The notes beneath the pieces are model-generated. The model searched no databases. It was not told where the DNA came from and saw only the letters and a list, made by a program, of their open reading frames with translations. A stretch of 64,000 nucleotides of DNA from Pseudomonadota bacterium (GTDB lineage: Bacteria > Pseudomonadota > Gammaproteobacteria > Burkholderiales > Burkholderiaceae_C), in assembly GCA_020161775.1 (NCBI GenBank), contig JAIUOW010000007.1:62001-126000 (forward strand). Reading direction: 5' to 3'. Both the position numbers and the translations under genes were made by a program. This document shows positions 1 to 64,000 of the stretch, piece after piece; position 1 is the stretch's first letter; each line of letters opens with the position of its first letter.

Positions 1-164
1 CCGGCACGGCCGGGGATGGCCTGGCCACGCCAGAGCCACCCGCTGGTAACGCCATGCCGGCCATGGCGGGCGCCAAATGCCCGGAATGCGGTGCCCACGC
101 AGTCATCCGCAAGGACGGTTGCGACTGGTGCACCCAGTGCGGCCACATCGGCTCATGCGGGTGA
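1..164 (+). CDS. nrdJ: Adenosylcobalamin-dependent ribonucleotide reductase, C-terminal end (partial)
   Basis: Only the last 53 codons are present; the gene enters from the left edge in the frame starting at base 3 and stops with TGA at 162-164. The tail carries a Cys-rich pattern, CPEC followed by RKDGC, CTQC and a terminal GSCG, which is the zinc-binding/redox C-terminus typical of class II (B12-dependent) ribonucleotide reductases that reduce ribonucleotides in the cytoplasm. The body of the enzyme is outside the window, so the assignment rests on this tail alone. It is recognisable enough that I prefer it to a generic zinc-ribbon protein. Confidence 0.8.
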   Translation, partial: GTAGDGLATPEPPAGNAMPAMAGAKCPECGAHAVIRKDGCDWCTQCGHIGSCG

Positions 165-180
165 GCCGGTGGCGGGCCTT

Positions 181-588
181 TCAGGAAAACACCAGCGGCT
201 CGCCTTGCGGGTCCAGTGCCATGTACGGCGCCAGATCGCCCGCGCGCAGGCCCTCGACCATCCTGGCCAGCGCCGCATCCACGCGCGAGGCCGCAGGCGG
301 CTGCCCGTCCTGCCCCGCCAGCGTGGCAATGAACACCACCTGCCAGGGCGGGCAGGCGCTGCGCGCTTCTTCCACCAGCGCCTGGAAGCTTTGAAGCTCG
401 TCCGGCGTCTTGTCCACGCAAGCCAGCGGCTCCAGCACGCCGCCCTGCCCGGCGTCGAACCCCGCACGCTGCGCCGGCGTGGCGTCGTCGGGCAACCGGG
501 CGGCGGCAAACACAAAAAGAAGCTGCTGCGGCTGGGACTGGGCCGCGGCCGCCTGCAGCAATTGGTCGAAGTGGGACAAGGTGCTCAT
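181..588 (-). CDS. Small conserved protein downstream of nrdJ, function unknown
   Basis: A 135-residue protein starting at ATG 588 (MSTLSHFDQLL). It is soluble, acidic, has no signal peptide or membrane segment, and reads like a lineage-conserved family with the segments LLFVFAAARLPDDATPAQR and a C-terminal QGEPLVF. It is convergent with the end of nrdJ, 16 bp away. Relatives are, as I recall, often labelled ribonucleotide reductase subunit alpha; nothing in this sequence supports catalysis, so that name probably comes from the neighbour. The reading frame stays open far upstream antisense to nnrS, but that extension is GC-driven and I do not include it. Confidence 0.7.
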   Translation of the reverse strand: MSTLSHFDQLLQAAAAQSQPQQLLFVFAAARLPDDATPAQRAGFDAGQGGVLEPLACVDKTPDELQSFQALVEEARSACPPWQVVFIATLAGQDGQPPAASRVDAALARMVEGLRAGDLAPYMALDPQGEPLVFS

Positions 589-705
589 GGCCACAGCATC
601 CTTCAAATCGGCCCGCCCTGCTTGACCCGCATCAAACGACCCCGGCCCCCGCTGGCGCAGGCACTTTCCACCTGCGCCACCGCCTGACACCTCAAGGAGC
701 CCGGC

Positions 706-1902
706 ATGAAGCCCCTCATCACCATTCACGAACCGCGGCGCGCGCCAGCGGCGGCGCCCGGCTTTGCCCTGTGGCAGTTGGGCTTTCGCCCGTTTTACCT
801 GCTGGCCAGCGCCTTTGCCGCACTGTCCATCGGGCTGTGGGCGCTGCAATTCGCGGGCTGGCTGGGCCAGCCCTATCTGCACGGACCCCTGTGGCATGCC
901 CATGAAATGCTGTTTGGCTTCACGCTGGCGGTGATCGTGGGCTTTTTGTTCACCGCCGGGCGCAACTGGTCCGGCCTGCCCACGCCCACGGGCCTGCCGC
1001 TGGCCGCGCTGGCGGCCTTGTGGGTCGCTGCCCGCGTGCTGGTGCTGACGCCCTTTGGCTGGGCTGCGGCGCTGGCCAACGTGGCCTTTCCGCTGGCGGC
1101 CGCGGTCGCGCTGGCCATTCCGTTCGTGCGCGCGGGTGTCCGGCGCAATTACTTCTTCATCGCGCTGCTGGTGCTGCTGGCCGCCGCGGCGCTGGCCATC
1201 CACCTGGAGCGGCTGGGCGTGCTGGCGGTGCCCAGCTGGCTGGGCGTGCAGCTCGCGCTGGACATCGTGCTGTTCATCATGGTGGTCATGGGTGGGCGGG
1301 TGATTCCGATGTTCACCAACAATGGCGTGCCGGGCGCGCGGGCGACGCGCCAGCCGGTGGTGGAAAAAGCCGCGCTGGGCCTGGTGCTGGCGCTGGCGGC
1401 TGCCGACGCCGCACAGCTGCAAGGCGGCTGGCTCGGGGCGCTGGCGGGCGCATGCGCGCTGGCGCATCTGGTGCGCTGGCTGCTCTGGCAACCCTGGAAA
1501 ACCTGGCGCGCACCGCTGGTGTGGGTGCTGCATGCCGCCTACCTGTGGATCGTGGTGCACCTGGCGCTGCGCGCGCTGGCAGCGCTGGCCTGGGCAGCGC
1601 CCTCCACGGCAACGCATGCGCTGACCGTGGGCGCGGCGGGCGGGCTGATCATCGGCATGATGACGCGCACCGCCAGGGGCCATACCGGCCGGCCGTTGCG
1701 CGCCAGCCGGGCCGACCTGGCGTGCTACCTGCTTGTGGGCGCCGCCGCCCTGGTGCGCGTGCTGGTGCCCTGGGCCGTGCCCGCATGGACGATGCCCGCG
1801 GTCCTGGTGTCGGCGGCGCTGTGGTCCAGCGGCTTCGCCCTGTATGCCGTGTGCTACTGGCCGGTGCTGACCCGCGCGCGGCTGGACGGGCAACCCGGCT
1901 GA
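706..1902 (+). CDS. NnrS family haem/copper membrane protein
   Basis: A 398-residue polytopic membrane protein with about twelve hydrophobic segments across its length. The family marks are visible: FRPFYLLA near the N-terminus, WHAHEMLFGF around residue 65 with conserved His, GRVIPMFTNNG in the middle and MMTRTARGHTGRPL near residue 320. NnrS proteins are inner-membrane haem- and copper-containing proteins tied to nitric oxide stress or denitrification. No nitrite or NO reductase gene is nearby, so a general nitrosative-stress role is an inference. An AAGGAG Shine-Dalgarno lies 6 nt before the ATG. Confidence 0.9.
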   Translation: MKPLITIHEPRRAPAAAPGFALWQLGFRPFYLLASAFAALSIGLWALQFAGWLGQPYLHGPLWHAHEMLFGFTLAVIVGFLFTAGRNWSGLPTPTGLPLAALAALWVAARVLVLTPFGWAAALANVAFPLAAAVALAIPFVRAGVRRNYFFIALLVLLAAAALAIHLERLGVLAVPSWLGVQLALDIVLFIMVVMGGRVIPMFTNNGVPGARATRQPVVEKAALGLVLALAAADAAQLQGGWLGALAGACALAHLVRWLLWQPWKTWRAPLVWVLHAAYLWIVVHLALRALAALAWAAPSTATHALTVGAAGGLIIGMMTRTARGHTGRPLRASRADLACYLLVGAAALVRVLVPWAVPAWTMPAVLVSAALWSSGFALYAVCYWPVLTRARLDGQPG

Positions 1903-1923
1903 AGGCGCCCGCAGGGCCGGTGA

Positions 1924-1929
1924 CACAAT
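1924..1929 (+). promoter_or_regulatory. Putative extended -10 (TGA-CACAAT) of a leaderless DUF72 gene
   Basis: CACAAT preceded by TGA (extended -10 TGn) ends exactly 7 nt before the ATG at 1937, and there is no Shine-Dalgarno. The start point would fall on or next to the A of the start codon. No good -35 is visible. Confidence 0.4.
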
Positions 1930-1936
1930 CGGCCGC

Positions 1937-3028
1937 ATGACATCTGAAGGCCCGGATCTTTTTGGCGACGCGGGCCCGCCAGTGCCCCCACCGGTCAGGA
2001 AAGCCGCGCGCCCTCGTACCGGTGTGCTGCCCGGCGTGCTGCCCGCCGTGGTGGATGCAGACACCCGCCGCATTGCCGACGCCGTGCCACGGCGCATCCG
2101 CCTGGGCACGTCGTCATGGAGCTTTCCAGGCTGGACCGGCCTGGTCTGGGGCAACGCCTGCAGCGACGCGGCGCTGGCCAAAAGCGGGCTCGGCGCCTAC
2201 GCCCAGCACCCCGCGCTGCGCACGGTCAGCCTGGACCGCACGTTCTACCGGCCGCTGTCGGCCAGCCAGTACGCGGCCTATGCCGCCCAGGTGCCGGACG
2301 ACTTCCGCTTCGTGGTCAAGGCGCCCAGCCTGATCACCGATGCCGTGGTGCGGGGCGAAGCCGGGCGCGGCATGCAACCCAACCCGGCGTTCCTGGACCC
2401 TGCGCTGGCGGTGTCTGAATTCGTCCAGCCCGCGCTGGACGGCCTGGGTGCGCACATCGGCGCGCTGGTCTTCCAGCTCAGCCCGTTGCCTGCCGCCTGG
2501 CTGCAACGGCTGCCCGAGCTGCTGGAGCGCCTGGCGGCCCTGCTCGCTGCGCTGCCACCGCTCAAGCCGGTTGCGCCTGACGGCATCGTGGCGGTGGAGG
2601 TGCGCAACCCGGAACTGCTGACGCCAGCCTTCGCTGCCGTGCTGCGCGCGGCGGGCGCCACTTACTGCCTGGGTTTGCATCCGCGCCTGCCGCCGGTGCA
2701 GGACCAGTTGCCCGTGCTGCGCGCGCTGTGGCCGGGGCCACTGGTGTGCCGCTGGAGCCTGCACGGCCGCCATGGCGCGCAGGGCTACGAAGAAGCCAAG
2801 GGGCTGTACGAACCCTTTGACCGGCTGGTGGACCCGGACCCGGCCACGCGCGGCGTGCTGGCCAGGGTGATGGCCGCCACGGCCGCCGCCGGGCACAACG
2901 TCTATGTCACGGTGAACAACAAGGCCGAGGGTTCGGCGCCGCTGTCGGTGCTGGCCCTGGCGCAGGCGGTGGGCGGCTCAGCGCCCGGGGCCGCCGGCCC
3001 GGTGGGCCAGCTCGACGGCGCTTCCTGA
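1937..3028 (+). CDS. DUF72 (YecE-like) TIM-barrel protein
   Basis: A 363-residue protein with a proline-rich, poorly conserved N-terminal tail of about 50 residues, then a DUF72 domain opening with IRLGTSSWSFPGW and continuing through LDRTFYRPLS, FRFVVKAPSLIT, EVRNPELL and VYVTVNNKAEGSAP. The family adopts a TIM barrel related to xylose-isomerase-like folds; its biochemical activity is not established. Its 3' end overlaps the oppositely transcribed cyclase gene by 51 bp. The ATG has no Shine-Dalgarno but a -10-like hexamer at 1924-1929. Confidence 0.85.
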   Translation: MTSEGPDLFGDAGPPVPPPVRKAARPRTGVLPGVLPAVVDADTRRIADAVPRRIRLGTSSWSFPGWTGLVWGNACSDAALAKSGLGAYAQHPALRTVSLDRTFYRPLSASQYAAYAAQVPDDFRFVVKAPSLITDAVVRGEAGRGMQPNPAFLDPALAVSEFVQPALDGLGAHIGALVFQLSPLPAAWLQRLPELLERLAALLAALPPLKPVAPDGIVAVEVRNPELLTPAFAAVLRAAGATYCLGLHPRLPPVQDQLPVLRALWPGPLVCRWSLHGRHGAQGYEEAKGLYEPFDRLVDPDPATRGVLARVMAATAAAGHNVYVTVNNKAEGSAPLSVLALAQAVGGSAPGAAGPVGQLDGAS

Positions 3029-3937
3029 GAGGTTGAAGCTCACCGTGGGCACGGTGAAGTCGCTGAACGGCGCGCCCAGGGCAATCTCGCCCTTGCCGTG
3101 CAGCACGCATTCGTCGCGGCGCAGCGCCAGCTCGGTGTCACTGCCGGCAAAGCGCACCCAGGTGCCGTAGCTGCTCAGGTCGGTCAGCACAAAGGTGCCG
3201 TTGCGCCATTCGATCTTGGCGTGCAGGCGCGACACGCGCTGGTCGTTGACGACGAACTCCGCCTCCACCACCCGGCCCAGGTGGATGGGCAGGTCCGTGG
3301 ACTTGAACGAGGCGTTCACGTCCAGCCATGACAGCTCGATCTGGCCCAGCACGGTGTCCGTCCGCTGGGCCTTGAGCAGATCCAGCGAACCCGGCGCCGT
3401 CAGCAGTTCCGACACCACTTCCTCGTGCCATTCAATCCGGTACACCACGCGCTTTTCGGCCTTGCCGCGGATGCTGATGGGGCCCAGGCTGCGAAAGCGC
3501 ACACCCTCCGGCGGGTTGGCAATGCGGTCCACCACGGTGTCAGTGGCCCAGATCTGGTCCGCGCCGGACAGGTCGGACAGGCGCGAAGCCACGTTCACCG
3601 CGTCGCCATAACAGTCGCCGTCCACTTCGACGATTTCGCCGCAGGCCACACCCACCTGCAACCGCATGCGCAGCTTGGGCGGCCAGTTGAGAATGCGTTT
3701 GAGGTGGTTGCGCTGCAGCTCGACCACGGCGTTGACGGCATCGCTTTCCCGCGGAAATACCGCAAGCACGCCGTCGCCCAGGGTTTTGACAACCCGCCCG
3801 CCGTGGGCCTCGCAGACCTGGCTGATCCATTGGGTCAGGCGGGTAATCGCCTGCGTCGCCTTGGCATTACCCAGGGCCTCAAAGACGCCGGTGCTTCCCG
3901 TCAAGTCTGCAAATACAACCGTACTATTGACAGCCAT
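2978..3937 (-). CDS. Class III adenylate/guanylate cyclase with C-terminal FHA domain
   Basis: A 319-residue cytosolic protein. Residues about 5-170 form a class III nucleotide cyclase domain: VVFADLTGST carries the first metal Asp (D11), KTLGDGVLAVF the second (D55), and GDAVNVASRLS the conserved Asn-Arg region. Residues about 210-290 are an FHA phosphothreonine-binding domain (LGR, then RVSRLHAKIEW and LSSYGTWVR). The catalytic residues look intact, so cyclic nucleotide production is plausible; the substrate cannot be told from what I can see. The FHA domain suggests control by a Ser/Thr kinase encoded elsewhere. Its end overlaps the DUF72 gene convergently by 51 bp. Confidence 0.85.
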   Translation of the reverse strand: MAVNSTVVFADLTGSTGVFEALGNAKATQAITRLTQWISQVCEAHGGRVVKTLGDGVLAVFPRESDAVNAVVELQRNHLKRILNWPPKLRMRLQVGVACGEIVEVDGDCYGDAVNVASRLSDLSGADQIWATDTVVDRIANPPEGVRFRSLGPISIRGKAEKRVVYRIEWHEEVVSELLTAPGSLDLLKAQRTDTVLGQIELSWLDVNASFKSTDLPIHLGRVVEAEFVVNDQRVSRLHAKIEWRNGTFVLTDLSSYGTWVRFAGSDTELALRRDECVLHGKGEIALGAPFSDFTVPTVSFNLSGSAVELAHRAGGPGR

Positions 3938-4174
3938 GCCCCGCCGTTGTGGAGTTGTTCTGCGGCGAGTTTAGAGCATGTGCGCCTGCGCCACGCTCGG
4001 CGCGAATCCGATCAGAAAATAGAATTAACCTCACGAATCGTTACCAAGTGATTGATTTGGCGTGTTGTTTTCCGTTAACTACGTCACAGCTTTGACTTGC
4101 GTTCAGGGCATGCTCGGCATAAGTTGTCAGACCCCCACAGCAAATTCGTTTCCCGTACGACAAAAAAAGAGCCC

Positions 4175-4519
4175 ATGCGTTGGATCAAACCCAATCTTCG
4201 AAGCAGCATTTACGGATTGCTGGGCGCATCGTCCCAGCCTTCGGAGTCCATGCTGGAGAACGGCACGGAAGACATCCGCCAGGCCATGCTGGACATGCTC
4301 GGGACCACCGGCGCCCAGCAGTTCCCGCAGGTCACACGCCGCGTGCGCTATGCCAATGACGTGCAGGCGCTGTGGTACCTGCGTGGCGACCTGATGGCCG
4401 CCCTGTCAGCCATGCAGGGCGAAGTCCAGGCGCGTGAGCAGATCCTGAGGCTCACGGCGATGTTCAAGGGGCTGTTGCCCGCCGGCCTCACGTCCCGCCC
4501 CAGCCCGCTGATCGGCTGA
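4175..4519 (+). CDS. Hypothetical protein, 114 aa
   Basis: I do not recognise a domain. The protein starts at ATG 4175 (MRWIKPNL), is soluble, and is mostly helical in appearance, with ALWYLRGDLMAALSAMQGE followed by a basic-acidic helix and a Pro-rich tail ending PSPLIG. Codon usage matches its neighbours and the stop lies just before a strong hairpin, which argues that it is a real gene. It stands alone: divergent from the cyclase gene across a 237-bp AT-richer gap and convergent with ldcA. The segment with MLENGTEDIRQAML could be a small regulatory or adaptor helix pair, but that is a guess. Confidence 0.6.
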   Translation: MRWIKPNLRSSIYGLLGASSQPSESMLENGTEDIRQAMLDMLGTTGAQQFPQVTRRVRYANDVQALWYLRGDLMAALSAMQGEVQAREQILRLTAMFKGLLPAGLTSRPSPLIG

Positions 4520-4543
4520 AACCGCGCGGCCTGGGCCGCAGGT

Positions 4544-4544
<1 letters not shown>
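4520..4544. terminator. Hairpin between convergent genes
   Basis: Inverted repeat with core GCGGCC-TG-GGCCGC and outer AACC/GGTT arms in the 24-bp gap between the stops of the hypothetical gene and ldcA. No T-tract follows on either strand, so it may be a weak bidirectional terminator or simply an mRNA 3'-end stabiliser. Confidence 0.4.
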
Positions 4545-7507
<2,963 letters not shown>

Positions 7508-7514
7508 GCGCGCC

Positions 7515-7520
7515 ATTGTG
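7515..7520 (-). promoter_or_regulatory. Putative -10 (CACAAT) of leaderless paiB
   Basis: On the minus strand CACAAT is followed by 7 nt and then the ATG of the PaiB gene. There is no Shine-Dalgarno and no convincing -35. Confidence 0.35.
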
Positions 7521-7553
7521 CCGCTTGTGCCGCGCCAGCCGGGCGCGCGCCGG

Positions 7554-8552
7554 TCAGTCTTTCAGCCCTGCCACCACCGTGGCCCACAGCTCGGTCGCCG
7601 GGTTGGCGGACTTCATGTCGCCCAGGAAGGCCAGGCCAAACGCCAGGTCCAGCGTCAGGTCCATGTGGATGCCGGGCATGTCCAGCTTGACGTGCGGGTA
7701 AGTGAACGCCGCCAGGCTGCCTTCGATTTCCAGCTGTGATGCGCCGGGCACCAGCGCGCAGAAGTCGCGCTCACCCAGGCTGCCCAGGGCGCCGTGCGTG
7801 GGCAGGCGCCGGCGCAGCACCTGGGCCAGCAGCTGGCGGATGATGCCGGCCTGCGCCTTGTCGCCGTCCCCCGTCAAGGCGGCGTAGTTGCGCACCCGCA
7901 CGTAGCACAGCGCAGCCGTCGTGCCCTGGCGCATGCAATCCGCCACGGTCATGCTCACGAGCTCACGGAAGCTGCGGGCATTCCAGCAGCCGGTGGCCGG
8001 GTCCACACTGGCGCGCCGTTCGGCCTGGCCCAGCGCGGTGATCAGCTGGCGCTGGGTGGTGCCCATGGCGTCCAGGCGAAGCTCGGCCTCGGCCATGGCG
8101 GCCAGGTCCTCCATGCCCAGGATGTCCTGCTGTGTGAAGTTGCGCACCTGGTTGTCCAGCGCGCACAAAGTGCCCACGCGCACGCCCGGCGCAATGGTCA
8201 GCGGGATGCCCAGGTACGAGCGGATGTAGGGCGGGCCGGTGACCAGCGGGTTGTCCCAGAAGCGCGGGTCATTGGTGGCATCGGGTACGGCCAGCACCTT
8301 GCCGGACGCCACCGCATGGCCGCAAAACGAGATGTTGCGAGGCGTCTCCGCCTCCGCCAGGCCCTGGGCCGAGCGGAACCACTGGGCGTCGCGCTCCACG
8401 ATGGAGATCAGCGCAATGGGCACATTCAGCAGGCGGCGCACCGTGCGCGTGATGCGGTCAAACCGCTCTTCGCGCGGCACGAACGCGCACAGGGCCTGGT
8501 CCATGGCCGCCAGGCGTTCGGCTTCGTTGTCGGGGATGGGGGGAGCGATCAT
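7554..8552 (-). CDS. GAF sensor protein with degenerate GGDEF domain
   Basis: A 332-residue cytosolic protein. Residues about 20-160 form a GAF domain (FDRITRTVRRLLNVPIALIS, RNISFCGHAV, RSYLGIPLT, GTLCALD). Residues about 185-330 look like a diguanylate cyclase remnant: DPATGCWNARSF replaces the DxLTGLxNR region, and the GG(D/E)EF signature is replaced by LGERDF, so catalytic c-di-GMP synthesis is unlikely. It probably senses a small ligand and acts through protein contacts or c-di-GMP binding. It is in the same direction as guaA, 53 bp upstream of it on the map but downstream in transcription. Confidence 0.8.
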   Translation of the reverse strand: MIAPPIPDNEAERLAAMDQALCAFVPREERFDRITRTVRRLLNVPIALISIVERDAQWFRSAQGLAEAETPRNISFCGHAVASGKVLAVPDATNDPRFWDNPLVTGPPYIRSYLGIPLTIAPGVRVGTLCALDNQVRNFTQQDILGMEDLAAMAEAELRLDAMGTTQRQLITALGQAERRASVDPATGCWNARSFRELVSMTVADCMRQGTTAALCYVRVRNYAALTGDGDKAQAGIIRQLLAQVLRRRLPTHGALGSLGERDFCALVPGASQLEIEGSLAAFTYPHVKLDMPGIHMDLTLDLAFGLAFLGDMKSANPATELWATVVAGLKD

Positions 8553-8605
8553 GGTGATGGGTACGTCTCAGGCAGGAGGTGTACGCAACAGGGCCGCGCG
8601 CGGAT

Positions 8606-10219
8606 TCATTCCCACTCGATGGTGGCCGGTGGTTTGCTGGACACGTCATAGGTCACGCGGTTGATGCCGCGCACCTCGTTGATGATGCGGCTGGACACCT
8701 TCTTGAGCAGCGCATAGGGCAGCTCGGCCCAGTCGGCCGTCATGAAGTCGCTGGTCTGCACGGCGCGCAGGGCCACGACGTAATCGTAGGTGCGGCCGTC
8801 GCCCATCACGCCCACGCTCTTGACCGGCAGGAACACGGTGAACGCCTGGCTGGTCAGGTCGTACCAGGTCTTGCCGGTGGCTTCGTCGCGGAAGTTGCGC
8901 AGTTCCTCGATGAAGATCGCGTCGGCACGGCGCAGCAGGTCGGCGTATTCCTTTTTCACCTCGCCCAGGATGCGCACGCCCAGGCCGGGGCCGGGGAACG
9001 GGTGGCGGTACACCATCTCGGGCGGCAGGCCCAGCGCCACGCCCAGCTCGCGCACCTCGTCCTTGAACAGATCGCGCAGCGGCTCCAGCAGCTTCAGGCC
9101 CAGCTGTTCGGGCAGGCCGCCCACGTTGTGGTGGCTCTTGATGGTGACGGCCTTCTTGCTCTTGGCGCCGCCGGATTCGATGACGTCGGGATAGATCGTG
9201 CCCTGAGCGAGCCACTTGGCTCCTTTGGCGCCTGCGCTGGTCAGTTTTGCTGCCTCCTGCTTGAACACCGTGACGAATTCACCGCCGATGATCTTGCGCT
9301 TGGCCTCCGGGTCGCTCACGCCGGCCAGCTTGCCCAGGAACAGCTCGCTGGCGTCCACGCGGATGACCTTGGCGTGCAGCTTGCCCACGAACATGTCCAT
9401 GACCATGTCGCCTTCGTTCAGGCGCAGCAGGCCATGGTCCACGAACACGCAGGTCAGCTGGTCGCCAATGGCGCGGTGAATCAGCGCCGCCGCCACGGAC
9501 GAATCCACGCCGCCCGACAGGCCCAGGATCACCTCCTCGTCACCCACCTGCTGGCGGATCAGGTCCACGGCTTCGGCAATGTGGTCACGCATCACCCAGT
9601 CAGGTTTGGCCTGGCAAATACCCAGCACAAACCGCTCAAGAATGGCCTTGCCCTGCTGGGTGTGGGTGACTTCCGGGTGAAACTGCACGGCATAGAAATG
9701 CCGGGTTTCGTCGGCCATGCCGGCGATCGGGCAGCTGTCGGTGCTGGCCATGAGCTTGAAGCCCGGCGGCAGCTCGGTCACCTTGTCGCCATGGCTCATC
9801 CAGACATTGAGCATGCCATGGCCTTCCGGCGTGGTGAAGTCGGCAATGTCTTTCAGCAACGCCGTGTGGCCCCGGGCGCGCACGGCCGCAAAGCCGAATT
9901 CGCGCTTGTGGCCACCTTCGACCTTGCCGCCCAGCTGGTGGGCCATGGTCTGCATGCCGTAGCAAATGCCCAGCACCGGCACGCCCAGCTCGAACACCGC
10001 CTGGGGCGCCTTGTCGGTGGTGTCCTCGTACACGCTGGCATGGCTGCCAGAGAGGATCACACCCTTGAGGGTGCCGTCGGCGGCGTACTGCCTCACCCAC
10101 TCGTCGGTCACGTCACAGGGATGGACTTCACAGAACACATGCGCTTCGCGCACGCGCCGGGCGATCAGCTGGGTGACCTGTGAGCCGAAGTCGAGGATGA
10201 GGATTTTCTGGTGTGTCAT
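8606..10219 (-). CDS. guaA: GMP synthase (glutamine-hydrolysing)
   Basis: A 537-residue enzyme that aminates XMP to GMP using glutamine. The N-terminal class I amidotransferase has Cys86 in LGICYGMQ, His181 and Glu183 in QFHPEVTH; the ATP pyrophosphatase P-loop is LSGGVDSS at about 234-241; the C-terminal dimerisation domain ends ATIEWE, as usual for GuaA. All catalytic residues are present. Its ATG overlaps the stop of the kbp gene by 4 bp (ATGA), so guaB, kbp and guaA appear to form one transcription unit for the two steps from IMP to GMP. Confidence 0.97.
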
Positions 10220-10713
10220 GCCTTGGGGGGGATACGCAGTACCTGTCCGGGGTAAATCTTGTCGGGGTGCGACAGCATGGGCTTGTTGGCCTCGAAGATC
10301 TGCATGTACGCGTTGGCGTTGCCGTAGAACTGCTTGGCGATGGCGCTCAGGGTATCGCCCCGGCTGACCAGGTGGTACTGGCTTTCGTCGGCCGGCTCGG
10401 CGCATTGCATCTCGTCAGCCACGCCCGCCACGTGTTGCACGTTGCCGCAGCACAGCACGATCTTTTCGCGGATTTCCTGGGTGGCCACCAGGCCGCTGAC
10501 AGTCACGATCTGGTCTGCGCCGTTGAAGCTCACCGTCAGGCCATCGGTTGGCAGGTTCTGCGTGCTGATGTAGTGCTTGATGGCCTCTGATGCGGCGGCG
10601 TTGGCCGCGGCTATTTTTTCCTCGTTCGTGGGCTCGGCAATGGCCGCAGCGACCTCCGGCTTCTTGCCGAACAGCTTTTCGCCCGCTTCTTTCAAAAAAG
10701 AGATCATTCCCAT
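10216..10713 (-). CDS. kbp: BON-LysM protein, potassium-binding Kbp (YgaU) family
   Basis: A 165-residue soluble protein with no signal peptide. A BON domain covers about residues 25-100 ([18 protein letters not shown]) and a LysM domain about 110-163 ([19 protein letters not shown] and YPGQVLRIP). This order is that of the E. coli Kbp/YgaU protein, a cytoplasmic potassium sensor. ATG 10713 is chosen because AGGAGT lies 7 nt upstream. Its position between guaB and guaA, overlapping guaA by 4 bp, is noteworthy, since IMP dehydrogenase is a K+-activated enzyme; any functional link is inference. Confidence 0.85.
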
Positions 10714-10779
10714 AAAGCACTCCTGGTTGGTTGGAGCCACCGTTCTACACGATCGGCGTGACGCGTGGGGCGGCCTGGC

Positions 10780-12930
<2,151 letters not shown>

Positions 12931-12949
12931 TGGCGCGCGCCGCCCGCGC

Positions 12950-13294
12950 TCAGTAACCCGCTTTCGCGCCGGCGCGCCGGCTGGCAAACAGGCCAGCCGA
13001 CCGCGCCCCCTGGCGGGCAAAACGCTCGCGGCGTGCCACCTTGGGGTCCACCAGCAAGGGGCGGTAAACCTCCACACGGTCGTGGTCCCGCAGAACCTGC
13101 GTCAAGGCGGCCTTGCGCCGCCACACGCCCACCGACAGCGCAGCCAGCTCTTGGGCGCCGGGCTCCATCAGGCCGCTGGCCTGCAGCGCCTGCTGCACCG
13201 TGGCACCCGCGGGCAAGGTCAGCACCGCTTCGCGCACCGTGCGCGGGCCCGGTGACAACATCACCACGACGCGGATGAGCGCCTGCTCAGGCAT
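12950..13294 (-). CDS. rnfH: RnfH family ubiquitin-like protein
   Basis: A 114-residue protein with the beta-grasp pattern of RnfH: IRVVVMLSPGPRTVREAVLTLPAGATVQQALQ in two blocks, then VGVWRRKAALTQVLRDHDRVEVYRPLLVDPK. The C-terminal ~25 residues are basic and Ala/Arg-rich. The physiological role of RnfH is unsettled. The start ATG 13294 overlaps the end of ratA by 8 bp, the usual ratA-rnfH pairing, and smpB is divergent from this pair as in many proteobacteria. Confidence 0.9.
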   Translation of the reverse strand: MPEQALIRVVVMLSPGPRTVREAVLTLPAGATVQQALQASGLMEPGAQELAALSVGVWRRKAALTQVLRDHDRVEVYRPLLVDPKVARRERFARQGARSAGLFASRRAGAKAGY

Positions 13295-13727
13295 AGACCT
13301 GCTCAGCCCGTTTGACGAAAGCGTCCACCAGGCTGCCCGCGATACGGTCAAACACCGGCCCCACCAGCGCTGCCAGCGCGACGTTGTCAAAGCCGTAATG
13401 CAGGTCAAGCTCCACCCGGCAGGCCCGCTGGGTGCCGTCACCCAGCGGCACAAACCGCCACTGGCCGTCCAGCGTCGAGAACGGGCCGTTGAGCAGCTTC
13501 ATGGCCACTTCGCGGCCTGGCACATGGGCGTTGTGGGTGGTAAAGGTCTGGCGGATACCGCTGAAAGCAATGCCCACCTCGGCCTTCATGCCGCCAGCGT
13601 CGGTTTCAAGCACGGCGGCGTGGTCACACCAGGGCAGAAATTCGGGGTAGCGGGCCACGTCGGTCACCAGGGCGAACATTTCTTCGGCGCTGTACCAGAT
13701 GAGGACGGACTTGTGGACGTGTTTCAT
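13287..13727 (-). CDS. ratA: RatA/COQ10-like START-domain protein
   Basis: A 146-residue single-domain protein of the SRPBCC/START superfamily: MKHVHKSVLIWYSAEEMFALVTDVARYPEF is split by the helix-grip fold, followed by LPWCDHAAV, and it ends VDAFVKRAEQVYA. Relatives are called RatA, proposed to inhibit 70S ribosome assembly in E. coli, and are homologous to the eukaryotic ubiquinone-binding COQ10. The second role fits a housekeeping gene in an aerobic betaproteobacterium better. A TACAAT at 13779-13784 on the minus strand could be its -10 with a leader of about 45 nt. Confidence 0.9.
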   Translation of the reverse strand: MKHVHKSVLIWYSAEEMFALVTDVARYPEFLPWCDHAAVLETDAGGMKAEVGIAFSGIRQTFTTHNAHVPGREVAMKLLNGPFSTLDGQWRFVPLGDGTQRACRVELDLHYGFDNVALAALVGPVFDRIAGSLVDAFVKRAEQVYA

Positions 13728-13813
13728 TCTGCGAAAGGTGCCCGTGGGAACGTAAAATCGCGGCCCACGGCGCAATTGCATTGTATTGAGGCCACGGAAC
13801 CCCACATCACTTC

Positions 13814-14287
13814 ATGGCCAAGAAACCCGACACCTCCGCGCGCATCGCCGACAACAAGAAGGCCGCGTACAACTACTTCTTCGAGGAGCGCTTCGAGGCG
13901 GGCATGGTGCTGCAGGGCTGGGAAATCAAGGCCCTGCGCGAAGGCAAGGTGCAGCTGACCGATGGCTACGTAGTGATCCGCGACGGAGAGCTGTTCATCG
14001 TGGGTTGCCAGATCAACCCGCTCAAGACCGCGTCCACCCACGTCAGCCCGGATGCCGTGCGCACCAAGAAGCTGCTGCTGCACAAGGACGAGATCCGCCG
14101 CCTGATCGGCAAAGTCGAGCAGAAAGGCTACACCCTGGTGCCGTTGAACCTGCACTGGAAAGCCGGCAAGGTCAAATGCGACATCGCGCTGGCCAAGGGC
14201 AAGGCCGAGCATGACAAACGCGACACCATCAAGGACCGCGAAGGCAAGCGCGAGGTGGAGCGCGCAATGAAATCAAGGCATCGATAA
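13814..14287 (+). CDS. smpB: SsrA-binding protein SmpB
   Basis: A 157-residue protein that binds tmRNA and delivers it to stalled ribosomes for trans-translation. The OB-fold body is complete ([20 protein letters not shown] split by [13 protein letters not shown] and [14 protein letters not shown]), and the basic C-terminal tail that enters the mRNA channel is present ([20 protein letters not shown], then KSRHR). The tmRNA gene itself is not in the window. The stop is immediately followed by a copy of the structured repeat at 14288. Confidence 0.97.
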
Positions 14288-14362
14288 CCCCCCTGAGCCG
14301 CTGCGCGGCTTCCCCCCCAGGGGGACGCCACCAGTGGCCCGGCGGAGCCGGTTCCACGGTGG
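14288..14362 (+). repeat. Structured post-stop repeat, copy 1 (after smpB)
   Basis: Starts at the base after the smpB TAA and runs in the smpB sense. Hairpin 1 is AGCCGC-TGC-GCGGCT, hairpin 2 a C-run/G-run pair, and hairpin 3 CCGGC-GGA-GCCGG enclosed by TGG/CCA and CCACC/GGTGG. TGG/CCA replaces CGG/CCG of the other copies, a compensated double change. Confidence 0.85.
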
Positions 14363-14375
14363 CCGCTGGCCGGGC

Positions 14376-15449
14376 TCAGCGCAACGTTGCCAGTGGGTGC
14401 GCGTGATCGGGCCAGGGGCTCACGAAGAACGGCTGAACCATTTCTGGCGTGACGTCTTCAATGCGCGGCGGGTTCCACCTGGGTGCGTGGTCCTTGTCCA
14501 CGGCCAGCGCGCGGATGCCTTCCACGGTTTCGCTGGCTGCGCCGGGGCGCAGATGGAAGCAGTGGCGAACCAGGTCGCGCTCCATGCGCAGGTCGTCGGC
14601 CAGGCCCATGGCGCGGCCGCGCCGCACCTGCTCCAGCACCACGTGCAGCATCAGCGGTGAGCGGTGGCGCAGCAGCGCTGCCGTCTCGCGCGCCCAATCC
14701 GAGGTGTCTGCCTCCAGGGCGGCGATGATCGCTGGCACGCTGTCCAGCGCGAAAAAATGGTCGATGGGACCACTGGCGCGCGCCAGCGCCGACTGCGCAG
14801 CTGCCGACTCGGCATCAACCTGCGCCGGCAGGGCCTGCGTTCCCAGGCTCACCAGGCTTTCCCACAGGTCGGGCAGGTCTTGCGACGGCATCATCACGTC
14901 TGCCAGCTGGGCCGCCAGGGCGTCCGCGCCGCCGATGACGCTGCCGGTCAGGGCCAGGTATTCCCCCATGTAGCCAGGGCAGCGCCCCAGGAAGAATCCA
15001 CCGCCGACGTCCGGAAAGAGTCCGATGTTGGTCTCGGGCATGGCCATCTTGGTGCGTTCGGTCACGATGCGCACCCTCGCGCCCTGCGAGATTCCCATGC
15101 CGCCGCCCATGACGATGCCATCCATGAAGGCAACGTAGGGCTTGGGATAGGTGTGGATCAGGTGGTTGAGCGCGTATTCCTCTGTGAAGAAATCTTCCAG
15201 CTGCGGATTGCCTGCGAGCGCCGACTGGTGGAAAAAGCGGATGTCTCCGCCAGCACAAAAGGCGCCGAAAACGCCCTCTTTGCCCGTGCCGCGAACCGCC
15301 ACGACTTCCACGGCCGGGTCATCACGCCACGCCAGCAACGCGGCCGTGAGCTCGCGCACCATACCGAGCGACAGCGCATTCAGCGCCTTGGGGCGGTTCA
15401 GCGTGATCAGGCCGGCACGGCCCCGGATTTCTGCCACTACATCGCTCAT
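14376..15449 (-). CDS. Enoyl-CoA hydratase/isomerase family protein, 3-hydroxyisobutyryl-CoA hydrolase type
   Basis: A 357-residue crotonase-fold protein. The oxyanion-hole segments are FGAFCAGGDIRFF and DGIVMGGGMGIS, and MPETNIGLFPDVGGGFFL is the signature of the 3-hydroxyisobutyryl-CoA hydrolase branch rather than classical enoyl-CoA hydratases; the length over 350 residues also fits. The branch hydrolyses 3-hydroxyisobutyryl-CoA in valine breakdown. A GGAGG Shine-Dalgarno precedes ATG 15449. It is followed at the 3' side by the repeat after smpB and preceded by a DMT transporter gene in the same direction. Confidence 0.85.
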   Translation of the reverse strand: MSDVVAEIRGRAGLITLNRPKALNALSLGMVRELTAALLAWRDDPAVEVVAVRGTGKEGVFGAFCAGGDIRFFHQSALAGNPQLEDFFTEEYALNHLIHTYPKPYVAFMDGIVMGGGMGISQGARVRIVTERTKMAMPETNIGLFPDVGGGFFLGRCPGYMGEYLALTGSVIGGADALAAQLADVMMPSQDLPDLWESLVSLGTQALPAQVDAESAAAQSALARASGPIDHFFALDSVPAIIAALEADTSDWARETAALLRHRSPLMLHVVLEQVRRGRAMGLADDLRMERDLVRHCFHLRPGAASETVEGIRALAVDKDHAPRWNPPRIEDVTPEMVQPFFVSPWPDHAHPLATLR

Positions 15450-15507
15450 TGAGAAACCTCCGTGCTGCGAACTGCGGTGCGAGCGCCTTCGGGCGGCCGA
15501 GCGGCGC

Positions 15508-16389
15508 TCATGCGCGTTGCCTCCAGCCAATCAGTTCATTGACCACCAGCGCACCCAGCACTAGAGCACCGCCGGCCAGCACGTTCGGGCCCGGTTGCTC
15601 GTTGGCGCCAAACCAGGCCAGCGCAATGCCAAAGATGATTTCCAGCAGCGCCAGCAATGAGACCTCGGGTGCCTTGAGCACGCGCGCGCAAATCACCGAC
15701 AAGGTGCAGGGAATGGCCAGTTGGACCAGGCCCAGCAGGCCCAGCCAGGCCACGTCGGTGGCGGTAGCCATCAAGGGGAATGACAGCGGCAAGGTCACTG
15801 CGCTGGAGATCACCGCGCCCACCAGAACGCAGGGCACCAGGTCCAGCTTTTCGCCGTGGGCCTGGCTGCGCTGCGTGACCGTCCACTGCACCGCGCCCGC
15901 GATGGGGACGCACAGGGCCACCAGCGAACCGATCAGCACGCCCGGCGCCCCAAGGCTCACCTGCGAGCCATACATCCAGCCGATGCCGATGCCGGCCACC
16001 ACGATCGCACCCCAGGTGCGCAACGGCAGCTTGTGGCCAATGAAAACACGGGCGATCAGTGCCGTGAACAGCGGGCCGAGCGCCATCGTCACCAGCACGT
16101 TGGCCACGGTGGTCAGCGTCAGCGCCACCATGAACGCGGTGAACATCACGCTCCAGCACACACCGGACAGCCAGAAGTACGGGCTCCTCCAGTGCATGTT
16201 GCGAAACACCGTGCGGCCTTGCCACAGCGGCAGGATCACCAGCAGCGACACCATGGTGAAAAAGCTGCGCCAGAACGTCACTTCGAAGCTTTTGGCGTGT
16301 TCCAGCTGGCGCGTCACCACGCCGGCGATGGACCACATCAGGGTCACCGCCACCATCAGCCAGACGGCCTGTCCGTGTTTGAGCGTCAT
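15508..16389 (-). CDS. DMT superfamily (EamA) transporter
   Basis: A 293-residue inner-membrane protein with about ten hydrophobic helices arranged as two EamA repeats (VTLMWSIAGVVTRQLEHAK near the N-terminus; a second half from about residue 150). No substrate-specific residues are recognisable; relatives export amino acids, metabolites or nucleotides. It is in line with typA upstream (82-bp gap holding a repeat) and the acyl-CoA hydrolase gene downstream (58 bp). Confidence 0.85.
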   Translation of the reverse strand: MTLKHGQAVWLMVAVTLMWSIAGVVTRQLEHAKSFEVTFWRSFFTMVSLLVILPLWQGRTVFRNMHWRSPYFWLSGVCWSVMFTAFMVALTLTTVANVLVTMALGPLFTALIARVFIGHKLPLRTWGAIVVAGIGIGWMYGSQVSLGAPGVLIGSLVALCVPIAGAVQWTVTQRSQAHGEKLDLVPCVLVGAVISSAVTLPLSFPLMATATDVAWLGLLGLVQLAIPCTLSVICARVLKAPEVSLLALLEIIFGIALAWFGANEQPGPNVLAGGALVLGALVVNELIGWRQRA

Positions 16390-16471
16390 GCGGACCGCCG
16401 CCGGGCCGCCCCAAGGCGGTCACGGCCCCCTCGGGGGGCAGCGACCACACGCAGTGAGGGAGCGTGGGGGT
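16390..16471 (-). repeat. Second post-stop repeat type, after typA
   Basis: GC-rich element filling the typA to DMT-transporter gap. Read on the minus strand it begins right after the typA stop, with CCACGC paired to GCGTG across a 9-nt loop, then GCCCCCCGAGGGGGC and CCGCC-TTG-GGGCGG. Its sequence is unrelated to the six-copy repeat but its placement rule is the same. Confidence 0.6.
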
Positions 16472-18297
<1,826 letters not shown>

Positions 18298-18301
<4 letters not shown>

Positions 18302-19245
18302 TTTTGGGTTTCCAGGATTTGCTGTATTTCAGGGGGGCTCAGCAGACGCCCCGGGATCAATTCGCCGGCTTTCACATGGGCCGTGCCCAGCAGCGTGCGC
18401 GGCGTGCCGAACACCGCCACCTGCTCGCTGTCGCGCCAATCGCCGCGCCGGCGCAGGCCGCTCAGGAAGCGTCCGGCATTGTCGCCATCCAGCGTGACGC
18501 TCTCGTGGCCGGGCAGCAGCGCCTCCAGCGGCAGCAGCCGGGCCAGGCGTTCGGGCTCGGCCATGGCTTCCAGCGCCTGCAGCGTGACGCATTGGGTCAC
18601 ATCAAACGGGCCGGTCGCTGTGCGCCGCAAGGCGGTCAGGTGGCCGCCGCATCCCAGGGCTTCGCCGATGTCTTCGCCCAGCGTACGGATGTAGGTGCCC
18701 TTGCTGCAATGCACGCGCAGCCGCACAAATGGCGCCTCGGCCTGCAGGCCGGCTTCCAGCAGTTCCAGCGAATGGATCGTCACCTCGCGCGCCTCGCGCT
18801 CCACCGTTTCGCCGTCGCGCGCGTACTCGTACAGGGCCTTGCCGTCGCGCTTGAGGGCGCTGTGCATGGGCGGCACCTGGCGCACCAGGCCGGTAAAACT
18901 GTCCAGCACCTGCACCAACTGGCCCAGCGTGCAGCGCACTGGCCGGGTGTCGATGACATCGCCCTCGGCATCGGCCGTGGATGTCCTCACGCCCAGGCGC
19001 ACGGTGGTCTCGTAGGTCTTGTCAGCGTCCAGGTGCAGCTGGCTGAATTTGGTGGCCGCGCCAAAGCACAGCGGCAGCACGCCGGTGGCCAGCGGATCCA
19101 GAGTGCCGGTGTGGCCCGCCTTTTCGGCGCGCAGCAGCCATTTGCATTTCTGCAGCGCGTTGTTGCTCGACAGGCCCAGCGGCTTGTCCAGCAACAGCAC
19201 CCCATGCACGGGGCGCCTCACGACCCTCGTGCGCGGCGCTGTCAT
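18298..19245 (-). CDS. truB: tRNA pseudouridine(55) synthase TruB
   Basis: A 315-residue enzyme making pseudouridine 55 in the T-loop of tRNAs. The catalytic Asp lies in [21 protein letters not shown] (given in parts: [16 protein letters not shown]), preceded by [15 protein letters not shown]; the thumb-loop region [12 protein letters not shown] and the C-terminal PUA-like part follow. Two bases separate it from rbfA upstream and it overlaps typA downstream, so it lies inside the operon. Confidence 0.96.
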
Positions 19246-19247
19246 TG

Positions 19248-19616
19248 CTATTCTTCGTCTTTGGAACGCGAAGCGACAGCCTGCGCAATCAGCGCATTCA
19301 TGTCGGCGGCACGCTCGGTGGTGCGGTCAAACACGAAATGCAGCGTGGGCACCGTGTGGATGTGCAGGCGCTTGAACAGGCCATTGCGCAGGAAACCCGC
19401 CGCATGGTTGAGAGCCTGCTCGCATTCCTGCGGATCGCCCACCAGCACGCTGAAGAACACCTTGGCATGGGCGTAGTCAGGCGTGACCTCGACCGAGCTC
19501 AGCGTCACCATGCCCAGCCGCGGATCCTTGACCTCGCGGATGAGCTCGGCCAGATCACGCTGGATCTGGTCGGCTACCTGGTAGCTGCGGTTGGGCTTGG
19601 CGGGCTTCTTTTTCAT
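19248..19616 (-). CDS. rbfA: 30S ribosome-binding factor A
   Basis: A 122-residue KH-type RNA-binding protein needed for late 30S maturation and cold adaptation. Recognisable segments are [34 protein letters not shown] and [10 protein letters not shown]. The N-terminus ([10 protein letters not shown]) is basic. It follows infB after a 105-bp gap that holds a structured repeat, and is 2 bp from truB. Confidence 0.95.
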
Positions 19617-19644
19617 GGCTCAGTACCCTGGGCTCCTTCGTGGG

Positions 19645-19721
19645 CCACCGCGGAACCGGCTCTGCCGGGCCGCCGGTGGCGCCCCCCTGGGGGGGAGGCG
19701 CCGAAGGCGCTTCGGGGGGGC
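19645..19721 (-). repeat. Structured post-stop repeat, copy 2 (between infB and rbfA)
   Basis: On the minus strand it starts directly after the infB TAA. Hairpin 1 is GCGCC-TTC-GGCGC and hairpin 3 CCGGC-AGA-GCCGG inside CCACC/GGTGG. It lies within an operon, so it is transcribed between infB and rbfA. Confidence 0.85.
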
Positions 19722-22586
19722 TTACAACGTCCTTGCGATTTCCTTGACCTCGAAGAACTCCAGCTGATCACCTTCCTTGATGTCGTTGTAGTTCTTGAGC
19801 TTGATACCGCACTCGAAGCCTTCCTTGACTTCGCGTACGTCGTCCTTCAGGCGCTTGAGCGTGTCGATGTCGCCGGTGTACACCACCACGTTGTCGCGCA
19901 GCAGGCGGAACTTCGCGGTGCGCGTGACCTGCCCCGAGGTGACCATACAGCCCGCCACGGTACCGATCTTGGACGCCACGAACACGGTGCGGATCTCGGC
20001 CGTGCCAATGACTTCCTCGCGCTTTTCAGGCGCCAGCATGCCCGACATGGCGGCCTTGAGCTCGTCCACCGCGTCATAGATGATGTTGTAGTAGCGGATG
20101 TCCACGCCATTGCCTTCGGCCAGCTTGCGCGCGCCGGCATCGGCCCGCGTGTTGAAGCCGATGATCACCGCCTTGGAAGCGATGGCCAGGTTGACGTCGG
20201 ACTCGCTGATGCCCCCCACGGCGGCATACACCAGCTGGACCTTCACCTCGTCGGTGGACAGCTTGAGCAGCGACGCGGCCAAAGCTTCCTGTGAACCCTG
20301 CACGTCGGCCTTGACAATGATGGGCACCATCTTGACTTCGCCAGCCGTCATGTCGGTGAACATGTTTTCCAGCTTGGCGGCCTGCTGCTTGGCCAGCTTG
20401 GTGTTGCGGAACTTGCCCGCGCGATAGGTCGCGATTTCACGTGCGCGGCGCTCGTCGGCCAGCACCATGAACTCGTCACCGGCTTGCGGCACCTCGGTCA
20501 GGCCCTGGATTTCCACCGGGATCGACGGGCCCGCTGTCTTGATGGGCCGGCCGTTTTCGTCCAGCATGGCGCGCACGCGGCCGTAGGTCTGACCCGCCAG
20601 CACCACATCGCCGGTCTTGAGCGTGCCGGACTGCACCAGCACCGTGGCCACCGGGCCGCGGCCCTTGTCCAGCTGCGCCTCGATCACCAGCCCCTTGGCC
20701 ATGGCATCCACCGGCGCCTTCAGTTCCAGCACCTCGGCCTGCAACAGTACCTGTTCCAGCAAGGCATCAATGCCAGCGCCGGTCTTGGCGGACACAGGCA
20801 CGAACGGTGATTCGCCGCCGTACTCTTCGGGAACGACCTCCTCGGCCACCAGTTCCTGCTTGACCCGGTCCGGGTTGGAGTCGGGTTTATCGATCTTGTT
20901 GATCGCCACCACGATGGGCACACCCGCAGCCTTGGCATGCTTGATGGCTTCCTTGGTCTGCGGCATCACACCGTCGTCGGCCGCCACCACCAGGATCACG
21001 ATGTCGGTGGCCTGTGCGCCACGGGCCCGCATGGCGGTGAACGCCTCGTGGCCTGGGGTGTCCAGGAAAGAGATCATCCCGCGCTCGGTTTCCACATGGT
21101 AGGCGCCGATATGCTGGGTGATGCCACCCGCCTCACCCGACGCCACCTTGGCGCGGCGGATGTAGTCCAGCAGCGAGGTCTTGCCGTGGTCCACGTGGCC
21201 CATGACGGTCACGACCGGTGCGCGCGGCAGCGGTTCGCCCTCGGCGGCGGCCACGTCCTGGTCGGTGAAGGCTTCGGGGTCGTCCAGCGCGGCCACGATG
21301 GCCTTGTGGCCCATTTCCTCGACCACGATCATGGCGGTGTCCTGGTCCAGCGGCTGGTTGATGGTGACCATCTGGCCCAGCTTCATGAGGTGCTTGATCA
21401 CCTCGGACGATTTCACGGCCATCTTGTGCGCCAGTTCGGCCACGGTGATGGTTTCGGGCACGTGGACCTCCAGCACCCGGGCTTCAACCGGTGCGGCCTG
21501 GACCTGCTCATCGCGCTGGTCACGGTCATTGCCACGGCGCCCACGGGGGCCGCCGCGCCAGTTGTTGCGCCCCACGCCGCCAGAGGCGTCGCCGCGCGTC
21601 TTGATTTCCTTCTTCTTGGCCGGGTCTCCCGCCCAGCTGGACGACAGCTTGGCGGACTTGACTTCCTTGCCAGCGCCGGGGCCGGCGGGTGCCGCGGCGC
21701 CAGGACGCGGCGCACCCGCAGCCGGCTTGTGCAGCGTGCCTTTCACGCCGGACTTGGCGGCTTCCGCCGCCTTGGCCACGGGCTTGGGTTCCTCGGGCTT
21801 CTTGGCAACCAGCACCTTCTTGGGCGTGGACATCATCGAGCGGATGGCGGCAGCCTCGGCTTCGGCCTTGCGGCGGCGCTCACCCAGATCGGCCGCGCGC
21901 GCGGCTTCCTCGTCGGCGCGTGCCTTGGACTCGGCAGCGGCTTTCTCGCGGGCTTCAGTCTGGGCACGGGCTTGCGCCTCGGCCTTGGCGGCGGCCTCAT
22001 CGGCCACATCTTTGCCAGCCGGCGCCACGGCTTGCGCCTTGGCCTCGGCCTGCTTCTGTTCGTTGGCAGCCTGGGCGGCCTTTTCCGCAGCCTCACGCTC
22101 GCGCGCTTCCTGCTCCTCGCGCTGGCGGCGCTTTTCGGCCAGCTCTTCTTCCTGGCGGCGGATCAGCTCGGCCTGGCGGCGGGCTTCTTCCTCGCGGCGT
22201 GCGAGTTCGGCGTCGTCAATGAGCGGGGCCGACGGCGCCTCGGCGGCGGGCTCGGGGGCTTCGACCACGGCGGTGTCAGAGCCCTCGTCGCGCTTGATGA
22301 AGGTGCGCTTCTTGCGCACTTCGACCTGGATCGTGCGGGCCTTGCCGGACGAATCCGCCTGCTTGATCTCGCTGGTGGACTTTTTCACGAGCGTGATCTT
22401 CTTGCGCTCGGGCGAAGCCGTGCCGTGGCTGGCCTGCAGGTAGCCCAGCAGCTTTTGCTTGTCGGCTTCGCTGAGGGCGTCCGCCGGGGACGCCTTGGGC
22501 ACGCCTGCGCTACGCAATTGCTCAAGCAGCGTCTCGGTTGATTTCTTGAGTTCGGATGCAAACTCGGCGACGGTCGTACTGGACAT
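19722..22586 (-). CDS. infB: Translation initiation factor IF-2
   Basis: A 954-residue initiation GTPase. The N-terminal domain ([20 protein letters not shown]) is followed by a long Ala/Glu/Arg-rich, probably coiled-coil region from about residue 120 to 260, a basic Gly/Arg-rich spacer, then a second IF2_N copy near residue 375. The G domain starts near 455 with [16 protein letters not shown], then DTPGHEAF and NKIDKPDSN; domains II-IV follow with the fMet-tRNA-binding C-terminus. Length is typical for Burkholderiales, which have expanded N-termini. It sits 24 bp after nusA. Confidence 0.98.
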
Positions 22587-22610
22587 GTGTCGTGTTACCT
22601 TTCATGACCG

Positions 22611-24107
22611 TTACTCTTGAGAGGCGGCGGCACTGGTAAACCAGTGTTCGCGCGCCTTCATGATCATGGCTTTGGCCTCGTCCGCGGACTGGCCGGTGAT
22701 ATCAGTGAGTTCATCAACAGCCAGGTCGGCCAGTTCATCGCGGGTGTGCACGCCGGATTCGGCAAGCTTGGCGATCAACTCGGGGGTCAACCCTTCCAGG
22801 TCACGCAGGTCCTGCGAGACTTCTTCCACGCTTTCCTCGCGTGCAATTTCCATGGTCAGCAAGGCGTCCTTGGCGCGTGAGCGCAGCTCGTTGACCGTGT
22901 CTTCGTCAAAGCTTTCGATTTCCAGCATCTCCTGCAGCGGCACATAAGCCACCTCTTCCAGGCTGGTGAAGCCTTCGGCGATCAGGATGTCGGCGATTTC
23001 CTCGTCCACGTCGAGCTTTTCCATGAACAGCTTGCGCTGCACGCTGGTTTCCTCGGCCTGCTTCTGGGCGGACTCGTTGGCGTCCATGATGTTGATCTTC
23101 CAGCCCGTGAGGTCGGAAGCCAGGCGCACGTTCTGGCCGCCGCGGCCAATGGCGATGGCAAGGTTCTCCTCGTCCACCACCACGTCCATGGCGTGCTTTT
23201 CCTCGTCCACCACGATGGAACTCACGTTGGCAGGCGCCAGCGCGCCGATCACGAACTGCGCCGGGTCCTCGGACCACAGCACGATGTCCACGCGCTCGCC
23301 GGCCAGCTCGTTGGTCACGGCATTCACGCGGGTACCACGCACGCCCACGCAGGTGCCGATCGGGTCCACGCGCTTGTCATGGCTGAGCACGGCGATCTTG
23401 GCTCGGCTGCCCGGGTCACGGGCGCAGCTCTTGATTTCCAGCAGGCCCTGCTCGATCTCGGGCACTTCCTGGCGGAACAGCTCGATCATGTATTCGGGGG
23501 CCGAGCGCGACAGGATGATGGGCGCGCCGCGCAGCGTGAGGTCCACCTCCATGATCATGGCGCGCACACGGTCGCCGTTGCGCAGGTTTTCCTTCGGGAT
23601 CATTTCGCTGCGGCGCAGGCGGCCTTCGACGCGGCCGGACTCCACGATGATGTCGCCCTTGTCCATGCGCTTGACGGTGCCCACGAAGATCTTGTCGCCG
23701 CGCGACATGAAGTCATTGAGCAGCATTTCACGCTCGGCGTCGCGGATTTTCTGCAGGATGACCTGCTTGGCCGCCATGGCACCGATGCGGCCGATCGGCA
23801 CGGACTCCACCGGCTCCTCAATGTAGTCGCCCTCTTCCACATCGGACACACGCTCCCTGGCGTCCATCAGCAGCTCTTCGGCGTCCGGGTTCTGCAGGCC
23901 GGCGGAATCAGGCACCACCAGCCACCGGCGGAAGGTTTCGTAGTTGCCGCTGTCGCGGTCCACCGAAACACGGATGTCCACCTCGCCCGAATACAGCTTC
24001 TTGGTCGCCTGCGCCAGGGCGGATTCCACCGCGCCAAACACAACGTCACGCTCGACGTTCTTTTCGCGCGAGATGGCTTCCACCAGCATCAACATTTCGC
24101 GATTCAT
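22611..24107 (-). CDS. nusA: Transcription termination/antitermination factor NusA
   Basis: A 498-residue RNA polymerase-binding factor controlling pausing, termination and antitermination. Order of domains: N-terminal RNAP-binding part ([19 protein letters not shown]), S1 (about 135-200, [16 protein letters not shown]), two KH domains (about 205-345, [18 protein letters not shown] and [12 protein letters not shown]) and two C-terminal acidic repeats (about 360-495). It starts 1 bp after the rimP stop, so translation is coupled. Its product could act on the terminator in its own operon leader at 24760-24791. Confidence 0.98.
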
Positions 24108-24108
24108 T

Positions 24109-24693
24109 TCACAACTCTCCTGTTTGATCGGTCGGCGACCGGCCGGGCTTGCGCCCCTTGAAATCCACGATCGAAGCCAGCCGCGCCTCTTTCAGCTCGT
24201 CCAGCGTAAAACCCAGTACCTGCAAGGGCGCGGGCACGCGCTTCCTGCTGACCTTCTGCCCCGGCTTGACGGCGGGCTCGTCGCTCCAGACGATCTGCCA
24301 GCCACCGGCGGCGGCGCGCTCCAGCGTGCCCCGAAACTTCTTGCGGTTGGCGGCCACCTGGCCACCCGCGGCGCTGCCCATGGGCGCCTTGAGCGTGACG
24401 TCGATCACCTCGCCGGCGAAACGCTCGAAATCCTGTTCGCGGCGAAGGGGCCGGTCAATGCCCGGCGACGACACTTCAAGCCGCTTGTATTCAACTTCCT
24501 CGACTTCCAGCGCGAACTGCAGCTGGCGCGTGACTTTCTCGCAGTCTTCGACGTTGACAAACTGCTCGGGCACGCCGGCCTGCCAGGGCAGGTCGATCGT
24601 GATGCGCAACAGGCCACCGGCGGAGCGTTCGATCTCCACCAGCTCATAGCCCAGCCCGGTCACGGTTTGTTCAACGATCTCCTGCAGTGCCAC
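24109..24693 (-). CDS. rimP: Ribosome maturation factor RimP
   Basis: A 194-residue protein required for 30S maturation. The N-terminal domain includes [12 protein letters not shown] and LRITIDLP; the conserved middle is [21 protein letters not shown]. The C-terminal half is longer than in E. coli and ends in a basic tail KGRKPGRSP. The start is GTG at 24693. It is the first gene of rimP-nusA-infB-rbfA-truB-typA, with a promoter at 24807-24835 and a leader terminator between promoter and gene. Confidence 0.95.
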
Positions 24694-24759
24694 TTTTACC
24701 TGTTACTCCAATGCCACACCCATGCTCCATCCACGTCGCCGGGCCAAAAGCAAACGCCC

Positions 24760-24791
24760 AAAAAAAACGGGCGGTGAATACCCGCCCGTTT
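24760..24791 (-). terminator. Intrinsic terminator between yejF and rimP, inside the predicted rimP leader
   Basis: On the minus strand AAACGGGCGG pairs perfectly with CCGCCCGTTT around a 7-nt loop and runs into eight consecutive U. It lies 50 bp after the yejF stop and can end that operon, but it also lies downstream of the rimP promoter, about 10-40 nt into the expected leader. Confidence 0.85.
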
Positions 24792-24806
24792 GGTCGTGAA
24801 CTATGG

Positions 24807-24835
24807 ATTGTACTGCGTAAAGGCTTGATTTGCAA
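24807..24835 (-). promoter_or_regulatory. Putative sigma-70 promoter of the rimP-nusA-infB operon
   Basis: TTGCAA (24830-24835) and TACAAT (24807-24812) on the minus strand with a 17-bp spacer. The expected start is near 24800, giving a leader of about 107 nt that contains the terminator at 24760-24791. The -35 begins 5 bp after the yejF stop codon. Confidence 0.6.
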
Positions 24836-24839
24836 CGAG

Positions 24840-26432
24840 TTATGAGGCAGAAGCGACCAGCGTGCGGGTGTAGTCATGTTGCGGCGCATCCAGCACCCGG
24901 CCCACCGGCCCGGCCTCCAGCACCTGACCGTCCTTCATGACCATTACGTCATGGGCCATTGCACGGATAACGTCCACGTCGTGGGTGATCAGCAGGTAGC
25001 TCAGGCCCTTGTCGCGCTGCAGGCGCTGCAGCAATCTGAGTACTTGTTTCTGAATGGTCACATCCAGTGCGCTGGTCGGCTCGTCCAGCACGAGCAGCCG
25101 CGGCTGCACCACCAGCGCCCTGGCGATGGCGAGCCGCTGGCGCTGCCCACCCGAAAATTCATGGGGATAGCGCGCCAACAGCCCAGGAAACTGGGTTTCC
25201 TCCAGGCCCACCTCCGCCAAGGCGGCCGTGACGCGCTCGCGCCGCAGGCCGGACGCCAGGCCAGGTTCATGCACCAGCAGGCCCTCGCCCACGATCTCCT
25301 CCACCGTCATGCGGGGCGACAGGGACGAAAACGGGTCCTGGAACACCACCTGCACCGTGCGGCGCAAGGCTTTGTTGGCCGCGGCGTCACGCCCCCAGGC
25401 CTGGCCCGCCACCGCCAACTTGCCGCTGGACGGCATCAGGCCAAGAGCCGCCAGCGCCAGCGTGGACTTGCCGGAACCGGACTCCCCGATCACGCCCAGC
25501 GTGCGGCCCGGCAACACCGTGAAGCTGGCCCCCTGCACAGCCACGAATTCACCGCGCCGGAACCAGCCGCGCACGCCGGGAATGGCCACCGGGTAGCCCA
25601 CGCGCAGGCCGTCGGCCTGCATCACCGGCTCAGCGGCGGCGTTTGCCACGACGGCTTCATCGCCGTCCCGCTCGGGCCGGCTGTCGATCAGCTTGCGGGT
25701 GTAGGGGTGCTTCGGGTCGGCAAAAACATCCGCCACCGGCCCGTGTTCGACCAGATGGCCGTTTTCCATCACCGCCACCCGGTCAGCGAACTTGCGCACC
25801 AGGTTCAGGTCGTGCGTAATCAGCAGCACAGCCATGCCGTTGCGCCGCTGCAGGTCCGACAGCAGGTCCAGGATCTGTGCGCGCAGCGTCACATCCAGCG
25901 CGGTGGTGGGCTCGTCGGCCAGCAGCAGGCGCGGCTGGCAGGCCAGCGCCATGGCAATCATGGCGCGCTGGCGCTGGCCGCCTGACAGCTGGTGCGGGAA
26001 GGCGCCCGCGCGCCGCTCAGGCTCGGGGATGCCGGTGCTGGCCAGCAGCCCGATGGCGGCCTGCCAGGCCTCCTTGCGCGACAGGCCCTTTTTCAGCTGC
26101 AGCACCTCGGCGATCTGTTCGCCCACGGCAAACAACGGGTTCAGCGCCGTCATGGGCTCCTGGAAGATCATGGCGATCTCGCTGCCACGAATGCCGCGCA
26201 ACGCACGCTCCGGCAGCGCCAGCAGGTCGCGGCCATCGAACTGCGCGCTGCCGGATACATCGGCATTCAGCGCCAGCTTGAGCAGGCTCAGGGCCGTGAC
26301 GGTCTTGCCCGAGCCGGATTCGCCCACCAGCGCCAGCTTTTCGCCGGGCTGGATGGAGAAGTCCACGCCATGTACGACCTCCTTGCCACTGAAAGCAACG
26401 CGCAACCCCTTGACGTCCAGCAGCGCTGTCAT
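24840..26432 (-). CDS. yejF: Oligopeptide ABC transporter, duplicated ATPase YejF
   Basis: A 530-residue cytoplasmic protein with two ABC ATPase modules. The first has [24 protein letters not shown] and LLADEPTTALD; the second GESGSGKSTLAL, FSGGQRQRLAIA and LLVLDEPTSALD. Both sites look competent. In E. coli YejABEF imports peptides, including microcin C. It overlaps the yejE stop by 4 bp and ends the operon, followed by the terminator at 24760-24791. Confidence 0.93.
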   Translation of the reverse strand: MTALLDVKGLRVAFSGKEVVHGVDFSIQPGEKLALVGESGSGKTVTALSLLKLALNADVSGSAQFDGRDLLALPERALRGIRGSEIAMIFQEPMTALNPLFAVGEQIAEVLQLKKGLSRKEAWQAAIGLLASTGIPEPERRAGAFPHQLSGGQRQRAMIAMALACQPRLLLADEPTTALDVTLRAQILDLLSDLQRRNGMAVLLITHDLNLVRKFADRVAVMENGHLVEHGPVADVFADPKHPYTRKLIDSRPERDGDEAVVANAAAEPVMQADGLRVGYPVAIPGVRGWFRRGEFVAVQGASFTVLPGRTLGVIGESGSGKSTLALAALGLMPSSGKLAVAGQAWGRDAAANKALRRTVQVVFQDPFSSLSPRMTVEEIVGEGLLVHEPGLASGLRRERVTAALAEVGLEETQFPGLLARYPHEFSGGQRQRLAIARALVVQPRLLVLDEPTSALDVTIQKQVLRLLQRLQRDKGLSYLLITHDVDVIRAMAHDVMVMKDGQVLEAGPVGRVLDAPQHDYTRTLVASAS

Positions 26433-27469
26433 TTTTCGGCCTTTCGCGGGTCCAGCGCGTCGCGCAGCGCGTCACCCATGAAGGTCAGCAGCAGCAGCGT
26501 GAGCACCAGCACGCCAAAGGTGGACAGCGAAATCCACCACGCATCAATGCTGTTCTTGCCCTGGCTGAGCAGCTCGCCCAATGACGGCGTACCGGGTGGC
26601 ACGCCCAGGCCGAGGAAGTCGAGCGAGGTCAGCGCCAGGATGGCCGCGCTCATGCGAAATGGCAGGAAGGTCACCACCGGCGTCAGGCTGTTGGGCAGGA
26701 TGTGGCGCCACATGATGCGCAGGTTGCCCACGCCCAGGGCACGCGCGGCCCGCACATAGTCCATCTGCCGGTTGCGCAGGAATTCCGCCCGTACATAGTC
26801 CGACAACCCCATCCAGCCGAACAGGCTGAGCAGCACCAGCAGCAGCGCCACGCTGGGCGCAAAGACGGCGCTGAAGATGATCAGCAGGTACAGCTCGGGC
26901 ATGGCGCCCCAGATCTCGATGAAACGCTGGAACGCCAGGTCGGTCTTGCCGCCGAAATAGCCCTGGATTGCCCCCGTGACCACGCCGATCAGCACGCCAA
27001 TGGCCGTGAGCGCCAGGCCGAACAGCACGTTCAGGCGGAAACCATAGATCAGCTGCGCCAGCAGATCGCGGCCGCGGTCGTCCGTGCCCAGCAGGTTGTC
27101 CAGCGTGGGCGCCGACGGGTTGGGCGATTTGGCGAAGTAGTTGATGGTCTTGGCGCCGTAGGGATTGGGCGGGTAGATGGCCCAGTTGCCGTCCTTGCGC
27201 AGCTGCTCGCGGATGAAAGGATCCAGGTAGTCGGTGGCGGTCTGGAAGTCGCCGCCGAAGGTGGTCTCGGGGTAGTCGGTGACCAGCGGCAGGTAGTAGC
27301 TGCCGTTGTAGCGCACTACCAGCGGCTTGTCGTTGGAGATGATTTCCGCGAACAGGCTCAACACCACCAGCGCGCAGAACAGCACCAGGCTCACAAAGCC
27401 CAGCCGGTTGCGCCGGAAGCGCTGCCAGGCGCGGCGCGTGGGGGATGCGGAGTTAGTCGAACCGTACAC
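26429..27469 (-). CDS. yejE: Oligopeptide ABC transporter permease YejE
   Basis: A 346-residue inner-membrane permease with about six helices and the binding-protein-dependent permease loop (EIWGAMPELYLLIIFSAVF and the EFLRNRQMDYVRAARALG cytoplasmic segment). A large periplasmic loop lies between the first two helices (about residues 45-140), as in YejE/OppC proteins. The start is GTG at 27469, overlapping the yejB stop by 17 bp, which points to coupled translation. Confidence 0.92.
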   Translation of the reverse strand: MYGSTNSASPTRRAWQRFRRNRLGFVSLVLFCALVVLSLFAEIISNDKPLVVRYNGSYYLPLVTDYPETTFGGDFQTATDYLDPFIREQLRKDGNWAIYPPNPYGAKTINYFAKSPNPSAPTLDNLLGTDDRGRDLLAQLIYGFRLNVLFGLALTAIGVLIGVVTGAIQGYFGGKTDLAFQRFIEIWGAMPELYLLIIFSAVFAPSVALLLVLLSLFGWMGLSDYVRAEFLRNRQMDYVRAARALGVGNLRIMWRHILPNSLTPVVTFLPFRMSAAILALTSLDFLGLGVPPGTPSLGELLSQGKNSIDAWWISLSTFGVLVLTLLLLTFMGDALRDALDPRKAEK

Positions 27470-28481
27470 GGGGGTCCACCCAGACGTAGCAGAGGTCGGA
27501 GATGAGCTTGGTCACAAGGCCGATCAGCGTGAAAAGGTACAGCGTTCCCATCACGACCGGGTAGTCGCGCCGGATCACGCTTTCGTAGCTCAGCAGCCCC
27601 AGCCCGTCCAGCGAGAACAGCGTCTCGATCAGCAGCGAACCCGTGAAGAACGCGCCAATGAACGCCGCCGGAAAGCCGGTGACGATCGGGATCAGCGCGT
27701 TGCGGAAGATGTGCTTCCACAGCACCTGGCGGTCGGCCAGGCCCTTGGCACGCGCCGTCAGCACGTACTGCTTGCGGATTTCCTCAAGGAAGGCGTTCTT
27801 GGTCAACATGGCCGTGACCGCAAAGCTGCCCAGCACCATGGCCGTGACCGGCAGGGTGATGTGCCAAAGGTAGTCCACGATGCGCGCGCCCCAGCTCAAT
27901 TCGTCCCAGTTGCTGGAGGTGAGGCCGCGCAGCGGAAACCACTGCAGTTGCCCGCCAAAGATCACCAGCAGCGCCACCCCCAGCACAAAGCCCGGTATCG
28001 CATAGCCCACCAGCACCAGCAGGGTCGTCACCAGGTCAAAGCGCGTGCCGGCCCGCACCGCCTTGGCCACGCCAAGCGGCACCGCCACCAGGTAGCTGAT
28101 GAAAAACGTCCACAGCCCCAGGCTGATGGACACCGGCAGCTTCTCCCGCACGAGCGTCCAGACGTCCTTGTTCTGGAAGAAGCTCTTGCCCAGGTCAAAC
28201 CGCGCGTACTGGCCCAGCATCTGCACGAAGCGTTCGTGCGCGGGTTTGTCAAAACCGTACAGCGCCTTGATCTGCTCCAGCCGCTTCGGGTCCACGCCCT
28301 GCGCGCCGCGGTAACTCAACCCCCCGCCCTCGGCCGCGCCACCCGTGCCCGCCTTGGCTTCGGCCAGGTACTGCTCCACCGGCCCGCCCGGCACGAACTG
28401 CGTGACCACAAAAGTCACCAGCAGCACCCCCAGCAGCGTGGGCACCATGAGCAACAGGCGTTTGAAGATATAAGCAGCCAT
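27453..28481 (-). CDS. yejB: Oligopeptide ABC transporter permease YejB
   Basis: A 342-residue inner-membrane permease of the OppB type: MAAYIFKRLLLMVPTLLGV at the N-terminus, FVPGGPVEQYLAEA, and the coupling segment LEEIRKQYVLTARAKGL near residue 230. About six helices. It is separated from yejA by 105 bp containing a structured repeat, and overlaps yejE by 17 bp. Confidence 0.92.
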   Translation of the reverse strand: MAAYIFKRLLLMVPTLLGVLLVTFVVTQFVPGGPVEQYLAEAKAGTGGAAEGGGLSYRGAQGVDPKRLEQIKALYGFDKPAHERFVQMLGQYARFDLGKSFFQNKDVWTLVREKLPVSISLGLWTFFISYLVAVPLGVAKAVRAGTRFDLVTTLLVLVGYAIPGFVLGVALLVIFGGQLQWFPLRGLTSSNWDELSWGARIVDYLWHITLPVTAMVLGSFAVTAMLTKNAFLEEIRKQYVLTARAKGLADRQVLWKHIFRNALIPIVTGFPAAFIGAFFTGSLLIETLFSLDGLGLLSYESVIRRDYPVVMGTLYLFTLIGLVTKLISDLCYVWVDPRVRFD

Positions 28482-28505
28482 ATCAGGTACTCGGGCTCCA
28501 GCCAG

Positions 28506-28583
28506 CGCCGCCGCGGAACCGGCTTAGCCGGGCCGCTGGGGGCGCCCCCTGGGGGGAGGCGGCCGCAGGCCGCTTCGGGGGGG
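28506..28583 (-). repeat. Structured post-stop repeat, copy 3 (between yejA and yejB)
   Basis: On the minus strand it begins 3 nt after the yejA TGA. Hairpin 1 is GCGGCC-TGC-GGCCGC and hairpin 3 CCGGC-TAA-GCCGG. The outer stem is less perfect here (CCCCC against GGCGG). It lies within the yej operon. Confidence 0.85.
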
Positions 28584-28586
28584 TCG

Positions 28587-30395
28587 TCATTTCTTCCACC
28601 AGGTGTCGATGGCCCAGGCTTCGCTGTTGGCGTACGGGGGGCTCACCGCTGGCAATGCCAGGCGCCAGGCGTTGTAGGCAATGCGGTGTGTGCCGGCGGT
28701 CCACTGCGGGATGAGGTAATGGCTATGCGCAATGATGCGTTCCAGCGCCCGGCAGGCCGGCAGCAGCTCGGCCTTGGTGCGCGCTCCGGTCATGCGCCGA
28801 ATCATGTCGTCCACCGCCGGGCTCTTGACGCCCGCGTGGTTGCCGGAGTCTTCGGTGTCGGCGGCCTTGCTGCCGAAAAGATCGGCAAACTCCTGGCCCG
28901 GCGTGTGGGTGCCCTGGTAGGCCAGCGAGGTGATTTCAAAGTCGAATTTCTGCAGCCGCTGCTGGTACAGCGCAAAGTCCACCGGCCGGAAGCGCAGCTG
29001 GATGCCCAGCTTTTCCAGATTGCGCATCCATGGCGAGACCACGCGCGCACCGGATTCGTTGCTGTCCATGTATTCCAGGGTGAAGGCCTCGCCCTTGCTG
29101 TTGCGCAGCACGCCGCCCTGCACCTCCCAACCCGCCTGGCGCAGCAGCTCCCGCGCGCGGCGCAGGTTGGCACGCAGCGATGAATCGCCATCGGTGCGCG
29201 GCGGCACGTACATGGGGCCAAACACCGCATCAGGCACCTTGCCGCGCCAGGGCGCCAGCAGCGCCAGCTCCTCGGGGCCGGGCTCGCCCGTGGCCTGGCA
29301 ATCGGTGTTGCCGAACAGGCCCGCCACGCGCTGGTAGGCGTTGTAGAACATCTGCCGGTTCATCCACTCGTAGTCCACGGCCAGGCCCAGGGCTTCGCGC
29401 ACACGGGGGTCCTTGAGCTTGTCCTTGCGGCTGTTGAGCACATAGCTCTGGAAGCCCGCCGGCAGCCGGTGCTTGAATTCGCCCTTGACCAGCTCGCCGG
29501 AGGAAAAGCGTTTGCCGTTCACGCGGCGCGCCCAGTCGCCGGCGGAAAAGAAGCGCATCAGGTCAAATTCACCCGCCTTCAGGGCCTCCAGCCGCGCCGT
29601 GTTGTCCTTGTAGATCTTGACCGTGATGCGGTCGAAATTGGACGTGCCGCGCTTGACGTTCAGGTCGCGCGCCCAGTAGGACGGGTCGCGCACGTAGGTG
29701 ATGTCCTTGCCGAAACGCACCGGGCCGATCCTGTACGGGCCGCTGCCGATGGGGATGTCCATCACGACCTGGTCAAAGCGCTTGGGCTTGCCGTTGTCCA
29801 TGCCCCACTTGCGGCTGAACACCGGCAGACCGCCGACCGTCAGCGGGATTTCCCGGTTCTGGCGCTTGAAACGGTAACGCACCGTGCGCTCGTCCAGCAC
29901 GTCCAGCCCGGCCACGTCGTCCAGCGCCGTCTTGTAGGCGGGCGACGTGTAGGGCCCCATCAGCGTGTCAAAGCTGTGCTTCACATCGGCGGCCAGCACC
30001 GGGTCGCCGTTGTGAAAGCGCGCCTGCGGGCGCAGGCGGAAGGTGGCCGACAGGCCGTCGGGCGACACGTCCACATCCTCGGCCAGCAGGCCGTAGCCGG
30101 CGCCGGTTTCGTCCAGCGAGCCGGCCAGCAGGCTGTCAAACATCAGGCCTGACAGGTAGGCCGGTGCCGAGCCCTTGATGGTGAAGGGGTTGTATTTGTC
30201 GAAGGTGGAAACCCGCAGGTTGCTCACCAGGCGCAGATCGCCACCCTTGGGCGCATCAGGGTTCACATAACTGAAGTGCGTGAAGCCCGGCGGGTACTTC
30301 AGGTCGCCCCACAGCGCATAGCCATGGGCCGCCCACAGCGGGGACGACACACCCGACGACATGACCCACAACAGCCCGGCCAGCAATTTGCGCAT
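28587..30395 (-). CDS. yejA: Oligopeptide ABC transporter substrate-binding protein YejA
   Basis: A 602-residue periplasmic binding protein (SBP_bac_5 family). The signal peptide [20 protein letters not shown] is cleaved around residue 22. YejA marks include [32 protein letters not shown] and [15 protein letters not shown]. It is the first gene of yejABEF and is divergent from fabI with 37 bp between the start codons. Likely substrates are oligopeptides; the specific ligand cannot be told. Confidence 0.93.
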
Positions 30396-30432
30396 GCGAC
30401 AATTCTGCACAGATTTTCAACCCGAGAGACTT

Positions 30433-31215
30433 ATGGGATTCCTGACCGGAAAAAAGTTGCTGATCACCGGCGTCTTGTCCAACCGCTCAATTGCCTATGG
30501 CATTGCCAAGGCCTGCCACGAACAGGGGGCGGAACTGGCCTTCAGCTATGTGGGCGAGCGCTTCAAGGACCGCATCACCGAGTTCGCCGCGGACTTCGGC
30601 TCCAAGCTGATTTTTGATTGCGATGTGGGCAGCGACGAGCAGATCGCTGCGCTGTTCAGGGACCTGTCGGCCCACTGGCCCAAGTTTGACGGCTTTGTGC
30701 ACGCCATCAGCTTTGCGCCGCGCGAGGCCATTGCCGGCGACTTCCTGGACGGGTTGAGCCGCGAGGGCTTCAAGATCGCGCACGACATCAGCGCCTACAG
30801 CTTCCCCGGCATGGCCAAGGCCGCCCTGCCCTATCTCAATGACAAATCGGCCCTGCTCACGCTGACCTACCTGGGCGCCATCCGCACCGTGCCCAACTAC
30901 AACACCATGGGCCTGGCCAAGGCCAGCCTGGAAGCGTCGGTGCGCTACCTGGCCGAATCCCTGGGCCCCAGGGGCATTCGCGTGAACGGCATCAGCGCCG
31001 GCCCCATCAAGACGCTGGCAGCCAGCGGCATCAAGGGCTTTGGCAAGATCCTGAGCGTGGTGGCCGAAGCCTCCCCCATCCGCCGCAACGTGACGATCGA
31101 CGACGTCGGCAACGTCGCCGCCTTCCTGCTGAGCGACCTGGCTGGCGGTGTGAGTGCAGAAATCACGTACGTCGATGGTGGTTTCAGCAACGTAGTAGGC
31201 GGGATAGCGGAATAA
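30433..31215 (+). CDS. fabI: Enoyl-[acyl-carrier-protein] reductase (NADH) FabI
   Basis: A 260-residue short-chain reductase performing the last step of each fatty-acid elongation cycle. The nucleotide-binding start is [20 protein letters not shown] and the catalytic residues are Tyr146, Tyr156 and Lys163 ([19 protein letters not shown]). It is the target of triclosan-type inhibitors in relatives. It is divergent from the yej operon and its stop is followed directly by a structured repeat. Confidence 0.97.
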
Positions 31216-31290
31216 CCCCCCGAAGCGCCTGCGGCGCCTCCCCCCAAGGGGGGCGCCACCAGCGGCCCGGCGAAGCCGGTTCCGCGGTGG
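31216..31290 (+). repeat. Structured post-stop repeat, copy 4 (after fabI)
   Basis: Begins at the base after the fabI TAA, in fabI sense. Hairpin 1 is GCGCC-TGC-GGCGC, hairpin 2 a CCCCCC-AA-GGGGGG pair, and hairpin 3 CCGGC-GAA-GCCGG enclosed by CGG/CCG and CCACC/GGTGG. It lies between the convergent fabI and decarboxylase genes. Confidence 0.85.
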
Positions 31291-31314
31291 CCCTGGAATT
31301 GCGCTGCGGACAGG

Positions 31315-33588
31315 TCAGTTTTTCACGCAATCGGCGTAGTAGCGCACCACGCCGTCCGGGCCGGCCTCTTCCACCAAACCGTGGATGTCGGTTTCAAAGC
31401 CTGGGCACTGGGCGTTGAATTCGCGCGAGAACTTCAGGTAGTCCACGATCTTCTTGTTGAATACTTCGCCGGGGATCAGCAGCGGGATGCCAGGCGGGTA
31501 CGGCGTGACCAGGCCCACGGTGATGCGGCCTTCCAGCTTGTCGATCTCCACCCGTTCGGTCTTGCGGTGCGCAATGTGCGCATAGGCATCAGCCGGCTTC
31601 ATGGCCGGCGCCAGGTCTGACAGGTACATCTCGGTCGTCAGGCGGGCGATGTCGTAGCGGGCATACAGCTCGTGCACGTGCTGGCACAGGTCGCGCAGGC
31701 CCATGCGCTCATAACGGCGGTGCGCCTGGCAGAACTCCGGCAGGATGCGCCACATGGGCTGGTTCTTCTCGTAGTCATCCTTGAACTGCTGCAGCGCGGT
31801 CAGCAGCGTGTTCCAGCGGCCCTTGGTGATGCCGATGGTGAACATGATGAAGAAGCTGTACAGCCCGGTTTTCTCGACCACCACGCCGTGCTCGGCCAGG
31901 AACTTGGTCACGATGGACGCAGGGATGCCGGTCTTGTCGAACTTGCCGTCCAGGTTGAGACCCGGCGTGACGATGGTGGCCTTGATCGGGTCCAGCATGT
32001 TGAAGCCATCGGCCAGCTGGCCGAAGCCGTGCCACTTGCTGCTCTTCTTGCCCTTGGCGTCGCTGCGGATGATCCAGTCTTCGGCACGGCCCACGCCCTC
32101 GTCCACCAGCTTTTCAGGGCCCCAGACCTTGAACCACCAGTCGTCGCCATACTCGTCGGCGATCTTGCGCATGGCGCGGCGGAAGTCCAGCGCCTCCATG
32201 ATGGACTCTTCCACCAGCGCGGTGCCACCGGGCGGCTCCATCATGGCGGCGGCCACGTCGCAGCTGGCGATGATGCTGTACTGCGGGCTGGTGCTGGTGT
32301 GCATCAGGTACGCCTCATTGAACAGGTGGCGGTCCAGCTTGGCGGTCTGTGCGTCCTGCACCAGCACGTGGCTGGCCTGGCTGATGCCGGCCAGCAGCTT
32401 GTGGATGGACTGCGTGGCGTACACCACGGCGTTCTTCGGCCGCATGCGCTTCTTGCCCATGGCGTGGTAGGCGCCGTAGAACGGGTGGAACGCCGCATGG
32501 GGCAGCCAGGCTTCGTCAAAGTGCAGGTTGTCCACGTAGCCGTCCAGCATGCCCTTGATGGTTTCCGTGTTGTACAGAACGCCGTCGTAGGTGGACTGGG
32601 TGAGCGTCATCACGCGCGGCTTGATCTTGTCGGCATCCACGCCCTTGAGCAGCGGGTTGGCGCGGATCTTGGCCCTGATCGCCTCGGGCTCGAATTCGCT
32701 TTGCGGAATGGGCCCGATGATGCCGAAGTGGTTGCGCGTGGGCTTCATGAACACGGGGATCGCCCCGGTCATGATGATGCTGTGCAGGATGGACTTGTGG
32801 CAGTTGCGGTCCACCACCACCACGTCGCCTGGTGCCACCGTGTGGTGCCACACCATCTTGTTGGACGTGCTGGTGCCGTTGGTCACAAAAAAGCAGTGGT
32901 CGGCGTTGAAGATGCGCGCGGCGTTGCGCTCGCTCTCGCCGATGGCACCGTTGTGGTCCAGCAACTGGCCCAATTCCTCCACCGCGTTGCACACGTCAGC
33001 GCGCAGCATGTTCTCGCCATAGAACTGGTGGAACATCTGCCCCACCGGCGTCTTCAGGAAGGCCACGCCACCTGAATGGCCGGGGCAGTGCCAGGAATAG
33101 GAGCCATCTTCGGCGTAGTCCAGCAGCGCCCTGAAGAACGGCGGCTGCAGCCCTTCCAGATAGCTCTTGGCCTCGCGGATGATGTGGCGCGCCACGAATT
33201 CGGGCGTGTCCTCGAACATGTGGATGAAGCCGTGCAGCTCGCGCAGGATGTCGTTGGGCATGTGGCGGGATGTCTTGGTCTCGCCATACACATAGATCGG
33301 CACATCCAGGTTCTTGCGGCGCACTTCCTGGATGAAGTTGCGCAGGTTCAGCACCACCGGGTCCAGCTCGGGGCCGGGGGTGAACTCCTCGTCGTCGATC
33401 GACAGGATGAACGCGCTGGCGCGGCTTTGCTGCTGCGCAAACTGCGAGAGGTCACCATAACTGGTCACGCCCAGCACCTCGAAGCCCTCGGTCTCGATGG
33501 CCTGCGCCAGCGCGCGGATGCCCAGGCCGGAGGTGTTCTCCGAGCGGTAGTCTTCGTCAATGATGACGATGGGAAAGCGGAACTTCAT
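31315..33588 (-). CDS. Arginine/lysine/ornithine decarboxylase, fold-type I PLP enzyme
   Basis: A 757-residue amino acid decarboxylase. Residues about 1-130 form the response-regulator-like wing domain (FPIVIIDEDYR); the PLP domain has HCPGHSGGVAF, the N-x-S/T segment FFVTNGTSTSNK and the PLP lysine in TQSIHKLLAG near residue 395; a C-terminal domain has VTPYPPGIPLL. Length and motifs match the biosynthetic/inducible Arg-Lys-Orn decarboxylases; the exact substrate is not decidable by eye. ATG 33588 has a GGAGG 7 nt upstream. Confidence 0.9.
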   Translation of the reverse strand: MKFRFPIVIIDEDYRSENTSGLGIRALAQAIETEGFEVLGVTSYGDLSQFAQQQSRASAFILSIDDEEFTPGPELDPVVLNLRNFIQEVRRKNLDVPIYVYGETKTSRHMPNDILRELHGFIHMFEDTPEFVARHIIREAKSYLEGLQPPFFRALLDYAEDGSYSWHCPGHSGGVAFLKTPVGQMFHQFYGENMLRADVCNAVEELGQLLDHNGAIGESERNAARIFNADHCFFVTNGTSTSNKMVWHHTVAPGDVVVVDRNCHKSILHSIIMTGAIPVFMKPTRNHFGIIGPIPQSEFEPEAIRAKIRANPLLKGVDADKIKPRVMTLTQSTYDGVLYNTETIKGMLDGYVDNLHFDEAWLPHAAFHPFYGAYHAMGKKRMRPKNAVVYATQSIHKLLAGISQASHVLVQDAQTAKLDRHLFNEAYLMHTSTSPQYSIIASCDVAAAMMEPPGGTALVEESIMEALDFRRAMRKIADEYGDDWWFKVWGPEKLVDEGVGRAEDWIIRSDAKGKKSSKWHGFGQLADGFNMLDPIKATIVTPGLNLDGKFDKTGIPASIVTKFLAEHGVVVEKTGLYSFFIMFTIGITKGRWNTLLTALQQFKDDYEKNQPMWRILPEFCQAHRRYERMGLRDLCQHVHELYARYDIARLTTEMYLSDLAPAMKPADAYAHIAHRKTERVEIDKLEGRITVGLVTPYPPGIPLLIPGEVFNKKIVDYLKFSREFNAQCPGFETDIHGLVEEAGPDGVVRYYADCVKN

Positions 33589-33725
33589 GCGGGGCCTCCA
33601 GACAGGCGGGGCAAAAATGGCGAAACAAGGCGCGAAGTGTAGGGAAAAAACATGTCCTACCCCTTGCGGTGACACTGAATGCACCCAAAATGTGGTGCAA
33701 CCCATACAAAGCGACGGAGGAACCC

Positions 33726-34151
33726 ATGAGTGAACCCACGGTGTGGTGGATATTGGCTGGTGCTGCGGTGGCTGTCGAGTTGCTGACGGGCACCTTTTAC
33801 CTGCTGATGCTGGCAATCGGTCTGGCCGCCGCTGCGGTGGCGGCCCACACAGGCGCGTCCATGCCCGTGCAGCTGGTGGTCGCGGCGCTGGTGGGCGGTG
33901 GCGCCGTGGCCGCCTGGCACTTCCAGCGCAGCCGTCAGCCCAAGGGGCCACCAGCCAGCGCCAACCGCGACGTGAACCTGGACGTGGGCGAATCCGTGCA
34001 CATTGACGCCTGGCATGCCGATGGCACCGCCACGGTGAAGTACCGTGGCGCCAGCTGGACCGTCATCCCCGCGCCGGGCGTGGTGCCGGGCACCGGCGCG
34101 CACCGCGTGCGAGAAGTGGTGGGCAACCGCCTTGTTGTCGAAAAAGCCTGA
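33726..34151 (+). CDS. NfeD family membrane protein
   Basis: A 141-residue short-form NfeD: two or three N-terminal helices (WWILAGAAVAVELLTGTFYL and following) and a C-terminal OB-fold domain (VGESVHIDAW, VKYRGASWTVI). Short NfeD proteins pair with SPFH proteins and are thought to organise membrane microdomains. A GGAGG is 6 nt upstream. The SPFH gene starts 25 bp downstream, the standard pair. Confidence 0.88.
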   Translation: MSEPTVWWILAGAAVAVELLTGTFYLLMLAIGLAAAAVAAHTGASMPVQLVVAALVGGGAVAAWHFQRSRQPKGPPASANRDVNLDVGESVHIDAWHADGTATVKYRGASWTVIPAPGVVPGTGAHRVREVVGNRLVVEKA

Positions 34152-34176
34152 CTCCCCCATCCCCCAAGGAATCCCC

Positions 34177-35100
34177 ATGGAAATCGCGATCATCCTGTTC
34201 GTCATCGCCGTCATCTTCATCACCCGCTCGATCAAGGTCGTGCCGCAGCAGAACGCCTGGGTGGTCGAGCGGCTGGGCAAATACCACGCCTCCCTCACGC
34301 CGGGCCTGAACTTCCTGGTGCCCTTCATCGACAAGGTGGCCTACAAGCACAACCTCAAGGAAATCCCGCTGGACGTGCCCAGCCAGGTCTGCATCACGCG
34401 CGACAACACGCAGCTGCAGGTCGATGGCATCCTGTACTTCCAGGTGACCGACCCGATGCGGGCCAGCTATGGCTCGTCCAACTACATCGTGGCCGTGACG
34501 CAGCTGGCCCAGACGTCGCTGCGCAGCGTGATTGGCAAGCTGGAGCTGGACAAGACGTTCGAGGAGCGCGACATCATCAACGCGCAAGTGGTGCAGGCCA
34601 TTGACGAGGCAGCCCTGAACTGGGGCGTGAAGGTGCTGCGCTATGAAATCAAGGACCTCACGCCGCCGGCCGAGATCCTTCGCTCCATGCAGGCGCAGAT
34701 CACGGCCGAGCGCGAAAAGCGCGCGTTGATCGCCGCGTCCGAAGGCCGACGCCAGGAACAGATCAACATTGCCACCGGTGAACGCGAGGCGTTCATTGCG
34801 CGCTCGGAAGGCGAAAAGCAGGCCGCGATCAACGCCGCGCAGGGCGAGGCCGCGGCCATCACCTCGGTGGCTGACGCCACGGCCCAGGCGATTGAACGCA
34901 TCGCCGCGGCCATCCGCCAGCCGGGGGGCGAACAGGCCGTGCAACTGAAAGTCGCGGAAAAGGCTGTCGAGGCCTATGGCAAGGTCGCCGCCGATGCGAC
35001 CACCACGCTCATCGTCCCCAGCAACATGACCGAAGTGTCGGCGTTGATCGGCTCGGCCATGAAGATGGTGCAAACCGGCAAGACAGGCGCGGCGGCGTAG
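34177..35100 (+). CDS. SPFH/band-7 domain protein (QmcA/paraslipin type)
   Basis: A 307-residue membrane-anchored protein: N-terminal helix (about residues 2-18), SPFH domain about 20-180 (VVPQQNAWVVERLGKYHA, TPGLNFLVPFID, LDVPSQVCITRDN), then an Ala/Glu-rich coiled coil (about 185-270) and a short C-terminal segment. It matches the stomatin-like QmcA/paraslipin class. It forms a two-gene unit with nfeD and is followed by an intrinsic terminator. Confidence 0.9.
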   Translation: MEIAIILFVIAVIFITRSIKVVPQQNAWVVERLGKYHASLTPGLNFLVPFIDKVAYKHNLKEIPLDVPSQVCITRDNTQLQVDGILYFQVTDPMRASYGSSNYIVAVTQLAQTSLRSVIGKLELDKTFEERDIINAQVVQAIDEAALNWGVKVLRYEIKDLTPPAEILRSMQAQITAEREKRALIAASEGRRQEQINIATGEREAFIARSEGEKQAAINAAQGEAAAITSVADATAQAIERIAAAIRQPGGEQAVQLKVAEKAVEAYGKVAADATTTLIVPSNMTEVSALIGSAMKMVQTGKTGAAA

Positions 35101-35109
35101 GCCAACAAA

Positions 35110-35131
35110 AAAGCCCCTGTGAAGGGGCTTT
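35110..35131. terminator. Intrinsic terminator after the SPFH gene
   Basis: AAAGCCCCT-GTGA-AGGGGCTTT, 10 bp after the SPFH stop, with a run of A on the left so that the minus strand also ends in a U-tract. It can terminate the nfeD-SPFH unit and, from the other side, the tRNA-Ser transcript. Confidence 0.8.
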
Positions 35132-35176
35132 CCGGAACAAGGCCAGGTCTCGGGAGGACTGGCACTTTGACATTGC

Positions 35177-35267
35177 TGGCGGAGCAGGCGGGATTCGAAC
35201 CCGCGGAGGGCTATTAACCCTCACACGCTTTCCAGGCGTGCGACTTAAACCGCTCATCCACCGCTCC
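35177..35267 (-). tRNA. tRNA-Ser (GGA)
   Basis: A 91-nt tRNA including an encoded CCA. The acceptor stem GGAGCGG/CTGCTCC (with one mismatch-like G-C ordering near the base) closes a cloverleaf with a long variable arm (TGAGGGTTAATAGCCCTC), the hallmark of class II tRNAs. The anticodon loop CTGGAAA gives anticodon GGA, decoding UCC/UCU serine codons. The T-arm GGGTTCGAATCCC is canonical. Confidence 0.95.
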
Positions 35268-35277
35268 AGCGCCTGCG

Positions 35278-35286
35278 AGTATAGCA
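35278..35286 (-). promoter_or_regulatory. Putative extended -10 promoter of tRNA-Ser
   Basis: TGC-TATACT on the minus strand ends 10 nt before the 5' end of the tRNA. The TGn extension can compensate for the poor -35 region. Start expected near 35271. Confidence 0.55.
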
Positions 35287-35444
35287 GTGCGCAACCCTGC
35301 ACTGCCCGGCTTCGCGCAGCCGCAACCATGCGCCAGCCCGTGGCCGGGAGCCTGTTCCAGCACGCCAATGCGCGCGCTTGATATGGCGCAATACGACATT
35401 TGCCCCGCGCATCATCATGAAGATTCACGCAATAGCGAGGCAAT

Positions 35445-36632
35445 ATGGACACAAGCAGCAGCGACTACCCTGGCGACGTATCCACGACAGGGGTCATCGG
35501 GATCGGGCGAACGGACTACGGCGTGATCGACCGGGTTGGCGACGTGGACTGGTTTCGTGTCAGCCTGAAGGCGGGCCAGACCTACAAGTTTGAAATCGAG
35601 GCAGGATCAATCAACGGCCTGTTTGATCCACAACTGTCGGTCCACGGAATGTCTGGTGAACTCGTCATCCGGGCCACGGTGGGCCAAGGCTTTCAGTCCA
35701 AGCATGTCGAGTTGACCCCCACCGCCGCAGGCGACTATTTTCTGGTGGCCAGCGGGGACACGCTGGTAGGCACCTACCGTATCAGCGCGACCAACCTCAC
35801 CACGGGCGCGGTGGACCCGATTCCAATCACGGGAACACAAGCCGCGGACTCTCTTTACAGCACATCGTCCGCCGACAGCATTGATGGCGGAGCGGGCGTG
35901 GACACCGTGACCTATTCCGGTGCCAGGAGCGGCGCCACGATCACCCGCACGGCAACCGGCTACACCGTGACACAAGCAGGCGCCCCGCAGGATACCGACA
36001 CGCTGGCCAACATAGAGAAGCTGCAGTTCTCCGACAAGACCGTCAACCTGACGGTGCGCGCGAGCGCGTCCAATCTTGCAGCGCCGGATCTGAAACTGCT
36101 CCAGGAGCTGTACCTTGCGTTTTTCAACCGGGTGCCGGATGCCGACGGCCTGGAGTACTGGATCAGCGAATTCCGGGCTGGCACCACCATCAAGCAGATT
36201 GCGGATGCCTTTTACGCGGCTGGTGTACAGCATTCGAGCCTGACGGGGTTTTCCGCAGGCATGACGAACGATGATTTCGTCAATGTGATCTACCGCAATG
36301 TATTGGGCCGCCAGGGTGGCGCAGACGCGGAAGGCCTGGCTTACTGGAGCAACGCACTGGCAACCGGGCAGGAATCCAAAGGCTCCCTGGTCACAAGTAT
36401 TCTGGGCTCTACGCATTCGTTCAAGGGCAACACGACCTGGGGCTGGGTCGCGGACCTGTTGGACAACAAGGCCACCGTATCCAACCAGTTTGCGGTCCAG
36501 CACGGGCTTGGTTACACGAACGCTGAAACGTCCATCAGCGAAGGAATGAGAATTGCAGCCGCCGTGACGGCCACCGACACGCAGACTGCCATCTCGATCA
36601 TCGGAGTCAACGACGCGCTGTTCCTGTACTGA
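35445..36632 (+). CDS. DUF4214 domain protein with PPC and RTX-like segments, probably secreted
   Basis: A 395-residue protein without a classical signal peptide. Residues about 10-115 resemble a pre-peptidase C-terminal beta-sandwich (IGRTDYGVIDRVGDVDWFRV, GDYFLVASGDTL); about 125-205 contain haemolysin-like calcium-repeat fragments (DSIDGGAGVDTVTYSG, ANIEKLQFSDKTV); about 210-390 carry DUF4214 repeats (FFNRVPDADGLEYWIS and NVLGRQGGADAEGLAYW). Such composition with a hydrophobic C-terminus (NDALFLY) suggests a type I secretion or surface-layer protein. A GAGG lies just upstream of ATG 35445. Codon usage is less GC-extreme than its neighbours. Confidence 0.8.
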   Translation: MDTSSSDYPGDVSTTGVIGIGRTDYGVIDRVGDVDWFRVSLKAGQTYKFEIEAGSINGLFDPQLSVHGMSGELVIRATVGQGFQSKHVELTPTAAGDYFLVASGDTLVGTYRISATNLTTGAVDPIPITGTQAADSLYSTSSADSIDGGAGVDTVTYSGARSGATITRTATGYTVTQAGAPQDTDTLANIEKLQFSDKTVNLTVRASASNLAAPDLKLLQELYLAFFNRVPDADGLEYWISEFRAGTTIKQIADAFYAAGVQHSSLTGFSAGMTNDDFVNVIYRNVLGRQGGADAEGLAYWSNALATGQESKGSLVTSILGSTHSFKGNTTWGWVADLLDNKATVSNQFAVQHGLGYTNAETSISEGMRIAAAVTATDTQTAISIIGVNDALFLY

Positions 36633-36648
36633 TGGCAGGCAAGCAGCC

Positions 36649-36677
36649 AAAAAAAAGCCACCTCGCGGTGGCTTTTT
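36649..36677. terminator. Bidirectional intrinsic terminator
   Basis: Eight A, then GCCACC-TCGC-GGTGGC, then five T: a perfect stem with U-tracts on both strands between the convergent DUF4214 gene and the branched-chain binding-protein gene, 16 bp from each stop. Confidence 0.9.
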
Positions 36678-36692
36678 GCTGGGTGCCGAAGA

Positions 36693-37823
36693 TCAGTTCA
36701 GCGCGGTCTTCTTGCCGTCCTTGTAGACGTACAGGGTGATCGCGGGGTTCTTCAGTTCACCATTGGGTTCGAACTGGATCGTGGTGGTCACACCCTTGAA
36801 GTTCGACTTGATCAGCTCAGGCGTATAGACCTTGGGATCGGTGGAGTTGGCGCGCTTCATGGCGTCCACCAGCAGGAACGTGGCGTCGTAGGTGTACGGG
36901 CTGTACACCTGGAACTGGCCCGGGTACTTCTTGTCGTACTTGGCCTTCCATGCGGTGCCGCCGGGCATCTTGGCCAGCGAGGCGCCGCCTTCAGCGCAAA
37001 CCACGTTGGCCAGCGTCTTGGCGCCGGCAGCCAGCTTGGCGATTTCAGACGTGCAGATGCCGTCGCCGCCAAAGTACTTCACGTTGGCCATGCCCAGCTG
37101 TTCCATCTGGCGCAGCATCGGGCCGGCTTGGGGGTCCATGCCGCCGTAGAAGATGGCGTCCGGGCCCTTGGCCTTGATGGCGGTCAGGATGGCCATGAAG
37201 TCGGTGGCCTTGTCGGTGGTGAACTGTTCGTCCACGATCGTCAGGCCCTTTTGCTGGGCCGTCTTCTTGAACACTTCGGCAACGCCCTGGCCATAAGCCG
37301 TGCGGTCGTCGATGATGGCAACCTTCTTCAGCTTGAGCGCGTCAGCGGCATAGAACGCCAGGCCAGCGCCCAGGGCGTTGTCGTTGGCGATGATGCGGTA
37401 CGTGGTCTTGTAGCCGGGCTTGGTCAGGTTGGGGTTGGTGGCAGCGCCCGTCACATGGGGGATGCCGCAGTCGTTGTAGACCTTGGAAGCGGGGATGGTC
37501 GTGCCCGAGTTCAGGTGGCCCACCACGCCGGCGACCTTGGCGTCGCACAGTTTCTGGGCGGCAGCCGTGCCCTGTTTCGGGTCGGCGGCGTCGTCTTCTG
37601 CCTGGATTTCGAACTTGATCTTCTTGCCGCCAATGGTCGTGCCGGCGGCGTTGATTTCCTCAATGGCCATGCGGACGCCGTTTTCGTTGTCCTTGCCATA
37701 GTGCGCCTGCGCGCCGGAGACCGGGCCCACGTGGCCAATCTTCACGACCGTTTCCTGCGCGGCAGCCATGCCGGCAACAGCGGCGATAGCGGCGGCAACA
37801 GTCAGTTTCAACTTCATTTGCAT
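36693..37823 (-). CDS. Branched-chain amino acid ABC transporter substrate-binding protein
   Basis: A 376-residue periplasmic binding protein of the LivJ/LivK type. Signal peptide MQMKLKLTVAAAIAAVAGMAAA, split by an alternative ATG at the third codon; the mature part has VVKIGHVGPVSGAQAHYGKD, NSGTTIPASKVYNDCGIPHV and GGDGICTSEIAKLA. ATG 37823 is preferred because GGAGG lies 5 nt upstream. No permease or ATPase gene is next to it, so it must work with subunits encoded elsewhere. Ligand is inferred only from family. Confidence 0.92.
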   Translation of the reverse strand: MQMKLKLTVAAAIAAVAGMAAAQETVVKIGHVGPVSGAQAHYGKDNENGVRMAIEEINAAGTTIGGKKIKFEIQAEDDAADPKQGTAAAQKLCDAKVAGVVGHLNSGTTIPASKVYNDCGIPHVTGAATNPNLTKPGYKTTYRIIANDNALGAGLAFYAADALKLKKVAIIDDRTAYGQGVAEVFKKTAQQKGLTIVDEQFTTDKATDFMAILTAIKAKGPDAIFYGGMDPQAGPMLRQMEQLGMANVKYFGGDGICTSEIAKLAAGAKTLANVVCAEGGASLAKMPGGTAWKAKYDKKYPGQFQVYSPYTYDATFLLVDAMKRANSTDPKVYTPELIKSNFKGVTTTIQFEPNGELKNPAITLYVYKDGKKTALN

Positions 37824-37850
37824 AAAAAGCCTCCAAGATTTAAGGAAAAG

Positions 37851-37875
37851 GTTGAGATGTATTTTGTGACTCAAC
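37851..37875. promoter_or_regulatory. Inverted repeat upstream of the binding-protein gene
   Basis: GTTGAG, 13 nt, CTCAAC, centred about 40 nt upstream of the start codon. The spacing fits an operator for a dimeric regulator, but no particular regulator can be named. Confidence 0.3.
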
Positions 37876-37988
37876 GGCCGCGAACATATCGCAATTTCCG
37901 GGCCCAAACCATAGGGAACACGCTAGGTGGATACCGATAAGGGGGTTTACTCTGACGACAGCCGGGCTTATGCCAGGCCCGCCCGCGT

Positions 37989-38312
37989 TCAGCGGCCGCC
38001 GGGCGGCGGCGCGCCGGTGCGCCCGGACAATTCCTGCGCCACGGCGTCGGACACCGACTGGCGCACCACCAGCTCGATTTCCTCGCGCAGCAGCGGCCCC
38101 AGGTTGCGCGTGTGCTCCAGCACCAGCGTGGCGATGGCTTCCCGCAGGCGTCGCTCAAGTGACAGGTCCACCCGCTGCATCACGCGGTGGATCACCTGTT
38201 CCTGAAGCTGCTCCAGCGAAAAGGCTGCACCGTCTTCGGGCGCGGCAGCCGGCTGCACCACTTCGGTCAGGGTGGGCACGTACCGCGGCGGCGTCCTGGG
38301 CGCGCCAGCCAT
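37989..38312 (-). CDS. Hypothetical protein downstream of holC, 107 aa
   Basis: A small soluble protein, starting MAGAPRTPPRYVPTLTEVV. The N-terminal third is Pro-rich and disordered-looking; the middle is a long amphipathic helix (LEQLQEQVIHRVMQRVDLSL, then ERRLREAIATLVLEHTRNL) and the C-terminus ends in a Pro/Gly tail. Its start codon shares one base with the holC stop, so it is translationally linked to pepA-holC. I do not recognise the family with certainty; a role as a replication accessory or in DNA metabolism is only suggested by position. Confidence 0.65.
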   Translation of the reverse strand: MAGAPRTPPRYVPTLTEVVQPAAAPEDGAAFSLEQLQEQVIHRVMQRVDLSLERRLREAIATLVLEHTRNLGPLLREEIELVVRQSVSDAVAQELSGRTGAPPPGGR

Positions 38313-38746
38313 CAGGCCTGCTCCTTGAGGGCCAGGTCATGCCGGGTGATGGCGTAGCCGCGGTCGGTGTAGTGCTTCCAGCGGCTGCGTGCCTGCTGGC
38401 GGTCGTCATCATCCAGCGTCACCACCTCGATCAGCCGCTCAAAACGCTCAAACCCGTCGGGCACCGGTCCGCCCAGGTTGACCAGCACCTGGTGGTGCGG
38501 TGTGTCGTGCACCGTCTCGGCCAGCACCACGGGCGACGCCGCCAGCACCGAGGGCTCGGCCCGGGCGTGGCAATGGGGTACGAATTCCAGTGGCGAGAAG
38601 GTCCACAGCGTGCTGTCCAGCTCGCGCAGCAAGCCGCCCTCGCCCGTCACAACCACCCTGGCGCCGCTGCCCACGGCCTTTCGCAGCAGGCGGCAGGCAT
38701 ACGAGAGCCTGTCCGGCGCGTTGAAATGGAAGGCGACTTCGGTCAT
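38312..38746 (-). CDS. holC: DNA polymerase III subunit chi
   Basis: A 144-residue clamp-loader accessory subunit that contacts SSB through the psi-chi pair. Family marks are VAFHFNAPDRLSYACRLLRK, LWTFSPLEFVPHCHA and VLVNLGGPVPDGFERFERLIE with the C-terminal RSRWKHYTDRGY. It starts 10 bp after the pepA stop, a usual pepA-holC order in betaproteobacteria. Confidence 0.92.
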   Translation of the reverse strand: MTEVAFHFNAPDRLSYACRLLRKAVGSGARVVVTGEGGLLRELDSTLWTFSPLEFVPHCHARAEPSVLAASPVVLAETVHDTPHHQVLVNLGGPVPDGFERFERLIEVVTLDDDDRQQARSRWKHYTDRGYAITRHDLALKEQA

Positions 38747-38756
38747 GCCCGCAGGG

Positions 38757-40232
38757 TTATTTGCGCTTGCGTGGGGCGCGGGCCGGCTTGGGCTCGCCAG
38801 CCTGGCCGGCAATGTAGTCCAGCAGCAGCGCCACGGGCCGCCCGGTCGCGCCTTTGGCGGCGCCGCCTTTCCAGGCGGTGCCAGCAATGTCCAGGTGCGC
38901 CCAGGGCATCTTGGCGGTGAACTTCTGCAGGAACTTGGCCGCGGTGATGGCGCCACCCGCGCGGCCGGCCACGTTGCCCATGTCGGCAAAGTTGGACTTC
39001 AGGCCGTCGCCATAGTCGTCATCCAGCGGCATGCGCCAGCACGGGTCCAGCGCCTGCTCGCCCGCCGCATGCAGCGCCTGCGCCAGGGCGTCGTCCGACG
39101 CGAACAGGCCGCTGCGCACCGCACCCAGCGCGATCATGCAGGCGCCAGTCAGGGTGGCGATGTCCACCACCGCACGGGGCTTGAAGCGCTCGGCGTAGGT
39201 CAGCGCGTCGCACAGGATCAGGCGGCCTTCGGCGTCGGTGTTCAGGATTTCGATGGTCTGGCCGCTCATGCTGGTCACCACGTCACCGGGCTTGATGGCG
39301 CGGCCGTCAGGCATGTTTTCGCAAGCAGGGATCAGGCCCACCACGTTGACGGCCGGGCGCAGTTGCGCCAGCGCGCTGAACACGCCCAGCACGCTGGCGG
39401 CGCCGCACATGTCGAATTTCATTTCGTCCATCTCGGGTGCGGGCTTGATGGAGATGCCACCCGTGTCAAAGGTGATGCCCTTGCCCACCAGCACCACCGG
39501 CGCATCGGCGCGCGCGCCACCGTTGTAGCGCAGCACGATGAAGCGCAGCGGCTCGGCCGAGCCCTGGGCCACCGCCATGAACGAGCCCATGCCCAGCTTG
39601 GCAACTTCCTTGGGGCCCAGCACTTCGCAGCTGATGCCTGGCGCCTTGGCCAGGGCCTTGGCCGCGTCGGCCAGGTGGGTGGGCGTGGCATGGTTGGGCG
39701 GGCGGTTGCCCCATTCCTTGGCGGTTTCAATGCCCTTGACGGCGGCCACGCCATGGTCGAACGCATCGCGCACGGCGGCGGCGTCGGGCACGGCCACGAG
39801 CACCTGACGCAGCTTGCGTGCATCCGCCTTGGGCTTGGTCGTGGTGTAAACATAGCTGGCGTCCGCTGCCGCCTGGACCGCAGCGCGCACCGCGGGGCCG
39901 GTGGCTGCGCCGGCAAAGCACAAGGTCAGGCGCTTGACGGCGGCGGCCTTGAGGGCGCCCACCGCGCCCTGCACCGCCGTTCGCACGGCCCTGGCCGATG
40001 CGTCGCCGCAGCCGGCCAGCACCACGCGCGGGGCGCTCACGCCGCCGGTCTTGTACAGCTGCAGCTGCTTGCCGGCCTTGGCCTCCAGGTCACCGGCCTT
40101 GAGCGCCGCGGCGGCCAGCCGGGCCAGCTCGCCGCGCCCGGGCTTGAAGCCCTCGGGCAGCAGCACCACCAGCGCATCACACTTGTCGGCGCAGGCGCCA
40201 TCCAGGTCCAGGGTCTTGAGTTCGAAGTCCAT
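38757..40232 (-). CDS. pepA: Leucyl aminopeptidase (M17)
   Basis: A 491-residue dinuclear-metal aminopeptidase. The active site is intact: VGKGITFDTGGISIKP (catalytic Lys and metal Asp), FDMCGAASVLG, and the signature NTDAEGRL near residue 340. The N-terminal macro-like domain is complete. The C-terminus has an extra basic tail (KPARAPRKRK). It is divergent from lptF across 52 bp. Confidence 0.96.
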   Translation of the reverse strand: MDFELKTLDLDGACADKCDALVVLLPEGFKPGRGELARLAAAALKAGDLEAKAGKQLQLYKTGGVSAPRVVLAGCGDASARAVRTAVQGAVGALKAAAVKRLTLCFAGAATGPAVRAAVQAAADASYVYTTTKPKADARKLRQVLVAVPDAAAVRDAFDHGVAAVKGIETAKEWGNRPPNHATPTHLADAAKALAKAPGISCEVLGPKEVAKLGMGSFMAVAQGSAEPLRFIVLRYNGGARADAPVVLVGKGITFDTGGISIKPAPEMDEMKFDMCGAASVLGVFSALAQLRPAVNVVGLIPACENMPDGRAIKPGDVVTSMSGQTIEILNTDAEGRLILCDALTYAERFKPRAVVDIATLTGACMIALGAVRSGLFASDDALAQALHAAGEQALDPCWRMPLDDDYGDGLKSNFADMGNVAGRAGGAITAAKFLQKFTAKMPWAHLDIAGTAWKGGAAKGATGRPVALLLDYIAGQAGEPKPARAPRKRK

Positions 40233-40271
40233 AATCCGGTGTTTGTTGCGTACAGCGCCGCGTTGGCCGCG

Positions 40272-40277
40272 CAGAAT
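40272..40277 (+). promoter_or_regulatory. Putative -10 (CAGAAT) of leaderless lptF
   Basis: CAGAAT ends exactly 7 nt before ATG 40285. No Shine-Dalgarno precedes the gene; TTGCGT lies at 40246-40251 but with a 20-bp spacer. Confidence 0.35.
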
Positions 40278-40284
40278 CCAACCG

Positions 40285-41403
40285 ATGTTATTCCATTCCT
40301 CCCTCCGCAAGGAGCTGGCCCGCAGTTTCGGGGCGACGCTGGTGGTGCTGGTCACGATCGTGATGACCATGACGCTGATCCGCACGCTGGGCCAGGCCAC
40401 GCGCGGCAGCGTCAACCCATCGGAAGTCATGATGGTCATGGGCTACACGGTGCTGGGCTACCTGCCGCCCATCCTCACGCTGAGCCTGTTCATCGCCATC
40501 GTGGGCACCATCTCGCGCATGTACCGCGACAGCGAGATGGTCATCTGGTTTTCCAGCGGGCGCGGCCTGTCGGGCTTTTTGCCGCCGCTGTTCCGGTTCG
40601 CCTGGCCGGTGCTGGTGGTGATCGCGGTGCTGGCGCTGGGCATATGGCCCTGGTCCAACCAGCAAACCCAGGACCTGCGCGAGCGGTACGGCAAGCGCGG
40701 CGACCTGGAGCGCGTCACGCCAGGGCAGTTCCAGGAGTCGGCCAGCGGCAGCCGCGTGTTCTTCCTGGACAAGGACACGCCGGACAACCGCTCGGGGCGC
40801 AACATCTTCATTTCCACCAACGAGCGCGGCCGTGAAACGGTCACCTCGGCGCGCAGCGGGCGCATCGACATCATCAACGACAGCCAGTACCTGCTGCTCA
40901 GCAACGGCCAGCGGCTGGAATCCAGCCGCGACGGCGCCGAGCTGAAAATCAGCGAGTTCGAGGAATACGGCAACCGCGTGAGCGGCGCCGACCTGGGCGT
41001 CGGCGGGGACTCCCCCGCCAAGGCGCGCTCCACCCTGGCGCTGTTGCTGGAGCCCACGCGCATCCATCAGGGCGAGCTGGCCTGGCGCATCGGGCTGGCG
41101 CTGGCCGCGCTCAATTTCGTGGTGATTGCCGTCACGGTCTCCAGCGTCAACCCGCGGGCCGGGCGCAGCGGCAACCTGGTGTTCGCGCTGTTCGCGTTCA
41201 TCGTGTACTACAACCTGCTGAACCTGGGCCAGAGCTGGATCGGCTCGGGCCGGGCCAGCTTTGCCGGTTTTTTGCTGGTGCTGCACGGTGGCGTCATGGT
41301 CATGGGCCTGCTGTGGCTGGCCAAGCAGCACAACAACTGGACCTGGCGCGTGCTGCTGCGCCGCCGCCAGCCGGCCGCCAGCGCCGGGGAAAGCGCGCCT
41401 TGA
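40285..41403 (+). CDS. lptF: LPS export ABC transporter permease LptF
   Basis: A 372-residue permease that, with LptG and LptB, extracts lipopolysaccharide from the inner membrane. Six helices flank a periplasmic jelly-roll domain (about residues 120-270). Recognisable parts are MLFHSSLRKELARSFGATL, LPPILTLSLFIAIVGTISRM and the C-terminal helices after LEPTRIHQGELAWRIG. The gene overlaps lptG by 4 bp. The C-terminus ends in a short charged tail. Confidence 0.95.
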   Translation: MLFHSSLRKELARSFGATLVVLVTIVMTMTLIRTLGQATRGSVNPSEVMMVMGYTVLGYLPPILTLSLFIAIVGTISRMYRDSEMVIWFSSGRGLSGFLPPLFRFAWPVLVVIAVLALGIWPWSNQQTQDLRERYGKRGDLERVTPGQFQESASGSRVFFLDKDTPDNRSGRNIFISTNERGRETVTSARSGRIDIINDSQYLLLSNGQRLESSRDGAELKISEFEEYGNRVSGADLGVGGDSPAKARSTLALLLEPTRIHQGELAWRIGLALAALNFVVIAVTVSSVNPRAGRSGNLVFALFAFIVYYNLLNLGQSWIGSGRASFAGFLLVLHGGVMVMGLLWLAKQHNNWTWRVLLRRRQPAASAGESAP

Positions 41404-42521
41404 AAACCCTGCGCCGGCTCATCTATACCGAAGTGCTCGCTTCGGTGCTGTTCGTGACGCTGGGCTTCCTGGCGCTGTTCTTCTTCTTTGACTTCGTGGA
41501 CGAGCTGCCCAACGTCAGCAAGAACGGGGATGACGGCTACCAGGTCACCCACGCACTGGCCTACGTGGCGCTGCTGCTGCCCAGCCACCTGTACGAGCTG
41601 CTGCCCATCGCGGTGTTGATCGGCACGATCTTCGTCATGGCCCGGCTGGCGCAGAGTTCGGAATACACCATCCTGCGCACCAGCGGGCTGGGGCCCTGGA
41701 AGGCGCTGCGCATGCTGATGAGCCTGGGGCTCATGTTCGTGCTGCTCACCTTTGCCACGGGGGACTACCTGGCGCCCATCGCGGACCGCACGGCCCAGTT
41801 GCTCAAGACGCGCTACCAGGGCCGCATCACCGTCGGCCAGACAGGCGCCTGGATCAAGGAGCGCCAGGCGGACAACGCCTACACCGTGAACGTGGGCGCG
41901 CTGTCACCCGACGGCGACATGCAGGGTGTGCGCATTTTCGAGTTTGACGCCCGCGGCGCGCTGGTGTCGCAGACGCAGGCACCGCGCGCCAGCTTCGGCG
42001 CCGATGATGCCTGGACGCTGCAGGACGCCGAACGCAGCGAATTCACCCCGCGGGCCACGGGCACCGGTGCGGACGCGGGCATCAAGGTCGAGCGCCGGCA
42101 CATCGACAGTTACCGCTGGCCCACCGGCATCAGCCCCGAAATGGTGTCAGTGGCGCTGCTCAAGCCGGACCGCATGGGCACCATCGCGCTGTTCCAGTAC
42201 ATCCAGCACCTGAGCGCCAACGGCCAGACCTCGCAGCGCTACGAAATCGAGTTCTGGCGCAAGGTGTTCTACCCCTTGAGCTGCCTGGTCATGGTGGCGC
42301 TGGCGCTGCCGTTTGCCTACCTGCACTTTCGCAGCGGCAGCATTACCACGTATGTGTTCGGCGGCGTGCTGGTGGGCATCAGTTTCTTCCTGTTGAACAA
42401 CGTGTTCGGCTACATCGGCAACCTGCAGAACTGGTGGCCCTGGCTGACGGCGGCCGCGCCGGGTCTGATCTATTCCATGGTGTCGCTGGCGGCCTTTGGC
42501 TGGCTGGTGCTGCGAAGGTAG
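41400..42521 (+). CDS. lptG: LPS export ABC transporter permease LptG
   Basis: A 373-residue partner of LptF. The start is TTG at 41400, set by the TTGA overlap with the lptF stop and by the canonical N-terminus (L/M)KTLRRLIYTEVLAS. Six helices and a periplasmic domain are present; LPIAVLIGTIFVMARLAQSSE is the cytoplasmic coupling region and EFWRKVFYPLSCLVMVALAL starts the C-terminal membrane half. The lptF-lptG order and coupling are standard. Confidence 0.95.
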   Translation: MKTLRRLIYTEVLASVLFVTLGFLALFFFFDFVDELPNVSKNGDDGYQVTHALAYVALLLPSHLYELLPIAVLIGTIFVMARLAQSSEYTILRTSGLGPWKALRMLMSLGLMFVLLTFATGDYLAPIADRTAQLLKTRYQGRITVGQTGAWIKERQADNAYTVNVGALSPDGDMQGVRIFEFDARGALVSQTQAPRASFGADDAWTLQDAERSEFTPRATGTGADAGIKVERRHIDSYRWPTGISPEMVSVALLKPDRMGTIALFQYIQHLSANGQTSQRYEIEFWRKVFYPLSCLVMVALALPFAYLHFRSGSITTYVFGGVLVGISFFLLNNVFGYIGNLQNWWPWLTAAAPGLIYSMVSLAAFGWLVLRR

Positions 42522-42526
42522 CGGCG

Positions 42527-42898
42527 ATGTACTGCGTGATCCTTTTTGCGCATGGCTCGCGCGACCCGCTCTGGCACCGCCCGGTCGAGGCCGTCGCCGC
42601 GCGCATGCGGGCACTGGCGCCGCATGTGCCGGTGCGCTGCGCCTACCTGGAGCTCAGCACACCGGCCCTGCCGCAGGCCGCGGCCGAGCTGGTGGCGGCG
42701 GGGGCCACGTCGGTGCGCATCGTGCCCATGTTCCTGGGCACCGGCCGCCACGCCCGCGAAGACCTGCCGGCGCTGGTGGAGACCTTGCGCGCCAGCCACC
42801 CGGCCACCCGGTTTGAACTGCCGCCGGCCGTGGGTGAAGATCCGCGCGTGATCGAGCTGCTCGCCTCCCTGGCATTGGAGCCCACGCGTCCGGTTTGA
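42527..42898 (+). CDS. CbiX/SirB-type sirohydrochlorin chelatase, short form
   Basis: A 123-residue single-domain class II chelatase: ILFAHGSRDPLW holds the first metal His and VRIVPMFLGTGRHAREDLP the second conserved region. At this length it resembles the small CbiX type that works as a dimer, inserting Fe2+ for sirohaem or Co2+ for B12. Sirohaem for sulfite reductase fits the CysB-type regulator gene 46 bp downstream, while B12 fits nrdJ at the window start; the sequence cannot decide. It starts 5 bp after lptG. Confidence 0.85.
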   Translation: MYCVILFAHGSRDPLWHRPVEAVAARMRALAPHVPVRCAYLELSTPALPQAAAELVAAGATSVRIVPMFLGTGRHAREDLPALVETLRASHPATRFELPPAVGEDPRVIELLASLALEPTRPV

Positions 42899-42944
42899 TA
42901 GATACATGAGGCATAATGAATTTCAGTTTTAGTAGAAATTCAAT

Positions 42945-43889
42945 ATGAACCTGCATCAGTTCCGTTTTGTCCAGGAAGCGGTCCGGCGCAACCTGAACCT
43001 GACCGAAGCTGCCAAGGCGCTGCACACCTCGCAGCCGGGCGTGTCCAAGGCGATCATCGAACTGGAAGAAGAACTGGGCGTGGAGATCTTCACGCGCCAC
43101 GGCAAGCGCTTGAAGCGCGTGACCGAGCCCGGCCAGCATGTGCTCAAGAGCATCGACCTCATCCTGCGCGAGGTCGGCAACCTCAAGCGCATTGGCGAGC
43201 AGTTCAGCGCCGAGGACAGCGGCACGCTGTCCATCGCCACCACCCACACCCAGGCGCGCTATGTGCTGCCGGTGCCCGTGGCCAAGCTGCGCGAGGCTTA
43301 CCCCAAGGTCAACGTGAGCCTGCATCAGGGCTCGCCCGACCAGGTGGCGCGCATGGTGCTGGACGAGGTGGCCGAGATCGGCATCGCCACCGAATCGCTG
43401 TCCGACTACCCCGACCTGGTCACCCTGCCTTGCTACGAATGGCAGCACGTGCTGGTGCTGCCGCTCACGCACCCGCTGGCCAAAAAGGACCGCATTTCGC
43501 TGGAAGACCTGGCTGCCGAGCCCATCATCACCTACCACCCGTCGTTCACCGGGCGCACGCGCATCGACGCCGCGTTTGCCCAGAAGAAGCTCACACCGCG
43601 TATCGCGCTGGAAGCAATTGATTCGGACGTGATCAAGACCTATGTGCGCCTGGGCCTGGGCATCGGCATCGTGGCCGAGATGGCGGTGCGCGACGACGGC
43701 AGCAACAGCGACCTGCTGGTGCGCCCGCTGGGCCACCTGTTCGGCCAGAACGTGGCCCGCGTGGCCTTCAAGCGCAGCGCTTACCTGCGAAACTTCGTCT
43801 TCAAATTTGCCGAGTTGCTCAGCGACCGGCTTGACCGCAACCTGATCGCCAAGGCCATGACTGGCCACGTGAATGATTACGAATTGTGA
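42945..43889 (+). CDS. CysB-family LysR-type transcriptional regulator
   Basis: A 314-residue LysR regulator. The N-terminal winged helix is MNLHQFRFVQEAVRRNLNLT with LHTSQPGVSKAIIELEEELG as recognition region, the CysB/Cbl signature; the effector domain spans about 90-300 and has YVLPVPVAKLREAYPKV. CysB proteins activate sulfate and thiosulfate uptake and sulfite reduction genes in response to N-acetylserine. Sulfate ABC genes at 60-63 kb are natural targets, by inference. The stop is followed immediately by a structured repeat. Confidence 0.92.
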   Translation: MNLHQFRFVQEAVRRNLNLTEAAKALHTSQPGVSKAIIELEEELGVEIFTRHGKRLKRVTEPGQHVLKSIDLILREVGNLKRIGEQFSAEDSGTLSIATTHTQARYVLPVPVAKLREAYPKVNVSLHQGSPDQVARMVLDEVAEIGIATESLSDYPDLVTLPCYEWQHVLVLPLTHPLAKKDRISLEDLAAEPIITYHPSFTGRTRIDAAFAQKKLTPRIALEAIDSDVIKTYVRLGLGIGIVAEMAVRDDGSNSDLLVRPLGHLFGQNVARVAFKRSAYLRNFVFKFAELLSDRLDRNLIAKAMTGHVNDYEL

Positions 43890-43966
43890 TTCCCCCCGAA
43901 GCGGCCTTCGGCCGCCTCCCCCCAAGGGGCGCCACCAGCGGCCCGGCAAAGCCGGTTCCGCGGTGC
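43890..43966 (+). repeat. Structured post-stop repeat, copy 5 (after the cysB-like gene)
   Basis: Begins at the base after the TGA of the regulator gene, same sense. Hairpin 1 is GCGGCC-TTC-GGCCGC and hairpin 3 CCGGC-AAA-GCCGG inside CGG/CCG and CACC/GGTG. Confidence 0.85.
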
Positions 43967-43984
43967 CCCTGACAAATACACGTT

Positions 43985-43990
43985 GATACT
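43985..43990 (+). promoter_or_regulatory. Putative -10 (GATACT) of the leaderless aminotransferase gene
   Basis: GATACT ends exactly 7 nt before ATG 43998; no Shine-Dalgarno is present. The -35 region falls in the preceding repeat and is a poor match. Confidence 0.35.
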
Positions 43991-43997
43991 TGCATCC

Positions 43998-45161
43998 ATG
44001 ACAACCCTAGAACGCACCCCTGACGTCCAGACCAAGCTGCCCGCCGTGGGCACCACCATCTTCACCGTGATGTCCCAGCTGGCCGCTGAAAAAGGCGCGG
44101 TCAACCTGGGCCAGGGCTTTCCGGACTTTGACTGCGACCCCAAGCTGGTGGGCGCCGTGACGGACGCCATGGTCAAGGGCCTGAACCAGTACCCGCCCAT
44201 GACCGGCGTGCCGGTGCTGCGCGAAGCCATCGCCACCAAGATCGAAGCCATGTACGGCAGGCGGTACGACGCCACCAGCGAAATCACCGTCACCGCCGGC
44301 GCCACGCAGGCCATCATCACGGCCATCCTGGCCGTGGTGCGCCCGGGCGACGAAGTGATCGTGCTGGAGCCCTGCTATGACAGCTATGTGCCCAACATCG
44401 AACTGGCCGGCGGCACGGTGGTGCGCGTGCCGCTCACGCCCGGCACGTTCCGGCCGGATTTCGGCAAGATCGCCGCCGCCATGACGCCGCGCACACGGGC
44501 ACTCATCATCAACAGCCCGCACAACCCCAGCGCCACCGTCTGGTCGCGCGAGGAGATGCTGGCGCTGCAGGACCTGCTGGCCCCCACCGACGTGCTGCTG
44601 ATCAGCGACGAGGTCTACGAACACATGGTGTTCGACGGCCAGCAGCACCAGAGCGCCGCGCGCTTTCCCGGCCTGGCTGCACGGGCCTTCATCGTCTCCA
44701 GCTTCGGCAAGACTTACCACGTCACCGGCTGGAAGGTGGGCTACGTGGCCGCGCCCGCGCCCCTGACGGCGGAATTCCGCAAGGTCCACCAGTTCAATGT
44801 GTTCACCGTCAACACGCCGGTGCAGTACGGCCTGGCGCAGTACATGGCCGACCCCACGCCCCACCTGGAACTGCCGGCGTTTTACCAGCGCAAGCGCGAC
44901 CTGTTCCGAGACGGCCTGCGCAACACCCGCTTCAAGGTGCTGGACACCCAGGGCAGCTATTTCCAGTGCGTGGACATCTCGCAGGTGAGCGATCTGAGCG
45001 AGGCCGATTTCTGCAAATGGCTCACCACCGAGATCGGCGTGGCCGCCATTCCGCTGTCGGCGTTCTACGGTGACGGTTTTGACCAGCGCGTGGTGCGTTT
45101 TTGCTTCGCCAAGAAGGACGAAACGCTGAACACCGCGCTGCAGCGCCTGGCCAGGCTCTGA
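43998..45161 (+). CDS. PLP-dependent aminotransferase, class I/II (methionine/kynurenine type)
   Basis: A 387-residue fold-type I aminotransferase. NLGQGFPDFDCDP, YPPMTGVPVLREAIA, INSPHNPSATVWS and the PLP lysine in SSFGKTYHVTGWKVGY near residue 240 are all in place. The pattern resembles YbdL and related methionine or kynurenine aminotransferases, which would fit the sulfur-flavoured neighbourhood; substrate remains inferred. ATG 43998 is used rather than an upstream TTG. It is followed after 5 bp by the sulP gene, so the two are probably co-transcribed. Confidence 0.88.
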   Translation: MTTLERTPDVQTKLPAVGTTIFTVMSQLAAEKGAVNLGQGFPDFDCDPKLVGAVTDAMVKGLNQYPPMTGVPVLREAIATKIEAMYGRRYDATSEITVTAGATQAIITAILAVVRPGDEVIVLEPCYDSYVPNIELAGGTVVRVPLTPGTFRPDFGKIAAAMTPRTRALIINSPHNPSATVWSREEMLALQDLLAPTDVLLISDEVYEHMVFDGQQHQSAARFPGLAARAFIVSSFGKTYHVTGWKVGYVAAPAPLTAEFRKVHQFNVFTVNTPVQYGLAQYMADPTPHLELPAFYQRKRDLFRDGLRNTRFKVLDTQGSYFQCVDISQVSDLSEADFCKWLTTEIGVAAIPLSAFYGDGFDQRVVRFCFAKKDETLNTALQRLARL

Positions 45162-45166
45162 AGCCC

Positions 45167-47344
45167 ATGGCGTCACCCGCCACCCCAGCCGCCAGCGCAC
45201 CGGGCTGGACCGGCGAAGCCGCCGGCGGCGCGGTGGCCGGCCTGGTGGCGGTGGCCTACGCGCTGTCGTATGCGGCGCTGCTGTTCGCAGGGCCCCTGCA
45301 CGCGCTGCTGCCCCTGGGCCTGGGCCTGTGCCTGGTCAACGCCATGGTGGGCGCGTTCTGGCTGTCCTGGCGCAGCCAGCTGCCTTTTGCGATTGGCGGG
45401 CCGGACGGCAACACCACCTCCATCCTGGCGGCCATGGCCGCCGGCGTGACGCTCTCGGGCGCAGGCCAGGCCACGGGCACCGTGCTCGCATTGCTGCTGC
45501 TCACCACGCTGCTGTGCGCCGTGCTGTTCCTGGCGCTGGGCTTTGGCCGCATGGGCCGGGCGGTGCGCTACATCCCCTACCCCGTGATCGGCGGCTTTCT
45601 CGCGTCCACCGGCTGGCTGATCGCCGCCGGCGCGCTGCGCGTGGCGGTGGACTTGCCCGGCGGCCCCGCGATGTTTACGGGCGTGCCAGCCGCCCTGGCC
45701 GATCCGCGCCTGTGGGTCACGCTGGTGCTCGCGGGCGGCTGCTTCGTGCTGCTGCGCCGGCGCAGCCACCCGGCGGTGTTGCCCGGCCTGCTGCTGGGCG
45801 GCATGGTGGTGGTGCTGGCGGGGCTTCACCTGGCCGGCTTGCCGCCTGATGCGGCGCGCGCGGCCGGCTGGCTGTTTGAATCGGCGCCGGTGCAGTGGGC
45901 CCCGCCCTGGCAGTGGCTGGACGCGGCCGGCATTGACTGGCGCTGGCTGGCTGGCCAGTGGCTGGACATGCTGGCCGTGGCGGCTGTGGCCATCATCACC
46001 GTGCTGCTGGGCGCCACCGGGCTGGAAGTCATGTCACGGCGCGACATCTCGCTGGACCACGAGCTGCGCACGCACGGCTGGCTGAACCTGCTGTGCGCGT
46101 CGCTGGGCGGCTACCTGAGCCTGGTGTCGGTCAGCCGCAGCGCGGTGCTGCTGGAAAGCGGCGCGCGCACGCGCGCCGCCGGCATGCTGGCCGCCGGCGT
46201 GTGCGCGGTCGCGCTGGCCAGCGCCGGCATCCTGCTGGGCTGGGTGCCCAAGGTGGTACCCGCGGCCTTCCTGCTCTATCTGGGCCTGGCCATCCTGCAT
46301 GAATGGGTGATTGATTCGCGGCGGCGCCTGTCGCTGGTTGACTGGACGCTGATCGTCATCATCCTGGGCATCACCGCCACCATTGGCTTCACCGTGGCGG
46401 TGCTGGTGGGGGTGCTGGCCAGCTGCCTGAGCTTTGCGTTCAACTACAGCCGCGTAGGCGTGGTCCAGCACGACCTGGACGGCACCCAGTTGCACAGCTC
46501 GGTCGCGCGGCCCAACATGCACCGGCAGTTGCTGGCGCTTCACGGCAAGGGCATCCGCGTGCTGGTGCTGCGCGGCGTGATCTTTTTTGGCACGACCAGC
46601 AGCGTGCTGGACCGGGTACGCAGCTTCCTGGACGTGCCCGCGACCGGTCGCGTGCTGGTGCTGGACTTCACCCATGTCGCGGGCGCCGATTCGTCCGCGG
46701 CCTTGACATTCACCAAGATCGGGCAACTGGCCCAGGCCGCAGGCGTCACGCTGCTGATGTGCGGCCTGAATCGCGAAACGCTGGTTGCGCTGTCTGGCAG
46801 CACCGTGGCGCCGGCCGCCCACCCCACGCTGGAACGCGCCCTGGACACGGCCGAAGAGGCGCTGCTGCGCGCCCACGGCCAGGACCCGATGGGAGCACAG
46901 GAACCACTGGCCGCATGGATGCTGCGCGAGTTTGGCGACGCCGTGCACTGTGAGCGCCTCATGCCTTTGCTGCAACGCCAGGTACTGGGCGCGGGTGGCG
47001 TGCTGATGACCCAGGGCGACCCGTCCAACGGCGAGCTGTACCTGATAGAGACCGGCCGCCTGGGCGTCACCCTGCGCGGCCAGAACCTGGGCCAGCGCCT
47101 GGCCAGTCTCATGGGCGGCAACATCGTGGGCGAAATGGCGCTGTATTCCAGTGCGCCGCGATCCGCCACCGTCACGGCCGAAACGGACACCGTGGTCTGG
47201 ACGCTCACGCGCCATGCGCTGGAAGGCCTGCACCTGCAAGCGCCCGACACCGCCATGCAGTTTCACGCCTTCGTCATGCGCACCATGGCCGAGCGCGTGC
47301 GCCTGGCCAACGGGACCATCGCCGCGCTTCAGCGCGGCGCGTGA
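45167..47344 (+). CDS. SulP anion transporter with STAS and C-terminal cyclic-nucleotide-binding domain
   Basis: A 725-residue three-part protein. Residues about 15-430 form the SLC26/SulP membrane core (FAIGGPDGNTTSILAAMAAG, then YIPYPVIGGFLASTGW). About 455-570 is a STAS domain (LVLRGVIFFGTTSSVLDRV, LDFTHVAGADSSAALTF). About 595-720 resembles a cNMP-binding domain, with the phosphate-binding cassette in GEMALYSSAPRSATV. It likely imports sulfate, bicarbonate or another anion, gated by a cyclic nucleotide; gating is inferred. It starts 5 bp after the aminotransferase stop. Confidence 0.88.
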   Translation: MASPATPAASAPGWTGEAAGGAVAGLVAVAYALSYAALLFAGPLHALLPLGLGLCLVNAMVGAFWLSWRSQLPFAIGGPDGNTTSILAAMAAGVTLSGAGQATGTVLALLLLTTLLCAVLFLALGFGRMGRAVRYIPYPVIGGFLASTGWLIAAGALRVAVDLPGGPAMFTGVPAALADPRLWVTLVLAGGCFVLLRRRSHPAVLPGLLLGGMVVVLAGLHLAGLPPDAARAAGWLFESAPVQWAPPWQWLDAAGIDWRWLAGQWLDMLAVAAVAIITVLLGATGLEVMSRRDISLDHELRTHGWLNLLCASLGGYLSLVSVSRSAVLLESGARTRAAGMLAAGVCAVALASAGILLGWVPKVVPAAFLLYLGLAILHEWVIDSRRRLSLVDWTLIVIILGITATIGFTVAVLVGVLASCLSFAFNYSRVGVVQHDLDGTQLHSSVARPNMHRQLLALHGKGIRVLVLRGVIFFGTTSSVLDRVRSFLDVPATGRVLVLDFTHVAGADSSAALTFTKIGQLAQAAGVTLLMCGLNRETLVALSGSTVAPAAHPTLERALDTAEEALLRAHGQDPMGAQEPLAAWMLREFGDAVHCERLMPLLQRQVLGAGGVLMTQGDPSNGELYLIETGRLGVTLRGQNLGQRLASLMGGNIVGEMALYSSAPRSATVTAETDTVVWTLTRHALEGLHLQAPDTAMQFHAFVMRTMAERVRLANGTIAALQRGA

Positions 47345-47386
47345 CTACGCCGGGGCAGGACAGGCCCTACGACACGGCAGGACAAA

Positions 47387-47400
47387 GCCTGTCAACAGGC
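47387..47400. promoter_or_regulatory. Short perfect palindrome upstream of the DUF3309 gene
   Basis: GCCTGT-CA-ACAGGC, about 50 nt upstream of the DUF3309 start. The 2-nt centre disfavours an RNA hairpin and suits a protein-binding site. Two GCAGGACA direct repeats lie just upstream. Confidence 0.25.
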
Positions 47401-47448
47401 CTCGGGCAGGAATGAAAGACTCCTTGCACAACTTCCAAGGAGAAAACC

Positions 47449-47607
47449 ATGTCCCTGTCTCTCATCCTGCTCATCGTCCTCATCCTGCTGCTGATCGGGG
47501 CGCTGCCTACCTGGGGTTACAGCCGCAGCTGGGGCTACGGCCCTACCGGCGGGCTGGGGCTGGTGGTGGTGGTGCTGCTGATACTGTTGCTGATGGGCCG
47601 CATCTGA
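47449..47607 (+). CDS. DUF3309 small membrane protein, 52 aa
   Basis: A 52-residue peptide: hydrophobic helix MSLSLILLIVLILLLIG, a Trp/Tyr/Gly loop (LPTWGYSRSWGYGPTGGLG) and a second hydrophobic helix ending MGRI, the exact plan of DUF3309 proteins, whose function is unknown. AAGGAG lies 6 nt before the ATG. Its last 73 bp overlap the 3' end of the large antisense regulator gene, so both reading frames encode protein here. Confidence 0.85.
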   Translation: MSLSLILLIVLILLLIGALPTWGYSRSWGYGPTGGLGLVVVVLLILLLMGRI

Positions 47608-50600
47608 CGCACGGGCGCAGCGCCCAGGCCCTGCAGCGGCAGCAACGGGTAAGGCGGGCCGGCCACGCCACAGCGCGCAAAATGCCCGGCGGCTGCCGCC
47701 TCATGGCGTGCGCGTTCCGCTTCGGGCGCGTGCAACGACAGCAGCCAGTGCAGCCTGGCGCGGTCGTAAAGCAGGTCGTCCGGCGCGCAGCTGTCAAGGC
47801 CTTTGTGCCATTGGTGAACCGCCTCGGCGCAGCGGCCTTCCAGGGCCGCCATCGCGCCCTGGTACAGACAGCAGCGGGCGTCAAAGATCTGCATCCCGCC
47901 GGCCAGCTTGAGGTACCTTCTGGTCAATGCGCGCGCCAGCACCAGCGCGTGATCATCGCCCGCGCTGCGGCGGCCCGCCACATGCAGCACGGCATCGATG
48001 ATGACAGCCAGTGGCGCCAGCGGATAAATGCGGGCGCCGCCCTGCATGTTGCGCGACAGGTCCAGGATTTCCTGGGCACGCTGCAGCACGCCATCGTCAT
48101 CGCTGCGCGCCGCCAGCAGCAGCGCCTCGTTGGCCAGCAGGCGTATTTCCTCTAGCTGGATGCGCCGCGCGGGGATGGCATGGATCATCTGCAGGCAGGC
48201 CATGGCGGCATCCAGGGTGCTGGTGCCGGTGCGCAGCCACAGCTGCAGCTTGAACAGCAGGGCAAACCGCAGGATGGCTGGCTGCTCGGTGCGTCGCGCG
48301 CCCTGCTCCGCGACCGCCACCGCCTCGCCCAGCTGGACAAACGCGCCCCGGTGAAGCCACATCGTGCTGATCTGCATCTGGCATTCCTGGGCGTCGTACC
48401 CGTAGCCCAGCGCGGCCAGCGTGGCCGCGGCGCGGCGGAAATGGGCCTCCACCTCGTCCCAGCGCCCGGCGCTGATCATGGCGTGCCCCAGCGCCCGGTC
48501 CACGGCCGCTTCGCGCACCGGGTCCACGTCCTTGAGTTGCGCCCGGATGCGGCGCAGCAGCAGCGAATTGAGCCGCGGGCGCCGGCGCACCGGCTCCAGT
48601 GACAGCAGGCGCGTCATGAAGGCCAGGCGGGCGTCCGCCATGCCCGAGCGCTGCGCGGCCAGTGCGCTTGCCGTCAGGTAGCCCATGAGTTCGGCCACGC
48701 TGGCCCCGTTGACAAACCGCTGCGTCAGCAGCGAATGCAACGAGTGCGCCAGCGAACGCTGCGCCAGGCGCTGCACCGGGTCGCGGGCCGGCCTCGCCAG
48801 CAACGCCTGCGCCATGTTGGACAGCGTGGCAAGCCACGCCCGCACCGTGCCGCGGGGCAGCGCAATGCCCGCCAGCGCCACGGCGGCCGCGCAGTGGTCA
48901 TTGTTGCGAAAGTAGCCATGCTGGCTGTGCACCACTTCGCTGGCCATGTGGTGCCAGATCATCCGCCACGCCGGGCTTGCCTGCGGGTGGCGGGCCAGCA
49001 CCGACTCCATCAGGCGGTTGGCGGCGTGGTGCCAGCCCAGGCGGTGGTAAACGTTTTGCAGCGCCAGCAGCGGCGGCTGGATTTCATCGGGCGACGCCCA
49101 GTGCAGCGCCATCTCGAATGCCGACGCCACGGTGGCAATTTCACGGTGTAGCGTTTCCAGCACGGCAGCAGCCTGGGGCCCCCGGTTGAGTTGGGCACAG
49201 GCGGCCACCAGCCGCGCCAGCGCCGCATGGGCAAACACCTGGCGGTGATCTCCGGCATCCGGCAATGTGTCCAGCATCATGAGCCCGTACTGGCGGGCCA
49301 TGGCATGCATGAAAAGCCGCCCCGGCGCATCCCGGCTCAGGATGGACCGTTCCACCAGCAGCATGATCTGGTTGTCATTGGTGCCGGCGCAGTCATGCGC
49401 CCAGTCCAGCGCAAACGAGCCCTTGAACAGCGCGCAGCGCGCCCAGGCCTCGCGCAGGCCCGGCGCGAGTTGCGCCCAGGTGTCATCCATGACGTCCTGC
49501 AAGGTGCTGTAGCGGTAACCCGGCATGTGCAGGCTGGAGTCGGGCCAGTCGCCTTTTTCGAGCCTGTGGACCAGCTCGCGCGGCTGCAACACACGCAGGG
49601 ACTGCGCCGCGAACTGGATCGCCAGCGGCGAGCCGTCCAGCAGGCGCACCAGCCGGCTGAGCAGGTCATGGTCCTGCCGGTCGTCCAGCACCACGCCGGC
49701 GCGGCGTGCGCAGGCCAGCAGAAGCTCCACGCCAGGGTCGCGGTGGTGCGCCTGTGGCGGCGCCGTCAGGCCTTCCAGTTCATAGGTCCAGCCGTGGGTG
49801 GTCGCCAGACGGGTTCTGGAAGTGACCAGCAGCAGGCACTGCGGCGCGGCCTGGGCCACGTCCAGCACGGCGGGCGCCGCCTTGACGCAGGCCTCGAACC
49901 CATCAAGCCCGAGCAGGATGCGGCGGTCGGCCAGGTGCGACTTCAGCAGCGCCAGGGGCTGGGCGGTGAGCGTCAGGTCCAGACCCAGCGCCGACCCCAC
50001 GACGCCCACGAAATGGTCCTGACTGGCCTGCTCGTCAATCTCCTCATCCATGAAATCAAAACTGCAGGCCACCTGGCCGTCGGGGTAGGTACCCGCCAGA
50101 TCCTGCGCCAGCGCGCGCGCCAGGCTCGATTTGCCCACCCCCGCCGGCCCGAGCAGCACCACCAGGCGCTCGCCTTGTGCCACGCGGTCGCGGATGTGGC
50201 GCAAGTCTGCGTCGCGGCCATAAAGCGGCGTGCCAGGCGGTGGCGCTGCGTCCTGGGCCGGCGCTGCCGGCGTGGCCGCAGCCACATCCGGTGCGGGCGC
50301 CAGCGCAACGCCGTCCAGCGGTGGCGCCTGCACCGGCCCCACCTCGCCCCGGCGCACCTGCTCGGCCAGCAGCGCGAGGGCCACCGACGGCCGGGCGCCC
50401 AGCTCCTCGGCCAGCGCCCTGCGGCAACTCTCGAAGCGATCCAGCGCCGCCGCAGTGGACCCGGCTTGGGCCAACAGCCGGATCAAAGGCAATTGCGCCT
50501 CTTCATTCCAGGGCTCGATCTGCGCCCACAGGCCCAGATGGTGAATTTCGCGGTCAACCTTGCCAAGCCGGCGTGCGGCCTGCACCAGCTCGCGCAGCAA

Positions 50601-51068
50601 CACCACGGCGCGGCGGTCGATTCGCTGGCGCTCGGCCGTGACCCAGTCTTCAAACCCCGCGCAGTCGCGCAATGTGAAGTCCTGCATGAACACGCCGCGG
50701 TACCGGGCGATGGCAGCCTCATGCGCCGCCACGGGCTGTTGCAGCAGTGTGTCCACCGTATGCTGCAGCTGCAGCGCGTCCACATCGAGCGCGGCATCGG
50801 GCGAAAGCCCCACGCTGTCAGCATCGGCGTGGATCAGCCCGGGCAAGGACTGCCGCAGCTTGGTCAAGGCGAGACGAAGGTTGGCGCGGGCGCCGTCATC
50901 GCCCGTCTCGCCCCAGAACATGTCGGCCAGCAGATCGCGCCGCGCCCGCTTGCCACTGATGGCCAGATACACGACCAGGGCCAGCGATTTGGCGGGCAGC
51001 ACAACAGGCGCGCCAGCCAGCCGCACGTCCGGTACGCCCAACACCGCCAATGTGATCCCTGCCGTCAC
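47535..51068 (-). CDS. Large SARP/BTAD-type regulator with NTPase and helical-repeat domains
   Basis: An 1177-residue cytosolic protein. About 5-75 is a winged-helix of the SARP type (LALVVYLAISGKRARRDLLA, ANLRLALTKLRQSL); about 95-245 a bacterial transcriptional activation domain; about 280-560 an STAND/AAA NTPase with P-loop GPAGVGKSS at 307-315 and LVTSRTRLATTHGW; the rest is TPR-like helical repeats. I chose GTG 51068 after a GGGGG stretch; TTG 51083 is an alternative. The final ~24 residues overlap DUF3309 in antisense and look like low-complexity Ser/Thr. Target genes are unknown. Confidence 0.8.
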   Translation of the reverse strand: MTAGITLAVLGVPDVRLAGAPVVLPAKSLALVVYLAISGKRARRDLLADMFWGETGDDGARANLRLALTKLRQSLPGLIHADADSVGLSPDAALDVDALQLQHTVDTLLQQPVAAHEAAIARYRGVFMQDFTLRDCAGFEDWVTAERQRIDRRAVVLLRELVQAARRLGKVDREIHHLGLWAQIEPWNEEAQLPLIRLLAQAGSTAAALDRFESCRRALAEELGARPSVALALLAEQVRRGEVGPVQAPPLDGVALAPAPDVAAATPAAPAQDAAPPPGTPLYGRDADLRHIRDRVAQGERLVVLLGPAGVGKSSLARALAQDLAGTYPDGQVACSFDFMDEEIDEQASQDHFVGVVGSALGLDLTLTAQPLALLKSHLADRRILLGLDGFEACVKAAPAVLDVAQAAPQCLLLVTSRTRLATTHGWTYELEGLTAPPQAHHRDPGVELLLACARRAGVVLDDRQDHDLLSRLVRLLDGSPLAIQFAAQSLRVLQPRELVHRLEKGDWPDSSLHMPGYRYSTLQDVMDDTWAQLAPGLREAWARCALFKGSFALDWAHDCAGTNDNQIMLLVERSILSRDAPGRLFMHAMARQYGLMMLDTLPDAGDHRQVFAHAALARLVAACAQLNRGPQAAAVLETLHREIATVASAFEMALHWASPDEIQPPLLALQNVYHRLGWHHAANRLMESVLARHPQASPAWRMIWHHMASEVVHSQHGYFRNNDHCAAAVALAGIALPRGTVRAWLATLSNMAQALLARPARDPVQRLAQRSLAHSLHSLLTQRFVNGASVAELMGYLTASALAAQRSGMADARLAFMTRLLSLEPVRRRPRLNSLLLRRIRAQLKDVDPVREAAVDRALGHAMISAGRWDEVEAHFRRAAATLAALGYGYDAQECQMQISTMWLHRGAFVQLGEAVAVAEQGARRTEQPAILRFALLFKLQLWLRTGTSTLDAAMACLQMIHAIPARRIQLEEIRLLANEALLLAARSDDDGVLQRAQEILDLSRNMQGGARIYPLAPLAVIIDAVLHVAGRRSAGDDHALVLARALTRRYLKLAGGMQIFDARCCLYQGAMAALEGRCAEAVHQWHKGLDSCAPDDLLYDRARLHWLLSLHAPEAERARHEAAAAGHFARCGVAGPPYPLLPLQGLGAAPVRQMRPISNSISSTTTTSPSPPVGP

Positions 51069-51149
51069 ATGAACCCCCAACAACGATTTCGTCTGCTTGG
51101 GCTGAATGTTGGCACAAATGTACGCTTCAGCCCAGCGGGTCAGCCCGTG

Positions 51150-54100
51150 TCAGGTGACCAGTTGCGCCCAAACCTTGTCCAGCCGCTTGACGCTGACCGG
51201 CTGGGGCGTGCGCAGCTCCTGCGCGAAAAAGCTCACGCGCAGCTCCTCCAGCAGCCAGCGCAACTCCTGCATGCGCTCGTCCACCACGCCCTTGCGCTCG
51301 GCCACCAGGCGCCAGTAGCGCTGCTCCTGCGGGCGCAGCTCGGCCAGTTTGGCGGCGTCGCGCGCGGGGTCGGCGCGCAGCTTGTCCAGGCGCAGCGTTA
51401 CCGCCTTCAGGTAGCGGGCGAAATGCTGCAACTGTGGCCAGGGCGTGGCGGCCACAAACCGTTTGGGCATGAGCCGTTGCAGCTGCTGGGCCACATCGGC
51501 GGTGGCGTCGGGCTGGTTCTTGGTGTCCTTGAGCTTGCGGGCGGCGGCAGCGTACTCAATCAGGATCTGCCCCGCCAGGCGTGCTACTTCATTGGCGATC
51601 AGCGTCAGCCGGCCCCTGCCCTCGTCCACCCGGCGCCGGAAAGCCGCCTCGTCCTGAGGCAGCGGCTCCAGTAAAAACGCGCGGTCCAGCGCCACGTCGA
51701 TGATCTGGTCGCGCAATTCCTCCTGGGTTCCCAACGCCATGTAGGCAACCGCCATCTTCTGCAGGTCAGGGATGTTCTTTTCCAGGTACTTGAGCGCATC
51801 GCGGATCTGCAGCGCAAACAGGCGGCGCAGGCCGGCACGGTGCTTGGCCGCCGCCACCCCGGGCTCGTCGAATACCTCGATGGTGACGGCGTCGCCACTA
51901 TCCACCAACGCCGGAAAGCCGATCAGCGTCTGCCCCCCTTTTCGGATTTCCATGAGCTCGGGCAATTCGCCAAAGGTCCAGGCGGTGTGTCTTTCTCCTC
52001 CCCCCGCTGGGGGGAGGCTGGGAGGGGGGCTCGCGGGCCGGGATTGATGAGGCTGCACAGCGGGCGCCCCGCCCCCACCCTGCCCTCCCCCAGCGGGGGG
52101 GGGAGAAAGAGATGGGGAGGGCCTTGTCTTCAGCCCCGCCAACGCCTGGAACGCCCCGCGCGCCTGGGCGCCCAGCTCAGCCTTCAGCGCACCCAGGTTG
52201 CGCCCCATGCCCAGCTGGCGGCCGTGCTCGTCCACCACGCGGAAGTTCATGAACAAGTGGGGATTGAGCATGTCCAGCTTGAAATCAGCCCGCTTCACAT
52301 CCAGGCTGGTCTGGTCGCGCACCATCTTCAGCAGTGCGTCGGTCAGTGAGCCGGTGCCAAAGGCCGGCGGCTGTGCCAGCGTGGCCGCCAGGCGCGCCGC
52401 CGATTCAGGCAACGGCACAAAGCGCGAGCGCGGGCGCTGCGGCAAGCTCTTGAGCAGCGCCTGGACCTTGTCCTTGAGCATGCCAGGCACCAGCCATTCG
52501 GCACGCTCGTCGCTGGCCTGGTTCAGCACGAACAGCGGCACCGTCACCGTCATGCCGTCACGGGCATCGCCCGGCTCGTGCAGGTAAGCCACGGCGCAGT
52601 CCACCCCGCCCAGGCGGATGGTTCTGGGAAACGCGTCCGTGGTGATGCCGGCGGCCTCATGGCGCATGAGCTCGTCACGCGTGAGCTTGAGCAGGTCGGG
52701 CTGCCGGCGCACCTCGTCGCGGAACCAGGCCTCGAAGGTGGTGCCGCTGTACACATCGGGCGGCACCTGCTGGTCGTAAAAGGCAAAGATCAGCTCGTCG
52801 TCCACCAGCACGTCCTGGCGGCGCGACTTGTGCTCCAGTTCTTCCACCTGGCGCACCAGCTTCTGGTTGGCCGCCAGGAACGGCAGCTTCGTTTCCCACT
52901 GGCCCGCCACCAGCGCCTCGCGGATGAACACCTCGCGCGCGGCCTGCATGTCCACCCGGCCAAAGTTGACGCGCCGGCCGCTGTACACCACCAGGCCATA
53001 CAGCGTGGCGCGCTCCAGCGCCATGACCTCGGCGGACTTTTTCTCCCAGTGTGGGTCCAGCAGCTGCTTCTTCAACAGATGCCCCGCGACCTGCTCGATC
53101 CACTGCGGGTCGATGTTGGCGATGCCGCGGCCAAACAGGCGGGTGGTTTCCACCAGCTCGGCCACCACAATCCAGCGACCCGGCTTCTTGCTCAGGTGGG
53201 CGCCAGGGTGGCGGTAAAACTTGATGCCGCGCGCGCCAAGGTAGACGTCTTCTTCTTCCAGCTTGCAGCCGATGTTGCCCAGCAGGCCGGCCAGCATGGA
53301 CTTGTGCAGTTCCTCGTAGCTGGCAGGCTGCGTGTTCAACCGCCACTTGTGTTCGGCCACCACGGTGTGCAGCTGGGTGTGGATGTCGCGCCATTCGCGC
53401 ACGCGGCGCACGCTGACGAAGTTCTGGCGCAGGAGCTGCTCATACTGGCGGTTGCTGAGCTTGTGTTCCTTGCCGTGCCCTCCTCGGGCATCGTTGATCC
53501 ACTTCCACAGCTTCAGGTAGCCGCTGAACTCGCTCTTCTCGTCATCAAACTTCACATGGGCCTGGTCAGCCTGCTGCTGCGCGTCCATCGGGCGGTCACG
53601 CACGTCCTGCACGCTCAGGGCACTGGCAATCACCAGCACCTCGTCCAGCGCGCCACGGGTGCGCGCCTCCAGGATCATGCGGCCCACGCGCGGGTCCAGC
53701 GGCAGGCGGGCCAGTTCCTGGCCCATGGGCGTGAGCTCATTGGCGTCGTCCACCGCGCCCAGCTCATTGAGCAGCTGGTAGCCGTCGGCAATCGCGCGGC
53801 CAGACGGCGGCTCGATGAACGGAAAGCGCGCCACATCGCCCAGGTGCAGCGACTTCATGCGCAGGATCACGCCGGCCAGCGAGCTGCGCAGGATTTCCGG
53901 GTCGGTAAAGCGCGGCCGGCTGTTGAAATCCTTCTCGTCATACAACCGGATGCAGATGCCGTTGGCCACCCGGCCGCAGCGGCCCGCGCGCTGGTTGGCC
54001 GCGGCCTGGCTCACGGGCTCGACCAGCAGCTGCTCGACCTTGCTGCGAAAGCTGTAGCGCTTCACGCGCGCCGTGCCGGCGTCAATCACATAGCGAATGC

Positions 54101-55040
54101 CGGGAACCGTGAGCGAGGTTTCGGCCACGTTGGTGGCCAGCACGATGCGCCGGCCGCTGTGGCTGTCAAACACCCGGTCCTGTTCGGCCTGGCTCAACCG
54201 CGCAAACAGCGGCAGCACCTCGGCGGTGCGCGTCAGCGGGCTGTGCGACAGGTGTTTGCGCAGGTGGTCGGCGGCTTCGCGGATTTCGCGCTCGCCGGGC
54301 AGGAAAACGAGGATGTCCCCACCCGCGTTGCCTTGCCACAGTTCGTCCACGGCATCGGCAATGGCGTCATTCAGGTCGTGGTCGCGGCTTTCCTCGAATG
54401 GTCGCCAGCGCTGCTCCACCGGGAACATCCGCCCCGACACCATGATCACGGGCGCCGGCCCCTTGGCCGAAGCAAAGTGCTGCGCAAACCGGTCCGCATC
54501 TATCGTGGCCGAGGTCACCACCACCTTCAGGTCGAGCCGGCGCGGCAATATCTCGCGCAGGTAGCCGAGCAAAAAGTCGATGTTCAGGCTGCGCTCGTGC
54601 GCCTCGTCGATGATCAGCGTGTCATAGGCCTTCAGCAGCGGGTCGGTCTGCGTCTCGGCCAGCAAAATGCCGTCGGTCATGAGCTTGACCGAAGCGTCGC
54701 GGCTCAGGCGGTCCTGAAAGCGCACCTTGTAGCCCACCACCTCGCCCAGTGGCGTGGCCAGTTCCTCGGCGATGCGCTTGGCCACGCTGCTGGCGGCAAT
54801 ACGTCTTGGCTGGGTGTGGCCGATGAGCTGACCCTTCTGGCCGGCGGGCGCATTCAGCCGGCCCCTTCCCATGGCCAGGGCGATCTTGGGCAGCTGCGTG
54901 GTTTTGCCCGAGCCCGTCTCACCGCAGACGATCACGACCTGGTGCGCCGCGATGGCGGCCATGATCTCGTCACGCTTGCCCGAGACGGGCAGGGATTCAG
55001 GAAAGGTGATGCTCAGGGAAGGCAAGGCTCGGGCGCTCAA
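51150..55040 (-). CDS. hrpA: ATP-dependent RNA helicase HrpA with in-frame inserted repeat
   Basis: A 1296-residue DEAH-box helicase. Motif I is CGETGSGKTTQLPK near residue 40, DEAH in IIDEAHERSLN, SAT in VVTSATIDADRF and motif VI QRAGRCGR; the HA2, OB and long HrpA-specific C-terminal domains follow. HrpA resolves stalled translation complexes in E. coli. Residues about 977-1017 are Pro/Gly-rich and encoded by a palindromic element (51990-52110), a lineage insert that keeps the frame. The only start in frame is TTG 55040, 8 nt after a GATAAT; no Shine-Dalgarno is visible. Confidence 0.93.
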   Translation of the reverse strand: MSARALPSLSITFPESLPVSGKRDEIMAAIAAHQVVIVCGETGSGKTTQLPKIALAMGRGRLNAPAGQKGQLIGHTQPRRIAASSVAKRIAEELATPLGEVVGYKVRFQDRLSRDASVKLMTDGILLAETQTDPLLKAYDTLIIDEAHERSLNIDFLLGYLREILPRRLDLKVVVTSATIDADRFAQHFASAKGPAPVIMVSGRMFPVEQRWRPFEESRDHDLNDAIADAVDELWQGNAGGDILVFLPGEREIREAADHLRKHLSHSPLTRTAEVLPLFARLSQAEQDRVFDSHSGRRIVLATNVAETSLTVPGIRYVIDAGTARVKRYSFRSKVEQLLVEPVSQAAANQRAGRCGRVANGICIRLYDEKDFNSRPRFTDPEILRSSLAGVILRMKSLHLGDVARFPFIEPPSGRAIADGYQLLNELGAVDDANELTPMGQELARLPLDPRVGRMILEARTRGALDEVLVIASALSVQDVRDRPMDAQQQADQAHVKFDDEKSEFSGYLKLWKWINDARGGHGKEHKLSNRQYEQLLRQNFVSVRRVREWRDIHTQLHTVVAEHKWRLNTQPASYEELHKSMLAGLLGNIGCKLEEEDVYLGARGIKFYRHPGAHLSKKPGRWIVVAELVETTRLFGRGIANIDPQWIEQVAGHLLKKQLLDPHWEKKSAEVMALERATLYGLVVYSGRRVNFGRVDMQAAREVFIREALVAGQWETKLPFLAANQKLVRQVEELEHKSRRQDVLVDDELIFAFYDQQVPPDVYSGTTFEAWFRDEVRRQPDLLKLTRDELMRHEAAGITTDAFPRTIRLGGVDCAVAYLHEPGDARDGMTVTVPLFVLNQASDERAEWLVPGMLKDKVQALLKSLPQRPRSRFVPLPESAARLAATLAQPPAFGTGSLTDALLKMVRDQTSLDVKRADFKLDMLNPHLFMNFRVVDEHGRQLGMGRNLGALKAELGAQARGAFQALAGLKTRPSPSLSPPPAGGGQGGGGAPAVQPHQSRPASPPPSLPPAGGGERHTAWTFGELPELMEIRKGGQTLIGFPALVDSGDAVTIEVFDEPGVAAAKHRAGLRRLFALQIRDALKYLEKNIPDLQKMAVAYMALGTQEELRDQIIDVALDRAFLLEPLPQDEAAFRRRVDEGRGRLTLIANEVARLAGQILIEYAAAARKLKDTKNQPDATADVAQQLQRLMPKRFVAATPWPQLQHFARYLKAVTLRLDKLRADPARDAAKLAELRPQEQRYWRLVAERKGVVDERMQELRWLLEELRVSFFAQELRTPQPVSVKRLDKVWAQLVT
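51990..52110. repeat. Inverted-repeat element inserted in frame within hrpA
   Basis: About 121 bp with near-perfect terminal inverted repeats: TCTTTCTCCTCCCCCC at the left, and at the right a segment whose complement reads TCTTTCTCCCCCCCC. Each arm continues GCTGGGGG and further G-rich sequence; the centre (about 30 bp) is unique. It has the look of a small non-autonomous mobile element; I see no clear target duplication. Confidence 0.75.
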
Positions 55041-55049
55041 AGCCCGTGA

Positions 55050-56282
55050 TTATCGGCTCTGGACGGCTTCATCCGGCGGCAATTCCGCGATCTGCCCCGC
55101 CGCCTGGTCGTACCAGGCGATGCGGCTGGGGTAGGCCCAGGCACTGCGCGACATGGCGCGCGCCATGGACACGGCGCTGGCCGCGCGGATGTTGGGATGG
55201 GCCGCGGCCAGCACGCCCACACCCACGTCGGCCTCCCAGTAGGTCTGGCCCGATTCAAGCGCCGCCGGGTCGCGGCTGGTGCTCAGGGCCACCGGCCGCT
55301 GCAGCCGGGCCACCACGGCGCGCGCCAGGCGGATCAGCCGCTCGGGGTTGCGCATGTTGCGCAGCAGCAGCAAGAAGCCGTCGTCGCCCAGGCGGCCCAT
55401 GTCCACACCGCCGCTGACCGATCGGCGCAGCCGCGCCGCCGTGACAAACAGTGCATGGTTCACGGCCGCCCGGCCGTGCAGCTTCTCCAGCGCATACAGG
55501 TTGCTGATGGCCACGGCCACCACGCCCACCGCCAGCGGCTCGCCGTCATGCCGGTAGAACGCCGCGCCAACCATCTGGCCGGTTTCGGCATGCGAGCGCA
55601 TGCGCGTCACCGGGTCGTACGCAGGACCATAGGCCATGACCTGGCGCAGCTCGATGAGGTAGGAATAGCGCCCCCAGAGCACGACGGCAATGATGGCCAG
55701 GTAGCCGGTGGCGGCCAGTGCGCTGACCGCATGAAGTTGCCAGGGCACCTTTCCACCAGCGATGGCCGTCCAGCTCAGGCCCGCCAGCGCCACCAGCATG
55801 CAGAACACCGCGGCCACCGCCGCCCAGGTGAGCCGGTCACCGCGCAGCGCACTGCGCACCGCCGTGCCCAGCGCCAGCACGCCCAGCGCGCAGGCCACGC
55901 CAGCGCTCAGGGTCAGCGCCTGGCCGGGCGGCAGCATCCAGCCGCCCACCAGCACGGCAAAAGCCCCAAAGGCCAGCGCGCCAGCCGCCTTGCGGGCCGC
56001 GTGGCGCTGGCGCAGCAGGCCCAGCATGTACAGCAGCATGTAAGCCAGCAACGACGAGGTGATGGTGGCCACGTGGGCGAGCATGCGCGTGGCCGTGTCC
56101 TCGCCACCCACGGGCAGCCAGCCCAGGAAGGCAATGACGAACAAGGCCGACGCCAGCGCCGACAGCGCCGCATTGATGCCGATGCGGCGCAGCCCCCGTG
56201 CCCAGGCAAACGCGGAGCCCGCCAGCATCAGCCCCACCGATCCAAAGTAGCTGCCCCAGAACCCTGTCGCGATTGCTTCCAT
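55050..56282 (-). CDS. Membrane protein with degenerate GGDEF domain
   Basis: A 410-residue protein with about six N-terminal helices (residues 10-200) followed by a cytoplasmic diguanylate-cyclase-like domain (about 225-380). The usual DPLTGLxNR is DPVTRMRSHAETG and the GGDEF motif is LGDDGF, so catalysis is doubtful. It may be a c-di-GMP-binding or purely structural signalling protein. ATG 56282 is used; the frame runs to an upstream TTG without support. It lies 9 bp before hrpA in the same direction, so both may share a message. Confidence 0.75.
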   Translation of the reverse strand: MEAIATGFWGSYFGSVGLMLAGSAFAWARGLRRIGINAALSALASALFVIAFLGWLPVGGEDTATRMLAHVATITSSLLAYMLLYMLGLLRQRHAARKAAGALAFGAFAVLVGGWMLPPGQALTLSAGVACALGVLALGTAVRSALRGDRLTWAAVAAVFCMLVALAGLSWTAIAGGKVPWQLHAVSALAATGYLAIIAVVLWGRYSYLIELRQVMAYGPAYDPVTRMRSHAETGQMVGAAFYRHDGEPLAVGVVAVAISNLYALEKLHGRAAVNHALFVTAARLRRSVSGGVDMGRLGDDGFLLLLRNMRNPERLIRLARAVVARLQRPVALSTSRDPAALESGQTYWEADVGVGVLAAAHPNIRAASAVSMARAMSRSAWAYPSRIAWYDQAAGQIAELPPDEAVQSR

Positions 56283-56346
56283 CCCCTGTACCGCCTGAAC
56301 CAAACGTCACACTCTAGCCGCGCTGCAGGGCCGAGGCAAACGCCAC

Positions 56347-56352
56347 TACACT
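56347..56352 (+). promoter_or_regulatory. Putative -10 (TACACT) of leaderless argA
   Basis: TACACT ends exactly 7 nt before ATG 56360, with no Shine-Dalgarno. No recognisable -35 lies 17 bp upstream. Confidence 0.35.
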
Positions 56353-56359
56353 CCTGCCG

Positions 56360-57706
56360 ATGTCCGCCGTCTTCAACTTCACCTTCGTGCCGTGGTTCCG
56401 CTCCGTGGCGCCCTACATCCACACGCACCGGGGCAAGACCTTTGTGGTGGGCATTTGCGGCGAAGCCATCGCCGCCGGCAAGCTGGCCCACCTGGCACAG
56501 GACCTGGCCCTCATCCAGAGCATGGGCGTGCGCATCGTGCTGGTGCACGGCTTTCGGCCGCAGGTGAACGAACAGCTGCGCGCCAAGGGGCACGAGGCCC
56601 GTTATTCCCATGGCATGCGCATCACGGACGAGGTGGCGCTGGACTGCGCGCAGGAGGCCGCGGGCCAGCTGCGCTATGAGATCGAGGCCGCCTTCAGCCA
56701 GGGCCTGCCCAACACGCCCATGGCCGGCTCCACGGTGCGCGTCATCTCGGGCAATTTCATCACCGCACGGCCGGTGGGCGTGCTGGACGGCGTGGATTTC
56801 CAGCACAGCGGCCTGGTGCGCAAGGTGGATGTGGGCGGCATCACCCGCACGCTGGACTTTGGCGCCATGGTGCTGCTGTCGCCGTTCGGCTTCTCGCCCA
56901 CGGGCGAGGCCTTCAACCTGACCATGGAAGAAGTCGCCACCAGCGTGGCCATTGCGCTGCAGGCCGACAAGCTGATCTTCGTGACCGAAATACCGGGCAT
57001 CCGCATCAAGCCCGATGAGCCCGAGGGCGAAGACAACCCGATTGACACCGAGCTGCCGCTGGCCGCCGCCGAGAAGCTGCTGGCCCAGGTGGCGCCCGGC
57101 CAGCGTCCCACCGACACCGCGTTTTACCTGCAGCATTGCGTGAAGGCCTGCAAGGCGGGCGTGGAGCGCAGCCACATCCTGCCGTTTGCGCTGGACGGCG
57201 CGCTGCTGCTGGAGATTTACGTGCACGACGGCGTGGGCACCATGGTGATCGACGAAAAGCTGGAAGAGTTGCGCGAGGCCACCGCCGACGACGTGGGCGG
57301 CATCCTGCAGCTGATCGAGCCTTTCGAGCGCGACGGCACGCTGGTCAAGCGCAGCCGCACCGAGATCGAACGCGACGTGGCCAACTACACCATCATCGAG
57401 CACGACGGCGTGATCTTTGCCTGCGCCGCGCTGTACCCCTACCCCGAGGCGCGCACGGCCGAGATGGCGGCCCTGACGGTGTCACCCCAGAGCCAGGGCC
57501 AGGGCGACGGTGAAAAGGTGCTGCGCCGCATCGAGCAGCGCGCCCGCGCCATGGGGCTGGACAGCATCTTCGTGCTGACCACGCGCACCATGCACTGGTT
57601 CCTCAAGCGCGGCTTCGTGCAGGTGGACCCGGACTGGCTGCCCGACGCCCGCAAGCGCAAATACAACTGGGACCGCAAGAGCCTGGTGCTGGTCAAGAAG
57701 CTCTGA
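56360..57706 (+). CDS. argA: N-acetylglutamate synthase (amino-acid N-acetyltransferase)
   Basis: A 448-residue enzyme for the first step of arginine synthesis. The N-terminal amino-acid-kinase-like domain (residues about 20-290) binds the regulator arginine and has VLVHGFRPQVNEQL and SGNFITARPVGVLDGVDF; the C-terminal GNAT domain (about 300-448) has the acetyl-CoA loop in VSPQSQGQGDGEKVL. Both domains match classical ArgA. It is divergent from the GGDEF-like gene and likely feedback-inhibited by arginine, as in the family. Confidence 0.96.
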   Translation: MSAVFNFTFVPWFRSVAPYIHTHRGKTFVVGICGEAIAAGKLAHLAQDLALIQSMGVRIVLVHGFRPQVNEQLRAKGHEARYSHGMRITDEVALDCAQEAAGQLRYEIEAAFSQGLPNTPMAGSTVRVISGNFITARPVGVLDGVDFQHSGLVRKVDVGGITRTLDFGAMVLLSPFGFSPTGEAFNLTMEEVATSVAIALQADKLIFVTEIPGIRIKPDEPEGEDNPIDTELPLAAAEKLLAQVAPGQRPTDTAFYLQHCVKACKAGVERSHILPFALDGALLLEIYVHDGVGTMVIDEKLEELREATADDVGGILQLIEPFERDGTLVKRSRTEIERDVANYTIIEHDGVIFACAALYPYPEARTAEMAALTVSPQSQGQGDGEKVLRRIEQRARAMGLDSIFVLTTRTMHWFLKRGFVQVDPDWLPDARKRKYNWDRKSLVLVKKL

Positions 57707-57877
57707 TCCTTTTCAGGCGAAGCAGGGATGGGCGCGGCCTGCCTGGCCTGACAAAGGATTGAATGTGCAGGGGAACCCTGCGGCCGCATCGCGGTCACAG
57801 GGAAAAGATACACTTGCTTACGACCTCCCTCGCGCCACGATATGTATCTGGCGGCGCCCCGCTGCGCTGCCTGTCCG

Positions 57878-59524
57878 ATGACCTTGCAACACCCTTTTTC
57901 TTTCCCGCCCCGCCTCGCCTCTTCCGGTCTCGTGCGGCTCTGGCTGTTTGCCCTGCTGCTGGGCGCCCTGCTCCTGGCCATGCCTGCCGGCCGCCTGGGG
58001 GCCCAGACGGTGTACGGCGTGGGCCTGCAGGGCTCCAACAACCGGCTCTTCTCTGTCAACCCCGCCACTGGCGCGGCGACCAACCTGTGCGCGCTGGGCC
58101 TGTCCAGCGTGGCCAACGGCGTGAGTCCGCTGGACGGGCTGGTCTACTACATCGAAGGTGGCACGGGCAGCAACCCGGACCTGCGCCGCATCAATCCCGC
58201 CACCTGCGCCGACCAGTTCCTGGGCACCACCAACCTGGTGGGCAGCATCATCCGCATGACCTTCTGCCCTGACGGGCGGCTGTACGCGGCGTCCAACACC
58301 GGCACGGGCACCAACAATTCGGCATCGCTGTACATCTGGGAAATCAACCCGCTGACGGGCCAGCGCGTGCGCCGCATCACGCTGAGCAGCGTGCGCGTGG
58401 AAGGCAGCGGGGACATGACCTGCGTGGACAACGGCGACCTGTACATCCTGGCCAACGCCACGCGCGGAAGCTCGGCGTACCGCCTGTACCGCGTGGCCGG
58501 CACGGACCTGCAGACCGTGGCCAACAACGGCGCCGTCACGGCCACCGGCATCGGCACCAACCTGGGCCTGACCGGCACGCCCAACGGGCTGACGGAAGTG
58601 ACCAACGCGGTCACCGGCTGCGCCGCCAATATCAACACCTACCCCTGCCTCATTGCCAGCACAGGCACCACCAACCGCACCTGGGGGATCAACACCCAGA
58701 ATGGCTCGGCCGCCAGCATCGGGGTGACGGGCTTCACGCTGAACGACCTGTCGCGCTCGTTCCCCGTGGACGCGCAGGTGGCCAAGGCGCGCACCAGCCC
58801 CGCCGTCATGACCCAGGGCGACAACCTGACCATCAGCTACACGATCACGGTGACCAACGCGGGGCCGGGCCTGATCGGCGGCGGCGCGACCGTGACCGAT
58901 ACACTGAACCCGGCGATCTTCAACGCGGCCGCGGCCACGTGGACCTGCGCGGTGACCAACGCGGGCGACGCCAACAGCAGCATCGACACCGCCTGCAACG
59001 CAGCCAGCGGCACCGGCAACATCAATCAGACCGTCACCCTGGCACCGGCCGGCGTCATCACCTACACGCTGCAGGCGCCGGTGCTCAACACCTTCAACGG
59101 CACGGCCACCAACGCCGCCACGATGGCGCTGGTGCAGAACGTGACCGACCCGGTGCCCGGCAACGACACGGGCGACGCGCCCGGCACCACGGTGAACGCG
59201 GCGACGGTACTTACGATCTCCAAGGCCAACACGGGCACGGCCATCGTGGCCGGCACCACCACGAGCTACGTCATCACCGTGGCCAACACCGGCTTTGCCG
59301 ATGCCGACGACACCGCCGTGCGCGACGCCGACACCGACGGCCTGGCCTGCACGCAGGTGGCGTGCACGAGCGCCGTGGGGCCGGGCGCCGCCTGCCCGCC
59401 GCCGGCCAACGTGACCATCGCCAACCTGCAGAACCCCGGCCCGTCGGGCGGCATCCGGCTGCCGGATTTTCCGTATGGCACGACGGTGACGTTCACGGTC
59501 ACCTGCCTGGTCGAAAACCCCTGA
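57878..59524 (+). CDS. DUF11-repeat secreted/surface protein
   Basis: A 548-residue export protein. The hydrophobic core LVRLWLFALLLGALLLAMPA after a short basic-poor N-tail is a signal peptide, cleaved around AQT. Residues about 40-290 look like a beta-propeller or repeat-like part (YGVGLQGSNNRLFSVNPATG); about 300-430 and 440-548 are two DUF11 beta-sandwich domains (KARTSPAVMTQGDNLTISYT and ISKANTGTAIVAGTTTSYVI). No sorting tail is visible after VTCLVENP. ATG 57842, in frame, is an alternative. It is oriented with argA, 171 bp downstream. Confidence 0.75.
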   Translation: MTLQHPFSFPPRLASSGLVRLWLFALLLGALLLAMPAGRLGAQTVYGVGLQGSNNRLFSVNPATGAATNLCALGLSSVANGVSPLDGLVYYIEGGTGSNPDLRRINPATCADQFLGTTNLVGSIIRMTFCPDGRLYAASNTGTGTNNSASLYIWEINPLTGQRVRRITLSSVRVEGSGDMTCVDNGDLYILANATRGSSAYRLYRVAGTDLQTVANNGAVTATGIGTNLGLTGTPNGLTEVTNAVTGCAANINTYPCLIASTGTTNRTWGINTQNGSAASIGVTGFTLNDLSRSFPVDAQVAKARTSPAVMTQGDNLTISYTITVTNAGPGLIGGGATVTDTLNPAIFNAAAATWTCAVTNAGDANSSIDTACNAASGTGNINQTVTLAPAGVITYTLQAPVLNTFNGTATNAATMALVQNVTDPVPGNDTGDAPGTTVNAATVLTISKANTGTAIVAGTTTSYVITVANTGFADADDTAVRDADTDGLACTQVACTSAVGPGAACPPPANVTIANLQNPGPSGGIRLPDFPYGTTVTFTVTCLVENP

Positions 59525-59582
59525 GCGCGCCGCTGCGGACCGTCCTGCGTCCCACCCTTCCGTGTAGGACCGATTCGCCGGC

Positions 59583-60089
59583 TCAGCCCCGGCGAGCCCA
59601 CCGGCGCGCCAGCAGAAGCAGCAGCACCGCACTGAACACCGCAAAACAAACGAATGACCAGTTGGCGATCGACAGGCCCAGGAAGGTCCAGTCGATCTTG
59701 GTGCAGTCGCCGCTGCCCTTGAAGATCATGGGCACGGCGCGCTTGAGCGGGAAGGTCTCGATCATCCCGTAGAAGTCGCGCCCGCAGGACACCACCTCTG
59801 GCGGGTACCACTGCAGGAAGCTCTGGCGGGCGGCGACGAACGCTCCGAAGCCCGACATCAGCAGCGCCAGCACGCCCAGGCCCAGGTGCGCCGCCCGGCC
59901 CTTGAAGATCGCGGCCAGCAGGGCCAGCACGCCCACCAGGATCAGCGCGTAACGCTGCACGATGCACATGGGGCACGGTTCCAGCCCCACCCCGTGCTGC
60001 AGGTACAGGCCAAAGGCCAACATGGCCACACAGGCGGCTGCAATCGCCGCGAACACCCGGCGCGGGTGCGTATCAAACCAGTTCAGCAA
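59583..60089 (-). CDS. dsbB: Disulfide bond formation protein B
   Basis: A 168-residue inner-membrane quinone-dependent oxidase that reoxidises DsbA. Four helices, the first Cys pair in LEPCPMCIVQRYAL (CPMC) and the second pair in VVSCGRDF and SGDCTKIDW are all present. The start is TTG at 60089, supported by GAGGA 6 nt upstream. It lies 29 bp after cysA in the same direction and may be transcribed with the sulfate operon. Confidence 0.93.
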   Translation of the reverse strand: MLNWFDTHPRRVFAAIAAACVAMLAFGLYLQHGVGLEPCPMCIVQRYALILVGVLALLAAIFKGRAAHLGLGVLALLMSGFGAFVAARQSFLQWYPPEVVSCGRDFYGMIETFPLKRAVPMIFKGSGDCTKIDWTFLGLSIANWSFVCFAVFSAVLLLLLARRWARRG

Positions 60090-60100
60090 GATGCGTCCTC
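60090..60100 (-). promoter_or_regulatory. Shine-Dalgarno that decides the dsbB TTG start
   Basis: GAGGA (60096-60100) followed by six bases and TTG on the minus strand. No ATG or GTG lies in frame nearby, so the TTG start depends on this site. Confidence 0.65.
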
Positions 60101-60118
60101 AAACACGGCGCAGCCGTG

Positions 60119-61135
60119 TCAGGCCGCGCCTTCTTCTTCAAACAAACGGGCTTTGCGCGGCGTAACCACCAGCGTTTCACCCTCTTTCAACCCCAGGTCC
60201 CGGAACTGCTGCGCGGAGATCTGCGCCTCAATCAACGGGTCACGGTGGGCATTGTCCGATGGTTTGGCGTCTTCCACCGGAATAAGTTCCAGCCGGGCCA
60301 CCGGGCCCACGCTGATGGCGCGGTCCAGCTGCACCACGATGCCCTGGCTGCCGGGAGCATAACGCTGCACGTCCAGGTCATACGGGCGCACATAGCCGTG
60401 ACCTGGGATCAGGTTCACATCGCCCAGAAAGCCGTGCACGAACGGGCTGGCCGGGTGTTCCCACACGTCCTGGGGCGTGCCCACCTGCTCGATTTGCCCC
60501 TGGTTGATCACGACCACGCGGTCGGCCACCTCCAGCGCTTCTTCCTGGTCGTGTGTCACGAAGATGCTGGTCACGTGCAGCTCGTCGTGCAGGCGGCGCA
60601 GCCAGCGGCGCAGTTCCTTGCGCACCTTGGCGTCCAGCGCCCCAAAAGGTTCGTCCAGCAGCAGCACCTTGGGTTCCACCGCCAGGGCGCGGGCCAGCGC
60701 GATACGCTGGCGCTGGCCGCCCGACAGCTGCGCCGGGAAGCGGTCGGCCAGCCAGTCCAGCTGCACGAGCTTGAGCAGGTCGTGCACCTTCTGCTGAATC
60801 TGCGTTTCAGGCGGGCGCTGGCCGCGCGGCTTGACGCGCAGGCCAAAGGCCACGTTTTCAAACACCGTCATGTGCCGGAACAGGGCGTAGTGCTGGAACA
60901 CGAAGCCCACCTGACGCTCGCGCACATGCTTGGTGGTGGCGTCCTCGCCGCTGACGGCAATGCTGCCCTGGTCGGGCGTCTCCAGGCCGGCAATGATGCG
61001 CAGCAGGGTTGTCTTGCCGCAGCCCGACGGGCCCAGCAGCGCGACCAGCTCGCCCGATTCGATGTCCAGCGACACGTCGCGCAAGGCGCGGAATTCGCCA
61101 AACTGCTTGCTGATATTGCGGATTTCAATGCTCAT
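60119..61135 (-). CDS. cysA: Sulfate/thiosulfate ABC transporter ATPase CysA
   Basis: A 338-residue ATPase. Walker A is [14 protein letters not shown], signature [15 protein letters not shown] and Walker [13 protein letters not shown]; the C-terminal regulatory domain begins near residue 240 with [15 protein letters not shown]. It starts inside cysW with an 11-bp overlap. With Sbp, CysT and CysW it forms the sulfate importer of the inner membrane. Confidence 0.95.
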
Positions 61136-62027
61136 GGTGTTGTGCGATGGATTTGATGGCAAGGGTGACAAGGGCCAGCAGCGTCAGCAGCGACGCCACG
61201 GCAAACGCGGCCACGGACTGGTACTCGTTGTAGAGCACCTCCACATGCAGCGGCATGGTGTTGGTCTGCCCGCGGATGTGGCCTGAGACGACCGACACCG
61301 CGCCAAACTCGCCCATGGCCCGCGCGTTGCACAGGATCACGCCGTACACCAGGCCCCACTTGATGTTGGGCAGCGTCACGCGCCAGAAGGTCTGCCAGCC
61401 GGTGGCGCCCAGCACGATGGCAGCCTGCTCTTCGTCGCTGCCCTGCGCCTGCATCAACGGGATCAGCTCGCGCGCAATGAACGGGAAAGTGACGAAGATG
61501 GTCGCAAGGATGATGCCGGGCACGGCGAACACGATCTTGATGTCGTGCGCCGCCAGCCACGGCCCAAACCAGCCCTGCGCGCCAAACACCAGCACATAGA
61601 TCAGGCCTGCCACCACGGGTGACACCGAAAACGGCAGGTCCACCAGCGTGGTCAGGAAGGCCTTGCCACGGAATTCATACTTGGCAATGGCCCAGGCCGC
61701 CGCAATGCCAAACACCAGGTTCAGCGGCACGGCGATGGCTGCGGTAATTAGCGTCAGCCGGATGGCCGACCAGGCATCGGGCTCGCGCAGGGCTTCCCAG
61801 TAGGCCCCTGCCCCCTTGCGCAGCGCCTCGGCAAACACGGCCGCCAGCGGCAGCACCAGGAACAGCAGCATGAACACCAGCGCCACGCCAATCAGCGTGC
61901 GCCGCACCCACGGTGTTTCGGATATCGGGGACAAAGGTCGGGAACGCCGCGGAACCGGCTTTGCCGGGCCGCTGGCGTTGCCCCCTTGAGGGGGAGGCGG
62001 CGGCAGCCGCTTCGGGGGTGTTTTCAT
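61125..62027 (-). CDS. cysW: Sulfate ABC transporter permease CysW with repeat-encoded N-terminus
   Basis: A 300-residue permease with six helices (from about residue 45) and the EAA-type loop [23 protein letters not shown] (in parts). I chose ATG 62027 because it overlaps the cysT stop as ATGA; an ATG 12 nt earlier is possible. Residues about 3-27 ([13 protein letters not shown] and following) are translated from a structured repeat lying where the gap between genes should be, so this N-terminus is an accretion rather than conserved sequence. Confidence 0.9.
61943..62018 (-). repeat. Structured post-stop repeat, copy 6 (inside the start of cysW)
   Basis: On the minus strand it follows the cysT stop by about 5 nt and is translated as the CysW N-terminus. 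Hairpin 1 is GCGGC-TGCC-GCCGC, hairpin 3 CCGGC-AAA-GCCGG inside CGG/CCG, and the outer stem is AACGCC/GGCGTT, a compensated version of CCACC/GGTGG. Confidence 0.85.
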
Positions 62028-62887
62028 TTTCTTTGCCATGCCTGCAGCGCGTTGATGACGAACAGCATGGCAAACGAGATCAGCAGCATCACCACCGCCA
62101 CGGCGGTGGCGCCCGCATAGTCGTACTGCTCCAGCTTGCTGATGATGATCAGCGGCGTGATCTCGGACACCATGGGCATGTTGCCGGCGATGAAGATCAC
62201 CGAGCCGTATTCACCGATGGCCCTGGCAAAAGCGAGTGCGAAGCCGGTCAGAAGCGCAGGCAGGATGGCCGGGAAGATCACCCGCAGGAACGTCTGCAGC
62301 CGCGTCGCGCCCAGGCACAGCGCGGCTTCTTCCAGCTCTTTCTCCACATCCTCCAGCACCGGCTGCACCGTGCGCACCACAAATGGCAGGCCGATGAAGA
62401 TCAGCGCAATCACCACGCCGTTGGGGTTGTAGGCCAGCTTGATGCCGTACGGCTCAAACAGCTGGCCGATCCAGCCATTGCCCGCCAGCAGCGCCGTGAG
62501 CGAAATGCCGGCCACGGCCGTGGGCAGCGCAAACGGCAGGTCCACCAGCGCGTCCACGATCTTCTTGCCAGGGAATTCATAGCGCACCAGCACCCAGGCC
62601 ACCAGCAGCCCGGACACGAGGTTCACCAGCGCTGCAATGAGCGACGCGCCAAACGTGAGCCGGTACGACGCCACCACGCGCGGCGAACTCACGGCAGCCC
62701 AGATCTGCTCCCAGCTCAGCGTGAGCGTCTTGAAGACCAGCGCCGACAGCGGGATCAGCACGATCAGGCACAGGTAAAACAGCGTGAAGCCCAGCGTGAT
62801 GTGAAAGCCGGGCAGCACGCGCCGGCTGCTGCGGCGCGCGGGCGCCCCCGCCGCCGGCAGCGGCGCATTCAAGGTCGCGGAGGTCAT
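62024..62887 (-). CDS. cysT: Sulfate ABC transporter permease CysT (CysU)
   Basis: A 287-residue permease with about six helices: [20 protein letters not shown] opens the membrane domain and [16 protein letters not shown]-like sequence ([16 protein letters not shown]) is the periplasmic/membrane signature; the coupling loop [18 protein letters not shown] lies near residue 185. It overlaps sbp and cysW by 4 bp each, so the cluster is translationally coupled. Confidence 0.95.
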
Positions 62888-63876
62888 TTGACGGTATAAA
62901 TTTTGTCGAACTGGCCGCCGTCGTTGAAGTGCACTTTCTGTGCTTCGGCCAACGAGCCGAAGTACTCCGACACCGGCACCAGCGTCAGCGGTTTGAAGGT
63001 GCTGGCGTGCTTCTTCAGCACGGCGGTCGAGCGTGGGCGCAGCGCGTGCCTGGCCGCGATCTCCTGCGCCTCGTCGGAATACAGGTAGTCCAGGTAGGCC
63101 TTGGCCAGCTCACCCGTGCCCTTTTTGGCCGTGGTGCGCTCCACCACCGCCACCGGGTTCTCGGCAATGATGCTGACCGACGGGTGGATGGCGTCCACCT
63201 TGCCAGCGCCGAACTCACGGTCCACCGACAGCACCTCCGACTCGAAGGTGACCAGCACGTCGCCAATGTTGCGCTGCAGGAAGACCGACGTGGCATCGCG
63301 GCCGCCGCGCGCCAGCACCGGCACGTTCCTGAACAGCCTGGCCACGAACTCGGCGGCCTGGGCGTCGGTGCCGCCTGTCTTGCGCACATAGGCCCAGGCG
63401 GCCAGGTAGGCCATGCGGCCATTGCCACCGGTCTTGGGGTTGACCACCACCACGCTCACGCCGGGCTTGACCAGGTCGTCCCAGTCCTTGATGCCCTTGG
63501 GGTTGCCGTTGCGCACCAGGAACAGCATGGTGGACGTGGTGGGCGATGCGCCGTTGGGGAACCGTTTGGCCCAGTCCGGCGCCACCACGCCGCGGCCCGC
63601 CAGGAAGTCGATGTCCGTCGTGGTGTTGAACGTGACCACATCGGCGTCCAGCCCGTCGCCCACGGCGCGCGCCTGCGCGCTGGAGCCGCCATGCGACTGG
63701 TCCACCTTCACGTCCTTGCCCGTGGTCTTCCTGTAATGCGCAACAAATGCGGCGTTGTAGTCCTTGTAGAACTCGCGCGATACGTCGTACGACGAGTTCA
63801 GCAGCGTCTGTGAGGCGGCGATGCCGCTGGCGGCGACGGCGATGGTGGCCATCAGGGTCTTGAGTCGGGTTTTCAT
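62884..63876 (-). CDS. sbp: Sulfate-binding periplasmic protein
   Basis: A 330-residue periplasmic protein. The signal peptide is [20 protein letters not shown]; the mature start [20 protein letters not shown] and the segments [20 protein letters not shown] and [18 protein letters not shown] are the hallmarks of sulfate/thiosulfate binders. It overlaps the upstream hydrolase stop by 4 bp and cysT by 4 bp, so it is an internal gene of the operon. The choice between sulfate and thiosulfate is not visible. Confidence 0.94.
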
Positions 63877-64000
63877 GCGGTTTCCAGAGGTTGCGGGATG
63901 AAAGGAACCGGGGCGTCCGCCAGCGACTGCAAAAGCGCCAGCCCCAGCGGCCATTCGCCATGGCCGGATTCAACGTTGATGTGCCCTGCCCCTTGCAGGC
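63873..64000 (-). CDS. RBBP9/YdeN-type alpha/beta hydrolase, C-terminal end (partial)
   Basis: The last 41 codons of a gene entering from the right edge. The end GAGHINVESGHGEWPLGLALL carries the catalytic His (GHIN) in the context typical of RBBP9/YdeN-family serine hydrolases, which follow it with G-x-W-P-x-G. The stop overlaps the sbp start as ATGA, so the hydrolase leads, or sits in, the sulfate operon. Function in sulfur uptake is unknown. Confidence 0.7.
   Translation of the reverse strand, partial: LQGAGHINVESGHGEWPLGLALLQSLADAPVPFIPQPLETA

What the first reader, a model, noticed from the sequence alone, without database searches (positions are those of the whole stretch)
14288..62018. 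Six-copy structured repeat whose stems covary
Six ~75-bp copies (14288, 19645, 28506, 31216, 43890, 61943) share a three-hairpin plan. Hairpin 1 reads AGCCGC-TGC-GCGGCT, GCGCC-TTC-GGCGC, GCGGCC-TGC-GGCCGC, GCGCC-TGC-GGCGC, GCGGCC-TTC-GGCCGC and GCGGC-TGCC-GCCGC: bases change but pairing is kept. In hairpin 3 CCGGC/GCCGG is constant while its loop is GGA, AGA, TAA, GAA, AAA or AAA. Around it CGG/CCG becomes TGG/CCA in copy 1, and CCACC/GGTGG becomes AACGCC/GGCGTT in copy 6. Compensatory changes imply selection on the folded form, as RNA or as single-stranded DNA of a mobile repeat. I recall similar GC-rich repeats in Comamonadaceae but know of no assigned function.
Basis: seen in the sequence. 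Interest (0 to 1): 0.78.

Follow-up and report, generated by a model that had tools for sequence, protein, structure and literature searches.

The report
Stop-codon hairpin repeat in bacterial operons
A roughly 77-letter, three-hairpin sequence is scattered through the genomes of one group of bacteria, usually placed just after the stop signal of a gene, and it probably sets how much of that gene's message survives compared with the next gene in the same operon.

Summary
The six copies form a sharply defined family: model scores are 75.9-96.2 bits and the next window hit is 17.5. Covariation is strong: a test that keeps the tree finds 7 significant pairs, all in the structure, though none in hairpin 2. 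The genome holds 49 copies.

By my gene caller, 40 of 49 copies here and 62 of 72 in relatives start within -10 to 15 nt of the stop codon of the gene on the same strand. Between co-directional genes they are sense 33 to 3 and 58 to 3. Many appear operon-internal: infB-rbfA, cysT-cysW, solute-binding protein-permease pairs.

Best explanation: an intercistronic RNA element that protects the upstream cistron's 3' end and uncouples the next gene. It works like E. coli REPs but is not shown to be one: longer, untagged, no linked RAYT found. It is probably the published, functionally unassigned repeat BRE; that identity could not be tested. Wobble evidence for an RNA target is mixed, so a DNA-level contribution stays open. 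No expression data were available.

The parts
14288..14363 (+). Element copy 1; starts directly after the smpB stop codon; convergent with the next gene
   Evidence: R1 82.7 bits; left gene SmpB; stop-to-element distance 0
13814..14287 (+). smpB, gene upstream of copy 1
   Evidence: NCBIfam NF003843 212.1 bits, cut-off 130
19644..19719 (-). Element copy 2, between infB and rbfA
   Evidence: R1 85.2 bits; distance 2 to infB stop, 27 to rbfA start
19722..22586 (-). infB (IF-2), gene upstream of copy 2
   Evidence: TIGR00487 872.8 bits, cut-off 424.4
19248..19616 (-). rbfA, gene downstream of copy 2
   Evidence: TIGR00082 79.5 bits, cut-off 51.15
28507..28582 (-). Element copy 3, between an ABC solute-binding protein gene and a yejB-like permease gene
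   Evidence: R1 75.9 bits; distances 4 and 25
28587..30395 (-). ABC solute-binding protein (YejA-like by position), upstream of copy 3
   Evidence: best NCBIfam E 1.1e-26, below its cut-off; 'YejA' inferred from the neighbour
27453..28481 (-). YejB-like permease, downstream of copy 3
   Evidence: NF011712 447.6 bits, cut-off 445
31216..31291 (+). Element copy 4; starts directly after the fabI stop codon; convergent with the next gene
   Evidence: R1 87.4 bits; distance 0; FabI NF005422 483.7 bits, cut-off 440
43892..43967 (+). Element copy 5, between a CysB-family regulator gene and an aminotransferase gene
   Evidence: R1 80.4 bits; distances 2 and 30; NF009327 and NF006569 over cut-off
61943..62019 (-). 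Element copy 6, between cysT and the gene that is cysW by position
   Evidence: R1 96.2 bits; distances 4 and 35; same site filled in L349 and L359
62024..62818 (-). cysT, gene upstream of copy 6
   Evidence: TIGR02139 418.5 bits, cut-off 246.1, scanned as 62027-62887; start at 62818 by the gene caller
61125..61907 (-). gene downstream of copy 6, cysW by position
   Evidence: found by the gene caller; its product was not run against a family library; 22 of 30 relatives have a match at E<=1e-70, and in all 22 it lies after cysT

Best explanation
It is a portable, sense-oriented intercistronic 3'-end element. Right after translation of the upstream gene ends, the mRNA folds into GC-rich hairpins whose first paired base lies about 12 nt past the stop codon, about where a terminating ribosome's footprint should end (recalled). 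The block stops 3'-to-5' exonucleases, so the upstream cistron outlives the downstream one; mRNA 3' ends reaching it would come from endonuclease cuts or Rho-dependent termination further on. By pushing stop and start codons apart it also removes translational coupling, so the next gene must start from its own ribosome-binding site. The result is a higher ratio of upstream to downstream product. Shown here: covariation, placement, orientation, gene context, inheritance at some sites, and filled and empty sites within one genus-level group. Inferred: action as RNA, operon membership of the flanking genes, exonuclease blocking and the effect on expression.
For: Placement: 40 of 49 own and 62 of 72 family copies start -10 to 15 nt from a sense stop codon. 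Two further own copies have a sense ORF with a stop 4 and 0 nt before (L067, L079); in L078 the model clipped the element's start (by eye). Within their spacers 43 of 45 own copies lie within 10 nt of the left gene, 16.7 expected by uniform placement; 60 of 68 against 15.5 in the family. Orientation between co-directional genes: sense 33:3 and 58:3 (p 2e-7 and 3e-14). In convergent pairs, where no ribosome-binding site limits placement, the C-run end is nearer its stop in 35 of 38 (1 reversed, 2 ties). Context: 25 of 31 co-directional own cases leave 54 nt or less to the next start, little room for a promoter. Of 20 such pairs outside the window scanned with Pfam (of 27), 8 have a solute-binding protein upstream, and in 5 of these the next gene is a transporter part (L019, L024, L036, L068, L073); one is AhpC-type then an AhpF-like reductase (L020). 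Peripla_BP_6-like and TctC proteins: 11 of 108 upstream genes against 1 of 107 background genes (p 0.005). No T-tract in 45 of 49 own copies. Maintenance: the AlaC-like/hom site has a hit in 27 of 30 loci. At hom-thrC 9 of 30 loci have an ATGA stop/start overlap, 17 an element-like hit plus a new spacer, 3 a simple hairpin, 1 a bare spacer. At infB-rbfA 10 of 30 relatives carry a terminator-like hairpin in the same place (my reading).
Against: No expression data. Wobble test in this family: G-U 21 against A-C 33, not what selection on sense RNA alone predicts. Ten of the 20 scanned pairs have no obvious ratio logic (for example YidC-MnmE, gyrB-like, ABC ATPase-DUF1631), nor do smpB and fabI; the three TctC genes precede enzymes. 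The solute-binding comparison covers two families only, the Pfam lists are cut at 25 families, and the background comes from named contigs alone. Sites turn over: the element is absent from cysT-cysW in 20 of 22 and from infB-rbfA in 29 of 30 relatives, so it is dispensable at a given site. Placement is looser in the other sets: 61 of 98 (A7), 46 of 74 (A8), 10 of 37 (A6). E. coli REPs under 16 nt from a stop are reported to lower, not raise, upstream output (PMC12306157, passages and introduction).
Confidence: 0.5

Rival explanations
1. Ribosome-stalling repressor: the hairpins just after the stop codon stall the terminating ribosome, as reported for E. coli REPs under 16 nt from a stop, and lower upstream expression.
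For: Same distance range (median 4 nt in the two main sets). Published REP result quoted in PMC12306157 (passages seen).
Against: Upstream genes include many solute-binding proteins, which are usually abundant (recalled). In this genome the upstream stops are TAA-rich (18 of 40, against 8 of 52 window genes), a mark of efficient termination (recalled).
Confidence: 0.15
2. Selfish or passively spread repeat (MITE- or REP-like): it inserts at random and only copies between a stop codon and the next ribosome-binding site survive.
For: 49 dispersed copies; variable occupancy; tandem arrays in the second family; a TGACATGA-like repeat on both sides at hom-thrC, best seen in L415 and L400 (read by eye).
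Against: Random insertion does not explain sense orientation 33:3 and 58:3 or stop anchoring in convergent pairs 35:1. No linked transposase found. Orthologous maintenance with pairing kept.
Confidence: 0.17
3. Unconventional transcription terminator or attenuator: the element ends a fraction of transcripts after the upstream gene.
For: At infB-rbfA 10 of 30 relatives have a terminator-like hairpin in the same position (my reading); 9 of 40 own copies near a stop lie before a convergent gene.
Against: T-rich tract after the element in only 4 of 49 and 10 of 72; many copies lie between closely spaced co-directional genes such as infB and rbfA.
Confidence: 0.1
4. DNA-level structure: arms are kept complementary by template-switch mutation or because a protein reads the hairpin in DNA; the mRNA is incidental.
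For: On the tree 95 direct Watson-Crick to Watson-Crick double changes, against 20 single changes to G-U, 26 to A-C and 25 to other mismatches; no G-U preference in this family. Template switching can create and repair hairpins (PMC8794818, abstract).
Against: Sense-orientation bias and stop anchoring; G-U excess in the second family (30 against 4, or 16 against 4 without its one dominant pair).
Confidence: 0.08

Closest known systems
BRE, beta-proteobacterial repeat element (Hot et al. 2011, PMC3110155)
   Same: About the same length (75-91 bp), GC-rich, dispersed, mostly intergenic; reported in Polaromonas, Acidovorax, Delftia, Rhodoferax and Bordetella; tandem arrays, as seen here in the second family.
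   Different: Bordetella BREs average 69% GC (own copies here 73-86%). The sections read give no structure, stop-codon anchoring or function, and the BprJ transcript runs opposite to both flanking genes in its Table 1. The BRE sequence is not in the held text, and 25 lexA loci (one published BRE site) had no hit, so identity is likely but untested.
E. coli REP / BIME
   Same: Repeated palindromic, extragenic, often near stop codons and inside operons; proposed roles in mRNA stability and ribosome stalling (PMC12306157, introduction and passages).
   Different: E. coli REPs are given as 14-40 nt; this is one 77-position three-hairpin unit. In E. coli 446 of 4,072 RepRanger REPs (260 of 496 in an earlier study it quotes) lie within 15 nt of a stop, against 40 of 49 here. 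No linked RAYT found.
GTAG/CGTC-tagged REPs (PMC3733652)
   Same: Dispersed palindromic repeats near gene ends.
   Different: GTAG near the ends in 2 of 49 and CGTC in 7 of 49 own copies; that paper names Bordetellae among untagged REP-like cases (passage seen).
galE 3'-end hairpin of the E. coli gal operon (PMC9239205)
   Same: A hairpin at a cistron junction that blocks 3'-to-5' exonuclease after Rho-dependent termination (abstract and one section read): the mechanism proposed here.
   Different: A single site, not a dispersed family.

Membership tests
BRE (Hot et al. 2011) | Unit of about 75-91 bp, mostly intergenic | tested here: met
   77 model positions; own copies span 74-82 nt; 46 of 49 outside gene calls, and 2 of the other 3 calls hide a sense gene ending before the element
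BRE (Hot et al. 2011) | Present in Polaromonas, Acidovorax, Rhodoferax and other Comamonadaceae | tested here: met
BRE (Hot et al. 2011) | Present in Bordetella, often in tandem | tested here: inconclusive
   74 of 268 genomes of the unnamed family f4 have it, with tandem copies in L281 and L282; genus names are not given
BRE (Hot et al. 2011) | Copies next to lexA in the pertussis group | tested here: inconclusive
   0 hits in 25 lexA loci of f4 genomes; whether a pertussis-group genome was among them is unknown
BRE (Hot et al. 2011) | Sequence identity to the published BRE | not testable with these tools
   Sequences are in a supplement; supplement look-ups are capped at 0
REP | Extragenic, palindromic, many similar copies | tested here: met
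REP | Short (14-40 nt in E. coli) unit | tested here: not met
   Unit of 77 model positions, 26 pairs in three helices
REP | Linked RAYT (Y1 transposase) gene | tested here: not met
   One Y1_Tnp gene in this genome, flanked by other palindromes; tblastn with that protein hits no other fetched locus. Other genomes were not searched for Y1_Tnp
REP | GTAG or CGTC terminal tag | tested here: not met
   2 and 7 of 49 own copies, 5 and 9 of 72 family copies
Intrinsic terminator | T-tract directly after the hairpin | tested here: not met
   4 of 49 own, 10 of 72 family
Known Rfam family | Reaches a gathering score | tested here: not met
   No element hit in the window; none of 5 matches at E<=5 in 8 loci lies on an element
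MITE | Terminal inverted repeats and target-site duplication | tested here: inconclusive
   C-run start and GGTGGC end are not inverted repeats (by eye); a possible 8-nt duplication at one site only (by eye)

The most novel reading that the evidence does not exclude
A portable operon-tuning module: a three-hairpin RNA element, confined to a few related families, repeatedly gained right after stop codons and nearly always in the sense direction, including at stop/start overlaps such as hom-thrC. There it turns a translationally coupled pair into two independently started cistrons and sets their ratio. Spread may be guided by the transcript's 3' end or by translation termination rather than by a classical transposase.
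Probability: 0.22. Interest if true: 0.82.

Novelty: new variant of a known kind. Interest (0 to 1): 0.6.

Why it matters
If it works as proposed, many operons in Comamonadaceae and a second family of the order carry a removable, copy-and-paste control of product ratios. Orthologous filled, simple-hairpin and empty sites, such as hom-thrC in one genus-level group, make an old question directly testable: whether REP-like repeats are parasites or expression parts. It could also give a function to a repeat published in 2011 without one.

Tried and rejected
Rfam family: none. RAYT-driven REP: the only Y1 transposase gene of this genome is flanked by different palindromes. Phage or plasmid carriage: 1 contig with the exact core pattern in the 2.9-million viral collection; one copy as query gives no phage match and 5 of 72,556 plasmid records, all replicons of 478 kb or more from Variovorax or Diaphorobacter. 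The stop codon supplied by the element: rejected, because infB ends at the same residue and cysT within one residue with and without it, and stop usage before elements in A5+A7 (TGA 80, TAG 19, TAA 18 of 117) is close to named-contig background (548, 120, 76 of 744); own copies differ (TAA 18 of 40). Pairing of the 5' C-run with the G-run: in the minimum-energy fold of 4 of 6 window copies, but covariation favours the local hairpin 2: when the last G is A its local partner is T in 12 of 16, while C-run column 2 stays C in 16 of 16. BRE identity by lexA synteny: no result. A tRNA control for wobble pairs was started but not completed, so the wobble test has no control.

Limits. Gene calls come from a home-made codon-score caller trained on the window; it hid two sense genes behind antisense ORFs (L067, L079). 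Orientation counts use only copies with a gene call on both sides. Some scanned proteins are cut at locus ends. Copies in A7 come from an exact-pattern scan, so its hairpin 3 is biased; A7 and A8 are used only for placement, gene comparisons and pooled pair counts. A-C counts were printed merged with a pair-type counter and worked out by hand; over all five sets they are G-U 129, A-C 84, with 37 of the G-U at one pair. Site classes are my reading. The expectation of about 1 shared upstream gene in 179 (14 seen at >=60% identity) is a rough estimate of mine. Large genome searches scored only 12-17 candidates per genome, so they give lower bounds.
Full report
What is there. The six copies exist as described. 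A covariance model (R1) from 12 genome copies finds exactly six in the window, 75.9-96.2 bits, with the next hit at 17.5. The genome has 49 copies (150 of 10,291 first-look candidates scored). Of the relatives searched, 27 of 35 other same-family genomes have it and 0 of 24 genomes of other families in the order. In an even draw 13 of 399 genomes of the order had hits (9 in f1, 3 in f4, 1 in f3), and 2 of 369 of the class, both f1 and one of them this genome. Within f4, 74 of 268 genomes have it, in 7 of 43 genera. The large searches scored 12-17 candidates per genome, so these are lower bounds.

Structure. The plan is a C-run, hairpin 1, hairpin 2 (C-run/G-run) and hairpin 3 (outer, middle and inner stems). 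In 72 copies from relatives 18 of 26 pairs change on both sides, 211 cells against 59.6 in shuffles, and sliding the partners destroys it. In own copies it is 15 of 26 pairs and 76 cells against 18.2. In the second family it is 6 of 26 pairs and 25 cells against 4.2. All three alignments were fitted to the model. With a null that keeps the tree (121 own and family copies, 40 replicates, so E is resolved to 0.025), 7 pairs are significant and all 7 belong to the structure: one in hairpin 1, six in hairpin 3. Nineteen pairs, hairpin 2 included, are not significant. Hairpin 2 rests on the T-A changes at its base. Single-sequence folding shows hairpins 1 and 3 in 5 of 6 window copies and hairpin 2 in copy 1 only; z-scores run from -1.0 to -3.4. 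At cysT-cysW the copies in this genome, L349 and L359 share an AACGC/GGCGTT outer stem, so they look orthologous, while in L349 hairpin 1 has been replaced by another hairpin (by eye).

RNA or DNA. [quoted passage not shown] In this family G-U and A-C cells are 21 and 33; in the second family 30 and 4, or 16 and 4 without one dominant pair. At the AlaC-like/hom site they are 7 and 10, at hom-thrC 16 and 4. No RNA control was completed. So the wobble test does not decide.

Placement. In this genome 40 of 49 copies lie -10 to 15 nt from the stop of a gene on the same strand. Two more (L067, L079) show a well-scoring sense ORF ending 4 and 0 nt before; L078 is clipped at its start. In relatives it is 62 of 72. 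Between co-directional genes the element is sense in 33 of 36 and 58 of 61, and over all five sets in 215 of 240. Between convergent genes the C-run end is nearer its own stop in 35 of 38 (set A6 not examined). From stop to the first paired base of hairpin 1 the median is 12.5 nt, quartiles 11 and 14, range 1-23. Placement is looser in A6, A7 and A8 (10 of 37, 61 of 98, 46 of 74), partly from tandem arrays and locus ends.

Neighbours. Window pairs are infB-rbfA, solute-binding protein-yejB-like, cysT-cysW and a CysB-family regulator-aminotransferase; smpB and fabI are followed by convergent genes. Of 27 co-directional pairs elsewhere in the genome 20 were scanned with Pfam. Eight have a solute-binding protein upstream: before an ABC ATPase (L019, L024), DctM (L036), a permease (L068), DctQ (L073), or enzymes (TctC: L034, L035, L071). 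Two more look like a main and an auxiliary subunit (AhpC-type/reductase L020; molybdopterin oxidoreductase/ferric-reductase-like L038). Ten show no such logic. Peripla_BP_6-like and TctC proteins are 11 of 108 upstream genes against 1 of 107 background genes (p 0.005); other solute-binding families could not be compared because the lists are cut. Fourteen of 179 upstream genes elsewhere are >=60% identical to one of 41 own upstream genes, about 1 expected by my rough estimate.

Filled and empty sites. At cysT-cysW 2 of 22 relatives have the element. At infB-rbfA, of 30 relatives, 1 has a degenerate element, 10 a terminator-like hairpin, 14 a gap of 41 nt or less and 5 other spacers (my reading). 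In f4 genus g128, 43 genomes were searched and 30 hom-thrC loci read. Nine have an ATGA stop/start overlap (confirmed by gene calls in L424), 1 a bare spacer with a new GTGGAG, 3 a simple hairpin, and 17 an element hit at E<=1, 5 of them with a reduced hairpin 3 and one (L419) weak. Gene names are from NCBIfam (homoserine dehydrogenase, threonine synthase, alanine-transaminase-like). The site before hom has a hit in 27 of 30 loci.

Mechanism. The element has no T-tract in most copies, sits between closely spaced genes with little room for a promoter, points with the gene, and starts about where a terminating ribosome's footprint should end. The simplest reading is a 3'-end block against exonucleases plus uncoupling of the next gene, as reported for the galE hairpin (PMC9239205, abstract and one section read) and proposed for REPs (PMC12306157, introduction read). 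Ribosome stalling, reported for REPs under 16 nt from a stop, predicts the opposite effect on the upstream gene and is the main functional rival.

Known or new. The likeliest published match is BRE (PMC3110155; abstract, three sections and passages read), whose authors left its function open. Identity could not be tested. None of the listings from the text searches made names a paper that describes its structure or stop-codon anchoring; most subscription papers are not covered.

Noticed in passing
L369-L398 (infB-rbfA junctions): Ten of 30 same-family genomes carry a terminator-like AAACCCCGCC...GGCGGGGTTTG hairpin between infB and rbfA, where this genome has the element (my reading).
   Followed up: partly
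L375, L380 (infB-rbfA junctions): Two other genomes carry a different spacer rich in GACGCGAAG/CTTCGCG-like inverted pieces at the same site, perhaps another repeat family.
   Followed up: no
L009 1081-1920: A single Y1_Tnp (RAYT-like) gene flanked by AATTGGGGTCAGATTCCAATT-type palindromes, perhaps a separate REP system.
   Followed up: partly
L101, L112, L359, L369 right flanks: Some copies continue with an extra GGCCTGCTCCGCGGCC-like hairpin, a possible fourth hairpin.
   Followed up: no
window and G000:C8:86359-99496: Copies cluster: six in this 64-kb window and five within about 13 kb on contig C8.
   Followed up: partly
own-genome copies: Stops just before the element are TAA in 18 of 40 against 8 of 52 window genes, p 0.002; in relatives 18 of 117 against 76 of 744.
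   Followed up: partly
L007 514-664: A group II intron D1-D4-7 match (122.9 bits) about 0.8 kb from an element copy.
   Followed up: no
L281, L282, L284, L261: In the second family the element forms short tandem arrays of 3-4 copies, spaced 80-124 nt.
   Followed up: partly
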